A stretch of 64,000 nt of DNA from Opitutaceae bacterium (lineage in GTDB: Bacteria > Verrucomicrobiota > Verrucomicrobiia > Opitutales > Opitutaceae), in the NCBI GenBank assembly GCA_027482185.1, contig JAIXWF010000013.1, positions 868,001-932,000 of the forward strand, given 5' to 3'. The notes beneath the pieces are model-generated. The model was not told the DNA's origin. It did no database searches and saw only the letters and a list, made by a program, of their open reading frames with translations. Position numbers and translations under genes: made by a program. Positions 1-64,000 of this stretch are shown piece after piece. Numbering within the stretch: position 1 is the stretch's first letter; every line of letters starts with the position of its first letter.

Positions 1-105
1 GATCCTCGCATGGTCCCGATGCGTTTGTGACCCCTCCGCAGAACGAATTCCCTCCCGCGTTCGTCTATCCTGTCCCAACAACCGCAGCAGGCTCCCCCAC
101 ATACC

Positions 106-1815
106 ATGGCAGAGGAAATTGATTCCCAGGCAGCGAAGAAACGCCGGATCATCCATTGGAATCCGGACGCCGGTCAGGAGCAGGTCAGCCGCAAGTGGAC
201 GTGGAAGAAGATCGTCGGTTGGACGGCGGGCGGTTGCGTCGGCCTGCTGCTCGTCGCCGGCGTGTTGATTCGCGTGGGCAAGGCCGTCTTCGGCCCCGAG
301 TTTCTTTCCGGCAAACCCGCGCCGGTGGCGGCCGCGCCCACGGTGGCGTCGGCCAGTTCCGCCTTCATTTCCCAGGCCAAGGCCGAGCAGGCCAACGAAC
401 TCGCCCGAAAAGCGCTCGGTGAATTGCGGAAGATTCCGCCGGACCATCCGCTGCAGCTCCAGCAGATGATTCTGATGGAAAAGTCGTACGTCGAGGCGGA
501 GGCCTTGATGGCCGCGCGGGATTTCACCAAGGCGTTTCCGATTCTCGAGGGATTGCGCCGCGACATCGACGCCTTCTCCGCGAACATCAAGATCAAGGCC
601 GAGGCCAAGCAGTCCTACGACAAGATCCTCCTCAAGATTCAGGATCTGGAATTGGCCCGGAGCCTCGCGCCGGGCGCGCTCGAGGCGGCGTTCGAAGCCG
701 CCGGGGCCGGCCGCCAGCTGCTCAACGACGGCAACTTCACCGGCGCCAAAACCATTTTCGACCGCGGCTTCGCCGAATTGAAGAAAGCGGAAACCGCGCT
801 GGCCGAATTCGTCCGCGACGCGCTGCTCAAGGGCCAGAAGGCCTTGGCCGTCGGCGAAAAGGAAGAGGCCCGCAAAGCCTTCCAGGCTGCGCTGGAGAAA
901 TCGCCCGGTTCCGAGGTCGCCACGCAGGGGCTGAAGCGCGCCGAAAACATCGACCGCGTGTACGCTTTGCTGCAGCAGGGTGCGGCCTTCGAGAAACAGG
1001 CCCAGTACGCCCAAGCCGCCGAGTCGTACCAGAAGGCGTTCCAGTTGGACGGTTTTTCGGCTGCCGCCCAGGAAGGCCAATCGCGCGCCGCGCGCCTCGA
1101 GAAGGAAACCAAGTTTGCCGCCGCCAAGGCCGCGGCCGATGCCGCCGTTGCGGCCAAGGATTGGCCCAAGGCCATCGCCGAGTACGAGGTCGCCTTGAAG
1201 GTCTACCCCAAGAAGACCGACGTGCAGGCCCTGCTCAAGACGGCCCGCGAAAGCGCCCACAAAGAGTCCGTCGCCAAGTCCCTTGCCAAGGCTTTCGCCC
1301 ACGAAAAAGCTTACCAGTGGCGCGAAGCCCGCGAGGCGTACAACGAGACGCTCCAACTCGACCCGAGCCATGCGGACGCGAAGGAAGGTTACACGCGCAC
1401 CGGCACCGTGATCCGCGCGCTGCTGCAGTACGAAAAGTACATCGAAGCCGCCGAACAGCTCGCCAACAAGGCCGAGTTCCAGGCCGCGATCCGCCGTTTC
1501 AACGAAGCCATGGCCGTCAAGCCGTCCTACCTCGTCAACAGCGACCGCGTGCAGCAGCTGCACAACCTGCTCATGGCCCAGAACCGGCCGGTCGACGTCA
1601 CCTTCAAGTCCGACGGCAACACCTGGGTTTCGATCAACAATTTCCGGCAGCCCGCCAAGTTCGAGACCGAAGTGATCAAGATTCTGCCGGGCGATTACGA
1701 AGTCATCGGCCGCCGCCGCGGCTACCGCGACGTGCAGATGACGTTGCAGGTGCGCAACGGGGCGCCGGCGCCGACCGTCACCGTGATGTGCACGGTTTCC
1801 TCGGATCGCAGCTGA
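106..1815 (+). CDS. TPR-repeat membrane protein with PEGA-like C-terminus
   Basis: 569 residues. A basic cytoplasmic N-terminus is followed by one membrane segment at about residues 36-58, then a long Ala/Lys/Glu-rich helical region made of tetratricopeptide-like repeats (clear units around residues 260-300, 320-350 and 400-440, with runs such as ALEKSPGSEVATQGL and TLQLDPSHADAKEGY). The last 70 residues form a compact beta-rich segment with a glycine-rich PEGA-like pattern (LPGDYEVIGRRRGYRD). The topology suggests an anchored scaffold with the repeats outside the cytoplasm. It is the first gene of a run of three closely spaced genes (17 bp to the next). The family is clear, but partner and role are unknown; an envelope or secretion scaffold is inference from the secreted neighbours. 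Confidence 0.75.
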   Translation: MAEEIDSQAAKKRRIIHWNPDAGQEQVSRKWTWKKIVGWTAGGCVGLLLVAGVLIRVGKAVFGPEFLSGKPAPVAAAPTVASASSAFISQAKAEQANELARKALGELRKIPPDHPLQLQQMILMEKSYVEAEALMAARDFTKAFPILEGLRRDIDAFSANIKIKAEAKQSYDKILLKIQDLELARSLAPGALEAAFEAAGAGRQLLNDGNFTGAKTIFDRGFAELKKAETALAEFVRDALLKGQKALAVGEKEEARKAFQAALEKSPGSEVATQGLKRAENIDRVYALLQQGAAFEKQAQYAQAAESYQKAFQLDGFSAAAQEGQSRAARLEKETKFAAAKAAADAAVAAKDWPKAIAEYEVALKVYPKKTDVQALLKTARESAHKESVAKSLAKAFAHEKAYQWREAREAYNETLQLDPSHADAKEGYTRTGTVIRALLQYEKYIEAAEQLANKAEFQAAIRRFNEAMAVKPSYLVNSDRVQQLHNLLMAQNRPVDVTFKSDGNTWVSINNFRQPAKFETEVIKILPGDYEVIGRRRGYRDVQMTLQVRNGAPAPTVTVMCTVSSDRS

Positions 1816-1832
1816 GCCGAGCTCCTCTCCCC

Positions 1833-2561
1833 ATGATGTCCCTATCCCGGCGAACCCTTCGCCATGTGTCGTGCTTGGCTTTGCTCGCGGCGGTTTCGTC
1901 CGCGTGGAGCCAGACCGCGGGAGCTTCGGCCACCCCGTCCAACCGCCCGACTTCCGCGCCGGGCGCGCGGGCCGGGACGCCGGCCGCCGGCAAAGGCATT
2001 TTGCCCGACCCGGCGCTGCTCGACGGTTCGAAGCAGCCGGCGGAAAAACGTTCCGAGTACGGCATGATCGGCGATTTTGAACTGCCCGGCGACGATTCCC
2101 GCACCGGCAAGGTCGGCGGCCAGCAGGCGCCCGAAGGCGCTCCGCCCCCGCAGGGCATGGCGGGCGGCGGCGGTCCGGCCGGGGCCGGCGGTCCGCCGCC
2201 TCCCGGCGGCACTCCGCAGGGCGGCGGCTCGGGACCGGAGAATCCCGAGGCCAAGGGCCAGCAGGTCCAAGGCGGCGGCGATCCCAACGGCCAACCCCGG
2301 GGCCAGCAGGTAGCTTCGTTGCAAGGCGAGGGCGGCGGCCCCGAGCAGGGCCAAATCGGCGAAAAGCCGCAGGCGGTTTCGATCGGCGATTCCGCGATGC
2401 AAATCAAGACGGCGGCCAACGCCTCCACGGTCGGCGGCGCCCAGCCGGCGGGCCAGACCCAGCAGCACGAGAAAACTCCGGGCACCGGCGGCAAAGGAGC
2501 CCAAGGCAACAACGGAAACAAGGGCAACGAACGCGGTCGCGCCATCCCGGCGGGTCTCTGA
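1833..2561 (+). CDS. secreted Gly/Gln/Pro-rich low-complexity protein
   Basis: 242 residues. The start is the ATG 17 bp after the preceding gene; a second ATG follows directly. A signal peptide is visible (basic MMSLSRRTLR, then a hydrophobic core ending near Ala-Trp-Ser-Gln at about residue 27). The mature part is almost wholly low complexity: Gly, Pro, Gln and Ala with motifs such as GGGGPAGAGGPPPPGG and repeated GQQ. There is a short ordinary stretch at about residues 60-85 (SEYGMIGDFELPGDD). No enzyme domain is seen. Its stop overlaps the start of the next gene by 1 bp, so the two are probably translationally coupled. The composition resembles the Gln/Gly tail of that neighbour, suggesting related extracellular or matrix roles, which is inference. 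Confidence 0.7.
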   Translation: MMSLSRRTLRHVSCLALLAAVSSAWSQTAGASATPSNRPTSAPGARAGTPAAGKGILPDPALLDGSKQPAEKRSEYGMIGDFELPGDDSRTGKVGGQQAPEGAPPPQGMAGGGGPAGAGGPPPPGGTPQGGGSGPENPEAKGQQVQGGGDPNGQPRGQQVASLQGEGGGPEQGQIGEKPQAVSIGDSAMQIKTAANASTVGGAQPAGQTQQHEKTPGTGGKGAQGNNGNKGNERGRAIPAGL

Positions 2562-3715
2562 TGAACGCGCCCTGCCTCTCGCGCCGCCTCGGCCGGTTCC
2601 TCCGTCTTCTGGGGTGCCTCGGTCTCCTCGCGTTTGCCGGCGCGCTGCGCGCGGTGACGTACATCTTCCCGGCGGATGCCATCGACGAACTTTGGAATCT
2701 GCCCGCCGATGAATTTCGCCAGCGTTATGCCGGCATCAACATCACAGGCCTCGGGCCCAGCGACGAAGGTTGGTACGTCCGTTATCGGCACGAGAACCTG
2801 ACCTACCTCTTTGGGCCGCTCGCGGAACGCGAGGACGCGCGGAAACGCAAATGGGACATGGAAGCGGTGCGCGATGCCGCGATCCGCAATCGCGCGAGCT
2901 TGTCCACCAGCCAGGTCGATTTTGTGCGGTTCACGTTTTCCGGCGTTTACGGCAAGGCCGGCAACGGCAACGGCGGCGGCGGGGCCCAGCGCGTTTCGGC
3001 CGACGGCAAGAGCGGCCCGGATGGCGACCTCGACGGCGACGGCGTCCCGAATGCGAAGGACGACGACATGGACGGCGACGGCATCCCGAACGCGCAGGAC
3101 CCGGACGTCGACGGCGACGGCATCCCGAATGCCGAGGACAGCAACATGTACGGCCACGGCACGGGCATGGACGGCGATGACGGCAAGAGCGGTCCCGAAG
3201 GCGACATGGACGGCGACGGCATCGCGAATTCCAAAGACGGCGACATGGACGGCGATGGCATCCCGAATGCGCAGGACCCCGACGAGGACGGCGACGGCAT
3301 CCCCAACGGCCAGGACAATTACCGCTTCGGCAAACCCCAGACGGGCGGCCAAGACGGGCAGGGTGGCCAGGACGGCCAGCAGTCCGCGGGCGACAAATCA
3401 TCCCAAGGCGGCGCCGACGGCCAGAGCGGAACCGAAGCCGGTGCCGACGGCCAGAATGGCCAAAAACAAATTGCTTCGAACCAACGCGGCCAGCGCGGCA
3501 ACCAACAGGGCCAGCAAGGCGGGCAACAGGGGCAGCAGGGCCAGCAAAGCGGGCAGCAGGGCCAACAAGGACAACAAGGCCAGCAGGGTCAGCAAGGGCA
3601 GCAGGGCCAACAAGGTCAGCAGGGACAGCAGGGACCGCCCAGCGGCCAGAGTGGCGGCGGCGGCAATCCGCTCGATCTCGTGGCCGCGTTGCTCAAGGCG
3701 ATTCTCGGACTCTGA
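2561..3715 (+). CDS. secreted thrombospondin type 3 repeat protein with GQQ tail
   Basis: 384 residues. A signal peptide (hydrophobic LLGCLGLLAFAGALRA at about 16-31) precedes an unassigned globular segment (about 32-130). Next come six copies of the calcium-binding D-x-D-G-D-G-x-x-N-x-x-D repeat at about 156-252, broken once after the third copy by a Gly/Met/His insert, and then a Gly-Gln-Gln tail (about 260-370). The extreme C-terminus is hydrophobic (LDLVAALLKAILGL). Type 3 repeats bind calcium and stiffen extracellular proteins, so a surface or matrix role is likely. It is the last gene of the three-gene run starting at 106. The C-terminal helix could be an anchor or sorting signal; I do not recognise a known sorting domain. 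Confidence 0.75.
   Translation: MNAPCLSRRLGRFLRLLGCLGLLAFAGALRAVTYIFPADAIDELWNLPADEFRQRYAGINITGLGPSDEGWYVRYRHENLTYLFGPLAEREDARKRKWDMEAVRDAAIRNRASLSTSQVDFVRFTFSGVYGKAGNGNGGGGAQRVSADGKSGPDGDLDGDGVPNAKDDDMDGDGIPNAQDPDVDGDGIPNAEDSNMYGHGTGMDGDDGKSGPEGDMDGDGIANSKDGDMDGDGIPNAQDPDEDGDGIPNGQDNYRFGKPQTGGQDGQGGQDGQQSAGDKSSQGGADGQSGTEAGADGQNGQKQIASNQRGQRGNQQGQQGGQQGQQGQQSGQQGQQGQQGQQGQQGQQGQQGQQGQQGPPSGQSGGGGNPLDLVAALLKAILGL
3488..3636 (+). repeat. in-gene 9-bp repeat encoding Gly-Gln-Gln
   Basis: Within the thrombospondin-type gene the DNA repeats with a 9-bp unit of the form GGNCARCAR, encoding GQQ about a dozen times with a few SGQQ or GGQQ interruptions. Codon choice varies between CAG and CAA and between GGC, GGG, GGT and GGA, so the array is old or under selection for the peptide rather than freshly duplicated. 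It is a likely site of length variation between strains. Confidence 0.85.
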
Positions 3716-3728
3716 TGTGACGTCGGGC

Positions 3729-3757
3729 GCCGGCGGCGGCCTTCGGCTTCCGCCGGC
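3729..3757 (+). terminator. GC-rich hairpin after the 106-3715 operon
   Basis: A perfect 8-bp stem (GCCGGCGG at 3729-3736 with CCGCCGGC at 3750-3757) with a 13-base loop lies 14 bp downstream of the last stop codon. No T-run follows, so intrinsic termination is only possible; it may instead protect the 3' end of the message. Confidence 0.4.
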
Positions 3758-3765
3758 AGGATTCA

Positions 3766-3856
3766 GCGATCAGCGATCAGCTGTCGGCGATCAGCAGTCT
3801 GCAATCAGCGATCAGCAGTCTGCAATCAGCGATCAGCAGTCAGCGTTCAGCGATCA
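3766..3856. repeat. heptamer array, 13 units of GCNNTCA
   Basis: Thirteen consecutive 7-bp units, all starting GC and with T at position 5 and C at position 6: GCGATCA six times, GCAGTCT twice, GCAATCA twice, and GCTGTCG, GCAGTCA and GCGTTCA once each. The register holds over 91 bp with no insertion or deletion. It lies between convergent genes. Confidence 0.9.
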
Positions 3857-3890
3857 ACCAATCGGGCAGCACCGGCGGGCGATTTCGGCG

Positions 3891-3925
3891 TTCAACCCCG
3901 AACCCCGAACCCCGAACTCCGAGCC
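3891..3925. repeat. heptamer array, five units of CCGAACY type
   Basis: Five 7-bp units (TTCAACC, CCGAACC, CCGAACC, CCGAACT, CCGAGCC) just before the end of the OmpR-type regulator gene and 34 bp after the GCNNTCA array. The CCGAAC core recurs in the long array at 19677-19816. Confidence 0.75.
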
Positions 3926-3937
3926 CACGGGCTCGCT

Positions 3938-4705
3938 TCAGCGGCCTTCCTTCGAAACGCCGCGCGGGTCGAAGATATAGCCGATGCCGTGCACCGTGCG
4001 GAACGCCGTGAGCTCGATGCCGTGGGCGGAAAACAGATCGCGCACCTTCACGATGTACTGGTCGAGGGAGCGGCTGCGCACGTCGGCGTGCAGGCCCCAC
4101 ACGGAATGGATGAGGGCCTTGCGCGTGATCACCTCGCCCTGGTGGGCGTTGAGGTAGGCGAGGATGCCGAGTTCCTTGCGGCCGATCTTCTGCACCTTGT
4201 CGCCGGGGAACGAAATCTCGAGCCGCACCGGCGTCACCTTCGCGCCGCAGAAATCGAAGGGCGCGTCGCTGACCTTCACGTTTTTCGTGACGTTCAGGTC
4301 GGTGTTCGATTCCGCGCGCCGCAGCACGGCCCGGATGCGCGCGACCAATTCGGCATAGCTGAACGGCTTCGTGACGTAGTCGTCGCCGCCGAGATCGAGG
4401 CCCTTGATCTTGCTCGTTTCCTCGACGTTGCCGGTGACGAAGATCACGGGGACGGAAATGTCGGCCGCTTTCAGCGATTCGATCAGCGCGAAGCCCGATT
4501 GGTCCGGGAGATTGACGTCGAGCAGGACGAGGTTGGCGAAATTGGCTTTGAGAAACTTGAACGCGTGGTTCGCGCGGTTGCAGACCTGCGTGTGCATCCC
4601 GGCTTTCTCGAGGTGGAGCGAAATCAGTTCCGCGAGTTCCTGTTCGTCCTCGACGATGACGATCAGGGGTTTCGGCTCCGAGCGGGTAGGGGTGGTGGTG
4701 GGCAT
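3938..4705 (-). CDS. OmpR-family response regulator
   Basis: 255 residues from the ATG at 4705. The open frame runs much further upstream, but the receiver domain begins 12 residues after this Met, so I start it there. The N-terminal receiver domain has the acidic pair (VEDEQE), the phosphorylatable Asp in LLDVNLPDQSG, the conserved Thr (FVTGN) and the Lys (VTKPF). The C-terminal winged-helix DNA-binding domain ends in the usual hairpin (FRTVHGIGYIF). No kinase gene is adjacent, so its partner sits elsewhere. It is divergent from hisG, and a strong sigma-70 type promoter lies just upstream. Confidence 0.9.
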   Translation of the reverse strand: MPTTTPTRSEPKPLIVIVEDEQELAELISLHLEKAGMHTQVCNRANHAFKFLKANFANLVLLDVNLPDQSGFALIESLKAADISVPVIFVTGNVEETSKIKGLDLGGDDYVTKPFSYAELVARIRAVLRRAESNTDLNVTKNVKVSDAPFDFCGAKVTPVRLEISFPGDKVQKIGRKELGILAYLNAHQGEVITRKALIHSVWGLHADVRSRSLDQYIVKVRDLFSAHGIELTAFRTVHGIGYIFDPRGVSKEGR

Positions 4706-4725
4706 GTGTCCGGGCTGCCCGGGGA

Positions 4726-4753
4726 TTTGTAAAAACGCCGGCGGGATTGTCAA
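4726..4753 (-). promoter_or_regulatory. sigma-70 type promoter of the OmpR-family regulator
   Basis: On the minus strand a perfect -35 box TTGACA (4753-4748) is followed after 16 bp by TACAAA (4731-4726). Transcription would start near 4719, giving a leader of about 14 bases before the ATG at 4705. It is among the best housekeeping-promoter matches in the window. Confidence 0.65.
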
Positions 4754-4867
4754 CTGCCGCGCCCCGGCGCACCCGGCTTCGCCTGCGTCCGTTCCGCGTC
4801 GCTTCGCCCGCGGCCCGCGCCGGGAAATAGGCTTGAAGGTGCCGGCGGCGGCGTGTGCTTTGGCGCC

Positions 4868-5752
4868 GTGTCCGCCAACGCACCACTGCTCATGCTCGGT
4901 CTGCCGAAAGGCAGCCTCGAGGAATCCACGAAGAACCTGTTCGCGAAGGCGGGCTGGAAGATCACGACGAGTTCGCGGAGCTACCGTCCCTCGATCGATG
5001 ATCCGGAGTTGGACGGCCGCTTTATCCGCGCCCAGGAAGTCAGCCGCTACGTCGAGCACGGCTTCTTCGACTGCGGCCTCACCGGCGAGGATTGGATCAA
5101 GGAAAACAACTCCGACGTCGTCGATGTCTGCGACCTGATCTACAGCAAGGCCTCGACCAAGAAATCCCGCTGGGTCCTCTGCGTGCCCGAGGCTTCGCCC
5201 GTCAAGACCGCCGCCGATCTCGCCGGCAAACGCGTCGCCACCGAGTTGATCAACACGACGAAGGCGTATTTCGAAAAGCAGGGCGTGAAGGTCGAGGTCG
5301 AGTTCTCCTGGGGCGCGACCGAGGTGAAGGTGCCCGATCTCGTCGACGCCATCGTCGACATCACGGAAACGGGTTCGTCCCTTCGCGCCAACAAGCTCCG
5401 CATCGTCGACACCCTCCTCGAGACGAACACCAAACTCATCGCCAACAAAGCCTCCTGGGCCAATCCGGCGAAGCGCAAAAAGATCGAGACGATCGCGCTG
5501 TTGTTGCGCGGCGCGCTCGAGGCCGAATCCAAGGTCGGCCTGAAGATGAATCTCCCGCGCACCGCCCTCGAAGGCATCGCGAAACAGCTGCCCGCCCTGC
5601 GCAACCCGACGATCTCGCAGCTGAGCAATCCGGACTGGATCGCTCTCGAAACGATCATCGACGAAAGTGTCGTCCGCGAAATCATTCCGCAGCTCAAGGC
5701 GCTCGGCGCCGAGGGCATCGTCGAATACCCGCTCAACAAGGTCGTCTACTGA
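4868..5752 (+). CDS. hisG: ATP phosphoribosyltransferase (long form)
   Basis: 294 residues from the GTG at 4868. GTG at 4853 and ATG at 4892 are alternatives; the conserved protein begins at [12 protein letters not shown]. It catalyses the first step of histidine biosynthesis, joining ATP and PRPP. The catalytic core carries the PRPP-binding segment ([14 protein letters not shown]). The C-terminal 75 residues ([12 protein letters not shown] to [15 protein letters not shown]) match the regulatory domain of the long HisG form, so no HisZ partner is expected and feedback by histidine is likely. No other his gene is adjacent. Confidence 0.93.
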
Positions 5753-5845
5753 GCCGCGCCGTCGCCGGACTTTCACGGCCGCTCCCGCCGGCGCGCTTGC
5801 CGCCCGCCGCCTTCACCCAATCGTAATTCCGTTTTTCCAATCGTC

Positions 5846-6724
5846 ATGCCCAAGATCACGCTCGGTCTCCTCCAGCACGCCTGCGGCCGCGATCCCGCCG
5901 CCAACCTCAAGAAGACGCTCGCGCTCGCCGAACAGGCCGCGAAGAAGGGCGCCAACATCATCTGCACGCAGGAGCTCTTCCGCTCGCAGTATTTCTGCCA
6001 GGCCGAGAACCACGACTACTTCAAACTCGCGGAACCGATCCCGGGCCCGAGCACGAAGGCGTTCCAGGCCCTCGCGAAAAAACACGGCGTGGTCGTGATC
6101 GCGTCGCTCTTCGAAAAACGCGCCTCCGGCCTCTACCACAACACCGCGGTCATCATCGACGCCGACGGCTCCCTCCTCGGCGTGTACCGCAAGATGCACA
6201 TCCCGGACGATCCGCTCTACTACGAGAAGTTCTACTTCACGCCGGGCGACACGGGCTTCAAGGCTTGGGACACGAAGTTCGGCAAGATCGGCGTCCTGAT
6301 CTGCTGGGACCAATGGTACCCCGAAGGCGCGCGCCTCACTGCCATGCAGGGCGCGGAAATCCTTTTCTATCCCACCGCGATCGGCTGGCACCCGAAGGAA
6401 AAAGCCGAGTACGGCACGAACCAGCACGGCGCCTGGGAAACGATCCAGCGCAGCCACGCCGTCGCCAATGGTTGCTACGTCGCCGCGATCAACCGCATCG
6501 GCACCGAGACGCCCGAAGGCGGCGACGGCATCGAGTTCTGGGGCCAGAGCTTCGTCGCCGGCACCAGCGGCCAGATCCTCGCCAAGGCCAGCGCCGACAA
6601 GGAAGAGGTCATGCTCGTCCCCATCGATCTGGAAAAAGTCGACGTCACGCGCACGCACTGGCCGTTCCTCCGCGACCGCCGGATCGACGCCTACGGCGAC
6701 CTGACGAAACGCTTCATCGATTGA
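5846..6724 (+). CDS. aguB: N-carbamoylputrescine amidohydrolase
   Basis: 292 residues, the usual family length. It is a nitrilase-superfamily hydrolase with the complete catalytic triad: Glu43 (CTQELF), Lys116 (YRKMHIPDD) and Cys153 (ICWDQWYPEGA). The motifs YHNTAV, YEKFYF and ANGCYVAAINR are those of plant and bacterial N-carbamoylputrescine amidases. It releases putrescine, CO2 and ammonia from N-carbamoylputrescine in the agmatine route. It lies two bases upstream of a DUF3088 gene that in turn overlaps aguA, so the three form one unit. Confidence 0.93.
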   Translation: MPKITLGLLQHACGRDPAANLKKTLALAEQAAKKGANIICTQELFRSQYFCQAENHDYFKLAEPIPGPSTKAFQALAKKHGVVVIASLFEKRASGLYHNTAVIIDADGSLLGVYRKMHIPDDPLYYEKFYFTPGDTGFKAWDTKFGKIGVLICWDQWYPEGARLTAMQGAEILFYPTAIGWHPKEKAEYGTNQHGAWETIQRSHAVANGCYVAAINRIGTETPEGGDGIEFWGQSFVAGTSGQILAKASADKEEVMLVPIDLEKVDVTRTHWPFLRDRRIDAYGDLTKRFID

Positions 6725-6726
6725 CG

Positions 6727-7083
6727 ATGGCCGCCCGCGACCAGCTCTTCCTCCTGCCGCCGCTGTTTCCCGATCCGCGCGCCGGCCAGGGGCCGTATCA
6801 CTGTCCCGAATGCCTCCAGGTCGAGGGCCTGCTCGCGTCGTTTCCGTTCCTGCGCGACCGCGTCGAGGTGCGCTACGTCGATTTCCCGCGGCCGCGGGCC
6901 GACGTCGTGGCCCTGATCGGCACGGAAAACCAAAGCTGCCCCGTGCTCGTCTTCGCCGGGGAGCCGCCGGCCGGTTTCGCCGCCGCGGGCCGCGCGACCA
7001 ACGGCCGCAGTTTCGCTTCCGGCTACGCCGCGATCGCGGCCGCCTTCGCCGCCGCGCACGGCACCTCGCTTCCCCATCCGTGA
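6727..7083 (+). CDS. DUF3088-like protein
   Basis: 118 residues from the ATG two bases after the aguB stop. It begins DQLFLLPPLFPDPRAGQGPY and has a CPEC motif at about residues 25-28, followed by hydrophobic strands. The layout resembles a thioredoxin/glutaredoxin-like fold with a CxxC pair, and matches what I know of DUF3088. Its function is not known. It sits inside the putrescine operon and its stop overlaps the GTG start of aguA (GTGA), so it is probably co-translated; a link to polyamine metabolism is inference. Confidence 0.7.
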   Translation: MAARDQLFLLPPLFPDPRAGQGPYHCPECLQVEGLLASFPFLRDRVEVRYVDFPRPRADVVALIGTENQSCPVLVFAGEPPAGFAAAGRATNGRSFASGYAAIAAAFAAAHGTSLPHP

Positions 7084-8132
7084 GCAAATCCGCCTCCGCC
7101 CCGTCCCCCGCCAAGCTCGGCTTCCGCATGCCCGCCGAGTGGGAGCCGCAGGTCGCGATCTGGCTGTCCTGGCCGCACAAATACGCGTCCTGGCCCGGCC
7201 AATTCCGCCCCGTGCCGTACACGTTCGCGAAGATCGTCGCCGCGATCTCGCGTTTCCAGGAAGTCCGGATCAACGCCGCGGCCCGCCTGCACGCCCGCGC
7301 GCGCCGGCTCTGCGCCGCCGCCGGCGCCGACTTGGCCAAGGTCACCTTCTACGACCATCCGACCAACGACGCGTGGTGCCGCGACCACGGCCCGATCTTC
7401 GTGAAGCACGACCGCACGGGCGAAGTCGCGCTGACCGACTGGCGCTACAACGCCTGGGGCGACAAATACCCGCCGTACGACCTCGACAACGAGATCCCGC
7501 CGAGCATCGGCCGGAAGCTCAAGTTGCGGCGTTTCGAGAGCGATATGGTCCTCGAGGGCGGCTCGATCGACGTCAACGGCCGCGGCCTCCTGCTCACGAG
7601 CGAGCAGTGCCTGCTGAACAAGAACCGCAATCCGCACCTCTCGCGCGAGCAGATCGAGGCCAACCTCCGCGCCGGCCTCGGCGTGAAGACGATCCTCTGG
7701 GTCGGCGACGGTATCCTGGGCGACGATACGGACGGCCACATCGACGACATCACCCGTTTCTACAAGGCCGACGGCTTCATCACCGCGGTCGAGCCCAACC
7801 GCCGCGATCCCAACCACCGCATTCTCGAGGAAAACCTCGAGCGCCTGCGCGGCTTCCGTACGCCGGCGGGGAAGAAATTCGAAATCGTAAAATTGCCGAT
7901 GCCCAAGCCGATGGCCTTCCAGGGCCAGCGCGTGCCGGCGAGCTATGCGAATTTCCTTATCATCAACGGCGCCGTGCTCGTGCCGACTTTCCGGCAGAAA
8001 CGCCGCGACGCCGAAGCCTGCGCCATCATCGGCGCGTGCTTCCCGGGCCGCGAAGTGATCCCGATCGACTGCTACCACCTGATCTGGGGCCTCGGCACGC
8101 TGCATTGCATCTCGCAGCAGCAGCCCGCCTGA
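7080..8132 (+). CDS. aguA: agmatine deiminase
   Basis: 350 residues from the GTG at 7080, which overlaps the upstream stop in a GTGA junction. It belongs to the guanidine-modifying peptidyl-arginine deiminase fold. Visible family motifs are MPAEWEPQ at the N-terminus, NDAWCRDHGPIF, LEGGSIDVNG, DGHIDDITRF, and the nucleophile Cys near residue 343 in GLGTLHCISQQQP. It converts agmatine to N-carbamoylputrescine, the substrate of AguB upstream. Together the two genes make putrescine without ornithine decarboxylase. No arginine decarboxylase gene is nearby. Confidence 0.93.
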   Translation: MSKSASAPSPAKLGFRMPAEWEPQVAIWLSWPHKYASWPGQFRPVPYTFAKIVAAISRFQEVRINAAARLHARARRLCAAAGADLAKVTFYDHPTNDAWCRDHGPIFVKHDRTGEVALTDWRYNAWGDKYPPYDLDNEIPPSIGRKLKLRRFESDMVLEGGSIDVNGRGLLLTSEQCLLNKNRNPHLSREQIEANLRAGLGVKTILWVGDGILGDDTDGHIDDITRFYKADGFITAVEPNRRDPNHRILEENLERLRGFRTPAGKKFEIVKLPMPKPMAFQGQRVPASYANFLIINGAVLVPTFRQKRRDAEACAIIGACFPGREVIPIDCYHLIWGLGTLHCISQQQPA

Positions 8133-8166
8133 ACCTCCCGGCCCCGGGCCGGTCCGACTCCGCACC

Positions 8167-8631
8167 ATGCGCTTTTTCCAACTTCTGCTCGGGCTCGGGT
8201 TTGCGGCCGCCACCGCCGGTTGCGATTCGATGCCGACGCGGGTGGGCGAGCGCTTCGCCGCGCCGCAGCCCAAACTGCAAGTCTTCCAGGGCTCGGCCAA
8301 CGCGACCTTCGCCGCGGCCCAGGCCGCGTTGCGCCGCCTTGATTTCACGCTCACGACCTCGGCCCTGGCCCAAGGCAAGATCGAGGCGCGGAGCCGCATC
8401 ATTCCCGGCGATTCGCTGGGCGGGGCGCGGCAGTTCACGTTTTCCCTGCAGTTGTCCGGCCCGGCCGAAGGCCCGACGGAAGTCGCTGCCATTCTTAAAG
8501 AAGGCACGGAAGGCGACTTCCGCGCCGGCCCCACCGCCGCCGCCCTGCGCGAGCACGGCCTCTATGCGGCGCTCTTCGCCGGCGTTGAAGCCGCCTTGAA
8601 GGATGGCGCAGGGGCGCCGAGCGCCCGTTGA
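8167..8631 (+). CDS. small lipoprotein of unknown function
   Basis: 154 residues. The N-terminus is a lipoprotein signal: MRFFQLLLGLGFAAATAGC, with the lipidation Cys at residue 19. The mature part has a mixed alpha/beta pattern (VFQGSANATFAAAQAALRRLDF) similar in layout to other small verrucomicrobial lipoproteins, but I cannot name a family. It lies 34 bp after aguA. Its TGA stop (8629-8631) falls within the first unit of a heptamer repeat array, so the array supplies the end of the gene. Confidence 0.7.
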   Translation: MRFFQLLLGLGFAAATAGCDSMPTRVGERFAAPQPKLQVFQGSANATFAAAQAALRRLDFTLTTSALAQGKIEARSRIIPGDSLGGARQFTFSLQLSGPAEGPTEVAAILKEGTEGDFRAGPTAAALREHGLYAALFAGVEAALKDGAGAPSAR

Positions 8632-8717
8632 AGGGTGAAGGTTGAAAGTTGAAAGACCGGAAGCGCGTCCGCGCCGCTTCGTTCCTTCTCTCAACTCTCA
8701 GCTCTCAACTCTCAACT
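8627..8717. repeat. inverted pair of heptamer arrays (GTTGAAA / CTCAACT)
   Basis: Left arm: GTTGAAG, GGTGAAG, GTTGAAA, GTTGAAA (8627-8654). Right arm, in complementary orientation: CTCAACT, CTCAGCT, CTCAACT, CTCAACT (8690-8717). The gap between the arms is 35 bp, five units, so both arms sit in one 7-bp register. The arms can pair with a few mismatches. The first unit contains the TGA stop of the lipoprotein gene. Confidence 0.85.
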
Positions 8718-8948
8718 GCGGCAGCGGCCGCAGCCGCCGCCTGCCCCAACTTCGGGCTTGCGACGCTCCGTCGCGCTGGCGAGCCTGACCGTTCGCGGCA
8801 GTCAGTCGGTCGGGTTGGCGTCACGCCGCGAGCTCCCGCCAATCCCCCAACGTCAGTGCAACCTTCAACCAATCCGGTCCCGTTCACGCGGGGCCGACCC
8901 GTCGGAAGGTCGTCCCTGGAGCAGGCGGCCGGCCGGCGTATTCCGCAT
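8718..8948 (+). other. rpsA leader region
   Basis: This is the remaining 231 bp before rpsA. It holds no gene that I can support. A hairpin built on GCGACG-CTC-CGTCGC with an outer GGCTTGC/GCGAGCC stem lies near 8755-8785. The region may hold the rpsA promoter and a 5' leader through which S1 could control its own synthesis (known in gammaproteobacteria); I see no clear -35/-10 pair. Confidence 0.35.
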
Positions 8949-10619
<1,671 letters not shown>

Positions 10620-10653
10620 GCCTTCGCGGACCGAATCCGGTCTCAGTTTCGAG

Positions 10654-10689
10654 CCGCCCGTCCCGCTTTGCGGGGCGGGCGGTTTTTTT
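10654..10689 (+). terminator. rho-independent terminator of rpsA
   Basis: A 12-13 bp GC stem (CCGCCCGTCCCGC with CGGGGCGGGCGG) with a TTTG loop is followed by seven T residues at 10683-10689. It starts 35 bp after the rpsA stop and is the clearest intrinsic terminator in the window. Confidence 0.92.
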
Positions 10690-10722
10690 GCGGGCGGGCG
10701 CGGAGGACAGGCCCGGAGAAGA

Positions 10723-10800
10723 ATAGGACTTATGGGACAGATAGGACGGATGGGACGATATGGGTCCTATCCGTCCCATCCGTCCTATGGGTCCTATCTC
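10723..10800. repeat. palindromic nonamer array (ATRGGACNN / TCCYATNNN)
   Basis: Four 9-bp units ATAGGACTT, ATGGGACAG, ATAGGACGG, ATGGGACGA (10723-10758), a 6-bp centre, then four units in the opposite orientation: TCCTATCCG, TCCCATCCG, TCCTATGGG, TCCTATCTC (10765-10800). Read on either strand the motif is NNATRGGAC. The whole element can fold into one long imperfect hairpin. It lies between the rpsA terminator and the end of purA. Confidence 0.9.
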
Positions 10801-10821
10801 CGGCCTTCCGGCCCGATCCGC

Positions 10822-12366
<1,545 letters not shown>

Positions 12367-12479
12367 GGGTTGCGGGTGAAACGCGCAACCGGGTCGCCCC
12401 TGTTGCCGTGAAGTCAAAACGCGACGCGCCGGGTCAGGGCAAACAAAAACACGGCGTCATGACGCGGCGGCGAAAAAGC

Positions 12480-12561
12480 GGGAAATTGGAAAAGCGGAAA
12501 ATGGGAAAATCGGGAAAGCGGGAAACGGCGGAAGATTGGAAAATCGGGAAATTGGAAAAAT
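12480..12561. repeat. octamer array, GGRAAANN
   Basis: Units of 8 bp: GGGAAATT, GGAAAAGC, GGAAAATG, GGAAAATC, GGGAAAGC, GGGAAACG, then one irregular 10-bp unit, then GGAAAATC, GGGAAATT, GGAAAAAT. It lies just beyond the end of the DTW gene, in the purA upstream gap. It has the same architecture as the heptamer arrays elsewhere but a longer unit. Confidence 0.88.
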
Positions 12562-12579
12562 GAAATTGGCCGGCGGCGT

Positions 12580-13323
12580 TCACGGGGCGGCGGGGCCGGG
12601 CGGAGCTTGGAAGACTTTGGTCCGGCGGGTGCCGCTCTTGCCCTGCGGCGCCGCGCGGGTCGCCGGATCGGAATACGCGCTGCGCCGGTAGCCGCCGCGG
12701 TTCGGATCGGCGGCGCAGCGCAATTGGAAATCCTGCATGCGCTGGAACAAACCGAGCAATAGCTCGGGCAACGGATACTCGTCGAGCCCGGCGGCCCGCA
12801 GCGCCAGGAGCAATTCGTGCGTCGCCTCGAGCGTGGAGAGGCAGCCTTCGACCGGCTGCTGCTTGATCACGTAGCGGCTCGGCGCCGTCGGCGTGAACAT
12901 GATCTTCGGCAATTGCCGCAGGCTCGGGCTGAGCCGCAGCATTTTCCGGCCGAGGGCCCACGTCGCATCGATCAGGAACACGACGAGCCGCCGTTCGCCG
13001 CGGCGTTCGGCGAGCGCCGCCGCGTGGGCGGGTCCCGTTTCCGAAAGATTGATCGCGTCGCGGCCGGGGAAGAGCAGAACGGGATAGTTCCGGGGATCGG
13101 CGATGAGGGCCTGCACGGCTTCGTCTTCGTCGAAGCCGATGCCCACGCGGAGTTCGCTATTGCTCAGGCAGAGATGCGTGAGCCGGCCGGTGGCGGCCTT
13201 CTCCTGCTTGTATTCCTTCGGATGCATCAGGAACACGAAGCGCGTCCGCGTCGCCATCGGCACGATCGAGCCGCACCAGCAGAGCGCGGTCGGCCAGAAG
13301 CAACGGTAGCAGGTCGTCCGCAC
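12580..13323 (-). CDS. DTW-domain tRNA aminocarboxypropyltransferase
   Basis: 247 residues from the GTG at 13323, chosen because the Cys-rich family start (CYRCFWPTALCWC, a C-x2-C-x6-C-x-C cluster) follows at once. The defining D-x-T-W motif is DATW in VVFLIDATWALGRKM. E. coli and human members (TapT, DTWD1/2) transfer the aminocarboxypropyl group of SAM to uridine in tRNA to form acp3U. The C-terminal 40 residues are basic and likely disordered. It lies two bases after the VF530 gene in the same orientation. Confidence 0.85.
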   Translation of the reverse strand: MRTTCYRCFWPTALCWCGSIVPMATRTRFVFLMHPKEYKQEKAATGRLTHLCLSNSELRVGIGFDEDEAVQALIADPRNYPVLLFPGRDAINLSETGPAHAAALAERRGERRLVVFLIDATWALGRKMLRLSPSLRQLPKIMFTPTAPSRYVIKQQPVEGCLSTLEATHELLLALRAAGLDEYPLPELLLGLFQRMQDFQLRCAADPNRGGYRRSAYSDPATRAAPQGKSGTRRTKVFQAPPGPAAP

Positions 13324-13325
13324 GC

Positions 13326-13553
13326 TCAGGTGCCCGTGAGCTTCCAGCGCACGTAGATGTCCTCGACCTTGGCGCGGGCCCACGGCGTTTTGCGCAGGAA
13401 CACGAGGCTCGATTTGACGCTGGGATCGAATTGGAAGCAGCGGATCGGCACGCGGTCCGCCAGTTTCTCCCAGCCGAATTCGGCCACGAGCTCGGTCAGC
13501 AGGCGTTCGAGCGTGACGCCGTGGAGCGGGTCGTTGGGGCGGGGCGCGTTCAC
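13326..13553 (-). CDS. VF530 family (DUF2132) DNA-binding protein
   Basis: 75 residues from the GTG at 13553, which overlaps the stop of the upstream ThuA-like gene (GTGA). The sequence [17 protein letters not shown], then [14 protein letters not shown] and [16 protein letters not shown], is the hallmark of the VF530/DUF2132 family, whose known structure is a small helical double-stranded DNA-binding fold. Its cellular role is not established. It is sandwiched between a ThuA-like gene and a tRNA modification gene with no obvious functional link. Confidence 0.85.
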
Positions 13554-14644
13554 TTTTTCGGCTCGGTCTTGGTCGGAGCGGATTTCTTCTCCGGCAACGG
13601 CGGCCGCGGGTCGCCCGCGCGCAGCGTTCTCCCGAGGGCATGGTCGGCGGGGGTAATGCCGCGGCGGTATCCCTTGAAGGCATACGGGGCGGGTTCGAAG
13701 GGATCGACGTAGCGCACGTCCGTCGCCGCCGGAATCTCGAGGCCGAAACCCCAGAGCACGCCGTTCACGACGAGGCGGCGCAGGCCTTCGCTGAGTAGGT
13801 CGGTCGCCGCGCCCATCGTGGTGCAGAAGACGCGATTCTTCGTGCCGTCGGCGTGCGTGTGCGTGCGCGTCCAGGCGATCGCCATCGCGGGATCGTTGAT
13901 CGGCTGCTCCTTTTTGTCGGCGTGGCGTTGCTTCGTGTAGGTGTCGGGCGCGTCGGTCGGCGCCATGCCTTTGAGCACAAGGCCGCGCAGCAGAATCTTC
14001 GCGTCGGCGACGGGATGCGTTTCGTAGACGCCGGAGTCGCCGAAGACATCGGTCACGCCGCGCAGGAGCGGGTCGGACTCGGCGCCGGGTTCGATGACGC
14101 CGCGGGTGGCGCCGCGGCGGTTGGCGCCCCAGTGGCTGACCCAGTTTTCGCCGAGCACTTCGCGGCCGAAGTTGTTGAAGTGTTTGTACGCGCCCGGGTG
14201 GTTGGCCGGGAAACGGAACGCATGCGTGCTGGTGCGCAACGCGACGATCGGCACGCCGCGGGCCACGGCGGCGGCGAAGTGGCGCATCGCCTCGTCGGGC
14301 CATTGGCGGAAGCGCAGCGCCATCACGATGCCGTCGGCCGAATCGAGCGCGGCGATGCCGGGCACGCTTGCGTTGTTGTCGGGATTGATCGTGCCGTCGG
14401 GATCGAGCGCGAAGAGCACCGTGCAACGGAAGCCGTGGCGCTGGCTCAGTATCTTCGCGAGCATCGGCAGGCCCTCTTCGCCGCGGTACTCCTCGTCGCC
14501 GGTGAGGAAAACGAGATGGCGGCCCTCGCCGGGACCGGCGGCCGCTTCGTAGGTGATCGAGACCGGCGCGCCGGCCGGGGCCGCGGGGGCGGTTGACCAG
14601 GAGAACAGGGCCAGCAGGGGCAGGAGGGCGCGACGCAGGGGCAT
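13550..14644 (-). CDS. exported ThuA-like domain protein
   Basis: 364 residues. A signal peptide ([22 protein letters not shown]) is followed by a ThuA-like fold, a glutamine amidotransferase-type fold common in Planctomycetes and Verrucomicrobia. Visible are [19 protein letters not shown], the mid-section [15 protein letters not shown], and an Arg/Thr-rich core with [12 protein letters not shown]. It may act in carbohydrate turnover, but no substrate can be named. It heads a minus-strand run with the VF530 and DTW genes. A second, shorter ThuA protein is encoded at 42841-43572. Confidence 0.75.
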
Positions 14645-14740
14645 GCGCGTTGGTGCGGGGAAAGGCGGGACGGGTCAATCGCGCGGCGCGGCCCGGGCGG
14701 TGGACTTTTGCCCGGAACTGCGCATGAGAAAGGCAACCCC

Positions 14741-15481
14741 GTGCGCTTCCCCATGCTCCTCCGCCGAATCGTTCCGTCCCTGTTGCTCGGTTGCCTCGTT
14801 CCCCTGTTGCCGGCGGCCGAAGCGGCGCGGCCCGCCGCCGCCGCGTATGCCGCGGGACCGAAGACCCGCGACGGCATCGGCAAATACTATTTCGGCCGCG
14901 AGATCGCGCAGGTCATGGGCCATCAGGGAGCGAGTTGGTTGGAACGGCCGGAGCGCGAGGAAGAGGAACGCACGGACCTGCTGGTCGAGGCGCTCGAATT
15001 GAAACCGGGCATGGTCGTGGCGGACGTCGGCGCGGGCAGCGGGTATTTTTCGTGGCGGATGGCGCAGCGCGTCGGCCCGACGGGCACGGTTTACGGCACG
15101 GACATCCAGCAGGAGTTTCTCGATTTGCTCATGGCCAACATGCGCAAACGGAAAGTCGGCGAGATCGTGAAGCCGGTGCTCGGCACGGTGCAGGACCCGA
15201 AACTGCCCGACGGATCGTGCGACCTCATTCTGCTCGTCGATGTGTATCACGAACTCGACTACCCGTACGAGATGACGGCGGCGATGGTCCGCGCGCTCAA
15301 GCCGGGCGGCCGGCTCGTGCTCGTCGAGTACCGCGGCGAGGATCCCAAGGTCCCGATCAAGCTCCTGCACAAGATGACGGCGGAGCAGGTGAAGAAGGAA
15401 CTCGCCGTGCAGCCCATCGCCTTCGAGCGGAACATCGCGCGGCTGCCGTGGCAGCACATCTTGGTTTTCCGGAAATCGTAG
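14741..15481 (+). CDS. exported class I SAM-dependent methyltransferase
   Basis: 246 residues from the GTG at 14741, chosen because GAGAAAGG lies seven bases upstream; ATG at 14753 is the alternative. A signal peptide ([23 protein letters not shown]) precedes a Rossmann methyltransferase domain: motif [18 protein letters not shown], an acidic strand end (VYGTDIQ) and a post-motif [14 protein letters not shown]. Predicted secreted or periplasmic methyltransferases of this type occur widely in Planctomycetes and Verrucomicrobia. How SAM would reach the periplasm is unclear, so either the leader is not cleaved or the protein acts at the inner face. Substrate unknown. Confidence 0.78.
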
Positions 15482-15502
15482 CCGCGCGCAGCGGACGCCG
15501 GC

Positions 15503-16531
15503 TTAAGAACCCCAGCTCCAGCGCTCGGCATTCCAGGCGTAGCCGGAACCACGGGGCTCGAGACGGCCGAGGCCGGGCCACGGCAGGTGGAAACCGTAGG
15601 CGCGGGCGTTGGTCGCGGCCAATTCGGCGAACAGCGTTTTCCGCGTGTGCATCGCCTGCTCGGGGTCGTGGTCGAAGGCGATGTTCCAGGCCGGATTCGT
15701 GAACATCAGCGTGTGGTGGTGCGCGACGTCCATGAAGTGGACGAGCGACTGCGTCCCCGAACGGACCCGGAAAACCGCATGGCCCTGCGTGTGGCCGAGG
15801 GCGGGTTCGATCGTGACGGCGCCGCCGAGGAGGGCCGTTTTTCCGGCGTGGAGCTGGAGGTTGGGCTGGAGCACGTCGAACTTTTCGCGGCTGTCCTTGA
15901 TCATGCCGGGCAAAGGGCCCTTGGCGCGGCGGGATTTCGAGAAATCGGGTTCGGGCGAGCGCCAGAAATCGACCTCGGCGCGAAGGCAGTGCACGGCGGC
16001 GTTGGGGAAAACGGCGCGGTTGCCCGCGACGAACCCGCCGAGGTGGTCGGCGTGCGCGTGGCTCAGGAAGGCGTGCGTGATCTTCTCGGGCGCGACGCCG
16101 ACGGCGGCGAGGGCATCGCCGACCCAGCCGATGTCGGGATTGCGGCCGCGGCCGAAGCCGGCGTCGAAGAGCGCGTATTCGTTGCCGACGCGGACGAGGA
16201 GGATGTTGACGTAGAGCGGGAGCGCGTCGGTGCGTTCGCCGTGCCGTTCGAGATCGGCCTGCATCGCGGGGCGGTCCGCCTCCGGCCACATCAGTTTGAG
16301 GCCGTCGCGGAACAGCATGTGCCCGTCGCTGATCGACCAGGCTTCGATTTCGCCGATGCCGAAGCGGTAGACGAAAGGATTCCGGGGCGCGGTCGGCTTC
16401 GGTGCCGGCGGTACGGCGGCTGGGGCGGAGGCGGATTTCTCCGCGGCGGACGCGGCGAAGGGCAACGCGGCGCCGGCGAGGGCGGCCTGATGCAGGAAAC
16501 GACGGCGGGAAACGGGGTCGGGGCTGGCCAT
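15503..16531 (-). CDS. Tat-exported metallo-beta-lactamase-fold hydrolase
   Basis: 342 residues from the ATG at 16531. The N-terminus carries a twin-Arg signal (VSRRRFLHQAALAGAALPFAASA). The metal-binding motif HAHADH (SHAHADHLGGF), a downstream His (GHTQGHAVF), and Asp/His in FMDVAHH are those of dizinc MBL-fold enzymes. The closest layout is the quorum-quenching lactonase/methyl parathion hydrolase group, but MBL substrates cannot be read from sequence. It is convergent with the methyltransferase and divergent from the sulfurtransferase. Confidence 0.83.
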   Translation of the reverse strand: MASPDPVSRRRFLHQAALAGAALPFAASAAEKSASAPAAVPPAPKPTAPRNPFVYRFGIGEIEAWSISDGHMLFRDGLKLMWPEADRPAMQADLERHGERTDALPLYVNILLVRVGNEYALFDAGFGRGRNPDIGWVGDALAAVGVAPEKITHAFLSHAHADHLGGFVAGNRAVFPNAAVHCLRAEVDFWRSPEPDFSKSRRAKGPLPGMIKDSREKFDVLQPNLQLHAGKTALLGGAVTIEPALGHTQGHAVFRVRSGTQSLVHFMDVAHHHTLMFTNPAWNIAFDHDPEQAMHTRKTLFAELAATNARAYGFHLPWPGLGRLEPRGSGYAWNAERWSWGS

Positions 16532-16629
16532 GGCCCGAGCGTGGGTGCGGTCGCGGGACGGCGTCAATCGCCGGGGCGCCGCGGCGGGATTTCGCGTGAT
16601 TCGGCCGCGCGGGGCGGCACGCTGGCGGC

Positions 16630-17466
16630 ATGATGCTTGTCTCCACCGCCGAACTCGCGGCCCGGCTGAACGACCCGACGCTCCTGGTTTTCGATTGCCG
16701 TCACGATCTCGCGGATACGGCAAAGGGCGAACGGCTCTACCGGGCCGGACATATCCCGGGTGCGCGTTTTGCCGGGGTCGATCGCGACCTCTCGGGGCCG
16801 AAGGACGGCCGCAACGGGCGGCACCCGCTGCCGGCACCGGAGGTGTTCGGTGCGTTTCTCGCCGGAGCGGGTGTGAAGGCGGACACGACGATCGTGGGCT
16901 ACGACGATGCGGGCGGACTGTACGCGGCGCGCCTCTGGTGGATGGCGCGCTGGATCGGCCATGCCCGGGTCGCGATTCTCGACGGCGGGTTCAACCAATG
17001 GCAGGCGGAGGGGCGGGCCGTGACGACCGAGATTCCGGTGCCGCGGCCCGGGGCCGTGACGGTGCGCACCGATTCGAGCCAGGTGTGGACGGCCGCCGAC
17101 GTGCTCGCGCGGATCGGCCGGAACGAATCGCTGCTGATCGATGCGCGGGCAGCGGAGCGTTACCGCGGGGAAGTCGAGCCGCTGGATCCGGTGGCGGGGC
17201 ACATCCCGGGCGCGGCGAACCGATTCTACAAAACCAACCTCAACGCCGATCTCACCCTGCGGCCCGCGGCGGAGCTGCGGGCGGAGTTTGCGGCGATCTT
17301 GGCGGGACGGAATCCGGCCGAGGTGGGCCACCAATGCGGCTCCGGTATCACGGCCTGCGCGAATCTCTTCGCGATGGAGTACGCCGGCCTGGCCGGCTCG
17401 AAACTCTACGCGGGTTCGTGGAGCGAATGGGTCAGCGATCCGGCGCGACCGGTGGCGAAGGGGTGA
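16630..17466 (+). CDS. 3-mercaptopyruvate/thiosulfate sulfurtransferase
   Basis: 278 residues, two rhodanese domains. The inactive N-terminal domain has VFDCRHD and DGGFNQW; the catalytic C-terminal domain has Cys236 in HQCGSGITACANL. A CGSG[VI]TA active loop is characteristic of 3-mercaptopyruvate sulfurtransferases (SseA) rather than thiosulfate-specific rhodaneses. It moves sulfane sulfur to cyanide or thiol acceptors. It stands alone, with a 30-nt inverted repeat element downstream. Confidence 0.87.
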   Translation: MMLVSTAELAARLNDPTLLVFDCRHDLADTAKGERLYRAGHIPGARFAGVDRDLSGPKDGRNGRHPLPAPEVFGAFLAGAGVKADTTIVGYDDAGGLYAARLWWMARWIGHARVAILDGGFNQWQAEGRAVTTEIPVPRPGAVTVRTDSSQVWTAADVLARIGRNESLLIDARAAERYRGEVEPLDPVAGHIPGAANRFYKTNLNADLTLRPAAELRAEFAAILAGRNPAEVGHQCGSGITACANLFAMEYAGLAGSKLYAGSWSEWVSDPARPVAKG

Positions 17467-17489
17467 CGTTTACGGGACGGAATCTTTGG

Positions 17490-17616
17490 AACCACTGATA
17501 GGCACTTATGGACGCTGATGCTGGGGAATGGAGGGGAATTCAGACGAGACCTGATGCCGCGTCTTGATTCCCGGCAATTCCTTCGGATCAGTGTCCATCA
17601 GTGGCAATCAGTGGTT
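17490..17616. repeat. inverted decamer element (CACTGAT repeats)
   Basis: Left arm 17490-17519 consists of three 10-bp units, AACCACTGAT, AGGCACTTAT and GGACGCTGAT. The right arm 17587-17616 is its inverted copy (units ATCAGTGTCC, ATCAGTGGCA, ATCAGTGGTT); 26 of 30 positions pair. The 67-bp spacer holds a second, inner imperfect stem (GAATTCAGACG with CGTCTTGATTC). The whole 127 bp can form one long two-part hairpin between two convergent genes. Confidence 0.9.
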
Positions 17617-17629
17617 CACCTACCTTGGT

Positions 17630-18670
17630 TCAGCTGGGTTTGCGGGCGGTGATCACGCTGCGATCGACGGCGGTTTCGGCGAAGGTGAGGTCGCGGAAAC
17701 CGGCGGCGGCGAGCAACGCGTGCATCTCGGCGATCGAGTAGCATTTCCCTTCCGTCACGCTCATCAGAATCGCGGAGTATTTCGCCACGGGCAATGGGCC
17801 GGTTTTCGCGGCGTTGAGGTGCGCGTCGTGGATCAGGAGCAGGCCGCCGGGCGGCAGCGCCGCGAATGACGCGGCCAGCAGCGGGACGACTTTGTCGGCG
17901 TCCCAATCGTGGAGCACGTTGGAGTAGAGATGCACGTCGTGGCCGCCGGGCAATGCATCGGCGAACATGTCGCCGGCGGCGACGCCGACGCGGTCGGCGA
18001 AGCCGCGTTTGCGGATCATGGTGGCGGCAATGCCGTCGACCGGCGGGCGTTCGAATACCGTGGCGCGCAGGTGCGGGTGACGCGCAACCAAGGCGCAGGC
18101 GTAGATCCCGGAGCCGCCGGCGATGTCGAGCAGGCGGGAACGGCCGGCGAGGTCGAGCGTGCGCGCGAGCGCGGCGCCGAGGTAGACACCGCGGCAATCC
18201 ATCGCGGCCGTGAACGTCGTGGCGAATTCCTCGGTGAGCATCGCGGCGCTCCATTCCTTCTGGTGTTGGTAGCTGCCCCAGTTGGCCGGTTTGCCGGAGC
18301 GCAGGATCTTGACGAAGTCGCGGACGACGGGCCTTTCTTTCAACGAAGCGAAGTACGGCCCGATGAAGAACGGCGATGTGGCGACAAGGTGCTCGCGGCC
18401 GAGCGGCGAGAGTTCGAACGTGTCGCCTTGGCGGGACAGAAAACCGTCGGCGGTGAACAGCGTGAGCATCACGTCCGCCGGGCGCGGATGGATGCCGAAG
18501 TGCGCGCAGATCTCGGCCGACGTCGCGGGCCGGGCGGCGAGCCAGGTGAAGAAGTCGAACTCGACGATGGCCGCGGTGAGCAGGTCGGCGGCGTAGAGAC
18601 CGTCGCGGTAGCGGTAGAGCTCGAGCGGATCGTGGGCGGGCAGGGCGGTGAAGTCGGGCAAGGTGGACAT
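17630..18670 (-). CDS. O-methyltransferase (acetylserotonin type)
   Basis: 346 residues from the ATG at 18670. An N-terminal helical dimerisation/winged-helix domain (about 1-100: DLLTAAIVEFDFFTWLAARP, then LGREHL) precedes a class I methyltransferase domain with SAM motif LLDIAGGSGIYACALV, followed by HLYSNVLHDWD, the usual position of the catalytic His in plant-type O-methyltransferases. Such enzymes methylate hydroxyl groups of aromatic metabolites. No biosynthetic cluster is adjacent, so the substrate cannot be proposed. Confidence 0.82.
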   Translation of the reverse strand: MSTLPDFTALPAHDPLELYRYRDGLYAADLLTAAIVEFDFFTWLAARPATSAEICAHFGIHPRPADVMLTLFTADGFLSRQGDTFELSPLGREHLVATSPFFIGPYFASLKERPVVRDFVKILRSGKPANWGSYQHQKEWSAAMLTEEFATTFTAAMDCRGVYLGAALARTLDLAGRSRLLDIAGGSGIYACALVARHPHLRATVFERPPVDGIAATMIRKRGFADRVGVAAGDMFADALPGGHDVHLYSNVLHDWDADKVVPLLAASFAALPPGGLLLIHDAHLNAAKTGPLPVAKYSAILMSVTEGKCYSIAEMHALLAAAGFRDLTFAETAVDRSVITARKPS

Positions 18671-18785
18671 CGGGAAGGCGATCGGGAAACGGAGTCTGCG
18701 GTTTTGCCGTGCGCAACGGAAGCGCGTTCCCGGCGGCGGTTGGGGCTTTACCGGCGGGGCCGCGCTCTGGCTTGATCGGGCCACG

Positions 18786-19658
18786 ATGAAAAGCATGACC
18801 GGCTACGGCCGCGCGACGGCGGCGCTCGAGGGATTTTCGCTCACGATCCAGGTGAGCTCCGTGAACCGGAAGTCGCTCGATCTCACGATGAAGCTGCCGG
18901 AGGCTTGGGAAAGCTTGGAGCCGGCCGTCGGCGAGGCGGTGCGGAAGTTTGCGTCGCGCGGCAAGGTGCACGTCGACATCGAGGTCACGGGCGAGAGCGG
19001 CGCGAGCGAGGCGACCTGGGACGAGGCGGCCGCGGCGGCGGCGCTGGAGCGGCTGCGGGCCTTCGCGCACCGGCAGGGCGTGGCTTTCCACCCGACGCCG
19101 GAGCTGCTGTGGCAGGTGGCGAATTCGCAGCGCCGGGCGAGTGCGTTCCCGGCCGCCGAAGCGGCGCAGGCGACGGTGCTGGCGACGCTGACGACGGCGC
19201 TGCGCGGCTTTGCGGCGATGCGGGCGCGCGAAGGCGAGTCGTTGCTGGTCGATTTCATCAACCGCAGCGAGACGCTGCACCGCCAGGTCGAGATTGTCGC
19301 CGCGCGGGCGCCGCAGGTGCCGGCGAACTACCGGGAGCAATTGCTGAAACGCCTGCGCGAGGCGGGCCTCGAGCTCGACGTGAACGACGAGCGTGTGTTG
19401 CGCGAGATCGCGCTGTTCGCGGACCGCTGCGACGTCACGGAGGAAATCACGCGCCTGCGCAGCCATTTCGAGCAGTTCGCGGCGTTGCTGAAGTCGGAAG
19501 GCGAGATCGGCCGCAAGGCGGAGTTTCTCCTGCAGGAGATCGGCCGCGAAGTGAACACGATCGGCAGCAAGGCCAACGACGTGACGATCGCCCGGTCCGT
19601 GATCGAACTGAAGAACGAGCTCGAGCGCGTCCGCGAGCAGATGGCGAATGTGGAGTAG
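18786..19658 (+). CDS. YicC family endoribonuclease
   Basis: 290 residues from the ATG at 18786. It starts MKSMTGYGRA and has VNRKSLD, both family hallmarks, and ends in the conserved block DRCDVTEEITRLRSHFEQF, QEIGREVNTIGSKANDV and ELKNELERVREQ with a coiled-coil tail. YicC proteins are RNases; the E. coli protein takes part in degrading the small RNA RyhB. In many bacteria the gene lies before gmk and rpoZ, but here neither follows within the window. Confidence 0.9.
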   Translation: MKSMTGYGRATAALEGFSLTIQVSSVNRKSLDLTMKLPEAWESLEPAVGEAVRKFASRGKVHVDIEVTGESGASEATWDEAAAAAALERLRAFAHRQGVAFHPTPELLWQVANSQRRASAFPAAEAAQATVLATLTTALRGFAAMRAREGESLLVDFINRSETLHRQVEIVAARAPQVPANYREQLLKRLREAGLELDVNDERVLREIALFADRCDVTEEITRLRSHFEQFAALLKSEGEIGRKAEFLLQEIGREVNTIGSKANDVTIARSVIELKNELERVREQMANVE

Positions 19659-19676
19659 CGGCGCGGATGTGGCGCG

Positions 19677-19816
19677 GTTGAAAGCTGAAAGTTGAAAGGT
19701 GAAAGCCCGGAGCGCCTAGCGGTCGGCGTTCAGCTTTCAGCGGTCAGTACTCAGCTGACGGCCACAACTCCGAACTCCGAACTCCGAACTCCGAACTCCG
19801 AACCCCAAACTCCGAA
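19677..19816. repeat. 20-unit heptamer array with three motifs in one register
   Basis: Exactly 20 units of 7 bp. Units 1-4 are G[TCG]TGAAA (GTTGAAA, GCTGAAA, GTTGAAA, GGTGAAA). Units 5-7 are transitional (GCCCGGA, GCGCCTA, GCGGTCG). Units 8-11 are GCGTTCA, GCTTTCA, GCGGTCA, GTACTCA. Units 12-13 are GCTGACG and GCCACAA. Units 14-20 are CTCCGAA five times, CCCCAAA, CTCCGAA. The register never slips although the motif changes twice. Units 1-4 and 8-11 are roughly complementary and can pair. Confidence 0.92.
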
Positions 19817-19825
19817 CTCGATTTG

Positions 19826-19844
19826 GCGCGCGCATCGCGCGCGC
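19826..19844. terminator. GCGCGCGC hairpin at the lspA stop codon
   Basis: A perfect 8-bp stem with an ATC loop. On the minus strand it begins within the TAG stop of lspA (19846-19844). There is no T-run, so it may act as a 3'-end barrier to nucleases or as a bidirectional weak terminator between convergent yicC and lspA. Confidence 0.45.
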
Positions 19845-20458
19845 TAGTCCGGCGAGCGCAGCGAGAACCAGAGGTAGAGCAGCACGCCGACGCAGATGCC
19901 GGAGTCGGCGACGTTGAAGGTCGGGTAGATGTAGTTGCCGAAATGGAAATCGAGGAAGTCGACGACGTGGCCGTGCTGGAGGCGGTCGACGAGGTTGCCG
20001 ACGATGCCGCCGCAGAGGAGTCCGAAGCAGACTTGGTTGCGGCGATCCTTCAGGCCGAGGGCGTGGCGCCAGAAATAGATCGCGACGATGGTGCCGAGGG
20101 CGAGGCAGGCGAGGGCGACGCTTTGGCCGGAGAACATGCTCCACGCGGCGCCGGTGTTGCCGACGTGGATCAGGTAGAAGAAGCCGCGGATGACCGGGAT
20201 GTCGTAGGTTCCGGTGTGCGCGTGCATCGGGTTGAACGGGATGTTCGCGACGACCCAGAGCTTCGTGGCTTGGTCGAGGGCGAAGACCGTGAGGCCGAGC
20301 ACCCAGAGCAAACGGTACACGGCGAGCCGTTGCTTGAACGGCCTCGGCGCGGACGAGATCCGGCCGGGGAACGGCGGCATGCTGTCCCGCGTCGCGCCCG
20401 GGAGCCGGTCCGCCCCGTCGGGTTTGGGCGGCGGAGTCGGGCCGGACGGGTCGGACAT
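19844..20458 (-). CDS. lspA: lipoprotein signal peptidase (signal peptidase II)
   Basis: 204 residues, longer than the usual 160-170 because of a Pro-rich cytoplasmic N-terminus of about 40 residues. Four membrane segments can be seen (about 52-68, 105-125, 128-145, 180-198). The catalytic aspartates lie in GGIVGNLVDRL and TFNVADSGI, and the NTGAAWSMF motif is conserved. It removes the signal peptide from diacylglyceryl prolipoproteins, such as those at 8167 and 29266. It is the last gene of the ileS-TraR/DksA-lspA run, a common arrangement. Confidence 0.94.
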   Translation of the reverse strand: MSDPSGPTPPPKPDGADRLPGATRDSMPPFPGRISSAPRPFKQRLAVYRLLWVLGLTVFALDQATKLWVVANIPFNPMHAHTGTYDIPVIRGFFYLIHVGNTGAAWSMFSGQSVALACLALGTIVAIYFWRHALGLKDRRNQVCFGLLCGGIVGNLVDRLQHGHVVDFLDFHFGNYIYPTFNVADSGICVGVLLYLWFSLRSPD

Positions 20459-20498
20459 CGGGGCGGGCGGGAGGCGGGCGCCGGGGCAGCGGGACGGG

Positions 20499-21377
20499 TT
20501 ATTCGTCGCCGCCGTCGTCTTCCATCATCTTGCCGCCTTCTTCGCCCATCTCGCCGAACAGGCCGGCCTGCGTGCGGGAGCGGTGGCGGTTGCGTTCGAG
20601 GTCCTTCTGGGCCTCGGCGGAATAGCGGGTGAACGGCACGGCGAGCAGGCGCTCCTTGGCGATCGGCTTCTGCGTGATCTCGCAGACGCCGTAGGTGCCG
20701 TCGTGGATGCGTTTGATGGCGGCCTCGATTTCCGAGAGGGCTTCCTGCTCGTTCGCCACCATGCTGAGGGCGAAGTCGCGGTCGAAGGTGTCGGTGCCGG
20801 CGTCGGCCATGTGCTGGCCGTAGGCGGAGAGGTCGCCGGCGTCGTCCTTGGCGGAACGCTTCAGCGTTTCCTCGGAGTGGCGCTCGATGCCCTCGGTGAG
20901 ATGCAGGCGGAGGTCGAGGAGGAGCTTGTGGTAGCGTTTGAATTTCTCCGGGACTTCCTTTTCCGCGAGGTCGACGGGTTTGCCCTTCTTCGGATTGAAG
21001 CCGAGGATGTCGGCGAGCGAGGCGGCCTTCACGTGCTGGGGCTTGGCCTTTTCGGCGCCGGCGGCGGCGGCCTTCGCGGCGGCCTTGGCGGTGGTCTTCG
21101 CCGGGAACGGCGAGGCGGTCTTCGAGGTGACGGTCTGCGCGATGGCGCGGACTTCATCCAAGCTGAAGGCGATCGGTTTGGTGGCGGTCTTGCGCTTCAG
21201 GATACTGTCGCGCAGCGCGGTTTTCTTGGACGGTTTTTCCATGGGAGGAGAACTCTTGGCAGCCTTGGGTGCCGGGGCCGGGGAGGCCGCGGCCTTGGCC
21301 GCCGGCTTGGCCGGGACCTTGGCCGGGGCGGCCTTCGGGGCGGGTTTCTTGACGGGGGTCTTGTTGTTCTTGGCCAT
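20499..21377 (-). CDS. TraR/DksA-like protein with degenerate zinc finger
   Basis: 292 residues from the ATG at 21377. The first 120 residues are Lys/Ala/Pro-rich and probably disordered (histone H1-like). A DksA-type coiled coil follows (about 165-250), then the finger region GTYGVCEITQKPIAKERLLAVPFTRYS. In classical DksA this finger has four Cys; here only one (GVC) remains, so zinc is probably not bound that way. DksA-like proteins enter the RNA polymerase secondary channel; the acidic coiled-coil tip would decide whether this one does. It lies 23 bp after ileS and 40 bp before lspA on the minus strand. Confidence 0.82.
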   Translation of the reverse strand: MAKNNKTPVKKPAPKAAPAKVPAKPAAKAAASPAPAPKAAKSSPPMEKPSKKTALRDSILKRKTATKPIAFSLDEVRAIAQTVTSKTASPFPAKTTAKAAAKAAAAGAEKAKPQHVKAASLADILGFNPKKGKPVDLAEKEVPEKFKRYHKLLLDLRLHLTEGIERHSEETLKRSAKDDAGDLSAYGQHMADAGTDTFDRDFALSMVANEQEALSEIEAAIKRIHDGTYGVCEITQKPIAKERLLAVPFTRYSAEAQKDLERNRHRSRTQAGLFGEMGEEGGKMMEDDGGDE

Positions 21378-21400
21378 GGGGAGTTTGGGGGGACGTAACC

Positions 21401-24250
21401 TTAGACGGACAGCGCCTCGGCGCAACGCGGGCACACGTCGCCGTGGGCCGACGCCTGCAACGCCGGCACCCAGCGCCAGCAGCGCGGGCAACGGACGAAG
21501 CCGAGTTCGCTGCAGGGGCGAACGGAGACGCCGAGGGCCGGCCCCGCGGCCGGACTCAGCGTGACATGCGAGACGATGAAGAGTTCGGGGAGAAAATCGC
21601 GGTGCCGTTCGAGCACGGCCGCGAGCGGGTCGCCGGCGGCGGGCGCAAGGGTGACGGCGGCGTCGAGCGACTTGCCCAGTTTGCCGGCGGCGCGCAGGGG
21701 CTCGATGGTCTCGTTGACCTGGGCGCGGACCTTGAGGAGCGCGGCGACGTCGGCCTCGAGCGCGGCGTCGGTCCACTCGGCCGGGGCGACGGGCCAATCC
21801 TGCAGGTGCACCGAATCCTCGGTGTATTCGACCTTGGCGACGGCGTAGCCCCAGGCTTCGTCGCAGGTGAACGTGAGCACCGGCGCGAGCAGGCGGACGA
21901 GCGCGTGGAAGATGTGGTGCAGCGCGGTCTGCGAGGAGCGGCGCAGCGGGGCCTTCGTGCCGAGCGTGTAGAGGCGGTCCTTGAGGATGTCGTGGTAGGT
22001 CGCCGACAGCGTGACCGCGCAGAACTGGTTGCAGAGCTGGTAGACGCGGTGGAACTCGTAGGCGTCGTAGGCCGCGGTGCAGTCGCGGATCAGCGCGGCC
22101 GTCTGGTGCAGAGCCCAGCGGTCGAGCGTGTCGAGTTGCGCGACGGGCACGAGGTCCTTGGCCGGATCGAAGTCGAAGAGGTTCGAGAGCTGGTAGCGGA
22201 ACGTGTTCCGGAAAAGCCGGTAGGCGTCGCCGACGTGCTTCAGGATCTCGTCGTCGACGGGGATGTCGTCGCGGAAATCCTGCGAAGCGATCCAGAGGCG
22301 GATGACGTCGGCGCCGTGCTGGTTGACGTAGGCGTCGGCCGTCTGGGGCTTCTGGTAGGTCGAGCTCTTGGAGATTTTCTGGCGGTTCTTGTCGACGATG
22401 AAGCCGTGGGTGAGGACGGCCTTGTAGGGCGCGGCGCCGAAGGCGATCACGCTCGTCCAGAGCGAGGACTGGAACCAGCCGCGGTGCTGGTCGCTGCCCT
22501 CGAGGTAAAGGTCGGCGGGCCATTGCGTGCCGCCTTGGCCGCGCTTGAGGACGGCGGCGTGCGTCGAGCCGGAATCGATCCAGACATCGAGGGTGTCGCG
22601 GCCGCAGGTGAGCGCGGATGGCGCCGGCCAGCCCACGGGCAACGCGATGCCTTCGAGAATCTGCGCGGGCGAGGCGTCGTACCAGAAATTCGTGCCCTTG
22701 AGCGCAAACTTGTCGGCGATGGCGCGGACGACGCCGGCGTCGAGGTACGCGTTTTTCTTCTCGTCGTAGAACGCGGGGATCGGCACGCCCCAGGCGCGCT
22801 GGCGGCTGATGCACCAATCGGGGCGCGATTCGACGGCGCCGCGGATACGGGCCTCGCCCCAGGCGGGAATCCAACCCTTGGCGGCGGCGATCTTCTCGAT
22901 CTCGCGCAACGCGAGGGCGCGGTGGCCCTGGCGGTCGAGCGAGACGAACCACTGGTCGACGGCGCGGAAAATGATCGGGGTCTTCGAGCGCCAGCAATGC
23001 GGGTAGCTGTGCGTGTAGCGTTCCTTCGCGAAGAGGGCGCCGACGGCGTCGAGTTTCTTCAGCACCGCGATGTTGGCCGGCGAAGTTTTCTTGGCGGCGA
23101 GATCCTCGACGGACTCGAGGGTGGTAAGGCCGACGAGGTCGGCGGGCACCTGGCCGTCGTCGAGGTAGCGGCCGTCGTCGCCTACGGGGCAGTAGATGCC
23201 GAGCTTGTACTTCAGGCCGGTGAGATAGTCCTCGGCGCCGTGGCCGGGGGCGGTGTGCACGCAGCCGGTGCCGCTGTCGGTCGTGACGTAGTCGGCGAGC
23301 ACGACGGGCGAGGCGCGGTCGACAAAGGGATGGCGCGGCGCGAGGTGCTCGAGGGCGGCGCCCTTGAGCGTGAGCACGGTCGCCGGCTGGGCCTCGAGCT
23401 TGGCCGCCTTGAGCACGGAGCCGAGGAGCGCGGCCGCGACGACGATGCGTTCGGCGCCGAGATCGGCGACGACGTAGTCGACTTCCGGATGCACCGCGAT
23501 CGCGAGGTTGGCGGGAATCGTCCAGGGCGTGGTCGTCCAGATGACGACGAAGAGCGGTTTGTCCGCGGGGAGGTTGAACTTCGCGGCCTGGTCGGCCGGG
23601 ACGGCGAACCGCACCCAGATCGACGGCGAAATGTGGTCCTTGTACTCGATCTCGGCCTCGGCGAGGGCGGTCTCGAACGGGATGCTCCAGTAGACGGGCT
23701 TCTTGCTGCGGTAAACGAGACCCTGTTCGACGAAGGCGGCGAAGGTGCGGACGATGTCGCCCTCGAAGGCCGGGGCCTTCGTCTTGTATTCGTTTTTCCA
23801 ATCCGCCAGCACGCCGAGGCGTTTGAACTGGCCGGTCTGTTTCGCGATCCAGCTTTCGGAGAACTCGTCGCACTTCGCGCGGAGCTCGGCGGTCGTGAGC
23901 GTCAGTTTCTTCTCCTGGATCTCGCGGGAAACCTTCTGCTCGATCGGCAGGCCGTGGCAGTCCCAGCCCGGGACGTAGGGCGTCCGGAAGCCGCGCATCG
24001 ACTTGAAGCGGTTCACGGTGTCCTTGAGGACCTTGTTCAGCGCGGTGCCGATGTGGACATCGCCGTTGGTGAACGGAGGGCCGTCGTGGAGGACGAAGGC
24101 GGGGGCGCCGGCGCGCTTTTGCTGGATGGCGGCGTAGAGTCCGGTCTTTTCCCAGTGGGCCACCCGGCCCGGCTCGCGTTGCGCCAGACCGGCGCGCATC
24201 GGGAAATCCGTTTTCGGGAGCTGCAGGGTTTCTTTCAGGTCTTGGGCCAT
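21401..24250 (-). CDS. ileS: isoleucyl-tRNA synthetase
   Basis: 949 residues, a normal bacterial length. It charges tRNA-Ile and edits Val-tRNA. The class I signatures are HIGT in GPPFTNGDVHIGTALNK and KISKS in RQKISKSSTYQKP. The CP1 editing domain (TTTPWTIPANLAIAVHPEV, GTGCVHTAPGHGAEDY) is intact. The C-terminus has a zinc-ribbon (CPRCWRW...CPRCAEA), marking the zinc-dependent bacterial type. It is the first gene of a three-gene run and has its own promoter candidate. Confidence 0.97.
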   Translation of the reverse strand: MAQDLKETLQLPKTDFPMRAGLAQREPGRVAHWEKTGLYAAIQQKRAGAPAFVLHDGPPFTNGDVHIGTALNKVLKDTVNRFKSMRGFRTPYVPGWDCHGLPIEQKVSREIQEKKLTLTTAELRAKCDEFSESWIAKQTGQFKRLGVLADWKNEYKTKAPAFEGDIVRTFAAFVEQGLVYRSKKPVYWSIPFETALAEAEIEYKDHISPSIWVRFAVPADQAAKFNLPADKPLFVVIWTTTPWTIPANLAIAVHPEVDYVVADLGAERIVVAAALLGSVLKAAKLEAQPATVLTLKGAALEHLAPRHPFVDRASPVVLADYVTTDSGTGCVHTAPGHGAEDYLTGLKYKLGIYCPVGDDGRYLDDGQVPADLVGLTTLESVEDLAAKKTSPANIAVLKKLDAVGALFAKERYTHSYPHCWRSKTPIIFRAVDQWFVSLDRQGHRALALREIEKIAAAKGWIPAWGEARIRGAVESRPDWCISRQRAWGVPIPAFYDEKKNAYLDAGVVRAIADKFALKGTNFWYDASPAQILEGIALPVGWPAPSALTCGRDTLDVWIDSGSTHAAVLKRGQGGTQWPADLYLEGSDQHRGWFQSSLWTSVIAFGAAPYKAVLTHGFIVDKNRQKISKSSTYQKPQTADAYVNQHGADVIRLWIASQDFRDDIPVDDEILKHVGDAYRLFRNTFRYQLSNLFDFDPAKDLVPVAQLDTLDRWALHQTAALIRDCTAAYDAYEFHRVYQLCNQFCAVTLSATYHDILKDRLYTLGTKAPLRRSSQTALHHIFHALVRLLAPVLTFTCDEAWGYAVAKVEYTEDSVHLQDWPVAPAEWTDAALEADVAALLKVRAQVNETIEPLRAAGKLGKSLDAAVTLAPAAGDPLAAVLERHRDFLPELFIVSHVTLSPAAGPALGVSVRPCSELGFVRCPRCWRWVPALQASAHGDVCPRCAEALSV

Positions 24251-24269
24251 GCCGGAATAAAGGGGCGGG

Positions 24270-24297
24270 AGGCTAGGTCGGCACAGAGGAGAGTCAA
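24270..24297 (-). promoter_or_regulatory. sigma-70 type promoter of ileS
   Basis: On the minus strand TTGACT (24297-24292) is separated by 16 bp from TAGCCT (24275-24270). Transcription would start near 24263, 13 bases before the ATG. The leader is too short for a T-box, which these bacteria are not expected to use. Confidence 0.5.
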
Positions 24298-24364
24298 GGG
24301 GAACGGCTGGTTTCCGCCCCTCGGAAAACCCGTCGTGGCGCGCGGCGGCGGCGGGTCCGCGCCG

Positions 24365-25726
24365 TCACGCGATGCGCGCCGCCAATTTTTCGCCGGCCGC
24401 GAGGCAGGCCGGCACGGAAATGCCGTCGCGCGCCTGGCCGCCGATGAGCAAGCCGGGCAGCGCGCGCTCCGCGGCGGCCATCGTCTCGAGGTGCTGCTCG
24501 TAGCCGAGATCGTACTGCGGGATCGCGCGCGGCCAGAATTCCGAACGTTGGAAAACCGGCGCGCCTTCGACGCCGAGCAGGGCGGCGAGGTCCGGCGCGG
24601 CGGTCGCGAGCAACGCGGCGGGACTCTGGCGCGCGAGCGCGGGCTGCCGCGTGCCGCCGATCAGCACCGTGAGCGCGACGTGGCCCGCCGGCGCGCGGCC
24701 TGGGAACAGCGACGACGAAAACAGCACGCCGAGGATCGAGCGGCGCTCGACCTCCGGCACAAGCAGGCCGAAGCCGTCGAGCGGATGCGCGACCTGCTCC
24801 CGCCGATAGCCGAGGAAGAGCGAGGCGACGGGCGGGTGTTCGATGGCGTCGAGGGCCGCGAGCGGGCGTTCGCCATGCGGACCGAAGCGCAGTTGCGCGA
24901 GCGCGGGGGCGGGGAGCGCGGCGACGACGCGGTCGAAGGCCTCGGTGCGCGTCGCGGTGCCGTCGTGCCAGACGACGTTCCAGGGTTGGCCCGGCAGGAG
25001 CGCCTCGAGCCGCGCACCGGTGACGAGCGTGCCGACGGGCAGGCGTGCGGCAAGGGTGTCGGGCAGGACCTGCAGCCCGGCGGCGAAGGAGAAAATTCCC
25101 GGGCGCACGCCGGGCGGCCGGGCGCGGGCGGCTGCGAGTTGGCCGCGGAGCAGCGAGCCGTGGGTGCGCTCGATTTCCAAAAGTTTGGGAAACGCGTGCC
25201 TCGTCGAGAGCTTGGCCGGATTGCCGGCATAGATGCCGGTGACGAACGGATTCAGCGCGTAGTCGACGATCTCGGCGTTGAAGTGGCCGCGGATGAAATC
25301 CTGCAGGCTCAAGTCCGCGGTCCGCACGCGCGGCCGGGTGAGAAACTCGGCGAGGAAGGCGGCTTTGGCACGGACGGAAAACAGGCGCGAGCGCAGCAGC
25401 GCTGGCGGCGAAAGCGGCAACGCAACGGGCCGGCCGCGGCGGACGACGTAGCGGTGTTTGGCTTCCGGGGCCGCCGGGACGACGGCGGCGTCGAGGCCGA
25501 GGTCCGCGAGCAAGGTCGCGAGCGCGGGCTCGCCGCCAAGGATCGTGTTGGGACCGTGCTCGAAGAGCCAACCGGCTTCGGCCTCCGAGCGGATCGCCCC
25601 GCCGGTACGCGGGCCGGCCTCGAAGAGCCGCACGCGCACGCCGCGCTGCGCGAGGCGGAACGCGGCGGTCAGGCCGGTGATGCCGCCGCCGAGGACGGCG
25701 ACCGAGCGGGCGGGAGAGGCGGGCAC
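24365..25726 (-). CDS. hemG: oxygen-dependent protoporphyrinogen oxidase (HemY type)
   Basis: 453 residues from the GTG at 25726. An FAD-binding dinucleotide fold opens the protein (VAVLGGGITGLTAAFRLA, then the Glu in RLFEAGPRTGG). The family motifs GWLFEHGPNTI, NPFVTGIYAGNP and the C-terminal GLLIGGQARDGISVPACLAAG are present. It oxidises protoporphyrinogen IX to protoporphyrin IX with O2. This is the flavoprotein amine-oxidase type often called HemY, unrelated to the flavodoxin-like HemG of E. coli. It is the last of three heme genes, 16 bp after hemE. Confidence 0.93.
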   Translation of the reverse strand: MPASPARSVAVLGGGITGLTAAFRLAQRGVRVRLFEAGPRTGGAIRSEAEAGWLFEHGPNTILGGEPALATLLADLGLDAAVVPAAPEAKHRYVVRRGRPVALPLSPPALLRSRLFSVRAKAAFLAEFLTRPRVRTADLSLQDFIRGHFNAEIVDYALNPFVTGIYAGNPAKLSTRHAFPKLLEIERTHGSLLRGQLAAARARPPGVRPGIFSFAAGLQVLPDTLAARLPVGTLVTGARLEALLPGQPWNVVWHDGTATRTEAFDRVVAALPAPALAQLRFGPHGERPLAALDAIEHPPVASLFLGYRREQVAHPLDGFGLLVPEVERRSILGVLFSSSLFPGRAPAGHVALTVLIGGTRQPALARQSPAALLATAAPDLAALLGVEGAPVFQRSEFWPRAIPQYDLGYEQHLETMAAAERALPGLLIGGQARDGISVPACLAAGEKLAARIA

Positions 25727-25742
25727 GGCGCGGTGCCCGGGC

Positions 25743-26774
25743 TCAGTTTTTCCAGCCGGTCACGGTGTCGACGAGCGCCTGCATGCACTCGATCTTCGCG
25801 TGCGGCATGATGCCGTGGCCGAGATTGAAGATGTGGCCGGCGGTGCCGCGCATGGATCCGAGGAGGCGCGAGGCCTGGTCGCGCACGATTTCGGGCGTGG
25901 TGTTGAGCAGGACGGGATCGAGATTGCCTTGGACGGCGACGTTGGCGGGGAGGGTGCGGCGGACGACGGCGAGGTCGTTCGTCCAGTCGACGCTGAGCAC
26001 ACGCACGCCGGTGAAGGCTTGGTCCGTGAGGTGCGGCGCGGTGCCCTTGGCGTAGAGGATAATCGGGAAATCCTTCGGCAGCTCGGCGACAATGGCGCGG
26101 ATCCAACGCAGCGAGGCGGCCTCGTAATCCGGGCCGGCGACGATGCCGCCCCAGGAATCGAAGATCTGGATCGCGTCGGCGCCGGCGGCGATCTGCTGTT
26201 TGAAATAGGCGATGAGCGAAGCGGTGAGTTTTTCGAGCAGGGCGTCGAACATGCCGCGGTCGGTGTAGAACAGCAGCTTGATGCGCTCGAATTCCTCGGA
26301 GCTGCCGCCCTCGACCATGTAGGTGGCGAGCGTCCACGGCGAACCGCCGAAGCCGAGCAGGGCCTTGGTGCCGGCGAGTTCCTTTTTCAGCAGCGCGAGC
26401 GTGGCGCCGACATAGTGCAGGCGTTCGGGGACGGCGCTGGCCGGGGCGAGGGCGTCGACCTGGGCGCGCGTTTCGAGCCGGTACTCCATCGCGATGCCGC
26501 CTTGGTCGCGGAACTTGTAGCCTTGGCCGAGGGCCTCGGGGATGACGAGGATGTCGGAAAACAGGATCGCCGCATCGAGGGCGAAGCGCCGCAGCGGCTG
26601 GAGTGTGACCTCCTGCGCGAGTTCGGGCGTGCGCACCATCTCGAGGAACGAGGACTTCGCCTTGAGGGCGCGGTATTCGGGCAGGTAGCGGCCGGCCTGG
26701 CGCATGACCCAGAGGGGCGGGCGGTCGAGGGGCTGGCAGGCGCAGGCGGCGAGGAAGCGTTCGCGGGAAGTCAC
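25743..26774 (-). CDS. hemE: uroporphyrinogen decarboxylase
   Basis: 343 residues from the GTG at 26774. The signature PPLWVMRQAGRYLPEYR is at residues 19-35, and the catalytic region AAILFSDILVIPEALGQG follows. ADAIQIFDSWGG and FNLGHGIMP are also characteristic. It converts uroporphyrinogen III to coproporphyrinogen III, the substrate of HemF encoded upstream. The 88-bp gap before it holds a short three-unit heptamer repeat. Confidence 0.96.
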   Translation of the reverse strand: MTSRERFLAACACQPLDRPPLWVMRQAGRYLPEYRALKAKSSFLEMVRTPELAQEVTLQPLRRFALDAAILFSDILVIPEALGQGYKFRDQGGIAMEYRLETRAQVDALAPASAVPERLHYVGATLALLKKELAGTKALLGFGGSPWTLATYMVEGGSSEEFERIKLLFYTDRGMFDALLEKLTASLIAYFKQQIAAGADAIQIFDSWGGIVAGPDYEAASLRWIRAIVAELPKDFPIILYAKGTAPHLTDQAFTGVRVLSVDWTNDLAVVRRTLPANVAVQGNLDPVLLNTTPEIVRDQASRLLGSMRGTAGHIFNLGHGIMPHAKIECMQALVDTVTGWKN

Positions 26775-26788
26775 GGGTGTGGTCGGGA

Positions 26789-26809
26789 GTTGGGCGTTGA
26801 AAGTTGGGG
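26789..26809. repeat. short heptamer array (GTTGGGC, GTTGAAA, GTTGGGG)
   Basis: Three 7-bp units between hemF and hemE with the GTTGAAA core seen at 8627, 19677, 30831 and 34912. It is too short to be sure on its own; the shared core and the intergenic position support it. Confidence 0.5.
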
Positions 26810-26862
26810 GCGGGGGACCGGAGGGCGAGGCCGGGAAGTGCGCATCGGCTGCGTTTTCCGCC

Positions 26863-27922
<1,060 letters not shown>

Positions 27923-27927
<5 letters not shown>

Positions 27928-29179
27928 GCGAGCTGGCGACGAGGCCGAGGGCCCACGTCAAGACTGGGCTTTGCGCGTCGCGCACGACGAGTTGCAGGCC
28001 GGAGGTGAGGCCGCCGGCCAATGGTACCGGCACGCTGAGGACGGGCAGGCCGCCGAGGCTGGCGGGCGCGGTGAGCGTCAAGATGCGGTTCCGGTTTTCC
28101 AAGGTGCACTCCGCTTTCGTGAAGGCGGGCAAGGGCGACGCCGGGAGCACGAGGAAATCGAAGGTGCGGAAAAACGCGGCCCAGACGGCGCGGACGTCGG
28201 CGCAGACGGCGTTCGCGGCGGCTTTGGCCTCCGGCGTGATGCCCGGGCCGCGGCTGAGGCGGCTCCAGACGCCGGGATCGTAGCGGTCGCGGTAGCGCTC
28301 GGCCCAGGTGCGGTGGACCTGCCACGCCTCGTGCGCGACCACGGTGTTGTAGGCGTCGCGCGCGGGCGCGAAACCGGCGGCGAGGGCGTCGGCCGTGGCG
28401 GCATCGGCAGGAGCGGCGAAGCGCGCGGCGGCGGCGCGGCAGGCGGCGGCGACGGCCGGGTCGACGCCGGGCAACTCGAGGTAGCAGCCGCGCGCCGTTG
28501 CCGCGGTTGCGGGCGGGAGCGCAACGAGGGCGGCGAGTGAGGCGCGGAGATCGGCGGCGTGGGCCGTGAACCAGCCGGCGGTGTCGAACGCGGGCGAGAG
28601 GGGAAACGCGTCTCGGATCCACGGCTCGCGCGGCGAGAAACGGATCCCGTAGAGCCCGCAGAAGGCGGCGGGCAGGCGGACTGAGCCGCCGGTGTCGCTG
28701 CCGAGGGCGAGCGGCACGAGGCCCGCGGCGACGGCGGCGGCGGAACCGCTGCTGGAGCCGCCGGTGACGCGGTCGGGGAAACGCGGGTGCGGGCAGTCGC
28801 CGAAATGGGCGTTCTCGCCGGTGATGCCGTAGGCGAACTCGTGCATCTGCGTTTTGCCGACGGCGGCGGCGCCGGCGGCGGCGAAGGCGGCGACGAGGGC
28901 GGAATCGGCCGACGGCGTCGGCCGCAGCTCCGGCAGAAACGTCGACCCCGCGGCGGTGGGCCAGCCGGCGACATCGAAGAGATCCTTCACGAGCAGCGGC
29001 ACGCCGGCGAGCGGCCCGCCGGCGGTGCGGGCGGCGGCGAGGCGGGCGGCGAGAACGGATTCGTCCGGCAGCAGGGCGAGAACGGCGCGGCGGTGGGCGG
29101 GGGAGAAAGCGGCGGCCCGCCGGTGGAGCTCGCGCGCGGCGGCGGCGGGGTCGAGGGCTTGCCAGTCACGGAACGTCAT
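27923..29179 (-). CDS. amidase signature family hydrolase
   Basis: 418 residues from the ATG at 29179. The amidase signature Ser-cisSer-Lys triad is visible: Lys in GVPLLVKDLFD, the Gly/Ser loop VTGGSSSGSAAAVAAG, and the nucleophile Ser in ALGSDTGGSVRLPA. The KTQMHEFAYG and CGLYGIRFSPR segments are typical. It hydrolyses an unknown amide; it lacks GatA context (no gatB or gatC nearby). The reading frame ends inside an inverted repeat, so its last residues (ASSP) may derive from a repeat insertion. Confidence 0.87.
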
Positions 29180-29265
29180 CGCGGCCACTTTCGGAACGCG
29201 GCGCCATGACGCAAACCTTCGCGGATGTTGCTCGCGCGGGCAAAACGCGTTGGGTGACATCCGCC

Positions 29266-30300
29266 ATGGTTCCGCGCCTGTCCTGTTTTCTGTTGGTCGC
29301 GCTGGCGTTGCTGTCGGCCGGCTGCGGCCGGAAGACGGCGACGCCGGGCGGTGCCGCGGCCGAGCGGGGCGCACCGGCGCCGGCTCCGGCGCTGCGCAAG
29401 GTCGTGCTGCAGACCGATTGGTTTCCGCAGGGCGAACACGGCGGCTTCTACCAGGCGCAGGCGAAGGGATTTTACCGTGCGGCGGGGCTCGAGGTGGACA
29501 TCTGGTCGGGCGGGCCCGGATCCGGGATCAAACTGAAGGTCGCGAAGGGCGAGGCGGACTTCGGATTGAACCGCAGCGACGACGTGATCCTCGCGGCGAG
29601 CCGCGGGCTGCCGCTGGTGATCGTGGCGGCGGTGATGCAGCACGATCCGATGGCGCTGATGGTGCATGCGGCGAGTCCGGTGCAGTCGCTGCGCGACCTC
29701 GGCGGGCGCACGGTGATGGGCAACATCGGCCTGGCCTACTTCCCGTATCTGGAACGCCGTTACGGCTACACGATCGAGAAGCGGCAGAACACGTTCGCGC
29801 TGGGGGAGTTTTTGGCGAATCCGGACCTGATCCAGCAATGCGTCGTGACCAACGAGCCCTTCTTCGCGCGGCGGCAGGGCAAGGCGGTGCGCACGCTGTC
29901 GCTGGCGGAATCGGGCTACGATTGCTACCACACGATCTTCACGCGGCGGGAACTCGTGCGCGATGCGCCGGACGTGATCCGGGCCTTCGTGCACGCGTCG
30001 ATCCGCGGCTGGCGCGACTACCTCGAGGGCGATCCGGCGCCGGCGTACGCCGCGATTCTGGCGCAAAACCGCGACATGACGCCGGAGCTGTTGGCGTTTT
30101 CGCGGAGCGAATTGATCCTGCGGCATTTGGTCCACGGGGAGCGGGAGAAGGGCGAGGACATCGGGCAGATCTCGCTGGCGCGGATCGCGGACGAGATCCT
30201 GTTGCTGCGCGACCTGAAGATTCTGGAAGTGCCGTTGGCGGCGGCGCAAATTGCGACGAAGGAATTCCTGCCGCCGGCCCCGGCGCCGGGCGGGCGCTGA
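29266..30300 (+). CDS. NMT1/THI5-like substrate-binding lipoprotein
   Basis: 344 residues from the ATG at 29266; the open frame extends 60 bp upstream, but this Met opens the signal. Lipobox LLSAGC puts the lipidated Cys at about residue 17. The rest is a periplasmic binding protein fold of the NMT1/SsuA group: LQTDWFPQGEHGGFYQAQAKGFY, then LKVAKGEADFGLNRSDDV. Homologues bind pyrimidine thiamine precursors, alkane sulfonates or similar. No ABC permease or ATPase lies beside it, and I see no TPP riboswitch upstream, so the ligand is open. Confidence 0.82.
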   Translation: MVPRLSCFLLVALALLSAGCGRKTATPGGAAAERGAPAPAPALRKVVLQTDWFPQGEHGGFYQAQAKGFYRAAGLEVDIWSGGPGSGIKLKVAKGEADFGLNRSDDVILAASRGLPLVIVAAVMQHDPMALMVHAASPVQSLRDLGGRTVMGNIGLAYFPYLERRYGYTIEKRQNTFALGEFLANPDLIQQCVVTNEPFFARRQGKAVRTLSLAESGYDCYHTIFTRRELVRDAPDVIRAFVHASIRGWRDYLEGDPAPAYAAILAQNRDMTPELLAFSRSELILRHLVHGEREKGEDIGQISLARIADEILLLRDLKILEVPLAAAQIATKEFLPPAPAPGGR

Positions 30301-30349
30301 CTGCGGCCGGGATTGCACCGCGGGGGCGGGGCGGTTTTCGTGGCGGGGC

Positions 30350-30808
30350 ATGAATCCCGAAGCCAAACTCGCCGAACTCGGCCTCACGCTCCCGAATCCC
30401 CCGGCCGCCGCCGGCAGCTACGTGCCCACCGTGCGCACGGGCAATTTGCTCTACTGCGCCGGCACGATCGCCGTGTTCAACGGCACGCAGACGCACGTCG
30501 GCCAGGTCGGCAAGGAGCGCACGCTCGAGGAAGGCAAAAAAGCCGCGGAGATCTGCGCGCTCAACACGCTCGCCAACATCAAGGCGGCGGTCGGCTCGCT
30601 CGACCGCGTGACACGCATCGTGTTTGTCAGCGGTTACGTCAACGCGATCGACGGTTTCGCCGACAGCCCGGCCGTGATCAATGGCGCGAGCGACCTGCTG
30701 GTGAAGATTTTCGGCGAGGCCGGCAAACACGCCCGCGCCGCGGTCGCGGTGAACGGTTTGCCCCGCGGCACGACGGTCGAGATCCAAGTCGTCGCGGAAG
30801 TGAGCTGA
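30350..30808 (+). CDS. RidA family (YjgF/YER057c) protein
   Basis: 152 residues from the ATG at 30350. It is of the longer RidA subgroup beginning EAKLAELGLTLPNPP, with the core YVPTVRTGNLLYCAGTI and the C-terminal ARAAVAVNGLPRGTTVEI, which includes the Arg that holds the substrate carboxylate in active RidA enamine deaminases. RidA removes reactive 2-aminoacrylate-type enamines. It lies 49 bp after the binding lipoprotein. Its TGA stop lies within the left arm of a perfect hairpin. Confidence 0.88.
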   Translation: MNPEAKLAELGLTLPNPPAAAGSYVPTVRTGNLLYCAGTIAVFNGTQTHVGQVGKERTLEEGKKAAEICALNTLANIKAAVGSLDRVTRIVFVSGYVNAIDGFADSPAVINGASDLLVKIFGEAGKHARAAVAVNGLPRGTTVEIQVVAEVS

Positions 30809-30829
30809 AGCGCCGCAGGGCGCTTCAGC
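30804..30829. terminator. perfect hairpin containing the RidA gene stop codon
   Basis: An 11-bp perfect stem (GCTGAAGCGCC at 30804-30814 with GGCGCTTCAGC at 30819-30829) and a GCAG tetraloop. The TGA stop is at 30806-30808, within the left arm. The T-run needed for a classical terminator is missing. A heptamer array follows at once. Confidence 0.6.
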
Positions 30830-30830
30830 G

Positions 30831-30938
30831 GCTGAATGTTGAAAGACGGAAGTTGAAGGAACGGAACTGAACCGCGCGGCGGCCGGCGCGAGTTTACGTC
30901 CGACCTCCGGCTTTCAACTTTCAACCTTCAACTTTCAA
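30831..30938. repeat. inverted pair of heptamer arrays (GTTGAAA / CTTTCAA)
   Basis: Left arm 30831-30872: GCTGAAT, GTTGAAA, GACGGAA, GTTGAAG, GAACGGA, ACTGAAC. Right arm 30911-30938: CTTTCAA, CTTTCAA, CCTTCAA, CTTTCAA. The right arm is the better preserved and is complementary to the left. It lies between convergent genes, directly after the hairpin at 30804. Confidence 0.85.
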
Positions 30939-30975
30939 CTGCGGCGCGGGCGGCGCCCCGCGCCGCCAGCGCCGC

Positions 30976-32346
30976 TCAGGCGAGGCGCTTGACCAGCACC
31001 TTGGCGTTGCGGCCGCTTTCCTCGTAAAGTTTGAGGCGGGCGTCAGGCAGAATCTCCTTCGTCGCTTCCTCGAAGCCGACCACGTTGGAGAAGAAGCCGA
31101 AGCTCTGCGTCGAGAGCGCGATCACGCTCGTGGCGCCGCGTTCCTTCGCGACCATGCACGCGTAGTCGACCATCTTCTTGCCGATGCCGCGGTTGTGGTA
31201 GAACGGCATGACGTAGAGCGAACCGACCTCGGCGACCTGCGGTTTGTCGGGATAGAAATACAGCGTGACGCAGGCGATGATGTTCTCGTCGATCTCGAAG
31301 ACGTAGAACTGGTCGATGTTCTTTTCGATCGCCTGCTGGGTGCGGTGGATCAGTTCCTCGCGGCGGACGGCGGCGCGGGTGAGGTTGTAGATCAGGCGCA
31401 CGTCGCCCTTCCGCGCGCGGCGGATCTGGGCGTAATCGTTGCCGTACACGAGGGAACCGACGCCTTCGTTGGAGAAGATTTCGTTGAGCAGGCCGTCGAA
31501 GATGCGGCCGTCGACGATGTGGACGCGGGGCGTGCCGGTCTCGATCGCCTTGATCGCGTGGGCGGCTTTGCTGAGGCCGGCATCGTCGATGCGGCCGGGT
31601 TGGTCCTCGACGATTTTGCGCAGGGCCTCGATCGAGATTTCGCGGCGGATGTCGCCGTCGATCACGAGGCCGGGCGCCGGCGTGAGGTAGATGATCTTCG
31701 TCGCGTGGAGGGCCTCGGCGAGTTCGGCGGCGAGGAGGTCGGAATTGACGCGGAGGGATTTGCCGTCGGGCCCGAAGGCGACGGGCGAGACGACGGGCAC
31801 GACCTGGCGCTCGATCAATTCGCCGAGGAAATCCTTGTCGATGCGCTCGACCTTCCCGGTGAACTGCTGGTCGATGCCGCGGATGATGCCGATGGGCAGG
31901 GCGCGCACGGCGTTGGTCGTGGCGCATTTCAGCACGTTCTGCGTGAGGCCCTCGACGAGGGCGTGGGAAACGCGGGAGGAGGCGCGGATCGCGAGGTCGA
32001 GCGTGGCCGCGTCGGTGACGCCGGTGCCGTCGGAATTCGTGATCGGGATGTTCCGCGCGACGGAGAGTTCCTTGAGCTGATGGCTGATGCCGTGGACGAG
32101 GACGAGCTTGATGCCGAGCGAACGGAGGACGGCGATGTCGACGAGGATGTTGCCGAAGTTCTCGTCGGCCACGATGGAGCCGTCGACGGCGATGATGAAG
32201 ATCTGGCCCTGGAAACGGGGGACGTACTTCAGGATGCCGCGCAGGTCGGTCGGCTTGATCGTCGTCGCGGTGGCGGCGGCGGGAGCGGAGTTCGTGGACT
32301 GGCCGTTACCGGTGCTCATCAAAAGAGTCGCGCTGTTGTCGGGCAT
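30976..32346 (-). CDS. argA: amino-acid N-acetyltransferase (ArgA type)
   Basis: 456 residues from the ATG at 32346; an ATG at 32319 is an alternative, since the first 30 residues are low complexity. An amino-acid-kinase fold (ILVDIAVLRSLGIKLVLVHG and VVSPVAFGPDGKSLRVNSD) is fused to a C-terminal GNAT domain (VGSLYVMPFYHNRGIGKKM). This is the E. coli ArgA architecture: it acetylates glutamate with acetyl-CoA, the first step to arginine, and the kinase-like domain senses arginine. The argB-like domain lacks kinase context, and no other arg genes are near. Confidence 0.92.
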   Translation of the reverse strand: MPDNSATLLMSTGNGQSTNSAPAAATATTIKPTDLRGILKYVPRFQGQIFIIAVDGSIVADENFGNILVDIAVLRSLGIKLVLVHGISHQLKELSVARNIPITNSDGTGVTDAATLDLAIRASSRVSHALVEGLTQNVLKCATTNAVRALPIGIIRGIDQQFTGKVERIDKDFLGELIERQVVPVVSPVAFGPDGKSLRVNSDLLAAELAEALHATKIIYLTPAPGLVIDGDIRREISIEALRKIVEDQPGRIDDAGLSKAAHAIKAIETGTPRVHIVDGRIFDGLLNEIFSNEGVGSLVYGNDYAQIRRARKGDVRLIYNLTRAAVRREELIHRTQQAIEKNIDQFYVFEIDENIIACVTLYFYPDKPQVAEVGSLYVMPFYHNRGIGKKMVDYACMVAKERGATSVIALSTQSFGFFSNVVGFEEATKEILPDARLKLYEESGRNAKVLVKRLA

Positions 32347-32391
32347 GCCGGCGGGCGCGTCAATAGCCGCGCACGGCGCGGCGCGCGCGGC

Positions 32392-33006
32392 TCATTTCAC
32401 TTCGAGCGGCCACGCGCGCGACGCTTTCTCGCCGACGAGCGCGACGTCGTAGCGGCCCGGTTTGAGCAGGCCGGGCGCGACGGTGAGCAGGACGACGGCT
32501 TGGCGCGAGCGGGTGTGAAGTTCGGCGCCGACGTGCTCGAAGGTGGGCACGAGGACGAGTTTGTTTTCCCGGATGAAGAGTTCGGCGCCGCCGAGTTGCT
32601 GGTGATCGGTGGGCAGGCTGCAGGTGAACTGGATCGCGTAGGGCTGGAGCTGGTTCGCGGTCGGCGCGGCAGTGACGCCGGTGATTTCCGCGGGCAATTG
32701 CGGGACCTCGACGAGCGTGGAACGCAGGTCCGCGGGCAAACCGCCGGGCGCGGCGGCGATTTCGGCGCCGCCCGGGGCGCGGGGACCGTCGGCCGGACGC
32801 TGCGCGGCGAGGGGGATGCGCTGGTAGCCGGCGGCGAGGAGCCGCGCGACGTTGGCGCGGTTCTTCATGTCCTCGTAGGGACGGAACGCCGGGCCTTCCT
32901 TGCGGAAGCGCAGGGTGAGAAACGTGTACGGCACGAGCACGAGGATGATCGCGACGACGATCCATTTCATCGGCCAGGGACGGCGGTCTTTGGGCGCGGC
33001 GGACAT
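32392..33006 (-). CDS. membrane-anchored protein of unknown function
   Basis: 204 residues from the ATG at 33006. A short basic N-terminus is followed by one membrane segment (WIVVAIILVLVPYTFLTL, about residues 15-32). The remaining 170 residues look extracytoplasmic: a Pro/Ala-rich linker, then a beta-rich domain (LQPYAIQFTCSLPTDHQQLGG). I recognise no family. It is divergent from proS and 45 bp upstream of argA on the same strand, so the two may be co-transcribed. Confidence 0.65.
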   Translation of the reverse strand: MSAAPKDRRPWPMKWIVVAIILVLVPYTFLTLRFRKEGPAFRPYEDMKNRANVARLLAAGYQRIPLAAQRPADGPRAPGGAEIAAAPGGLPADLRSTLVEVPQLPAEITGVTAAPTANQLQPYAIQFTCSLPTDHQQLGGAELFIRENKLVLVPTFEHVGAELHTRSRQAVVLLTVAPGLLKPGRYDVALVGEKASRAWPLEVK

Positions 33007-33110
33007 GAACCGCGGAGCGAAGCGCACGCGGCCCCGGGGTGGCAAGGCTGGGGCGCGGGGCGGAATTTCCGTTGCCCCGCCCGGAGCCGGATGTTTCGTT
33101 GGCCGACTTC

Positions 33111-34883
33111 ATGAAACTCTGGTCGCAGTTCTTCATCCCCACGTTGAAAGAGAGCCCCGCGGACGCGGAGATCGCCTCGCACAAGCTCCTCGTGCGCGCC
33201 GGCCTCGTGCGCAAGTTGGGCGGCGGGCTCTACACCTACATGCCGCTCGGGCTGCGCGTGATCCACAAGATAACCCAGATTTGCCGCGAGGAATTGGATG
33301 CCTCGCAGGCGATCGAGCTGTGGATGCCGCACGTGCATCCGGTGGAACTGTGGCAGCAGGGCCCGCGTTGGGCCGCGGCGCGCGAGATCATGTTCCGCGC
33401 GGACAGCGCGGGCGACGGCAAGCGCGCCCCGCGCGAGCCGGAGTTCGTGCTCGGGCCGACGCACGAGGAAGTGATCACGCCGCTGGTGAAGGCCGAAATC
33501 ACGAGCTACCGCGACCTGCCGAAGAATTTCTACCAGATCGCGACCAAGTTCCGGAACGAGATCCGCCCGCGCTACGGCCTGATGCGCGCGCGCGAGTTCA
33601 TCATGATGGACGCGTATTCGTTCGACGCCACCGACGACGGCGCGATCAAGAGTTACCTTGAGATGAAGGCGGCGTACGAACGCTTCTTCAAACGCCTCGG
33701 CGTTCACGCCATCGCGGTCGAGGCCGACACCGGCGTGATGGGCGGCAGTTTCTCGCACGAGTTCATGGTCCCGGCGGAGATCGGCGACGACGACGTGATC
33801 TACAACGAGGCCAGCGGCTACGCGGCCAACCGCGAAAAGGCCACGAGTGCGCTCGTGCCCGCGGATCTGGCGGACGCGGCGCCGTCCGGCGCGATCGAGG
33901 AATTCGCGACGCCCGGCGTCGTGACGATCGCCGCCCTCGAAGCCGCGCCCTACGGCGTGGCGGCGGACCAACAGTTCAAGACCCTGGTCTTTGTCGGCGA
34001 CGGCAAACCCTTTGTCGTCATCCTCCGCGGCAGCGACGAATTGGAGGAAGCGAAACTCGGTTCCCTCGGTTTCACGCTCTTCCGGCCGGCGACGGCGGAA
34101 GAGATCGAGCCCGTGCTCGGGGCCAAGCCCGGCTCGCTCGGTGCGGTCAACGGCACGATCAAGAATCCGGGTGCGCTCGCCGGCATCTTTGCCGACCACG
34201 CGATCCGCCTGATCGGCAACGGCACGACCGGCGCGAACAAGGACGGCTTCCACCTCCGCAACGTCAACGTGACCCGCGACCTCGCGATCACGAAGTTCGG
34301 CGATTTCCGCCGCGTCCGGGCGGGCGAGCCCGACGTGAAGTCCGGCCAGCCCCTGCAGGTGCGCCGCGGCATCGAGGTCGGCCACATCTTCAAACTCGGC
34401 ACCAAGTACTCCGACAAGTTCGGCGCGGTCTACACCGACGACCAGAAGCAGTCGCACCCGATGGTGATGGGCTGCTACGGCATCGGCATCAGCCGCACGA
34501 TGCAGGCCGTGATCGAGCAAAGCCACGACGCCGACGGCATCGTCTGGCCGTGGAACTGCGCGCCGTTCCACGTCCTGATCGCCGTGCTCGACCCGCAATT
34601 GCCGGAAGCCATGGACCTCGCGCGCAAGCTCGGGGCCGCGGCGGAAAAAGCCGGCGCCGACGTCCTGATCGACGACCGCACCGAGCGCCCGGGCGTGAAA
34701 TTCAAGGACGCCGATCTCATCGGCATCCCGCTGCGCCTCGTGATCGGCGGCAAGGGCCTCAAGGAAGGCGTGATCGAACTCAAATGGCGCACGTCGAAGG
34801 ATGTCGCCAAGGTTCCCGTCGCCGAAGCCGAGGCGCGTGTGGCCGCGGCGGTCGCCGAAGCGGCGGCGAAAGCCGGGGCCTGA
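33111..34883 (+). CDS. proS: prolyl-tRNA synthetase (bacterial type)
   Basis: 590 residues from the ATG at 33111, where the family sequence MKLWSQFFIPTLKESPADAE begins. Class II motifs are visible: YTYMPLGLRVIHKI, motif 2 FRNEIRPRYGLMRAREFIMMDAYSF, and motif 3 MVMGCYGIGISRTMQA. The INS editing domain (about 225-390) between motifs 2 and 3 marks the bacterial type that clears Ala-tRNA-Pro. The C-terminal anticodon-binding domain (LIAVLDPQLPEAMDLA) is complete. The TGA stop is in the left arm of an 8-bp hairpin. Confidence 0.96.
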   Translation: MKLWSQFFIPTLKESPADAEIASHKLLVRAGLVRKLGGGLYTYMPLGLRVIHKITQICREELDASQAIELWMPHVHPVELWQQGPRWAAAREIMFRADSAGDGKRAPREPEFVLGPTHEEVITPLVKAEITSYRDLPKNFYQIATKFRNEIRPRYGLMRAREFIMMDAYSFDATDDGAIKSYLEMKAAYERFFKRLGVHAIAVEADTGVMGGSFSHEFMVPAEIGDDDVIYNEASGYAANREKATSALVPADLADAAPSGAIEEFATPGVVTIAALEAAPYGVAADQQFKTLVFVGDGKPFVVILRGSDELEEAKLGSLGFTLFRPATAEEIEPVLGAKPGSLGAVNGTIKNPGALAGIFADHAIRLIGNGTTGANKDGFHLRNVNVTRDLAITKFGDFRRVRAGEPDVKSGQPLQVRRGIEVGHIFKLGTKYSDKFGAVYTDDQKQSHPMVMGCYGIGISRTMQAVIEQSHDADGIVWPWNCAPFHVLIAVLDPQLPEAMDLARKLGAAAEKAGADVLIDDRTERPGVKFKDADLIGIPLRLVIGGKGLKEGVIELKWRTSKDVAKVPVAEAEARVAAAVAEAAAKAGA

Positions 34884-34902
34884 GCCTGAGTTGCGCTCAG
34901 GC
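34878..34902. terminator. hairpin containing the proS stop codon
   Basis: A perfect 8-bp stem (GCCTGAGC at 34878-34885 with GCTCAGGC at 34895-34902) with a 9-base loop. The stop TGA (34881-34883) is in the left arm. No T-run follows; a short heptamer array starts 10 bp later. Confidence 0.5.
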
Positions 34903-34911
34903 GGTGGGGGA

Positions 34912-34932
34912 GTTGAAGGTTGAAAGTCGAAA
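34912..34932. repeat. short heptamer array (GTTGAAG, GTTGAAA, GTCGAAA)
   Basis: Three 7-bp units between proS and clpS. The core equals that of the arrays at 8627, 19677 and 30831; no facing arm is visible. Confidence 0.65.
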
Positions 34933-34999
34933 GATCGCAGCGAAGGCGGCGGCGCTCATTTCTCGAGCGACGCCGTTCTCCCGCCCGGCTCCCGATATT

Positions 35000-35380
35000 A
35001 TGAAGTTTCCCGGGCGGTCCGTCGGCGAATCCGGAAACGGGTTTGCAGGCGCGGCCGGGCCGGCTTCATTCACGATCCACGTGGACATCACGAATACGCA
35101 GGCTTTGCCGAAAGAAGACACGCGCACCGCGCTGGCCCACCAGGGTCCGTGGCGCGTGGTCGTGCTCAACGACCCCGTGAACCTGATGTCGTACGTCGTG
35201 CTCGTGTTCAAAAAGGTCTTCGGCTTCGACGAGACGACGGCGCGCCGGAAGATGCTCGAGGTCCACGAACAGGGCCGCTCGGTGGTGTGGAGCGGTCTGC
35301 GCGAAAAGGCCGAGGCCTACGTGTTCACGTTGCAGCAATGGCACCTGACGGCGATTCTCGAACCCGATGAAGCGCATTGA
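35000..35380 (+). CDS. clpS: ATP-dependent Clp protease adaptor ClpS
   Basis: 126 residues from the ATG at 35000. The first 45 residues are a variable tail; the ClpS core starts at GPWRVVVLNDPVNLMSYVV, has KKVFGFDETTARRKMLEVHEQGR and ends EKAEAYVFTLQQWHLTAILEPDE. ClpS binds the N-domain of ClpA/ClpC and delivers N-degron substrates. The Asn-Asp pair (LNDP) that contacts the substrate amino terminus is present. Its end overlaps the next gene by 14 bp, indicating coupled translation. Confidence 0.93.
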   Translation: MKFPGRSVGESGNGFAGAAGPASFTIHVDITNTQALPKEDTRTALAHQGPWRVVVLNDPVNLMSYVVLVFKKVFGFDETTARRKMLEVHEQGRSVVWSGLREKAEAYVFTLQQWHLTAILEPDEAH

Positions 35381-35828
35381 AGTGAAGCTATCGCTGGCGG
35401 TGGTGGCGCCGCTGCTGGACGTGATCAAGGAGGTCGCGGGCGGGCTGGAGAAGCACCTGGCCGCGCCGCTCGCGCTGCAGGATCTCGAGCCCGACTTCCA
35501 GGAAACGTGGGTCGACGAATTGCTGGAGCACCAGAAGACGGAAGTCGCGACGCTGCTCGGGCTGTTCGGCGACGAGTTTTTCAGCGACGGCATCGTCGCC
35601 TTCGACGAGGACAACGCGGAGACCATCGTGCGCGCGTGCGCGGCCGTGCGGTTGCGGTTGCGGGAGAAATACCTGCAGGGGCTCGGCGACGACACGTTGG
35701 AAAGCGGGGAAATCGACCTGACGCACCTCGAGGAACCGCTGCGGAAGGCGTTCATGTGCTACCTCTTTCTCGCGACGGTGCAGGAATTGATCATCCAGCA
35801 CCTCGACGAGACGATTCTCGATACCTGA
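35367..35828 (+). CDS. DUF2017-like protein next to ClpS
   Basis: 153 residues, acidic and all-helical. The C-terminal block EPLRKAFMCYLFLATVQELIIQHLD resembles the end of actinobacterial DUF2017 proteins, which are also encoded right after clpS. The 14-bp overlap with clpS strengthens the link. No catalytic motif is seen. A role in N-end-rule proteolysis, for instance as a ClpS partner, is inference from gene order. Family assignment by eye is tentative. Confidence 0.6.
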   Translation: MKRIEVKLSLAVVAPLLDVIKEVAGGLEKHLAAPLALQDLEPDFQETWVDELLEHQKTEVATLLGLFGDEFFSDGIVAFDEDNAETIVRACAAVRLRLREKYLQGLGDDTLESGEIDLTHLEEPLRKAFMCYLFLATVQELIIQHLDETILDT

Positions 35829-35840
35829 GGGGCGGGGAAC

Positions 35841-35938
35841 TGTAAGCGCTAAGCTGCAAGCTGTAAGCCCTAAGCCGAAAGCCCCAAGCGATAAACCGTA
35901 AGCGGTATGCTTCAGGCCGATGGCTGAATGCTGAACGC
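35841..35938. repeat. heptamer array, 14 units of NNNAAGC type
   Basis: Fourteen 7-bp units in strict register: TGTAAGC, GCTAAGC, TGCAAGC, TGTAAGC, CCTAAGC, CGAAAGC, CCCAAGC, GATAAAC, CGTAAGC, GGTATGC, TTCAGGC, CGATGGC, TGAATGC, TGAACGC. Every unit but one ends GC. The last two are reverse complements of the GCNNTCA motif at 3766 and 19728. It begins 13 bp after a stop codon and ends 70 bp before the 6S RNA promoter. Confidence 0.9.
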
Positions 35939-36007
35939 TGGGATACCGCGCGGTGCTGGGCGATCCCGACGCTTGGGCGGCCCGTTCGGCAATTCCGGGA
36001 TTGGCAT

Positions 36008-36035
36008 TTGACGAAGGGGCGGGGCGGCCTACGGT
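36008..36035 (+). promoter_or_regulatory. promoter of the 6S RNA candidate
   Basis: TTGACG (36008-36013), a 16-bp spacer, then TACGGT (36030-36035). The predicted start lies within a base or two of 36043, where the RNA's closing stem begins. The agreement between promoter and fold supports both calls. Confidence 0.65.
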
Positions 36036-36042
36036 CCGCGGC

Positions 36043-36223
36043 GACACCCTGCAGTGTTCGAGGTGCTTACAATAACTGCTCTTTGCCTTAGGAAAATTAC
36101 GGGAGCCAAATCCGGCGCGAATGATGTCAGGCCGTAAACCGGAAGACAGAGCGCGCGTCGGCGGCGCCCACCTTAACTAAAAAAGGTCTTGAGCCTTTGG
36201 GCATACGGCACAGGCGGGGTGTC
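36043..36223 (+). ncRNA. ssrS: 6S RNA
   Basis: 181 nt, near the usual 6S length of about 184. The 5' end GACACCCTGCAGTGTTCG pairs with the 3' end through GACACCC and GGGTGTC, with CTG opposite CAGG further in. This is the typical 6S closing stem, and the TGTTCG box is conserved at the same place in proteobacterial 6S. On the 3' side CACCTTAACTAAAAAAGGTC, then TTGAGCCTTTGGGC and TACGGCACAGGCGGGG, parallels the E. coli 6S 3' strand. The middle would form the open bulge that mimics a melted promoter and holds housekeeping RNA polymerase in stationary phase. It lies in a 494-bp gap. Confidence 0.82.
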
Positions 36224-36238
36224 ACTCTTTCCTTTCTC

Positions 36239-36264
36239 GGCCGGCCGGTCCTTTGGGGCCGGCC
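36239..36264 (+). terminator. GGCCGGCC hairpin after 6S RNA
   Basis: A perfect 8-bp stem (36239-36246 with 36257-36264) follows the 6S RNA after a pyrimidine-rich stretch (CTCTTTCCTTTCTC). No T-run follows. It may stop or process the 6S precursor. Confidence 0.4.
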
Positions 36265-36322
36265 TGGCCCGGGGTAAATTGGGTGGACCCGCGTCGCCGC
36301 CCCCGTTCAGCTGACTTTTTCC

Positions 36323-36661
36323 ATGAGCCCTACCTTCTACTACGTTCTCCACGTTCTCTCCATTCTGGTGCTGACCGGCTACACGTTCTACGCGTTCGCC
36401 GCCGCGCCGGAGACCCGGAAGAAGGTGATGATGATCACCGGCATCGCGAGTCTGCTCGCGCTCGTCGGCGGCTTTGGGCTCCAGGCCAAGCTGCAGACCG
36501 GCTGGCCGGGTTGGTTTGTCGTGAAGCTCGTCTGCTGGCTCGGCCTCTCGGCCCTCGCGGGCATCGGCTATCGCCGCCGCGGCGCGGCCGGCACGCTGGC
36601 CATCGTCGCGGTCGCCATCGTCGCGACGGCGGTCGTGATGGTCTACACGAAGCCGTTCTGA
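36323..36661 (+). CDS. small integral membrane protein
   Basis: 112 residues, nearly all hydrophobic, with four likely membrane segments (about 5-27, 34-54, 62-82 and 89-108) and short charged loops (APETRKK, GYRRRG). I recognise no family with certainty; similar tiny four-helix proteins are common and uncharacterised in Verrucomicrobiota. It lies 16 bp before the DNA polymerase gene and may share its transcript, starting downstream of the 6S RNA. Confidence 0.75.
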   Translation: MSPTFYYVLHVLSILVLTGYTFYAFAAAPETRKKVMMITGIASLLALVGGFGLQAKLQTGWPGWFVVKLVCWLGLSALAGIGYRRRGAAGTLAIVAVAIVATAVVMVYTKPF

Positions 36662-36677
36662 GCGGCGGCAACCCGCC

Positions 36678-38879
36678 ATGGCCGGGGCGCTCTGCGGAGT
36701 CTGGGTCGACGACACCGGCCAAGTCCACGTCACGGTCGCGACGGCCGACGGCGGCCGGGAAAACCGGATCGAGACCGTACGGCCGTTCGCCTGGCTGAAG
36801 GCGCCGCCGGCGGAGCCGTTGTCCGCCGGCATCACCGTTGAGCGCCTGCGCGGCGAAGGGCCGTTCGGTTGGCTCGCGCACGGGGAAACGCAGGCCGAGT
36901 TCGAGGCCTTTCTCAAAACGGAAAAGAGCGAGGGCCGCACGGACGTGATCCGCCCGGCCGAGAGCCAATTTCTGCTGCAGCAACGCCAGCGGCTCTACCG
37001 CGATTTGCCGTTCGGGAGCCTGCGGCGTTGCCAACTCGACATCGAGGTCGCCTCGCCGGCGGGCGGTTTTCCGGATGCGGCCAACGCCGAGGACCGCGTG
37101 CTCGCGATCGGGCTGCGCCTCGACGGCGTCAACCGTCTGCTCGTGCTCGAGGCAATGACGGATGCGGCGGAGAAGGCGCTGCTCGCGGAGTTCACGCGCG
37201 TGTTGCTCGAAGCGGATCCGGACACGGTCGAGGGGCACAACCTCTTCAAATTCGACCTCGATTACCTGCGCCAGCGCACGCGCCGTTACAAGTTGCCCTG
37301 CGCCTGGGGCCGCTACGGGCAGAAGGCGTCGTTCCGCAGCAGCCGGCTCAAGGTCGCGGAGCGCTGGATCGATTTCACGCGCTGCGATCTGCCCGGCCGC
37401 GCGGTGATCGACACCTACCTGCTCGTGCAGCTGCACGACATCACGACGCGCGAGATGACGTCGTACGGTCTCAAGGAGGCGGCGATCTACTTCGGCGTCA
37501 CCGACGACACCGACGAGCGCACCTACATCGCCGGCGCCGACATCCAGCGCGTGTTCCGCGAGGACCGCGCGCGTTTCTGTTCCTACCTAGAGGACGATCT
37601 GCGGGAAACGCAGGGGTTGGCGGACCAATTGCTGCCGACGTTCTTCGAGCAGGTGCGCACGTTTCCGACGCTGCTGCAGGAAGCGACGCTGCGCGGCGCG
37701 ACCTCGAAGATCGATCTGCTCTTCCAGGAAGAATACTACCACGCGCGGCAGGCCTGTCCGCTGCCGCCGGAAGTGACGCCGTTCGAAGGCGGCTACACGC
37801 GCAGCTTCCGCGAAGGCGTGTTTCGGCACGTGCTGCACTTCGACGTGGCGTCGCTGTATCCGAGCCTGCTGCTGAGCATCGGCCGCAATCCGAAGAACGA
37901 CACGCTCGGCGTCTTCATTCCGCTGCTGCGCCGCCTGCGCGAGTACCGCCTGCACTACAAGCAGGTGGCGAAGACGGGGCCGACGCCGGAGGCGCGGGCC
38001 GAGGCGCAGGCGCGCCAGACGAACTTCAAGATCCTGATCAATTCGTTCTACGGCTATCTCGGTTTCTCCGGGGCGCGCTACGGGGACGGCGAACTCGCGG
38101 CGGAAGTGACGCGCCGCGGCCGCGAGTTGCTGCAGGCGTTGATCGATGCCTTCGCCGGCCACGGCTGCACGATTCTCGAGGCGGACACGGACGGCATCTA
38201 TCTTTCCTCGGCCGAATACTTCGATCGGCCCGAGGAGTTGCTGGCGTTGGTCGCGCCGATTTTGCCGGCGGGCATCGAGCTCGAGTACGACGGGAAGTAC
38301 ACGGCGATGTTTTGCTACAAGGCGAAGAACTACGCGCTCTACGACGGCCGGAAGATCACGCTGCGCGGCAGCGCGCTGCGCTCGCGCGGGATCGAGCCGT
38401 ACCTGAAGAAACTGTCCGACCGGCTGATCCGTTTTTTGCTCGGCGCGGATGCCGAATCGCCCGTGGAGCTTGCGGCGGACTATCGGCAGCGGCTGGCGAC
38501 GGCGTCCGTGCCCGTGGCCGAGTTGGCGAAGAGCGAAACGCTCAGCATGAACCCGGATGCCTACGAGCGGTTCGTGGCCGAGGGCGGCAAGCCGCGGCGC
38601 GCGTCGGCCGAGGTCGCGTTGCAACTGGAGCCGCGGCCGCGCATGGGCGAGCGCGTCGCCTATTACATCACCGCGAAGGCGAAGGGCCGCACGAGCGACT
38701 GGCAGCGGGCGCGGGCGCTGGCGAAGTACGATGCGGCGGCGGCGCCGTACGATCCGGCCTACTACACCGAGAAACTCGACGATTGGCTGGAACGGTATGC
38801 GCCGTTTCTCGGCGTGCCCGCGCCTTCGCAAATCCCGCCCGCGCCGGCTCCCGGGGCGCAGGGCGAACTCGGTTTCTGA
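36678..38879 (+). CDS. family B DNA polymerase with 3'-5' exonuclease domain
   Basis: 733 residues. All exonuclease motifs are present: Exo I DIE (CQLDIEVAS, about 119), Exo II GHNLFKFDLDYL and Exo III YLEDDLRET. The polymerase motifs are A, FDVASLYPSLLLS (about 388), B, KILINSFYGYLGF (about 450), and C, EADTDGIYLS (about 503), with KAKNYALYDG behind them. Catalytic Asp residues of both sites are intact, so a proofreading enzyme is expected. It is close in size to archaeal PolB and about 50 residues shorter than E. coli Pol II (783). A role in repair or damage bypass rather than main replication is inference. Confidence 0.9.
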   Translation: MAGALCGVWVDDTGQVHVTVATADGGRENRIETVRPFAWLKAPPAEPLSAGITVERLRGEGPFGWLAHGETQAEFEAFLKTEKSEGRTDVIRPAESQFLLQQRQRLYRDLPFGSLRRCQLDIEVASPAGGFPDAANAEDRVLAIGLRLDGVNRLLVLEAMTDAAEKALLAEFTRVLLEADPDTVEGHNLFKFDLDYLRQRTRRYKLPCAWGRYGQKASFRSSRLKVAERWIDFTRCDLPGRAVIDTYLLVQLHDITTREMTSYGLKEAAIYFGVTDDTDERTYIAGADIQRVFREDRARFCSYLEDDLRETQGLADQLLPTFFEQVRTFPTLLQEATLRGATSKIDLLFQEEYYHARQACPLPPEVTPFEGGYTRSFREGVFRHVLHFDVASLYPSLLLSIGRNPKNDTLGVFIPLLRRLREYRLHYKQVAKTGPTPEARAEAQARQTNFKILINSFYGYLGFSGARYGDGELAAEVTRRGRELLQALIDAFAGHGCTILEADTDGIYLSSAEYFDRPEELLALVAPILPAGIELEYDGKYTAMFCYKAKNYALYDGRKITLRGSALRSRGIEPYLKKLSDRLIRFLLGADAESPVELAADYRQRLATASVPVAELAKSETLSMNPDAYERFVAEGGKPRRASAEVALQLEPRPRMGERVAYYITAKAKGRTSDWQRARALAKYDAAAAPYDPAYYTEKLDDWLERYAPFLGVPAPSQIPPAPAPGAQGELGF

Positions 38880-38891
38880 CCCGGCCGCCGG

Positions 38892-39614
38892 TCAGCGGCG
38901 GGCCGCGAGGCGGGTTTCGAGTTCGGCGAGATAGCTGCGGCTGACGGGCACGGGTTCGCGGAGTCCGGCGAGGCGGAGTTCGCCCGTTTCGCGCGTGTCG
39001 CGGCGCAGGGCCTGGGCGTGCTGCAAATTGGCGAGGGCCTGCCGGTGGACGCGCATGAAGAGGGCGGCGGGCAGGGAATCCTCCCACGACTTGAGCGTGC
39101 GGCGGGTGATCAGGCGGTCGCCGTTGCGGAGGAGGACGTCGGAGTAGTTCTCGTTCGAAAACACGGCGCAGATCTCCGTCACGGGAACGAACCGGCTGCC
39201 GCCGTCCCCGGAGATGTGGACGACGTCGTCGGGCCGCAGCGCGAGGGACGGCGGCGCCGGCAGGGCGGCGGCGACGCGGGCCAAGGAGGCGGCGAAGCGC
39301 TCGGTCGCGACGGGCTTGAGCAGGTAGTCGAGGGCGTTGGCCTCGAAGGCGCGGAGCGCGAAGCGGTCGAAAGCGGTGACGAAGATGATGCGGGCGGCGG
39401 GCGCCACGTGCGGCACGAGATCGAAGCCCGTGCCGCCGACGAGCTGGATGTCGAGAAAGACGAGGTCGTAGTCCGGGCGGGCGAGGCGCAGGCGCGCCGG
39501 GCCGAAGGCGGCGGCTTCGCCGACCACCTCGTATCCGGGATGGGCGGACAGCAGCCAGCGCAGTTCCGCGCGGGCCGCCGGTTCGTCATCGATGAGCAGG
39601 GTGCGGATCTTCAC
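38892..39614 (-). CDS. LytTR-type response regulator
   Basis: 240 residues from the GTG at 39614. The receiver domain has the acidic pair (LLIDDEPAA), the phosphorylated Asp in VFLDIQLVGGTG, Thr in FVTAFD and Lys in YLLKPV. The DNA-binding LytTR domain follows (about 130-240: VFSNENYSDVLLRNGDRLITRRTLKSWE, given in parts in such proteins, then FMRVHRQALANL). Its start lies 29 bp inside the end of the upstream kinase gene, so kinase and regulator are coupled. It is the output of the propeller-type sensor upstream. Confidence 0.92.
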   Translation of the reverse strand: MKIRTLLIDDEPAARAELRWLLSAHPGYEVVGEAAAFGPARLRLARPDYDLVFLDIQLVGGTGFDLVPHVAPAARIIFVTAFDRFALRAFEANALDYLLKPVATERFAASLARVAAALPAPPSLALRPDDVVHISGDGGSRFVPVTEICAVFSNENYSDVLLRNGDRLITRRTLKSWEDSLPAALFMRVHRQALANLQHAQALRRDTRETGELRLAGLREPVPVSRSYLAELETRLAARR

Positions 39615-42600
39615 GGAGCGGGGCGAGGAGGCGGAGGCGGACGACGACCCAGCCGGAGGCGGCGGAGACGGCGAATTCGTGGGCGGAAGGATAGTACCGG
39701 GCGAGGCGCTGGCGCAGGTTCTCGAGGCCGATGCCGTGCGAGGGCGCGGAGTGGGCGCCGGGCTCGAGCCAGGTCCCGGTGTTGGCGACCTCGATGGCGA
39801 GCGCGCCGTCCGGGGCCACGGCGACATGCAGGCGGATCGAGACGCGTTCGGCGCTGGTGGCGGCGCCGTACTTCACGGCGTTTTCCACCAGCGGCAGGAG
39901 CAGAAACGGCGGCAGCGGCACGGCGTCGGCGGCGGGATCGGAGGAAACCTCGATCGCGATCGAATCCCCGAGGCGCGCCTGTTCGATCTCGAGGTAGGCG
40001 CGGAGCAGTTTCAGTTCCTGGGCGACAGTGGTGGCCGCCTCCTCGTCGGGCCGGTGGAGCGTGAGCCGGCAAAAATCGGCGAGCCGCACGACCATCGCGC
40101 GCGCGGAGACGGGCTCGCGCATGATCTGGGCGCAGACGGAATTGAGCGCGTTGAAGAGAAAGTGCGGGTTGAGCTGGTAGCGCAGGACCTCGAGGCGCGC
40201 CCGTTCCTCGCCGAGCCGCGCGGAGATGCGGGCGTCGAGTTCGAGGCGATGGAGCCGGGCGAGCTCGGTGTTGCGTTCGTTGAGCTCGCGGGTGCGTTCC
40301 GCGACGGTGCCTTCGAGATGGGCGTTGCGCCGGCGCAGCGTGCGCGTGCGCAGCACGACGATGCCGGCGATGCCGCCGAGACCGAGGGCGGCGGCCGCGG
40401 CCTTGGCCCAGGGCGTCAGCCACCAGGGCGGCAAAATGGAAAACGCGAGGGTCGCCTCCCGGCCCGGCTCGCCGCCGGCCTCGCGCACGGCGACGCGCAG
40501 CACAAAATCGCGGTAGGGCAGTTGGGTGAACTCCCGTTCCGGGGATCCGCTCCAGGGCGACCAGTCCGTTTCCAGGCCCTCGAGCCGGGTGCGAAAGACG
40601 AGCTGTTTGCGGCCCCGCGGATCGCCGGCGTAGGCCGGGGCGGCGAATTCGAAGTGGAGGTTGTTGTGGGCGGCGGGCAGGACGAGCGGGCCGGCGGCGG
40701 GGACCGCTTCGGTCCACAGCAATTGCCCGTCGTGGAGCAGGAGCCGCCGGATGGCGGCCTGCAGCGGGGCGGCGGCGGCGGCCGGCTGCCACGCGAGGTC
40801 GTGGGAGAGCAGGCCGCCCGGGCCGCCGAACCACAGCGTGCGGGCGGCGGGGTCCGGCAGCAGGACGTTGGCCCGGATGCGGCGCAGATCGGGCGCCGGG
40901 ACGATCTCCGCGCGCCACGCGCCGTCCGGGGCTGCGGAGAGCCGCACGATGCGGTAGTCGACGTTTCCGCTTTGGAGCCAGACGTGCCCGTCGGGGGAGG
41001 CCGCGACGCTGGCGGTGACGATGGCGCTGCGCACCGCGTCCGCATCGCCGGCGACCGGGGCCGGGACAAAGCGGTCCGCCTTGTCGTCGTAGCGCAACAG
41101 GTGCTCGCCGGCGACGGCGCCGAGGGCGCCGCCCAAAACGAAGAGGCGGATGTTGTACTGGTTGATCCCGGCGGGGAGACCTTGGGCGGGCCCGAGATTG
41201 GCGGCGGGAGCGGTCCGGTTGCGGACCCGACGCAAGTCGACGCGCCAAAGACCGGAGTGGTGGCTGGCGGCCCAGACGACACCGGCGGGATGCTCGAGCA
41301 GGACGGCGGTCGGCCCGCGGATCGATTCGGGTTTGAAGCGCGGCGTCCACGTCGGTCCGTTTTCGGCATCGAAGGCGATGCCGTCGGGCGTGCCGCGGGC
41401 GGCGTGGCCGGGCCAGCCCTGCAGCGCCACAAAGTGAAAAGCCGGGAGCGGCGACGGGAGCGCGCGGTCGTCGGGCCCGATCTCCTGGAGCGCCACGCCG
41501 GTGGCGAAAAGCCGGTCGCCGACCGGGACCAGCGAGCGCGGGGCGAAGGCCAGATTTTGGATCGGGTGGAGACGCCCGGCGGGATCGCGGCGCACGAGGC
41601 CCTCGCCGCCGCCGACAAAGAGATCGCCGCGATGCAGCGCGAGGGTCGAAGGCGAGCTGTCGATCCGCGGCGAGAGGCTGTGGCGGGCGGTGGGCGAATC
41701 GAGCTGCACCCGGGCGAGCCCGTTGCGGAGCGCGAGCCAGACCCCGCCCTCGCGGTCGACGCAGAGATCCTCGACGCGGTTCGACGGCAGGCCGGCGGCG
41801 CGGTCGACAAGCAGTTCGCGGTGGCCCGCGGGGTCCGCGACGACGAGACCGCTGCGGCTGGTGCCGAACGCGATGCGGCCGTCGGCCGTGAATTGCGCGC
41901 AGAGGGCGACATCGTTGCCCAGCGCGCGGGGACTATCCGCTGCCGGCGGCAGATCCGCGCGGTCGACCTGCCAACGGCGGAGGCCTTCGCGGTAAGCGAG
42001 GAACCGCTCTTCGCCGGAGGCGCGGGCCGCGAAGACCTGGAACTTGAGCGCCGGGACAGGAACGAGTTCGCCGTCCTGAATCCGGTAGACGCCGCCGCGC
42101 GACAACTTCAGGTGCAAACGGCCGTCGAGCCACCACAGGTTGAAGACCGGGTCGGCGTCGGGCATGGCCCAGACGCGCGCGCGGCCGTCGCCGGCGGGAA
42201 AGAAGATGAGCCGGTCGCCGGCTGCGAAGTAGACGCCGTCGGGGGCGCCCGCGGCGCGGCCGGCCGCGACGATCGGCGGTTCTCCGGACGGGAGCCGGTC
42301 GAGGGCGGAGACGGCCTGCCACTCGCCGCGCGCGTCGGGGGCGAGAAAACCGATGCCCTGTTCTAGTCCGTACCAGACGCGGCCGCGGGGATCGACCGCC
42401 AGCGAGATGGCGCCGGCGCGTTGCGGCAGGCCGATCAGGCGCCAGCGGATGCCGTCGAACTCGAGCACGCCGGCGTGGTTGGCGACGTAGATGTAGCCGG
42501 TGGCGGGATGCTGGAGGACGGCGCGGTTGACGCCGGCGCCGCCGTAGTCCTCCGCCTGCCACACCCGCAACGGCGGGGCGCCGGTGAGCCGCGGATTCGC

Positions 42601-42687
42601 CGGCTGGCCGGCCAACGGAATCCCCGCAAGCCAGAGCGCGACGCAGGTCGCGGCGAGGCGGAGGCGAGGAAACGATGGATACGGCAT
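39586..42687 (-). CDS. propeller-type sensor histidine kinase (LytS-like kinase core)
   Basis: 1033 residues from the ATG at 42687. A signal peptide (LAATCVALWLAGIPLAG) is followed by about 640 residues of two-component-regulator propeller repeats (seen as D-x-x-G-x-x-W units such as PRGRVWYGLEQGIGFL and REGGVWLALRNGLARV), then a Y_Y_Y-type beta-sandwich (about 670-755). One membrane helix (about 757-785) and a coiled coil lead to a His_kinase domain with the phospho-His in LNPHFLFNALNSV and an ATP-binding domain (LLLPLVENAVKYG, GIGLENLRQRL). Such one-protein sensors in other phyla detect polysaccharide breakdown products; the ligand here is unknown. Confidence 0.9.
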   Translation of the reverse strand: MPYPSFPRLRLAATCVALWLAGIPLAGQPANPRLTGAPPLRVWQAEDYGGAGVNRAVLQHPATGYIYVANHAGVLEFDGIRWRLIGLPQRAGAISLAVDPRGRVWYGLEQGIGFLAPDARGEWQAVSALDRLPSGEPPIVAAGRAAGAPDGVYFAAGDRLIFFPAGDGRARVWAMPDADPVFNLWWLDGRLHLKLSRGGVYRIQDGELVPVPALKFQVFAARASGEERFLAYREGLRRWQVDRADLPPAADSPRALGNDVALCAQFTADGRIAFGTSRSGLVVADPAGHRELLVDRAAGLPSNRVEDLCVDREGGVWLALRNGLARVQLDSPTARHSLSPRIDSSPSTLALHRGDLFVGGGEGLVRRDPAGRLHPIQNLAFAPRSLVPVGDRLFATGVALQEIGPDDRALPSPLPAFHFVALQGWPGHAARGTPDGIAFDAENGPTWTPRFKPESIRGPTAVLLEHPAGVVWAASHHSGLWRVDLRRVRNRTAPAANLGPAQGLPAGINQYNIRLFVLGGALGAVAGEHLLRYDDKADRFVPAPVAGDADAVRSAIVTASVAASPDGHVWLQSGNVDYRIVRLSAAPDGAWRAEIVPAPDLRRIRANVLLPDPAARTLWFGGPGGLLSHDLAWQPAAAAAPLQAAIRRLLLHDGQLLWTEAVPAAGPLVLPAAHNNLHFEFAAPAYAGDPRGRKQLVFRTRLEGLETDWSPWSGSPEREFTQLPYRDFVLRVAVREAGGEPGREATLAFSILPPWWLTPWAKAAAAALGLGGIAGIVVLRTRTLRRRNAHLEGTVAERTRELNERNTELARLHRLELDARISARLGEERARLEVLRYQLNPHFLFNALNSVCAQIMREPVSARAMVVRLADFCRLTLHRPDEEAATTVAQELKLLRAYLEIEQARLGDSIAIEVSSDPAADAVPLPPFLLLPLVENAVKYGAATSAERVSIRLHVAVAPDGALAIEVANTGTWLEPGAHSAPSHGIGLENLRQRLARYYPSAHEFAVSAASGWVVVRLRLLAPLREDPHPAHR

Positions 42688-42840
42688 GAGGCGGAGACGG
42701 GTTCCGGAGCGGCCCGCAGTGGGACGACGCGGGACTGCCACAACGTTGGCGGTGCCGCCACGGTGCACGAGTCGCCGGTGACGAACGACGAGAAAATGTG
42801 ACGGGCTACGCAGCCCCCGGGCCGGAGGCGGCGCCGGGAA

Positions 42841-43572
42841 TCAGCGGCCGGCGGCCCAAACGACGCCGCGCGCGACCAAGGCGACGAAGATCGGATCCTG
42901 CCAGGTGGCGTTGCTGTGGCCGTAGGTTGTGCCGAAGACGCGCGTGCCGTGGTAGTTGTTGGTCCAGATCACGGGGTGGACGGAGCCGTCTTTCTCGCTC
43001 ACCGAAGTGGCGAGGGCCTTGGCCGTGGGCCACAGTTTCTCGATGATGTAGAGTTCGTCCTTCGGCGTCGTCCACGCGGCGGGAAAACCGCGCAGCGCGG
43101 GGTGTTCCGGGGCGACGACTTTGACGGCGTAGTTGCTTTGGTGATCGTGGCGGCGGCTGGTGACGCCGAGGAACTCGCGCCAGTCGTCGATCTTGGCGGC
43201 GCGGTAGCTGTGCATCGCGCAATGGATCACGACGGCGGGTTTGCCGGCCTTGTGGGCGGCGGTGATCTTCCGGATGTAGACGGGATCGTCGGTGTCGGCG
43301 AAGCACTCGTTGTGGACGACGACGTCGTAGGGCTTGGCCCAGTCGGGATTGTCGTAGAGCGGGATCTGCGCGCGCGTGGTCTTGCCGCCCTCGTTGACGA
43401 CGGTCCAGACGATGTCGGCGACGGGTTTGGCGCCGTCGAGCAGGGCGGTTTTCTGGAGATCGTAGTCGTGGCAGCAGCCGCCGGTGACGAGGAGGGCGCG
43501 GATGGGCGCGGCGGCAAAAGCCGGGAGCGAAGAGAGCAGGGCGAGGCCGAGGGCGAGGCGGAGGGGATTCAT
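42841..43572 (-). CDS. exported ThuA-domain protein
   Basis: 243 residues from the ATG at 43572. A signal peptide (LALGLALLSSLPAFAAA) precedes a ThuA-like domain: IRALLVTGGCCHDY, VVHNECFADTDDP, VVIHCAMHSYR and VFGTTYGHSNATW. This short form often travels with DUF1501 and PSD1 genes, as here (8 bp after the DUF1501 gene). Members are thought to act on sugars or cofactors, without a proven reaction. Confidence 0.85.
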   Translation of the reverse strand: MNPLRLALGLALLSSLPAFAAAPIRALLVTGGCCHDYDLQKTALLDGAKPVADIVWTVVNEGGKTTRAQIPLYDNPDWAKPYDVVVHNECFADTDDPVYIRKITAAHKAGKPAVVIHCAMHSYRAAKIDDWREFLGVTSRRHDHQSNYAVKVVAPEHPALRGFPAAWTTPKDELYIIEKLWPTAKALATSVSEKDGSVHPVIWTNNYHGTRVFGTTYGHSNATWQDPIFVALVARGVVWAAGR

Positions 43573-43580
43573 CGTGGGGT

Positions 43581-45047
43581 TCAGGCGAAGAGTTTGTGCA
43601 GCACGTGGCCGTGGACGTCGGTGAGGCGGAAGTCGCGGCCCTGGAAGCGGAACGTGAGCTTCGTGTGCTCGATGCCGAGGGCGTGGAGCAAAGTGGCGTG
43701 GATGTCGTGGACGTGGAACGGATCGGCGACGGCGTTGAAGCCGAGTTCGTCGGTCTCGCCGATGGTCACGCCGGCCTTGGTGCCGCCGCCGGCGAACCAC
43801 ATCGTGAAGGCGTCGATGTGGTGGTTGCGCCCGGTGGTGTCGCGGTTTTCGCCCATCGGAGTGCGGCCGAATTCGCCGCCCCAGACGACGAGCGTGTCCT
43901 TGAGCAGCCCGCGGTCCTTCAAATCCTGCACGAGGGCGGCCTGGCCCTGGTCGACCTCGCGGCAGACCTTTTCGAAATCGCCCTGGAGGTTTTCGCCGGG
44001 GCCGCCGTGGCTGTCCCAGTTGGTGTGATACAACTGCACGAAACGCACGCCGCGTTCGACGAGGCGGCGGGCGAGGAGGCAATTGCGGCCGAAGGACGGC
44101 GTGTTTTTCTCGATGCCGTAAAGGTTGAGCGTCGCCGCGGATTCCTTGCTCAGGTCGATGAGGTCGGGGGCGCTGGCCTGCATGCGGCAGGCCATCTCGT
44201 AGGCGGCGATGCGGGTGTGGATCTCGGCATCGCCGGTGGCGACGGCGCGCTTCAGATTGAGATCGCGGATGGCGTCGACGGTCTGCCGCTGGCGTTCCAC
44301 CGTGATGCCGGCGGGGCTGGAAAGATTGAGGATCGGGTCGCCGCCGCCGCGGAGGGGCACGCCCTGGTAGGTGGTGGGCAGAAAGCCGGAGCCCCAGTTG
44401 ACGGCGCCGCCGCGGGGGCCGCGGGGGCCGGATTGCAGGACGACGAAACCGGGCAGGTCCTGGCATTCGCTGCCGAGGCCGTAGTTGACCCAGGAGCCCA
44501 TGCTCGGGCGGCCGAATTGGCCGGAGCCGGTGTTCATGAACAGCTTCGCCGGCGCGTGGTTGAAGAGCGTCGCCTGGCACGACTTCACGATCGAGATGTC
44601 GTCGACGATCTTGGCGGTGTGCGGGAAGAGATCCGAGACCCAGGCGCCGCTGCGGCCGTGCCGTTTGAATTCGCGGCGCGTGCCGAGGAGCTTCGTGCCG
44701 TGGCTCGAATCCATGAACGCGAAGCGCTTGCCGGCGATGAGCGAATCGGGGACGGCCTGGCCGTTGAGATCGATGAGCTTCGGCTTGTAGTCGAAGAGCT
44801 CGAGCTGGCTCGGGCCGCCGGCCATGAAGAGAAAGATGACGTTCTTCGCCTTGGGGGCGAATTGCGGCGGCTTGGGCGCGAGCGGATTGGCGAGCGGGGC
44901 GTCGGCGGCCGCGGCGGCGCGGAGCGGGGACTTGCCGAGCAGCGAGGCGAGCGCGATGCCGCCGAGGCCGAGTCCGCAGCGGCTGAAGAAATGGCGGCGC
45001 GTCTGGCGGCAGAGATCTTCGGGGGGATTGCCGGGGAGCATGGTCAT
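43581..45047 (-). CDS. DUF1501 secreted sulfatase-like protein
   Basis: 488 residues from the ATG at 45047, overlapping the upstream stop (ATGA). A Tat-like signal (TRRHFFSRCGLGLGGIALASLLG) is followed by the DUF1501 fold, an alkaline-phosphatase/sulfatase superfamily relative: NVIFLFMAGGPSQLELFDYKP, YHTNWDSHGG, VVWGGEFGRTP, HHIDAFTMWFAGGG. There is no sulfatase Cys-x-Pro-x-Arg motif. DUF1501 proteins are paired with PSD1 cytochromes across Planctomycetes and Verrucomicrobia and are suspected to act in polysaccharide use, without biochemical proof. Confidence 0.92.
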   Translation of the reverse strand: MTMLPGNPPEDLCRQTRRHFFSRCGLGLGGIALASLLGKSPLRAAAAADAPLANPLAPKPPQFAPKAKNVIFLFMAGGPSQLELFDYKPKLIDLNGQAVPDSLIAGKRFAFMDSSHGTKLLGTRREFKRHGRSGAWVSDLFPHTAKIVDDISIVKSCQATLFNHAPAKLFMNTGSGQFGRPSMGSWVNYGLGSECQDLPGFVVLQSGPRGPRGGAVNWGSGFLPTTYQGVPLRGGGDPILNLSSPAGITVERQRQTVDAIRDLNLKRAVATGDAEIHTRIAAYEMACRMQASAPDLIDLSKESAATLNLYGIEKNTPSFGRNCLLARRLVERGVRFVQLYHTNWDSHGGPGENLQGDFEKVCREVDQGQAALVQDLKDRGLLKDTLVVWGGEFGRTPMGENRDTTGRNHHIDAFTMWFAGGGTKAGVTIGETDELGFNAVADPFHVHDIHATLLHALGIEHTKLTFRFQGRDFRLTDVHGHVLHKLFA

Positions 45048-47500
45048 TCGCGCGTGATGGTTTCGTCGAGGTTGAGGAGGACGCGGGCCACGATGAGCCA
45101 GGCGGCGTCCTGCCGGGCGGCTTCGTCGCCGGCGGCGGCGGCGTGCTGTTGGCGGTAGAGGTCGGCGAGGCGGGCACGCTCGGCCGGCTCGGGGGCGCGG
45201 GCGAGGCAGAGGCGGAACCCGTGGTCGAGCTGGGCCTCGAGGCCGGCCGGCACCTCGGCGCGGACGCGTTTGGCCAGGGCGCCCGCGAACTCGAAGAACT
45301 GCGCGTCGTTCAGGAGCGTGAGGGCCTGGAGCGGGGTGTTGGAGCGAAGGCGGCGGGTGCAGGCGCTGAAGCCGTCGGGGCCGTCGAAGACGGCGAGGGC
45401 GGGGTGGGGCGTCGCGCGCCAGAGATGCGTGTACAGGCCGCGCCGATACCGGTCGTCGCCGGTGCTGGGGCGCCAGTCGCGTTTCACCTGGCCGAGATTC
45501 ATGACGCCGTCGGGCTGCGGCGGATACACGGGCGGGCCGCCGAGCTTGGGCACCAGCAGGCCGCTGGCGGCGAGGGCGACGTCGCGGACGATCTCGGCGT
45601 CGAGACGGAGGCGGGCCTGGCGGGAAAGGTATTTGTTGATCGGATCCTTGAGCTCGAGTTCGGGCCGCGCGCGGGACGATTGCCGGTAGGTGGCCGAAGT
45701 GACGATGAGACGGTGCATCGCCTTCTGGCTCCAGCCGCGGGCGACGAACTCGGTCGCGAGCCAGTCGAGCAACTCCGGGTGCGTGGGTGCCTCGCCCTGG
45801 GTGCCGAAATCGTTTTCGGTTTCGACGAGGCCGCGGCCGAAGTACTGCTGCCAGATCCGGTTGATCGCCACGCGCGCGGTGAGCGGGTGGGCGGGGTCCA
45901 TCGTCCAGCGGGCGAGGTCGAGGCGGTTGGGTTTTTCTGCGCGCAGGGGCGGCAGGACGGCGGGGGTGCCCGGGGCAACGGTTTCGCCGCGGCGGGTGAA
46001 GTCGCCTTTGATAAAGAGGAAACTTTCGCGCGGGGCGGGCAGCTCGGACATCACGAGGGTGGAAACGGGCTTGGCCTCGTTGCGCTCGAGGCGCGTGAGC
46101 TGGGCGTTGCGGTTTTTGAAGTCGGCGGTGGCGCCGGGGAAGGCGGCGTAGAGGGCGCGCTTGTGGCGGAGGGACAGTTGCTCCCAGGGTTCGCCGAGGG
46201 CCTCGCGGGCGGTGGCGCCGAGTTTGTTTTTCTCGTGCTGGTGGAGGCCGGCGGCCCAGGCGGTGACGGCGGCGCCGTGGGTATTGAGGAAGCGCTCGAG
46301 TTCGGCGCGCGTTTCCTCGATTTCGCGTTGGCGGGCGTCGGGCGGGGGCAATTCGCCGCGAAAATCCAAGGTGCCGCCGGGGTTCGATTTGCCGTGGCCG
46401 TCGTCGACGGTGTTGTTGAAGAACGCGTAGAGCCGGTAGTATTCCTTCTGGGTGATCGGGTCGAACTTGTGGTCGTGGCATTGCGCGCACGAGACGGTGA
46501 GGCCGAGGAAGGCGGTGCCGTAGGTGTTGACGCGGTCGAGGACGCTCTCGATGCGGAATTGCTCCGGATCGATGCCGCCCTCCTGGTTGATCTGGGTGTT
46601 GCGGTTGAAGCCGGTGGCGACGCGCTGGTCGACGGTGGGCGCGGGCAGGAGGTCGCCGGCGAGTTGCTCGATCACGAATTGGTCGAAGGGCAGATCGCGG
46701 TTGAGCGCGGCGACGACCCAGTCGCGGTATTTCCAGATCTGGCGCGGGGCATCGATGCTGTAGCCGTTGGAATCGCCGTAGCGCGCGAGGTCGAGCCAAG
46801 GACGGGCCCAGCGTTCGCCGTAGTGCGGCGAAGCGAGCAGGCGGTCGACGGCGCGTTCGTAGCCGCCGGGGGAACGGTCGGCGAGAAAGGCGGCCGTTTC
46901 GGACGGCGTCGGCGGCAGACCCGTGAGGTCGAGGCTGGCGCGGCGGAGGAGGGTGATCGGATCGGCCTCCGGGGCGGGGGCGACGCCGTCCTGCGCGAGG
47001 CGCGCGACGATGAAGCGGTCGATGGGATTGCGGATCGCGGATTGCGAATTGCTGATTTCCGGAGGGGTGGGGCGTTGCGGCGGGACGAAGGCCCAATGGA
47101 CGAAGACGCCGGGCTCTTCCTTTTCCGGGGCAGGGGCGCCGGCGAGGACCCAGGCGCGGAGCTTGGCGATTTCATCGGCGCCGAGGGGCGGCCGCTTGTA
47201 GGGCATCTGCGGAATGTCCTCGTGCGGGCCGGCGATGATCTTGAGCAGGAGGCTTTGGTCGCGGGCGCCGGCCTTGACGAGGGGGCCGCTGTCGCCGCCG
47301 ACCAAAATGGCTTCGGCGGTATCCATGCGCAGGCCGGCTTCCTGTTTCGCGGCGCCGTGGCAGCGGACGCAGTGCTGGGTGACGATGGGTTTGACGTCGC
47401 GGGTGTAGTCGACCGGCGCGGCGGTCGCGGCGGAAACGGCGGGACCAACCAAGAGAGAGACCAGTGCGGCGAGGGGGACCGGCAAAATCCTGCGGGGCAT
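45044..47500 (-). CDS. PSD1/DUF1549/DUF1553 planctomycete-type cytochrome
   Basis: 818 residues from the ATG at 47500. A signal peptide ends near AATAAP; the planctomycete cytochrome C (PSC1) module has one heme site CVRCH (VTQHCVRCHGAAKQE). DUF1549 follows (about 160-370, with DRFIVARLAQDG and RYGDSNGYSIDAPR), then DUF1553 at the C-terminus (HPLTARVAINRIWQQYFGRGLV, LDWLATEFV, FDGPDGFSACTRR). These large secreted cytochromes occur with DUF1501 partners and are thought to pass electrons during periplasmic oxidation of sugars. It opens the three-gene minus-strand operon. Confidence 0.92.
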   Translation of the reverse strand: MPRRILPVPLAALVSLLVGPAVSAATAAPVDYTRDVKPIVTQHCVRCHGAAKQEAGLRMDTAEAILVGGDSGPLVKAGARDQSLLLKIIAGPHEDIPQMPYKRPPLGADEIAKLRAWVLAGAPAPEKEEPGVFVHWAFVPPQRPTPPEISNSQSAIRNPIDRFIVARLAQDGVAPAPEADPITLLRRASLDLTGLPPTPSETAAFLADRSPGGYERAVDRLLASPHYGERWARPWLDLARYGDSNGYSIDAPRQIWKYRDWVVAALNRDLPFDQFVIEQLAGDLLPAPTVDQRVATGFNRNTQINQEGGIDPEQFRIESVLDRVNTYGTAFLGLTVSCAQCHDHKFDPITQKEYYRLYAFFNNTVDDGHGKSNPGGTLDFRGELPPPDARQREIEETRAELERFLNTHGAAVTAWAAGLHQHEKNKLGATAREALGEPWEQLSLRHKRALYAAFPGATADFKNRNAQLTRLERNEAKPVSTLVMSELPAPRESFLFIKGDFTRRGETVAPGTPAVLPPLRAEKPNRLDLARWTMDPAHPLTARVAINRIWQQYFGRGLVETENDFGTQGEAPTHPELLDWLATEFVARGWSQKAMHRLIVTSATYRQSSRARPELELKDPINKYLSRQARLRLDAEIVRDVALAASGLLVPKLGGPPVYPPQPDGVMNLGQVKRDWRPSTGDDRYRRGLYTHLWRATPHPALAVFDGPDGFSACTRRLRSNTPLQALTLLNDAQFFEFAGALAKRVRAEVPAGLEAQLDHGFRLCLARAPEPAERARLADLYRQQHAAAAGDEAARQDAAWLIVARVLLNLDETITRE

Positions 47501-47895
47501 CGTCGCGACCAAAACAGGAGCCCCGGCAAAACGGCAGGAAAAAATCGCGGTTTGCCCGCACTCGCCGCGATTCGCTTCCGGTGAACGGCGACACGGACCA
47601 GATCGGGCGGGGCAGCGTGGTCGGCCGGCGGACCAAGGCCGGTGCCGCGGCGGTTTTCCTGCCTGCATCGCGGTCCGGTCTAAAGTTTTGCGCGAGTGGC
47701 GCGATAATCGGCGTGGAAGCCATGTATTTGCGTCCACCATACCGACTTTCCCTCCTTCGCGCCGATGCCTCCGCAAAGCGTGCCGGGACGGGTCCGCGTG
47801 CCGGTTGGCGCGGCGGCGGTGCGCCGGCGGCTTCCGCAACGCCCGATTGCGACTGAGGCGCACCAAGTTTCCCACCCACCGTCCCCGTAGTTCCC
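47501..47895. other. 395-bp divergent intergenic region
   Basis: This is the gap between the divergent PSD1 and chemoreceptor genes. It holds a sigma-28-like promoter for the chemoreceptor (47681-47707) and then about 180 bp of untranslated leader. I see no small open frame with coding character and no heptamer array. A promoter for the PSD1 operon must also lie here but I cannot mark one. Confidence 0.5.
47681..47707 (+). promoter_or_regulatory. sigma-28 (FliA) type promoter of the chemoreceptor gene
   Basis: TAAAGTTT (47681-47688, eight of eight consensus bases), an 11-bp spacer of the required length, then CGCGATAA (47700-47707, six of eight against GCCGATAA). FliA promoters drive late flagellar and chemotaxis genes, and the next gene downstream is a methyl-accepting chemotaxis protein, so position and function agree. 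Confidence 0.75.
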
Positions 47896-49953
47896 ATGCG
47901 TTCCCCGAATATCAAGCGCAGTCTCCAGACCCAGATTCTCATCGCCATTGTCGCGGCGGGAGCGATTCCCGCCCTGCTGGTGGGATATGCCGCCTATCGC
48001 AGCAGCTCGTACCTTTCCGAAGCGCTGAACGAAAAGCTGCACGCCACCGTGGTGGATCTGAACGACAAGATCGAACGCAACTTCTTCGAGCGCTACGGCG
48101 ACGTCCAAGCCTTCGGCCTGAACGAGGTCGTGCACGACCGCGCCTCCTGGTACCAGATCGGCAGTTCCAAAAACCGCATCGCGGCCGCCGCCAACGCCTA
48201 CGGGCAGCTCTACGGCATCTATCCGCTGATGCTGCTCGTCGATCTCGACGGCAAGGTGATCGCGGTGAACGACCGCGACGCCGCCGGCAAGCCCGTTGAG
48301 ACCGCGTGGCTCTACGAAAAGAATTTCCGCTCCGCGCCCTGGTTCCAGCCGACGCTCGCCGGCAAGTTCCTCAAATCCGACGTGCTCGACGGCACCTACG
48401 TGACCGACGCGCATCTCGATCCCGATGTGAAACGCATCACCGGTGCGCACGGCATGGTCGTCGGCTTTTCGGCGCCCGTGAAGGACCGCGACGGCAAGAC
48501 GGTCGCGCTGTGGTACAACGCCGCGGATTTCCGCGTCATCGAAACGATCCTGCGCGAAACGTATGAATCGCTCGCGCACGACGATCTGGGCGACGCCGAA
48601 ATCACGGTCGTCAACCGGGACGGGTTGGTGATCGCCGACTTCGATCCGACCGTGCTGGGCGCCAAGGCCATGAACTTCGACCCGCAGGTCGTGCTCAGCC
48701 GGAACCTCGTCACGGCCGGCAACGCGATGGCCGTTGAGGCGCTCGCGGGCAAGCAGGGCGTGAAGGCCGACTTCAATCCGATCAAGAATCTGAAACAATT
48801 CGGCGGCTACGTCGGCAGCAAGGGCGCGCTCGGCTACCCGGGACTGGGGTGGGGCGTCATGATCCGGGTGAGCGAGGAGACCGCCAACGGCGAACTGCGC
48901 GGCCAGCTCCGCATGCTGGTCGCGATTCTCGTCGCCAGCCTTGGGATGCTGGCGCTCGGCGCCTGGTGGCTGGCGCGCTCGTTGGCCCTTCCTTTGGTAC
49001 GCAGCCTCGACGAGGTGCGGGCGACCGGCGGTTCCGTTGCCGCGATCGCCGCCCAGACCACCGCTTCCAGCGTCACCCTGGCCGACAGCGCATCGGAACA
49101 GGCCGCGTCGCTCGAAGAAACTTCGGCCTCCATCGAGGAACTCAGCAGCATGACGCGGCTGAACGCGGAGAGCGCGCAGAAGGCCCGCCAGGCGGCCCTC
49201 GAAACGCGGCAGTGCGCCGACGCGGGTGCCGAGCAGATGAAATCCATGCAGTCCGCGATGGATGTGATCGCGGCCGCGAGCCAGGACATCACCAAGATCC
49301 TCAAGACGATCGACGAGATCGCGTTCCAGACCAACATTCTCGCGCTGAACGCCGCCGTGGAAGCGGCCCGCGCCGGCGAGGCCGGCGCCGGCTTCGCGGT
49401 CGTGGCCGAGGAAGTCCGTGCCCTCGCGCAACGCAGCGCGGCGGCGGCCCGCGAGACGGCGGAGAAGATCGAGGGCTCGACCTCGCGCAGCGAGGAAGGC
49501 GCGCGGCTGAGCACGCAGGTCGCCGGCAGTTTCCAGCAGATTCAGGACAAGGTCCGCGACCTCGAGCGGCTCATCACCGAGATCGCCAACGCGAGCCGCG
49601 AACAGAGCGAGGGCATCGCGCAGGTGAATCTGGCCGTCACGCAGATGGACCAGGTGACGCAGGCCAACGCGGCCACCGCGGAAGAAGGGGCCGCCAGCGC
49701 GGAAGAACTGCAGGCTTCGGCGATCGAGCTGGCCGAGCAGGTGGCGAAGGCGATGCAGCACATCGGCGGCCGCCGGGCCAACGATGCGCAGGGCCAGGGC
49801 GGCAAGCCGCTGCCGGGCGGCAAACGCCGGCAGGACCCTCCGGCCGGCGAGAAGCCGGCTCCGGCCCGCGCCCCCAAGGGCAAAGCGGGCATCGTGAAAC
49901 ATTCCGCGGCGACCATCCATGACGCCTCCGCGCCGACTGCTGCTCATCGATGA
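47896..49953 (+). CDS. methyl-accepting chemotaxis protein
   Basis: 685 residues. The first membrane helix (about 10-32) is followed by a 300-residue periplasmic sensor that looks like a double Cache domain ([37 protein letters not shown]), a second helix (about 338-360), only a vestigial HAMP, and a long cytoplasmic coiled coil. The signalling tip is [21 protein letters not shown] followed by [16 protein letters not shown]. The C-terminal 60 residues are basic and Pro/Ala-rich. It signals through CheW/CheA, which are not in this window. Its end overlaps the GGDEF gene by 35 bp. Confidence 0.93.
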
Positions 49954-50848
49954 CGAACGGCTGCAGCACCGGCTCGTGGGCCAGATGCTGCGCCAGTTTC
50001 GCGGGGCGCATTTCGAGCTCGAAGTCGCGTCGAATTGCCGGGAAGGGCTCGAACAGCTGCGGACCGGCCGCCATGCCGCGGCGTTGCTCGACTACCGCCT
50101 GACCGACGGCGACGGACTCTCGCTCCTCGCCGAGGCCCGCGCGTCCGGCTGCCGGACCCCGGTCATTTTCCTCACCGCCAACACCGGCGACGATCTCGAC
50201 ATGGCGGCGCTCGAGGCCGGGGCCGTCGATTATCTCGAGAAGGCCGCGCTGTCGCCCAAGGTGCTGGAACGTGCCCTGCGTTACGCGTTGCGCCTTTCGG
50301 AGACGCTGGAGCAATTGCGCCAGCTCGCGACCCGCGACCAACTCACCGGTCTGTTGAATCGCCGCGAATTCGACCGCATCCTCGGCGACGAACTCAACCG
50401 CAGCCGCCGTTTCGGCCGGTCGTTGGCGCTCGCCCTGATCGACATCGACCATTTCAAAAAAGTGAACGACACGCACGGCCACCCCGCGGGCGACGCCGTG
50501 CTGCAACACGTGGCCGGCATCGTCGCGGCGCAGGCGCGCAACGTCGACTTCGTCGCCCGCTACGGCGGCGAGGAGATGGCCGTGATCATGATCGAATCCA
50601 CGGCAGGCGCGGCGCGCGTCGCGATGCAGCGGACGGCCGCCTACCTCGCGCTCACGCCCTGCCGGATCGGCGAGCTGGTCCTGCCCGTCACGTTCAGTGC
50701 CGGCGTGGCTTCGGTGCCCGACGACGGCGATTCGTCCGCCGGGCTGATCGCGGCGGCGGACCAGGCGCTCTATGCGGCGAAGCGGACCGGGCGGAATCGC
50801 GTGTGCTCGGCCCAGGAGGCGCAGTTGGCGCAGGCGGTCGCGGTCTGA
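49919..50848 (+). CDS. response regulator diguanylate cyclase (REC-GGDEF)
   Basis: 309 residues. The receiver domain ([10 protein letters not shown], phosphorylated Asp in [13 protein letters not shown], Lys in YLEKAA) is joined by a helix to a GGDEF domain. The active site is GGEEM in [11 protein letters not shown], an accepted active variant. The product-inhibition site RxxD is present as RNVD, five residues before GGEEM. It makes cyclic di-GMP, so this pair couples a chemoreceptor to c-di-GMP. The 35-bp overlap with the chemoreceptor gene puts both under the sigma-28-like promoter. The arrangement recalls the Wsp surface-sensing system, though no wspE-like kinase is here. Confidence 0.92.
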
Positions 50849-50859
50849 GGCCGGGCGGA

Positions 50860-50887
50860 GTTGAACGTCGAAAGCGGAACGGTGAAA
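50860..50887. repeat. short heptamer array (GTTGAAC, GTCGAAA, GCGGAAC, GGTGAAA)
   Basis: Four 7-bp units in the gap between the convergent GGDEF and ffh genes. The facing side (50920-50955) is only loosely repetitive (CTCAACT, CACCTCG, CTTGGCT, CGGCTTG), so a second arm is uncertain. Confidence 0.65.
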
Positions 50888-50978
50888 GGCTCGGCGGACC
50901 GGGCCGGCGGGGCGAACTCTCCCCGCTCAACTCACCTCGCTTGGCTCGGCTTGGCGCCGCCGGGCGGCCGGCCGCAGG

Positions 50979-52322
50979 TCACATCCCGGGAAAGCCGCCC
51001 TTGCCGCGCATGGCTTCGAGCTGGCGCATCATCTTCTTTCCGCCGCCGCCCTTCATCATCTTCATCATCTGCTGCATCTGCTGGAACTGTTTCAGCAGCT
51101 GGTTGACCTCGACGATCTTCACGCCGGAACCGTCGGCGATGCGCTTGCGGCGGCTGCCGTTGAGGATCTCGGGTTTGCGGCGTTCCTGTTTGGTCATCGA
51201 CTTGATGATGGCTTCGGTGCGGGCCATCTGCTGGTCGGCGCCGTCGGGCAGCTGCATGCCGCTCATGCCGGGAATCATGCCCATGATGCTCTGCATCGAG
51301 CCCATTTTCTTCACCTGCTGCATTTGCGCGAGGAAGTCCTCGAGATCGAATTCGGCCTTCTTGAGCTTCTCGGCCATCCGCTCCGCTTCCTTCTGGTCGA
51401 TGTTTTCCTGCGCCTTTTCGACGAGGGAAACGACGTCGCCCATGCCGAGGATGCGCGAGGCGAGACGGTCGGGATGGAACGGTTCGAAGTCCGCGGTCTT
51501 TTCGCCGGTGCCGACGAACTTGATGGGCACGCCGGTGACGGACTTGATCGAGAGCGCCGCGCCGCCGCGCGTGTCGCCGTCGAGTTTGGTGAGGATCAGG
51601 CCCGTGAGCTGGAGGGCGTCGTGGAAGGTCTTGGCGACGTTGACCGCTTCCTGGCCGAGGGCGCCGTCGGCGACGAGCAGGACTTCGTCGGGCTGGATGC
51701 GAGCGCGCAGCTGTTTCACCTCCTCGATCAGGCCGGCGTCGATCTGGAGGCGGCCGGCGGTGTCGAAGATGATCGCGTCGGCCGTGGCGGCCGTGGCGGC
51801 GGCCAGACCGGCGGCGCCGAGGGCGGGGACGTCTTTGGTGGCGCGGTCGGAATAGAAGCCGAGCTCTTCCTGTTTCGCGAGGATCTCGAGCTGGTCGATG
51901 GCCGCGGGGCGGTAGATGTCGGCGCCGACGACGAAGGGCCGGTAGCCCTTTTTCTTGAGCAGCTTGCCGAGCTTGGCGCTGGAGGTCGTCTTGCCGGAGC
52001 CGTGGAGGCCGACCATCAAAATCTTGAGCGGGCGGGCGCCGGAGAGCTGCGTGGTGCCCTCGCCGAGCAGACGGACGAGTTCGTCATGGATGATTTTGAC
52101 GACCTGCTGGCCGGGGGCGATGCCCTTGAGGACATCCTGGCCGACGCATTGCTGCTGGACCCGCTCGACGAATTCCCGCGCGACCTTGAAGTGGACATCG
52201 GCCGCGAGCAGGGCGGTGCGGACCTCCTTGAGGGCCTCCGCCATGTTGTCTTCGGTGAGCCGGCCGACGCCGCGGAGGTTGCGGAGCGCGCCGCCGATTT
52301 TTTCGGTGAGGGATTCGAACAT
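50979..52322 (-). CDS. ffh: signal recognition particle protein Ffh
   Basis: 447 residues from the ATG at 52322 ([16 protein letters not shown]); the open frame extends 13 codons upstream, but this is the family start. The N domain precedes a GTPase domain with G1 [16 protein letters not shown]3 DTAGRL and G4 TKLDGD. The Met-rich M domain ([27 protein letters not shown]) binds SRP RNA and signal sequences. With 4.5S RNA and FtsY (neither in this window) it targets nascent membrane proteins. Confidence 0.97.
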
Positions 52323-52400
52323 GCGAACCGCACCGTTGGCCGAAATCGCGGCCGGAAGCAACTGCGGGAAACGGAACCGGCCGGGCGGGCCGGAAACGGG

Positions 52401-52877
52401 TCAGGCGGAGGGCGCGGCGGCCGGTTCCGCCGGGGCCCGAGCGGCTGCGACCGGCGCGGGTTCCGCGGGCGGCACGGCGGCGGGTGCGGGCGGCGGCGTG
52501 GGCTTGGGCCCGAGGCCGAGCTGCGTGAGCTTGGCGAAGACGGTCGCCTCCGTGCAGGGCTTCACGAGGTAGTGCCGCACGCCGAGGCCGACGGCCCGGA
52601 CCACGGTGGCGCGGTCGTGGGCCGCGGTGCAGAGGACGACGTCGATTTCCCGCGTGAGCGGGTTGCCGCGCAGGCGTTCGAGCACGGTGAAGCCGTCGAC
52701 TTTCGGCAGCGACAGGTCGAGCAGCACGACATCGAAGGTGCGGTGCGGGTCGTCGAGGAAGTTCCACGCGGCTTCGCCGTCTTCCGCGACCGTGGTGCGG
52801 ATGTCGGGATGGGCGGCGAGGATCTTGGCCAGCACGGTGCGCGCGACGGGATCGTCTTCAACGAGGAGAATCTTCAT
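52401..52877 (-). CDS. single-domain response regulator with Pro/Ala tail
   Basis: 158 residues. A complete receiver domain (MKILLVEDDPVA, Asp in VVLLDLSLPKVDG, Thr in LCTAAHD, Lys in YLVKPC) fills the first 120; the last 38 are Pro/Ala-rich and likely disordered. There is no output domain, so it works like CheY or Spo0F by binding partners. It is 78 bp upstream of ffh on the same strand and divergent from the Lrp gene. Confidence 0.88.
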   Translation of the reverse strand: MKILLVEDDPVARTVLAKILAAHPDIRTTVAEDGEAAWNFLDDPHRTFDVVLLDLSLPKVDGFTVLERLRGNPLTREIDVVLCTAAHDRATVVRAVGLGVRHYLVKPCTEATVFAKLTQLGLGPKPTPPPAPAAVPPAEPAPVAAARAPAEPAAAPSA

Positions 52878-52988
52878 GTCGGGACGCGTGGTGCCGGGAC
52901 TGTATCGGCCTATTGCGACACAACTGAAACGGCCGGGCCAAATTCGTCCTCGTCAAAGCCGGAGCAATGCCGGATAACCGCCGCGACT

Positions 52989-53477
52989 ATGAACCCTGTT
53001 CTCAAGCTCTTGATCGACGGCGGCAGCCTCACGACCGGCCAGATGGCCCAGGTCGCGGGGCTGTCCGAAGCGGAAGTCAATCAGCACCTGGAACAGTTGA
53101 AGAAGGACAAAATCTTTCTCGGCTGGCGTCCGGTGCTCGATCTTTCCCGCGAGGCCGCCGCCGCCGCCGCCGTGCGCGCGGTCATCGAGGTCAAGGTGAC
53201 GCCCGAGCGGGGCGGCGGGTTCAACCGTTTCGCCGAGCGGATCGCGCGGTTCGACGAGGTCGAGTCCTGCTACCTGATGTCCGGCGGCTACGACCTGCTG
53301 GTCTTCGTCCGCGGCGGTTCGCTGCAGAAGGTCGCCTCCTTTGTCTCGGAGAAGCTTTCCACCATCGAGGGGGTGCTCTCGACCTCCACGCACTTCATGC
53401 TCCGCTGCTACAAGGAGCAGGGCTTCGTGCTCGACAGCAGCGAGTCGTCCGCGTCGCGGCTGACCGTCGCGCCGTAA
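52989..53477 (+). CDS. Lrp/AsnC family transcriptional regulator
   Basis: 162 residues from the ATG at 52989. An N-terminal winged helix-turn-helix (DGGSLTTGQMAQVAGLSEAEVNQHLEQLKKDKIFLGW) and a C-terminal RAM ligand-binding domain (AVIEVKVTPERGGGFNRFAERIARF, YLMSGGYDLLVFVRG) are present, each in the usual position. It lies 18 bp before an aminotransferase gene; Lrp-type regulators often control a neighbouring amino-acid gene, so that gene is its likely target. Confidence 0.9.
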   Translation: MNPVLKLLIDGGSLTTGQMAQVAGLSEAEVNQHLEQLKKDKIFLGWRPVLDLSREAAAAAAVRAVIEVKVTPERGGGFNRFAERIARFDEVESCYLMSGGYDLLVFVRGGSLQKVASFVSEKLSTIEGVLSTSTHFMLRCYKEQGFVLDSSESSASRLTVAP

Positions 53478-53495
53478 ACGGAAAGGACCACTCCG

Positions 53496-54686
53496 ATGAG
53501 CACCGATCCGAAACGATGGGTGGCGGGGCATATTGCCACGCTGCCGAAGAGCGGCATCCGCGATTTCTTCGAACTCGTGGCGAAGATGAAGGGCCAGGAC
53601 GTGATTTCCCTCGGCGTCGGCGAGCCCGACTTCGTCACGCCGTGGCACGTGCGCGAGGCGGCGATCTTCGCCCTCGAGCGCGGCAAGACCTACTACACCT
53701 CGAACCTCGGTCTGCTGGAGCTGCGCAAGGAGATTTCGACCTACGTCGAGCACCACTTCGGCGTCAGCTACCGGCCCGACGACCAGGTGATCGTGACTGT
53801 GGGCGTCAGCGAGGCGCTCGACCTCGCGTTCCGTGCGTTCTGCAACCCGGGCGACAAGGTGATGTTCCACCAGCCCTGCTACGTCAGCTACCACCCCAGC
53901 ATCACGCTGGTGCACGGCGAGGGCATCGCGGTGCCGACGTACGCGAAGGACAATTTCGCGCTGACGGCCGAGGCCCTGCGCGCCGCCTGGCAGCCGGGCG
54001 CGAAGATCCTGATGCTCAACCTGCCGTGCAATCCGACCGGCGGCACGTGCTCGCGCGAGCAACTCGAGAAGATCGCGGACTTCTGCCGCGAGAAGGACCT
54101 GTTGGTGCTCAGCGACGAGATCTACTCGGAGCTCACCTTCGAGGGCACGCACACCAGCATCGCGAGTTTCCCCGGCATGGCGGAGCGCACGATCTTCCTC
54201 CACGGATTCTCGAAAGCGTTCGCGATGACCGGCTGGCGCATCGGCTACGCCTGCGGGCCGGCCGTCCTGATCGACGCCATGATGAAGGTGCACCAGTACG
54301 CCATGATGTGCGCCTCGATCATCGCCCAGGAAGGCGCGCTCGAGGCGCTGAAGAACGGCTGGGACAACGTGCTCAAAATGCGCGAGCAGTACCACCGCCG
54401 CCGCGACCTGATCGTCCGCCGTTTCAACGAAATCGGCATGAAGTGCCACCTGCCGCGCGGCAGTTTCTACGCGTTTCCGGACGTCACGCCGCTCGGCTTC
54501 ACCGAAAAGGATTTCGCCGTCGGCCTGCTGCAGCAGCAGAAGGTCGCGGTCGTCCCGGGCACCGCCTTCGGCGTCAACGGCACGGGCCACGTCCGCGCCT
54601 GCTTCGCCACGGGCTACGACCAGATCATCGAGGCCTGCGACCGCGTCGAACGCTTCGTCGCCCAGCCGCGCGCCAAGGCGGGTTGA
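53496..54686 (+). CDS. class I/II PLP-dependent aminotransferase
   Basis: 396 residues of fold type I. The PLP-binding Lys lies in HGFSKAFAMTGWRIGYACG; the cofactor-contact Asn in LMLNLPCNPTGG and the Asp in LVLSDEIYSEL are conserved, as is the C-terminal Arg (GHVRACFATGY). The sequence is of the aspartate/alanine/aromatic subgroup (Ib/Ig), often annotated as aspartate aminotransferase or PatA-like. It is co-transcribed with an Lrp regulator, consistent with control by an amino acid. The exact amino donor is not readable. Confidence 0.9.
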   Translation: MSTDPKRWVAGHIATLPKSGIRDFFELVAKMKGQDVISLGVGEPDFVTPWHVREAAIFALERGKTYYTSNLGLLELRKEISTYVEHHFGVSYRPDDQVIVTVGVSEALDLAFRAFCNPGDKVMFHQPCYVSYHPSITLVHGEGIAVPTYAKDNFALTAEALRAAWQPGAKILMLNLPCNPTGGTCSREQLEKIADFCREKDLLVLSDEIYSELTFEGTHTSIASFPGMAERTIFLHGFSKAFAMTGWRIGYACGPAVLIDAMMKVHQYAMMCASIIAQEGALEALKNGWDNVLKMREQYHRRRDLIVRRFNEIGMKCHLPRGSFYAFPDVTPLGFTEKDFAVGLLQQQKVAVVPGTAFGVNGTGHVRACFATGYDQIIEACDRVERFVAQPRAKAG

Positions 54687-54755
54687 GGAACGGCGCGGAT
54701 CGCGGGCCTCGCCCGGCTTCGACTTCCGCCGTTCCTTCCGTTTCAAATCCCTCCC

Positions 54756-56255
54756 ATGTCCCGCATCGTCGCCATCGTCGGTCGTCCCAATGTCGGCAAA
54801 AGCCGGCTCTTCAACCGGCTGGCGCGGAAACGCATCTCCATCGTCCACGACCAGCCGGGCATCACGCGCGACGTGATCTCGGCCGAGATCGCCGAGGGCG
54901 CGTACACGCTGCTCGACACGGGCGGGCTCGGCTACAAGGGCGAAGACACACCGTCCGCGCTGACCAAGGCCTCCGAGCAGCAGGTCGATTTCGCGATCGC
55001 GGCGGCCTCGCTCATTCTCTTCGTGGTCGACGGCCTCAGCGGTCTCAGCGGCCTCGACGAAAAGATCGCCACGATGTTGCGCAAGAGCCGCAAGCCCGTG
55101 CGCCTGATCGTCAACAAGGCCGACTTCGGCGACGAGAAGATCGCCCTCGACGAAGCCTACCGCCTCGGGCTCGGCGAACCGCTCCGCGTCTCCGCCGAGC
55201 ACGGCCGCGGCGAGACCGAACTCCGCGCCGCGATCCTCGAGGCCCTCGGGCCCGTTCCCGCGGAAGCGGCCGATGCCGCGCCCAAAACCGCCGAAGATCC
55301 GCTCTGCATCTGTTTCATCGGCCGGCCCAACGTCGGCAAATCGTCCCTCAGCAACCGCCTGCTGCGGAGCGACCGCCTGATCGTCAGCGACGTGCCCGGC
55401 ACGACCCGCGACGCGATCGAACTGCCCTTCGATTTCGTCGGCCGCGACGGCAAGGTCTATCCGTTCAAGCTCATCGACACGGCCGGCATCAAGGCCGCGA
55501 CGAAACTGGCGTCGCCCGTCGAGTATTTTTCCCGGCTGCGTTCGCTCGACGCGATCAAGAACACGGATGTCGTTTTCCTCGTGCTCGACGCGCTCGAGGG
55601 CGTGACGCAGCAGGACAAGGCCATCGCCGGCGAGGCGATCAAGGAAGGCAAACCGATCGTCATCGTGGTCAACAAGTGGGACCTCGTGCAGAAGGCCTTC
55701 AAGGAACGCGGCGGCTTCGAGCCCTACAAGAGCGAGCGCGACTACCGGGAAAAGTACGAGAAGGCGCTCTTCGACCGGCTGTTCTTCACGCCCGGTTCGC
55801 CGCTGATCTTCGTGTCCGCGATGAGCGGATACGAAGTCGACCGCATGCTGAACGCGGCGGTGAAGCTGAACCGCACCTTGGACAAGAAGCTCCCGACGGC
55901 GAAGCTGAACCAGATGCTGGGCTTCCTGGCCGAGCGCAATCCGCCCCCGGCCATCGGCGGCAAACGCTTCCGCACGTACTACGCGACGCAGACCGGCAAC
56001 CGGCCCTTCCGCATCAAGATTTTCTGCAACCGCGAGGAGAAGCTCACCGAGCAGTACCGCCGTTACCTCGAGGCGGGCTTGGTCGAGGAGTTCGATCTCA
56101 AGGGGTGCCCGATCTATTTCGACCTCGTCGGCAAGATCAAGGACGACGTCCGCGGCAGCCGCGGCGGCGGCAATGCGTCCGCGGAGTTCCGCGCCAACCA
56201 GCCGAAGTGGAAGGTCGAGGAAACGTCCGGCGGCAGCGAGCTGGCCGAGGACTGA
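54756..56255 (+). CDS. der: ribosome-assembly GTPase Der (EngA)
   Basis: 499 residues with the two tandem GTPase domains unique to Der. The first has GRPNVGKSRLFN and DTGGL, the second GRPNVGKSSLSN, DTAGI and NKWD. The C-terminal KH-like domain follows (about 400-499: LGFLAERNPPPAIGGKRFRTYYATQ, here as separate strands). It acts in 50S subunit maturation. The P-loop and G4 residues are intact (first domain VNKADF). The C-terminus has a short tail beyond the KH domain. It stands as a single gene. Confidence 0.96.
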   Translation: MSRIVAIVGRPNVGKSRLFNRLARKRISIVHDQPGITRDVISAEIAEGAYTLLDTGGLGYKGEDTPSALTKASEQQVDFAIAAASLILFVVDGLSGLSGLDEKIATMLRKSRKPVRLIVNKADFGDEKIALDEAYRLGLGEPLRVSAEHGRGETELRAAILEALGPVPAEAADAAPKTAEDPLCICFIGRPNVGKSSLSNRLLRSDRLIVSDVPGTTRDAIELPFDFVGRDGKVYPFKLIDTAGIKAATKLASPVEYFSRLRSLDAIKNTDVVFLVLDALEGVTQQDKAIAGEAIKEGKPIVIVVNKWDLVQKAFKERGGFEPYKSERDYREKYEKALFDRLFFTPGSPLIFVSAMSGYEVDRMLNAAVKLNRTLDKKLPTAKLNQMLGFLAERNPPPAIGGKRFRTYYATQTGNRPFRIKIFCNREEKLTEQYRRYLEAGLVEEFDLKGCPIYFDLVGKIKDDVRGSRGGGNASAEFRANQPKWKVEETSGGSELAED

Positions 56256-56391
56256 TCCCGGAAGGGCCGGGCAGGCCGGTTCGGGCGGGGTGGATTGCCC
56301 GGGTGGACGCGGCTCAATTTTCCGCGCCGGGTGACGATAGCAAAGCACGGGTTTCGCGTGCCGGCTGCGGGCTTGCGCGGACCCGCCTGCT

Positions 56392-59832
<3,441 letters not shown>

Positions 59833-59838
59833 GACGCG

Positions 59839-60564
59839 TCAGCGCCACGGCGGCCCGCTCACGTCGAGATCGGGCCGCGTGTTCCAGCGCGGCTTCCAGC
59901 CCGGGCGTTCGATGCGGATGCGGAAGATCACCGTGTTGTCGAGGGCGAGATCGTCGGACCAAATGAATTTCGCGCCGGCGAAATCGCTTTCGAAGTAGGG
60001 CGCCTTGGGCTGCACGGCCTCGACGGTGTACTCGCGGGCCGGCGTCCACTCGCGGTCGTCGAACTCGGGCGAGAACCAATTCTCCGGCAACGGCTGCGTC
60101 GCCACCCGCGGGTTGGCCGTGTCGCCGCCGAGCGGTCCGGTGAAGAACGCCTTCGCCTTCCATTTCGCATCGGTGACGACGAGGTCGCCCAACTTGAGCA
60201 CAAAGCCGCCGTCGCCGATGCGGTTGCCGTACTCGAGGCCGGTGCGGGGATCGGCGTTGTCCTTCGCCAAGACGGCGATCGTCAGGGGAAATTCGGGGAG
60301 CACGTCGACGGACACGACGTTGTGGGGCGTGAACGGAATCGGATCCACGACGGCGAGGCGGCCGTTGATGTAGAGGGCGAACCAGTTGTCCGCGTAGACG
60401 TTCAATCGCACGGTGTCCGCCAGCGTCGGCTTGACGAGACCGGCGTCGTCGCGCGGGCGGCGGCTCTTGCCGGGCGGGGGATTCTGGGCCGGCAGCCAGG
60501 ACGCGAGGCCCGCGCACAGGGCGCAGACGCTGCCGCGGAGCAATATGGTCCGAAGGGCGTTCAT
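59839..60564 (-). CDS. secreted protein of unknown function
   Basis: 241 residues from the ATG at 60564, overlapping the upstream stop (ATGA). A signal peptide ends near LPAQNPPPG. The mature part looks like a beta-sandwich (DTVRLNVYADNWFALYING, VVSVDVLPEFPLTIAVLAKD, FIWSDDLALDNTVIFRIR) of the galactose-binding or PA14-like kind, but I cannot name the family. It is the last gene of a secreted operon with phosphoesterase, sulfatase and PEBP genes, so a carbohydrate- or substrate-binding accessory role is possible. It ends 6 bp from the convergent kinase gene. Confidence 0.7.
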   Translation of the reverse strand: MNALRTILLRGSVCALCAGLASWLPAQNPPPGKSRRPRDDAGLVKPTLADTVRLNVYADNWFALYINGRLAVVDPIPFTPHNVVSVDVLPEFPLTIAVLAKDNADPRTGLEYGNRIGDGGFVLKLGDLVVTDAKWKAKAFFTGPLGGDTANPRVATQPLPENWFSPEFDDREWTPAREYTVEAVQPKAPYFESDFAGAKFIWSDDLALDNTVIFRIRIERPGWKPRWNTRPDLDVSGPPWR

Positions 60565-62039
60565 GGGCGGAGGAAAGGAGCGACGGTGTAGCGGTGCGTG
60601 ACGCTGCCGGTGCGGCGGGAAGCGTTTTCGGCGGCGTCGGGATAGGCGCGCACGTACTCGACGGTCGCGGCCGCGGGGGCGACGGTGACGCGAAGGATCC
60701 CCGAGGCGCCCTGAATTTCGCCGGACTTGTAGCCGTATTCCGCGGCGCTGCGGATATTGTCGAAGCGGGAATGGCCGGGCTGCGGCACCAGTTGGTAGAC
60801 GACGCCGTCGCGTTGCTGGTACGCGTAGAGGTGGTCGTGGCCGTGGAACACCACGGTGCCGGGATGCCGCGCGAGCAACGCGTGGATCGGCGCAGCCCAG
60901 CCCGGCCGACGCGAGGCGAAGGTCTCGCGTCCGTCGAGCTCCCGGCCGCCCCACTCGAAGTAATGCGAGGCCTCCGCGCCGCCGCGCCCCTCGGGCGTCT
61001 CGCCGCCGGCGAGATGGTGCAGGAAGACAAAGCGGAAGCGGGCGCGGCTTTCCGCGAGGATGCGGCGCAGCCATTCGTACTGGGCGGATCCGAGGGTGCG
61101 GTCCCAATTGTCGCCGCCGCGGCTGCGGGCCGAGTACCAGTAGGGATCGAGCACGACGAAAAGGGCGTCGCCCCAGGTCCACGCGTAGTAGTTCTCGAGC
61201 GGACCGGCGATCGGGTGGACCTCGCGGTTGCCCTCGTAGAATCCGTCGGGCTGCGGGTTGGGAAAATAGGCGCGGCGCCGGGCGTTGGCCCAGACCGCCA
61301 TCGAGCCCGGGCCGGAACCGCCGCGCGCGGGCTGCTCGCCGTCGTGGTTGCCCAGCACCAAAAACAACGGGACGCCGTGGCCGATGAGGCCGAAGTAGTA
61401 GCGCTGCGCGAGGTAGTGCGCCTGCGCGTCATGGAAATCCAGATACTTGTCCGTCATGAACGTGTCGCCGAGGTCGACGTGGAAGTCCGGGCGGGCGGCC
61501 GCCGCGAGCGCGAGCGCCTTGCGGTAGACCGCGGGATCCGTGCCGAAATCGAGGTGGGGGTCGGCTTGCACCGTGAACGTGAACGTCGCCCCGGCGGACC
61601 GGGCGGACGTGAACGTGGCCTCCGGTCCGGCGACGAAATCGCCCGCGCCGGCCGGGCGCGAATGGAAGCGGTAGGTGTAGCGCGTGTCCGGCTGCAACGG
61701 CGCGAGGACGACGTTCTGCGGCAGGCCCGCGGGAAACGTTTGGCGCGGGGTGGCTGCCGCCGGGCCGCCGGCCGGCCCCCAGGAAATCCAGCCCTCGCGG
61801 GTCTCGTGGCTGAGCACGCTGACGTTGATCGAACGGTCGGTCGGCCGGCCCAGAATCGTGTTCCACGGGTAGGCGGGCACCTCCGTGCGAAAAGCCGGCG
61901 TCGGCATCTTGGCCTCGCCGCGGCCGCCGTCGCCGCCGCGCTTGGGCCGGGCTTCCTTGGGCAAGGTCTCGGCGGCGCCGGCGATGGTGCCGACGAAAAA
62001 TCCGGCCAGGGTAGCAATGAGCAATGTCGGGCGGGGCAT
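60561..62039 (-). CDS. secreted purple acid phosphatase-like metallophosphoesterase
   Basis: 492 residues from the ATG at 62039. A signal peptide (TLLIATLAGFFVGTIAGA) precedes an N-terminal fibronectin-like domain (about 70-165: INVSVLSHETREGWISWGP, LQPDTRYTYRF), then the dimetal phosphoesterase core with its motifs in order: DPH (TVQADPHLDF), GDT (HVDLGDTFM), GNHD (FLVLGNHDGE), a later His (VFLHHLAGG) and GHDH (VVFHGHDHLYAY). This is the purple acid phosphatase-like arrangement. It would free phosphate from esters outside the cytoplasm. It lies 8 bp after the sulfatase gene. Confidence 0.9.
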   Translation of the reverse strand: MPRPTLLIATLAGFFVGTIAGAAETLPKEARPKRGGDGGRGEAKMPTPAFRTEVPAYPWNTILGRPTDRSINVSVLSHETREGWISWGPAGGPAAATPRQTFPAGLPQNVVLAPLQPDTRYTYRFHSRPAGAGDFVAGPEATFTSARSAGATFTFTVQADPHLDFGTDPAVYRKALALAAAARPDFHVDLGDTFMTDKYLDFHDAQAHYLAQRYYFGLIGHGVPLFLVLGNHDGEQPARGGSGPGSMAVWANARRRAYFPNPQPDGFYEGNREVHPIAGPLENYYAWTWGDALFVVLDPYWYSARSRGGDNWDRTLGSAQYEWLRRILAESRARFRFVFLHHLAGGETPEGRGGAEASHYFEWGGRELDGRETFASRRPGWAAPIHALLARHPGTVVFHGHDHLYAYQQRDGVVYQLVPQPGHSRFDNIRSAAEYGYKSGEIQGASGILRVTVAPAAATVEYVRAYPDAAENASRRTGSVTHRYTVAPFLRP

Positions 62040-62047
62040 GGCGAAAG

Positions 62048-63472
62048 TCACTCCGGCCGGGGGCGGCCGCCGCCGCGCTGGCCGCGGCGTTCCTCCGGGG
62101 CAGGGGCGGAGGGATCGTGGTCGGGATTGCGGCGGGCCATCTGGGCGTTGACCGCGAGCAGGAAGGCGTCGAGGCGGGTTTCCAGTTCGGCGACGGTTTC
62201 CCGGCGCGATGGCGCGAGGTCGTTTTTCTCGCCCGGATCCCGCGCGAGATCGAAGAGCCGGCGGGCGCCGGTTTCGTCCTGCCGGATCAATTTCAGCGAG
62301 CCGAGAATCAACGCCGTGGCGGGTCCGCCGTTGCCCAGATCGTAGTGGGGAAAATGGAAAACGAGTTCCTCGCGGGGCCGTCGGACTTCGCCGCGGCCGG
62401 TTGGATCGCGCAGCACCGGGAGCAAATTGCCGCCCTCGACACCGGCCGGCAAAGGCGCCGTCAGACCGGCCGCGGCGGCAAGGGTCGGGAGTATGTCGCA
62501 GGCGGTGACGGGAACGTAGGAGCACACGTTGGCGGCGACGCCGGGACCGCGGATGAGAAACGGCACGCGTAGGCCGCCTTCCAGCACCGAGCCCTTGCCG
62601 CCGGAAAGGGGCGTGTTGCCCGTCCGGCCCTGGGCGCCGTGGTCGGCGGTGTAGATGACGTAGGTCGTCGCGGCGAGGCCGAGGCGGTCGACGGCGTCGA
62701 GCAGCAACGAGACCGTGCGGTCGATTTCATCGGCCTCGTGCCGCGTCGTGGCGGCATCCGGACGGCCGCCGCCCTTGCGCTCCTGATTGGGGTAGTGCGA
62801 GAGCTGCAGGTAGAACGGCCGGCCGGCCGTGCGGGCGGCGGTCATGAAAGCGATCCCGCGGTCGGTCATGCCGAAGGCCTGCTTCGGATTCGGGCTGGCG
62901 ACGTTGTCGGGGCCGCCGTTGCCGGTCGGTCCGTCGCTGCGGTCGAAACCGTGGCGCGCGGGATCCGTGCGGCCGACGTGCCATTTGCCGAAGTGGGCGG
63001 TCGTGTAGCCTGCGCGCTGCAGCAACTCGGCGACCGTGGTTTCCGCCGCGGGCAATTCGAGAATCGGTTCCGGCGGAATCAACGCCGTGCGCACCGGGGC
63101 GGAGTCGCGACCGAGCCCGACGAAGGTCATCCGCAGCGCGGCCGGGCTTTTGCCGGTGAACAGCGCGGCGCGCGACGGCGTGCAGCGGGGCGAGGCGGCG
63201 TAGCCGTAGGCGAACCGCATGCCGCCCTGCGCCAGACGTTCGAGCGCCGGCGTGCTGAACTCGCGGCTCCGCGACGCCGGCAGGCGGTCGTCCATGGCCA
63301 CGGAGGTGTTGGCCCAGCCCTGGGCTTCCGCCATGATAACAATGAAATTCGGGGGCGTATCCGGGGCGGCCGCGGCGCCGGACGGGGCGCGGCCGCAGAG
63401 CACGGCGGCGAGAAGCAAAATCCGGACGGGCAGCGACGGACGAGGGAGGCGCGGGCGTGGGATTCGCGGCAT
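62048..63472 (-). CDS. secreted type I sulfatase with altered metal site
   Basis: 474 residues. A signal peptide (LPVRILLLAAVLCGRAPSGAAA) precedes the sulfatase fold. The residue oxidised to formylglycine, Cys97, lies in RCTPSRAALFTGKSP, so maturation by a formylglycine-generating enzyme is expected (none in this window). GKWHVG and YTADHGAQG also match. However, the first metal-binding motif, normally Asp-Asp in LADDLGW, reads MAEAQGW (Glu49-Ala50). One calcium ligand is therefore missing and activity may be altered. It lies 10 bp from the PEBP-like gene and 8 bp before the phosphoesterase. Confidence 0.88.
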   Translation of the reverse strand: MPRIPRPRLPRPSLPVRILLLAAVLCGRAPSGAAAAPDTPPNFIVIMAEAQGWANTSVAMDDRLPASRSREFSTPALERLAQGGMRFAYGYAASPRCTPSRAALFTGKSPAALRMTFVGLGRDSAPVRTALIPPEPILELPAAETTVAELLQRAGYTTAHFGKWHVGRTDPARHGFDRSDGPTGNGGPDNVASPNPKQAFGMTDRGIAFMTAARTAGRPFYLQLSHYPNQERKGGGRPDAATTRHEADEIDRTVSLLLDAVDRLGLAATTYVIYTADHGAQGRTGNTPLSGGKGSVLEGGLRVPFLIRGPGVAANVCSYVPVTACDILPTLAAAAGLTAPLPAGVEGGNLLPVLRDPTGRGEVRRPREELVFHFPHYDLGNGGPATALILGSLKLIRQDETGARRLFDLARDPGEKNDLAPSRRETVAELETRLDAFLLAVNAQMARRNPDHDPSAPAPEERRGQRGGGRPRPE

Positions 63473-63482
63473 CGGATAGGTG

Positions 63483-64000
63483 TCAGCGGGTCGGGTTGCG
63501 TTTCGGCTCCGGGGTTTGGCCGTCGCGGGAGTAGTGGACGCGGCAAACCGCGGTGCCGAGCGTGACGTTCTTGAGGGCGGCGAGCAGGACGTCGCGGCTC
63601 ACTTTGTCAGGCGGCGCGGCGAGGTCCAGCGGTTGCGACAATGCGTACAACGTCAGGGTGTAGGATTTCATCCCCGGCCCTTTGGAGTGCGGCGGCGCAT
63701 AGCCGACGCGGCGGTTGACGCCGTTGTTGCCAAGGATGCCGATGCCGGAGCTGTCGGCCGGCAACGCGTGGGCGTCCGCCGGGATGTTGTAGAGCGTCCA
63801 ATACCACTTCGTTTTTCCTTCCGGATCGAGGTGGTCCATCACGAGCGCGAAACTGCGGGTGCCGGCCGGAGCGCCCTGCCATTCGAGCGGCGGGGAAACA
63901 CCGCGGCCGTCGCCGGTGAACTCGACCGGCAATTGGCCGTCGGTCCCGAGAGCCGGGCAGAGGAGCGCAAATCCGGCCGCAGGCGATGCCGTTGCCGGTG
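63483..64000 (-). CDS. YbhB/YbcL family PEBP-like protein (5' end outside window)
   Basis: Partial: the start lies beyond the right edge. At least 172 residues are visible. The upstream visible part (about AGFALLCPALGTDGQLP) is hydrophobic, so a secretion signal or N-terminus is cut by the edge. The phosphatidylethanolamine-binding/RKIP fold is clear: EFTGDGRGVSPPLEW, SFALVMDHLDPEG, KWYWTLYNIPAD, NRRVGYAPPHSKGPG. It may bind anionic ligands. It is the first visible gene of the minus-strand operon that goes on with sulfatase, phosphoesterase and an unknown secreted protein. Confidence 0.85.
   Translation of the reverse strand, partial: PATASPAAGFALLCPALGTDGQLPVEFTGDGRGVSPPLEWQGAPAGTRSFALVMDHLDPEGKTKWYWTLYNIPADAHALPADSSGIGILGNNGVNRRVGYAPPHSKGPGMKSYTLTLYALSQPLDLAAPPDKVSRDVLLAALKNVTLGTAVCRVHYSRDGQTPEPKRNPTR

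Follow-up and report, generated by a model that had tools for sequence, protein, structure and literature searches.

Short-word tandem arrays at gene 3′ ends of an Opitutaceae genome: facing arms of near-fixed unit number and open-ended repeats

Arrays in the window

The window, i.e., the whole stretch of 64,000 nucleotides analyzed from an Opitutaceae genome (G000), carries tandem arrays of short words, which we detected by Tandem Repeats Finder (TRF) and autocorrelation and compared with those of a relative, G006. The arrays and arms are as follows, where "census" refers to a survey over 1.6 Mb of G000.

3763..3856, + strand: TCAGCNN heptad array of 13.4 units, unpaired, in a convergent gap (TRF and census); orthologous array in G006 with altered spacers
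3894..3926, + strand: AACCCCG/AACTCCG array of the open-ended class (TRF)
8627..8655, + strand: GTTGAAR arm, left of a facing pair (TRF and census), retained in G006
8688..8717, - strand: GTTGAGR arm, right of a facing pair (CTCTCAA on +; TRF and census)
10723..10760, + strand: period-9 RGGACNNAT arm, left (TRF, reported as period 18)
10764..10798, - strand: period-9 arm, right, facing (TRF and census)
12474..12559, + strand: period-8 GGRAAANN array, open-ended, adjoining the stop of the DTW-domain gene (TRF and census)
17493..17522, + strand: period-10 CACTGATNNN arm, left, degenerate (by eye, missed by TRF; clearer in G006)
17587..17614, - strand: period-10 arm, right, facing (ATCAGTGNNN on +; TRF and census)
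19677..19705, + strand: GTTGAAA arm of four words (TRF and census); in G006, G at word column 6 in 4/4 words
19717..19757, + strand: TCAGCNN arm, with the GTTGAAA arm on one side and the AACTCCG array on the other (TRF)
19766..19819, + strand: AACTCCG array of 7.7 units, open-ended class (TRF and census)
30838..30866, + strand: GTTGAAR arm, left, degenerate (TRF)
30911..30940, - strand: GTTGAAR arm, right, facing (CTTTCAA on +; TRF and census)
34911..34933, + strand: GTTGAAR arm of about three words (TRF, 3.3 copies, score 32, under the census cut-off)
35840..35907, + strand: TAAGCNN array upstream of 6S RNA (TRF and census)
50860..50887, + strand: GTTGAAR arm, decayed (subthreshold here; G006 counterpart intact)

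Nine of the 12 arrays listed in the initial annotation of this DNA (3766, 3891, 8627, 10723, 12480, 19677, 30831, 34912, and 35841) hold an array or a clear arm, including the pair at 30831, in which the left arm is degenerate and the right arm (30911-30940) is clear. At 17490 the left arm escaped both programs and the right arm (17587-17614) was detected. The array at 50860 falls under the threshold in the window and has an intact counterpart in G006. The array at 26789 could not be upheld, as it consists of just two GTTG words with no TRF row. A further array at 47025-47057, inside a called gene, was absent from that list. As read from the gene list, all six convergent gaps of at least 40 bp in the window contain a place named there; five of them pass the census threshold, and the sixth holds the decayed arm at 50860. 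An Rfam search of the whole window at the gathering threshold assigned no family to the arrays, the sole match being 6S RNA at 36043-36224.

Census and word classes

The 1.6-Mb census gave 127 noncoding period-7 arrays versus 0.6 in Markov controls, with lesser excesses at period 8 (13 versus 1.4), period 9 (24 versus 0.6), and period 10 (11 versus 0.2). This disposes of the possibility, raised in the initial annotation, that such arrays are no more frequent than expected by chance. Periods 4, 5, 6, 11, 12, and 13 yielded 1 to 5 noncoding arrays apiece, the period-14 row counted the period-7 arrays again, and 26 further period-7 arrays lay inside called genes. Nine words account, within one mismatch, for 120 of the 127 noncoding period-7 arrays, the words having been chosen from the same contig and random heptamers matching at about 13%. 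The reuse of motifs between loci is directly observed here as had been described, and the drift within motifs exists in a narrower form, confined by column profiles to class-specific columns. Gap sequences resemble one another also outside their arrays; this comparison, the column profiles, and the G006 syntenic comparisons took their borders and DNA anchors from uncorrected gene calls, many of them on the wrong strand. None of the arrays has the word GGGGTCA nearby (0/15 occurrences in gaps). A single window-wide family, as first supposed, gives way to at least two mixed kinds, and one GTTGARR family is MITE-like (see below).

Location at gene ends

The arrays mark gene 3′ ends. With gene strands corrected via Pfam matches (ribosomal S1, PurA, DTW, and others), as in all gap-type and stop-codon figures given here, arrays occur in 54/127 convergent, 57/467 tandem, and 5/161 divergent gaps of G000, and G006 agrees (31/72, 36/245, and 9/93, respectively). 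This pattern, 3′-end location with rarity between divergent genes, is the one looked for in REP or REPIN elements. The census for a convergent-gap bias had been suggested with the initial annotation, and its outcome strongly supports, as far as location is concerned, the option of transcript-end elements raised there.

It is possible, if somewhat doubtful, that the arrays are selected 3′-end RNA or DNA elements, namely, bidirectional hairpins that facing arms would form between convergent genes and that would end or stabilize transcripts, or sites where Rho would stop antisense transcription. The strong convergent bias fits this explanation, as does the near absence from divergent gaps (49/89 convergent, 43/237 tandem, and 2/121 divergent among gaps of 100 to 400 bp). 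Besides, the unpaired AACTCCR and CAAAACN arrays keep a constant direction relative to the closest or upstream gene in 30 of 33 cases. With regard to Rho, several classes appear by eye to be C-rich and G-poor on the strand antisense to the closest gene. However, an equal bias would arise if insertions did harm in promoters but were tolerated where genes end, as may be seen from the 150-bp family at stop codons described below, and the divergent gaps of G006 are hardly poorer in arrays than its tandem gaps.

Unit number and pairing of arms

The unit number is near-fixed in four classes. When arms with three or more words are counted, four words were found in 51/70 (G000) and 37/48 (G006) of GTTGARR arms, 21/25 and 10/15 of CCGGARA arms, and 10/11 and 7/11 of GCGGATT arms, and all 27 CACTGATNNN arms have three decamers. 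The open-ended unit number of long simple sequence repeats was accordingly not seen in GTTGARR, CCGGARA, GCGGATT, or CACTGAT arms. Unit numbers are less sharp in TCAGCNN arms (in G000, three units in 8, four in 12, and five or six in 3; in G006, three in 5, four in 2, and five in 1) and in RGGACNNAT arms (3 to 6 units). AACTCCR arrays are open-ended, with 3 to 15 units and some contigs beginning inside them, as are the period-8 GGRAAANN arrays; CAAAACN arrays are unpaired and have 3 to 5 units.

The presence of inverted pairs was borne out, and these pairs have a polarity: close pairs are facing in 45 cases versus back-to-back in 8 (P = 2e-7), with 15 on the same strand, and a stricter spacing gives 42 versus 9. 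Partnered arms make up about a quarter of all arms. The loops between facing arms are unrelated to each other and range from 1 to 159 bp, which argues against selected 3′-end elements. In the period-10 family, 9 of 14 pairs span 111 to 113 bp, and no target duplication stood out among the 14. Arm-to-arm copying (quasipalindrome template switching) was rejected as the source of spacer change, as arms shared spacers at 0.19 versus 0.32 when shuffled (P = 0.96, seven pairs). Recurrence of whole word strings in C3, one G000 contig, is weak: GTTGARR three-word strings gave 32 versus 12.3 shuffled (maximum, 33), no TCAGCNN four-word string recurred, and the top recurring TCAGCNN three-word strings are of TCAACTT-type words, i.e., of the GTTGA class.

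Slippage, also raised in the initial annotation, suits the AACTCCG and period-8 arrays, which are open in unit number and not facing, and may or may not extend to the CAAAACC arrays. For the arrays at large, it is unlikely that they are long simple sequence repeats produced by a polymerase slipping preferentially by 7 nt, which is the published explanation of heptamer repeats. Period 7 predominates, as was reported for other genomes (Mrazek 2007, as cited in a passage of PMC4679880), AACTCCR arrays span 3 to 15 units, and one spacer runs throughout in 45/82 TCAGCNN arrays of other organisms among the matches listed. Nevertheless, slippage of local sequence would give no reuse of nine words at unlinked loci, no stop at four units, and no pair polarity; for the sharp-number classes, these three features already argue against it. 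Furthermore, neighboring spacers of TCAGC arrays are identical at 0.18, little above the 0.15 of nonadjacent spacers within an array (random, 0.10).

A 150-bp GTTGARR family

One GTTGARR family consists of MITE-like elements of 150 bp that have TNA target duplications and sit at stop codons. It comprises 41 copies, counting only those that also match the element core, of which 33 are 149 to 151 bp long, and a consensus from 25 loci includes the ends, so that the short constant length and terminal inverted repeats of MITEs are both present. Identical 3-bp flanks were found in 19/41 copies (mean, 9.0, and maximum, 17, over 5,000 shuffles) and TNA on both sides in 21/41, in keeping with the target-site duplication of MITEs. 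In C3, 14/16 copies have an end no more than 3 bp from a stop codon (random, 0.026). The G000 copy at C3:842871 is missing at the syntenic place in G006, where the empty site is not exact because the right flank aligns poorly. Dispersal, target duplication, and stop-codon placement are thus directly observed for this family, all of whose copies lie outside the window.

Relatives and other phyla

Syntenic counts against G006, done again with corrected genes, gave convergent gaps with arrays in both genomes (9), in one (3), and in neither (6). Six of the six window gaps compared share the array position with G006, and therefore any movement in the window is old. In seven orthologous arrays, hand-chosen and with the alignment picked for maximum identity, the core is identical at 183/203 positions versus 40/70 for the spacers, with per-array spacer agreement from 2/10 to 8/8. 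Whole-array identity equals the identity outside (0.854 and 0.854), and the spacer positions alone stand out. Both the syntenic counts of convergent gaps and the core/spacer difference would also be consistent with a selected 3′-end element.

Among congeners, words at the same gap differ (as read at the eight of 12 loci lying in forward orientation), and GTTGARR counts range from 0 to 402, where the reversed control is not independent since the reversed pattern is matched by these arrays too. At one mismatch, 8 of the 27 genus genomes are without a GTTGARR triplet, a point against selected 3′-end elements. In a separate scan of 145 genomes, the reversed control matched in 8 (41 times in one of them, G101), so that other words of such shape exist elsewhere.

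The arrays are possible protein-binding sites, as the initial annotation had also suggested. More specifically, binding arrays for a putative nucleoid-type (IHF/HU-like) protein, by analogy with the proposal for Geobacter metallireducens, seem quite improbable. An arm of about 28 to 36 bp would suit a defined footprint, and the sections of PMC2700814 on the Geobacter sites describe a similar anatomy (three to five tandem 7- to 9-mers, opposite-strand pairs, variable distance), whereas here the words at one gap differ between congeners and the 150-bp family acts as a mobile element.

Facing TCAGC arms with variable spacers occur in at least eight phyla (among the matches listed, the best 80 of at least 116 stretches). 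The same word, variable spacers, and facing polarity across these phyla may reflect an ancient recognition system held in common, or transfer on several occasions.

Transposases and RAYT-like genes

The suggested check for a link to a protein family tied no gene to the array words in transposase and RAYT-flank searches of G000 and the genus genomes, and the number of Y1 transposases did not correspond to the number of arrays across genomes. One RAYT gene can serve many REPs. CCGGAAT dyads stand on either side of a RAYT-like gene of G000. This word differs by one mismatch from the CCGGAAA class, a closeness that chance alone gives at 13%, and its triplets are rare, with three matches in G000; the RAYT-flank word of another genome (G022) formed no triplet in 27/27 genomes. 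Inverted repeats around RAYT-like and transposase genes of the genus show a z of 5.9 at period 7 and of -1.0 to 0.3 at other periods. These are 14 repeats from 22 loci: L333, L336, and L337 repeat another's word, L345 and L349 have no long inverted repeat, and L342, L280, and L350 were dropped from the remaining 17 before the test. No partner transposase for spread was found in G000, with no match to PF01609 and one each to PF13340 and PF01797.

Proposed interpretation

We favor, with a probability of about 0.5, the explanation that the arrays that are not open-ended are arms of small dispersed inverted-repeat (REP/MITE-like) elements located where transcription units end, and that slippage has produced a second kind, to which the AACTCCG and period-8 arrays belong. 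Each arm, of about 28 to 36 bp, would hold a core word (GTTGA, TCAGC, CCGGA, GGAC..AT, or CACTGAT) three or four times with free spacer bases between, and two arms would face across an unrelated loop or one would stay alone, single arms probably being remnants of pairs. The core words may be read in trans by a putative transposase or host factor, and other families may have moved like the 150-bp family, reaching gene ends because insertion would be tolerated there; spacers would be free to change if selection acts on the core alone.

Several observations speak against such elements. Most arms are partnerless at the three-word threshold (in G000, 226 arms give 28 facing pairs with at least three words per side; in G006, 141 arms give 14), the unit numbers of TCAGCNN and RGGACNNAT arms are less sharp, 5/11 GCGGATT arms lie in called genes, and in convergent gaps the CACTGAT arms run sense in 7 cases and antisense in 5. 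Besides, target duplications were found just in the 150-bp family, which has no window copy, no transposase explains the spread, and the window gaps are common to G006 by position.

More broadly, and tentatively, these arrays might belong to an unnamed word-array class across phyla, in which arms of near-fixed core words face at gene ends, a trans reader maintains the core, spacers change faster than neighboring noncoding DNA, and words drift into species dialects.

Comparison with known systems

To our knowledge, from a limited literature listing, nothing is in print on such repeats in Verrucomicrobia. Like the arrays described here, REP/BIME and REPIN sequences, with their RAYT transposases, are short, often paired, and intergenic, at 3′ ends, and RAYT-like genes of the genus carry period-7 inverted repeats at their flanks. 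The present arms, however, are tandem words, not single palindromes, and the two tested RAYT-flank words are absent or rare as triplets in the genus. MITEs have inverted repeats around a short core, and the arms of eukaryotic foldback elements also consist of short tandem units; here, in contrast, target duplication is seen for one family alone and the partner transposase was not found in G000.

Comparable repeats have been published for Geobacter and Xanthomonas. Sections of Aklujkar 2009 (PMC2700814) describe many paired sites in G. metallireducens, each site being a tandem run of three to five heptamers or octamers and the two members of a pair lying on opposite strands a variable distance apart, and one set is said there to resemble multicopy sequences of many other genomes. 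The likeness lies in tandem short words in opposite-strand pairs, whereas those sections term them regulator sites and give other words, and the gap-type bias, orthologue comparison, and target duplication are reported here. The Xanthomonas heptamers GGGAATC and (GGGANTN)n are described in part of Rehm 2015 (PMC4692102) as forming G-quadruplexes, unlike GTTGAAA or CACTGAT, which are without G-runs. TAACTGA repeats of Beggiatoaceae, Cyanobacteria, and Bacteroidetes, as presented in passages of MacGregor 2015 (PMC4679880), share with our arrays a single heptamer word, an intergenic position, and distant lineages, with no vehicle known there; however, most of those in the main species immediately precede start codons, and our arrays are rare in divergent gaps.

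Bacterial intergenic heptamer repeats have so far been noted lineage by lineage, with slippage, G-quadruplexes, or regulator sites given as explanations. One kind is set apart here from plain slippage repeats by its near-fixed number of words, its polarity, its bias to gene ends, and its word/spacer pattern, and these same signatures can be tested across phyla; should the words have a reader, co-occurrence can now serve to seek it.

Tandem arrays in the window and their excess over chance

Tandem runs of short words (arrays) were located in noncoding DNA by autocorrelation, and TRF rows also covered them.

Noncoding arrays in the window
3763, 3894, 8629, 8688, 19679, 19766, 30911 and 35851: period 7
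12488: period 8
10764: period 9
17587: period 10

The initial annotation had also placed an array at 26789, which neither autocorrelation nor TRF supported, and its list lacked a GCGGATT-type heptad array at 47025-47057, within a called minus-strand gene (45044-47500). The gene at 2561-3715, with TSP_3 repeats and a C-terminal period-9 repeat run, stops just before a TCAGCNN array, and a 6S RNA (36043-36224; Rfam, 51.9 bits; gathering 46.4) lies downstream of a TAAGCNN array.

We further took a census of C3:1-1600000 of the window's genome (G000), about 25% of 6.43 Mb, at a cut-off score of 10 and with five order-3 Markov sequences as controls. The suspicion that such repeats exceed chance was borne out: 127 noncoding period-7 arrays were found against a Markov mean of 0.6, with 26 more inside called genes, and periods 8 (13 versus 1.4), 9 (24 versus 0.6), and 10 (11 versus 0.2) were also in excess. 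Nine heptamers covered 120 of the 127 arrays at ≤1 mismatch, although they were chosen from the same contig and about 13% of random heptamers would match them equally well. Under the first gene-call mask, variation within a class was confined to set columns, two nearly free in TCAGCNN and two purine in GTTGARR.

Two kinds of arrays

The arrays fall into two kinds, by word number and pairing. Among arms (short arrays, alone or paired) with at least three words, GTTGARR, CCGGARA, and GCGGATT showed a sharp peak at four words and CACTGATNNN arms had three without exception, RGGACNNAT and TCAGCNN being less sharp (3 to 6 each). AACTCCR (3 to 15 words) and GGRAAANN (3 to 14) arrays never faced another, and CAAAACN arrays (3 to 5) had no partner. 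AACTCCG arrays open contigs C1 and C18 of G000 and C69 and C105 of a congeneric relative (G006); long arrays may break assemblies.

Close arm pairs were facing in 42 cases versus back-to-back in 9, the facing pairs comprising only 84 of 367 arms (all counted word classes minus the overlapping TNAGCNN row); looser spacing gave 45 facing, 8 back-to-back, and 15 same-strand pairs.

Arrays lie at gene ends

With gap types taken from Pfam-seeded gene calls, the proposed bias to convergent gaps held in both genomes. Arrays occupied 54/127 convergent, 57/467 tandem, and 5/161 divergent gaps in C3:1-1600000 (convergent versus divergent, Fisher 2e-17), or 49/89, 43/237, and 2/121 among gaps of 100 to 400 bp, and 31/72, 36/245, and 9/93 in G006. 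GCGGATT is the exception, 5 of its 11 arms lying within called genes.

In convergent gaps, arms were sense to the nearest gene in 33/34 (GTTGARR), 15/15 (CCGGARA), 12/14 (TCAGCNN), 10/13 (RGGACNNAT), and 7/12 (CACTGAT) cases, as facing polarity predicts for paired arms. It does not explain why unpaired AACTCCR and CAAAACN arrays were antisense in 30 of 33.

Comparison with congeners

G000 and G006 were compared over 191 genes (mean identity, 88.6%) and 82 syntenic gaps of ≥40 bp. Arrays were present in both genomes in 14 gaps, in one in 9, and in neither in 59 (tandem 3, 4, and 35; convergent 9, 3, and 6; divergent 2, 2, and 18), and all six window array gaps considered (after 3715, 8631, 12366, 17466, 19658, and 50848) carry arrays in G006. 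In seven hand-chosen, spacer-bearing arrays, set (core) columns agreed at 183/203 versus 40/70 for free spacer bases (2/10 to 8/8 per array); 20 of the 55 unit columns were unpaired, and array flanks agreed at 0.85 to 0.87. By eye, all four words of the 19677 array differed between the two genomes at one common column, and six further congeners have other words (two) or none (four) in this gap. GTTGARR triplets numbered 0 to 402 per genome across 27 genomes of the genus.

Candidate mobile elements and makers

A 150-bp element, of which the sequence examined has 41 copies (33 of them 149 to 151 bp long), also has arms made of GTTGARR words. Identical 3-bp flanks occurred in 19 of 41 copies (shuffled mean, 9.0; maximum, 17 in 5000), TNA-type flanks on both sides in 21 of 41, and a stop codon ≤3 bp from the end in 14 of 16 C3 copies (random, 0.026). 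One G000 copy is absent from the syntenic G006 place, where the right flank aligns uncleanly. G006 has 27 occurrences of the 28-bp arm word string and G000 has 15 (≤1 mismatch). The window holds zero copies of this family, and in the window's GTTGAAA arms the inner end often differs (ACCGG). Nine of 14 period-10 pairs span 111 to 113 bp; such elements (~112 bp) cluster at C3:52897-56260, and the syntenic G006 gap is shorter (405 and 253 bp).

We give a probability of about one-half to the reading that gene-end mobile inverted-repeat elements would account for most of the array pattern; these elements might have an effect on transcripts as well.

G000 has one RAYT-like Y1 gene (top NCBIfam match, REP_Tyr_transpos, 61.4 bits; cut-off, 80). 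Most such genes of the genus (L330-L350 and L280) have flanking inverted repeats of varying words, often GGGGTCA and then two tandem heptads, with period 7 in the flanks at z 5.9 (14 repeats). The flank word TTACCTT formed triplets in 0 of 27 genomes of the genus and CCGGAAT in 7 of 27, with three matches in G000; CCGGAAT is one mismatch off an array word, as close as 13% of random heptamers. G000 lacks PF01609 and has a single PF13340 match, and no array maker was found among the RAYT-like gene, the two flank words sought, and these two families.

Spread beyond the genus and comparison with known sites

Among 145 genomes (81 genera) of the phylum, 21 genomes in 16 genera carried TCAGCNN quadruplets (≤1 mismatch; reversed control, 8/145), and 25 genomes in 22 genera carried period-10 triplets (two mismatches; reversed control, 0). 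A TCAGC scan of GTDB species gave at least 116 stretches, 80 of which form the basis of the array counts. Among the matches listed, 45 of 82 arrays repeated a single spacer from end to end and 23 carried at least three different ones; arms with at least three spacers had a facing partner in 12/34 cases versus 3/49 for others (Fisher 0.001), and 13 loci were facing and 2 back-to-back (P 0.007). Judging by record titles, the facing loci presumably belong to Acidobacteria, KSB1, Cyanobacteria, Deltaproteobacteria/Myxococcales, Verrucomicrobia, Chloroflexi, Planctomycetes, and Nitrospirae. In a Myxococcales record (L213, 1295-1557), a facing pair of GGCCACR heptads appears by eye to be nested in a facing TCAGC pair.

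None of the excerpts considered from PMC2700814 and PMC4692102 combines a near-fixed word number with polarity, divergent-gap rarity, and spacer change. For Geobacter (PMC2700814) and for Xanthomonas (PMC4692102), those excerpts do describe sites of tandem words with the anatomy of the present arrays, and the kind is thus known in pieces.
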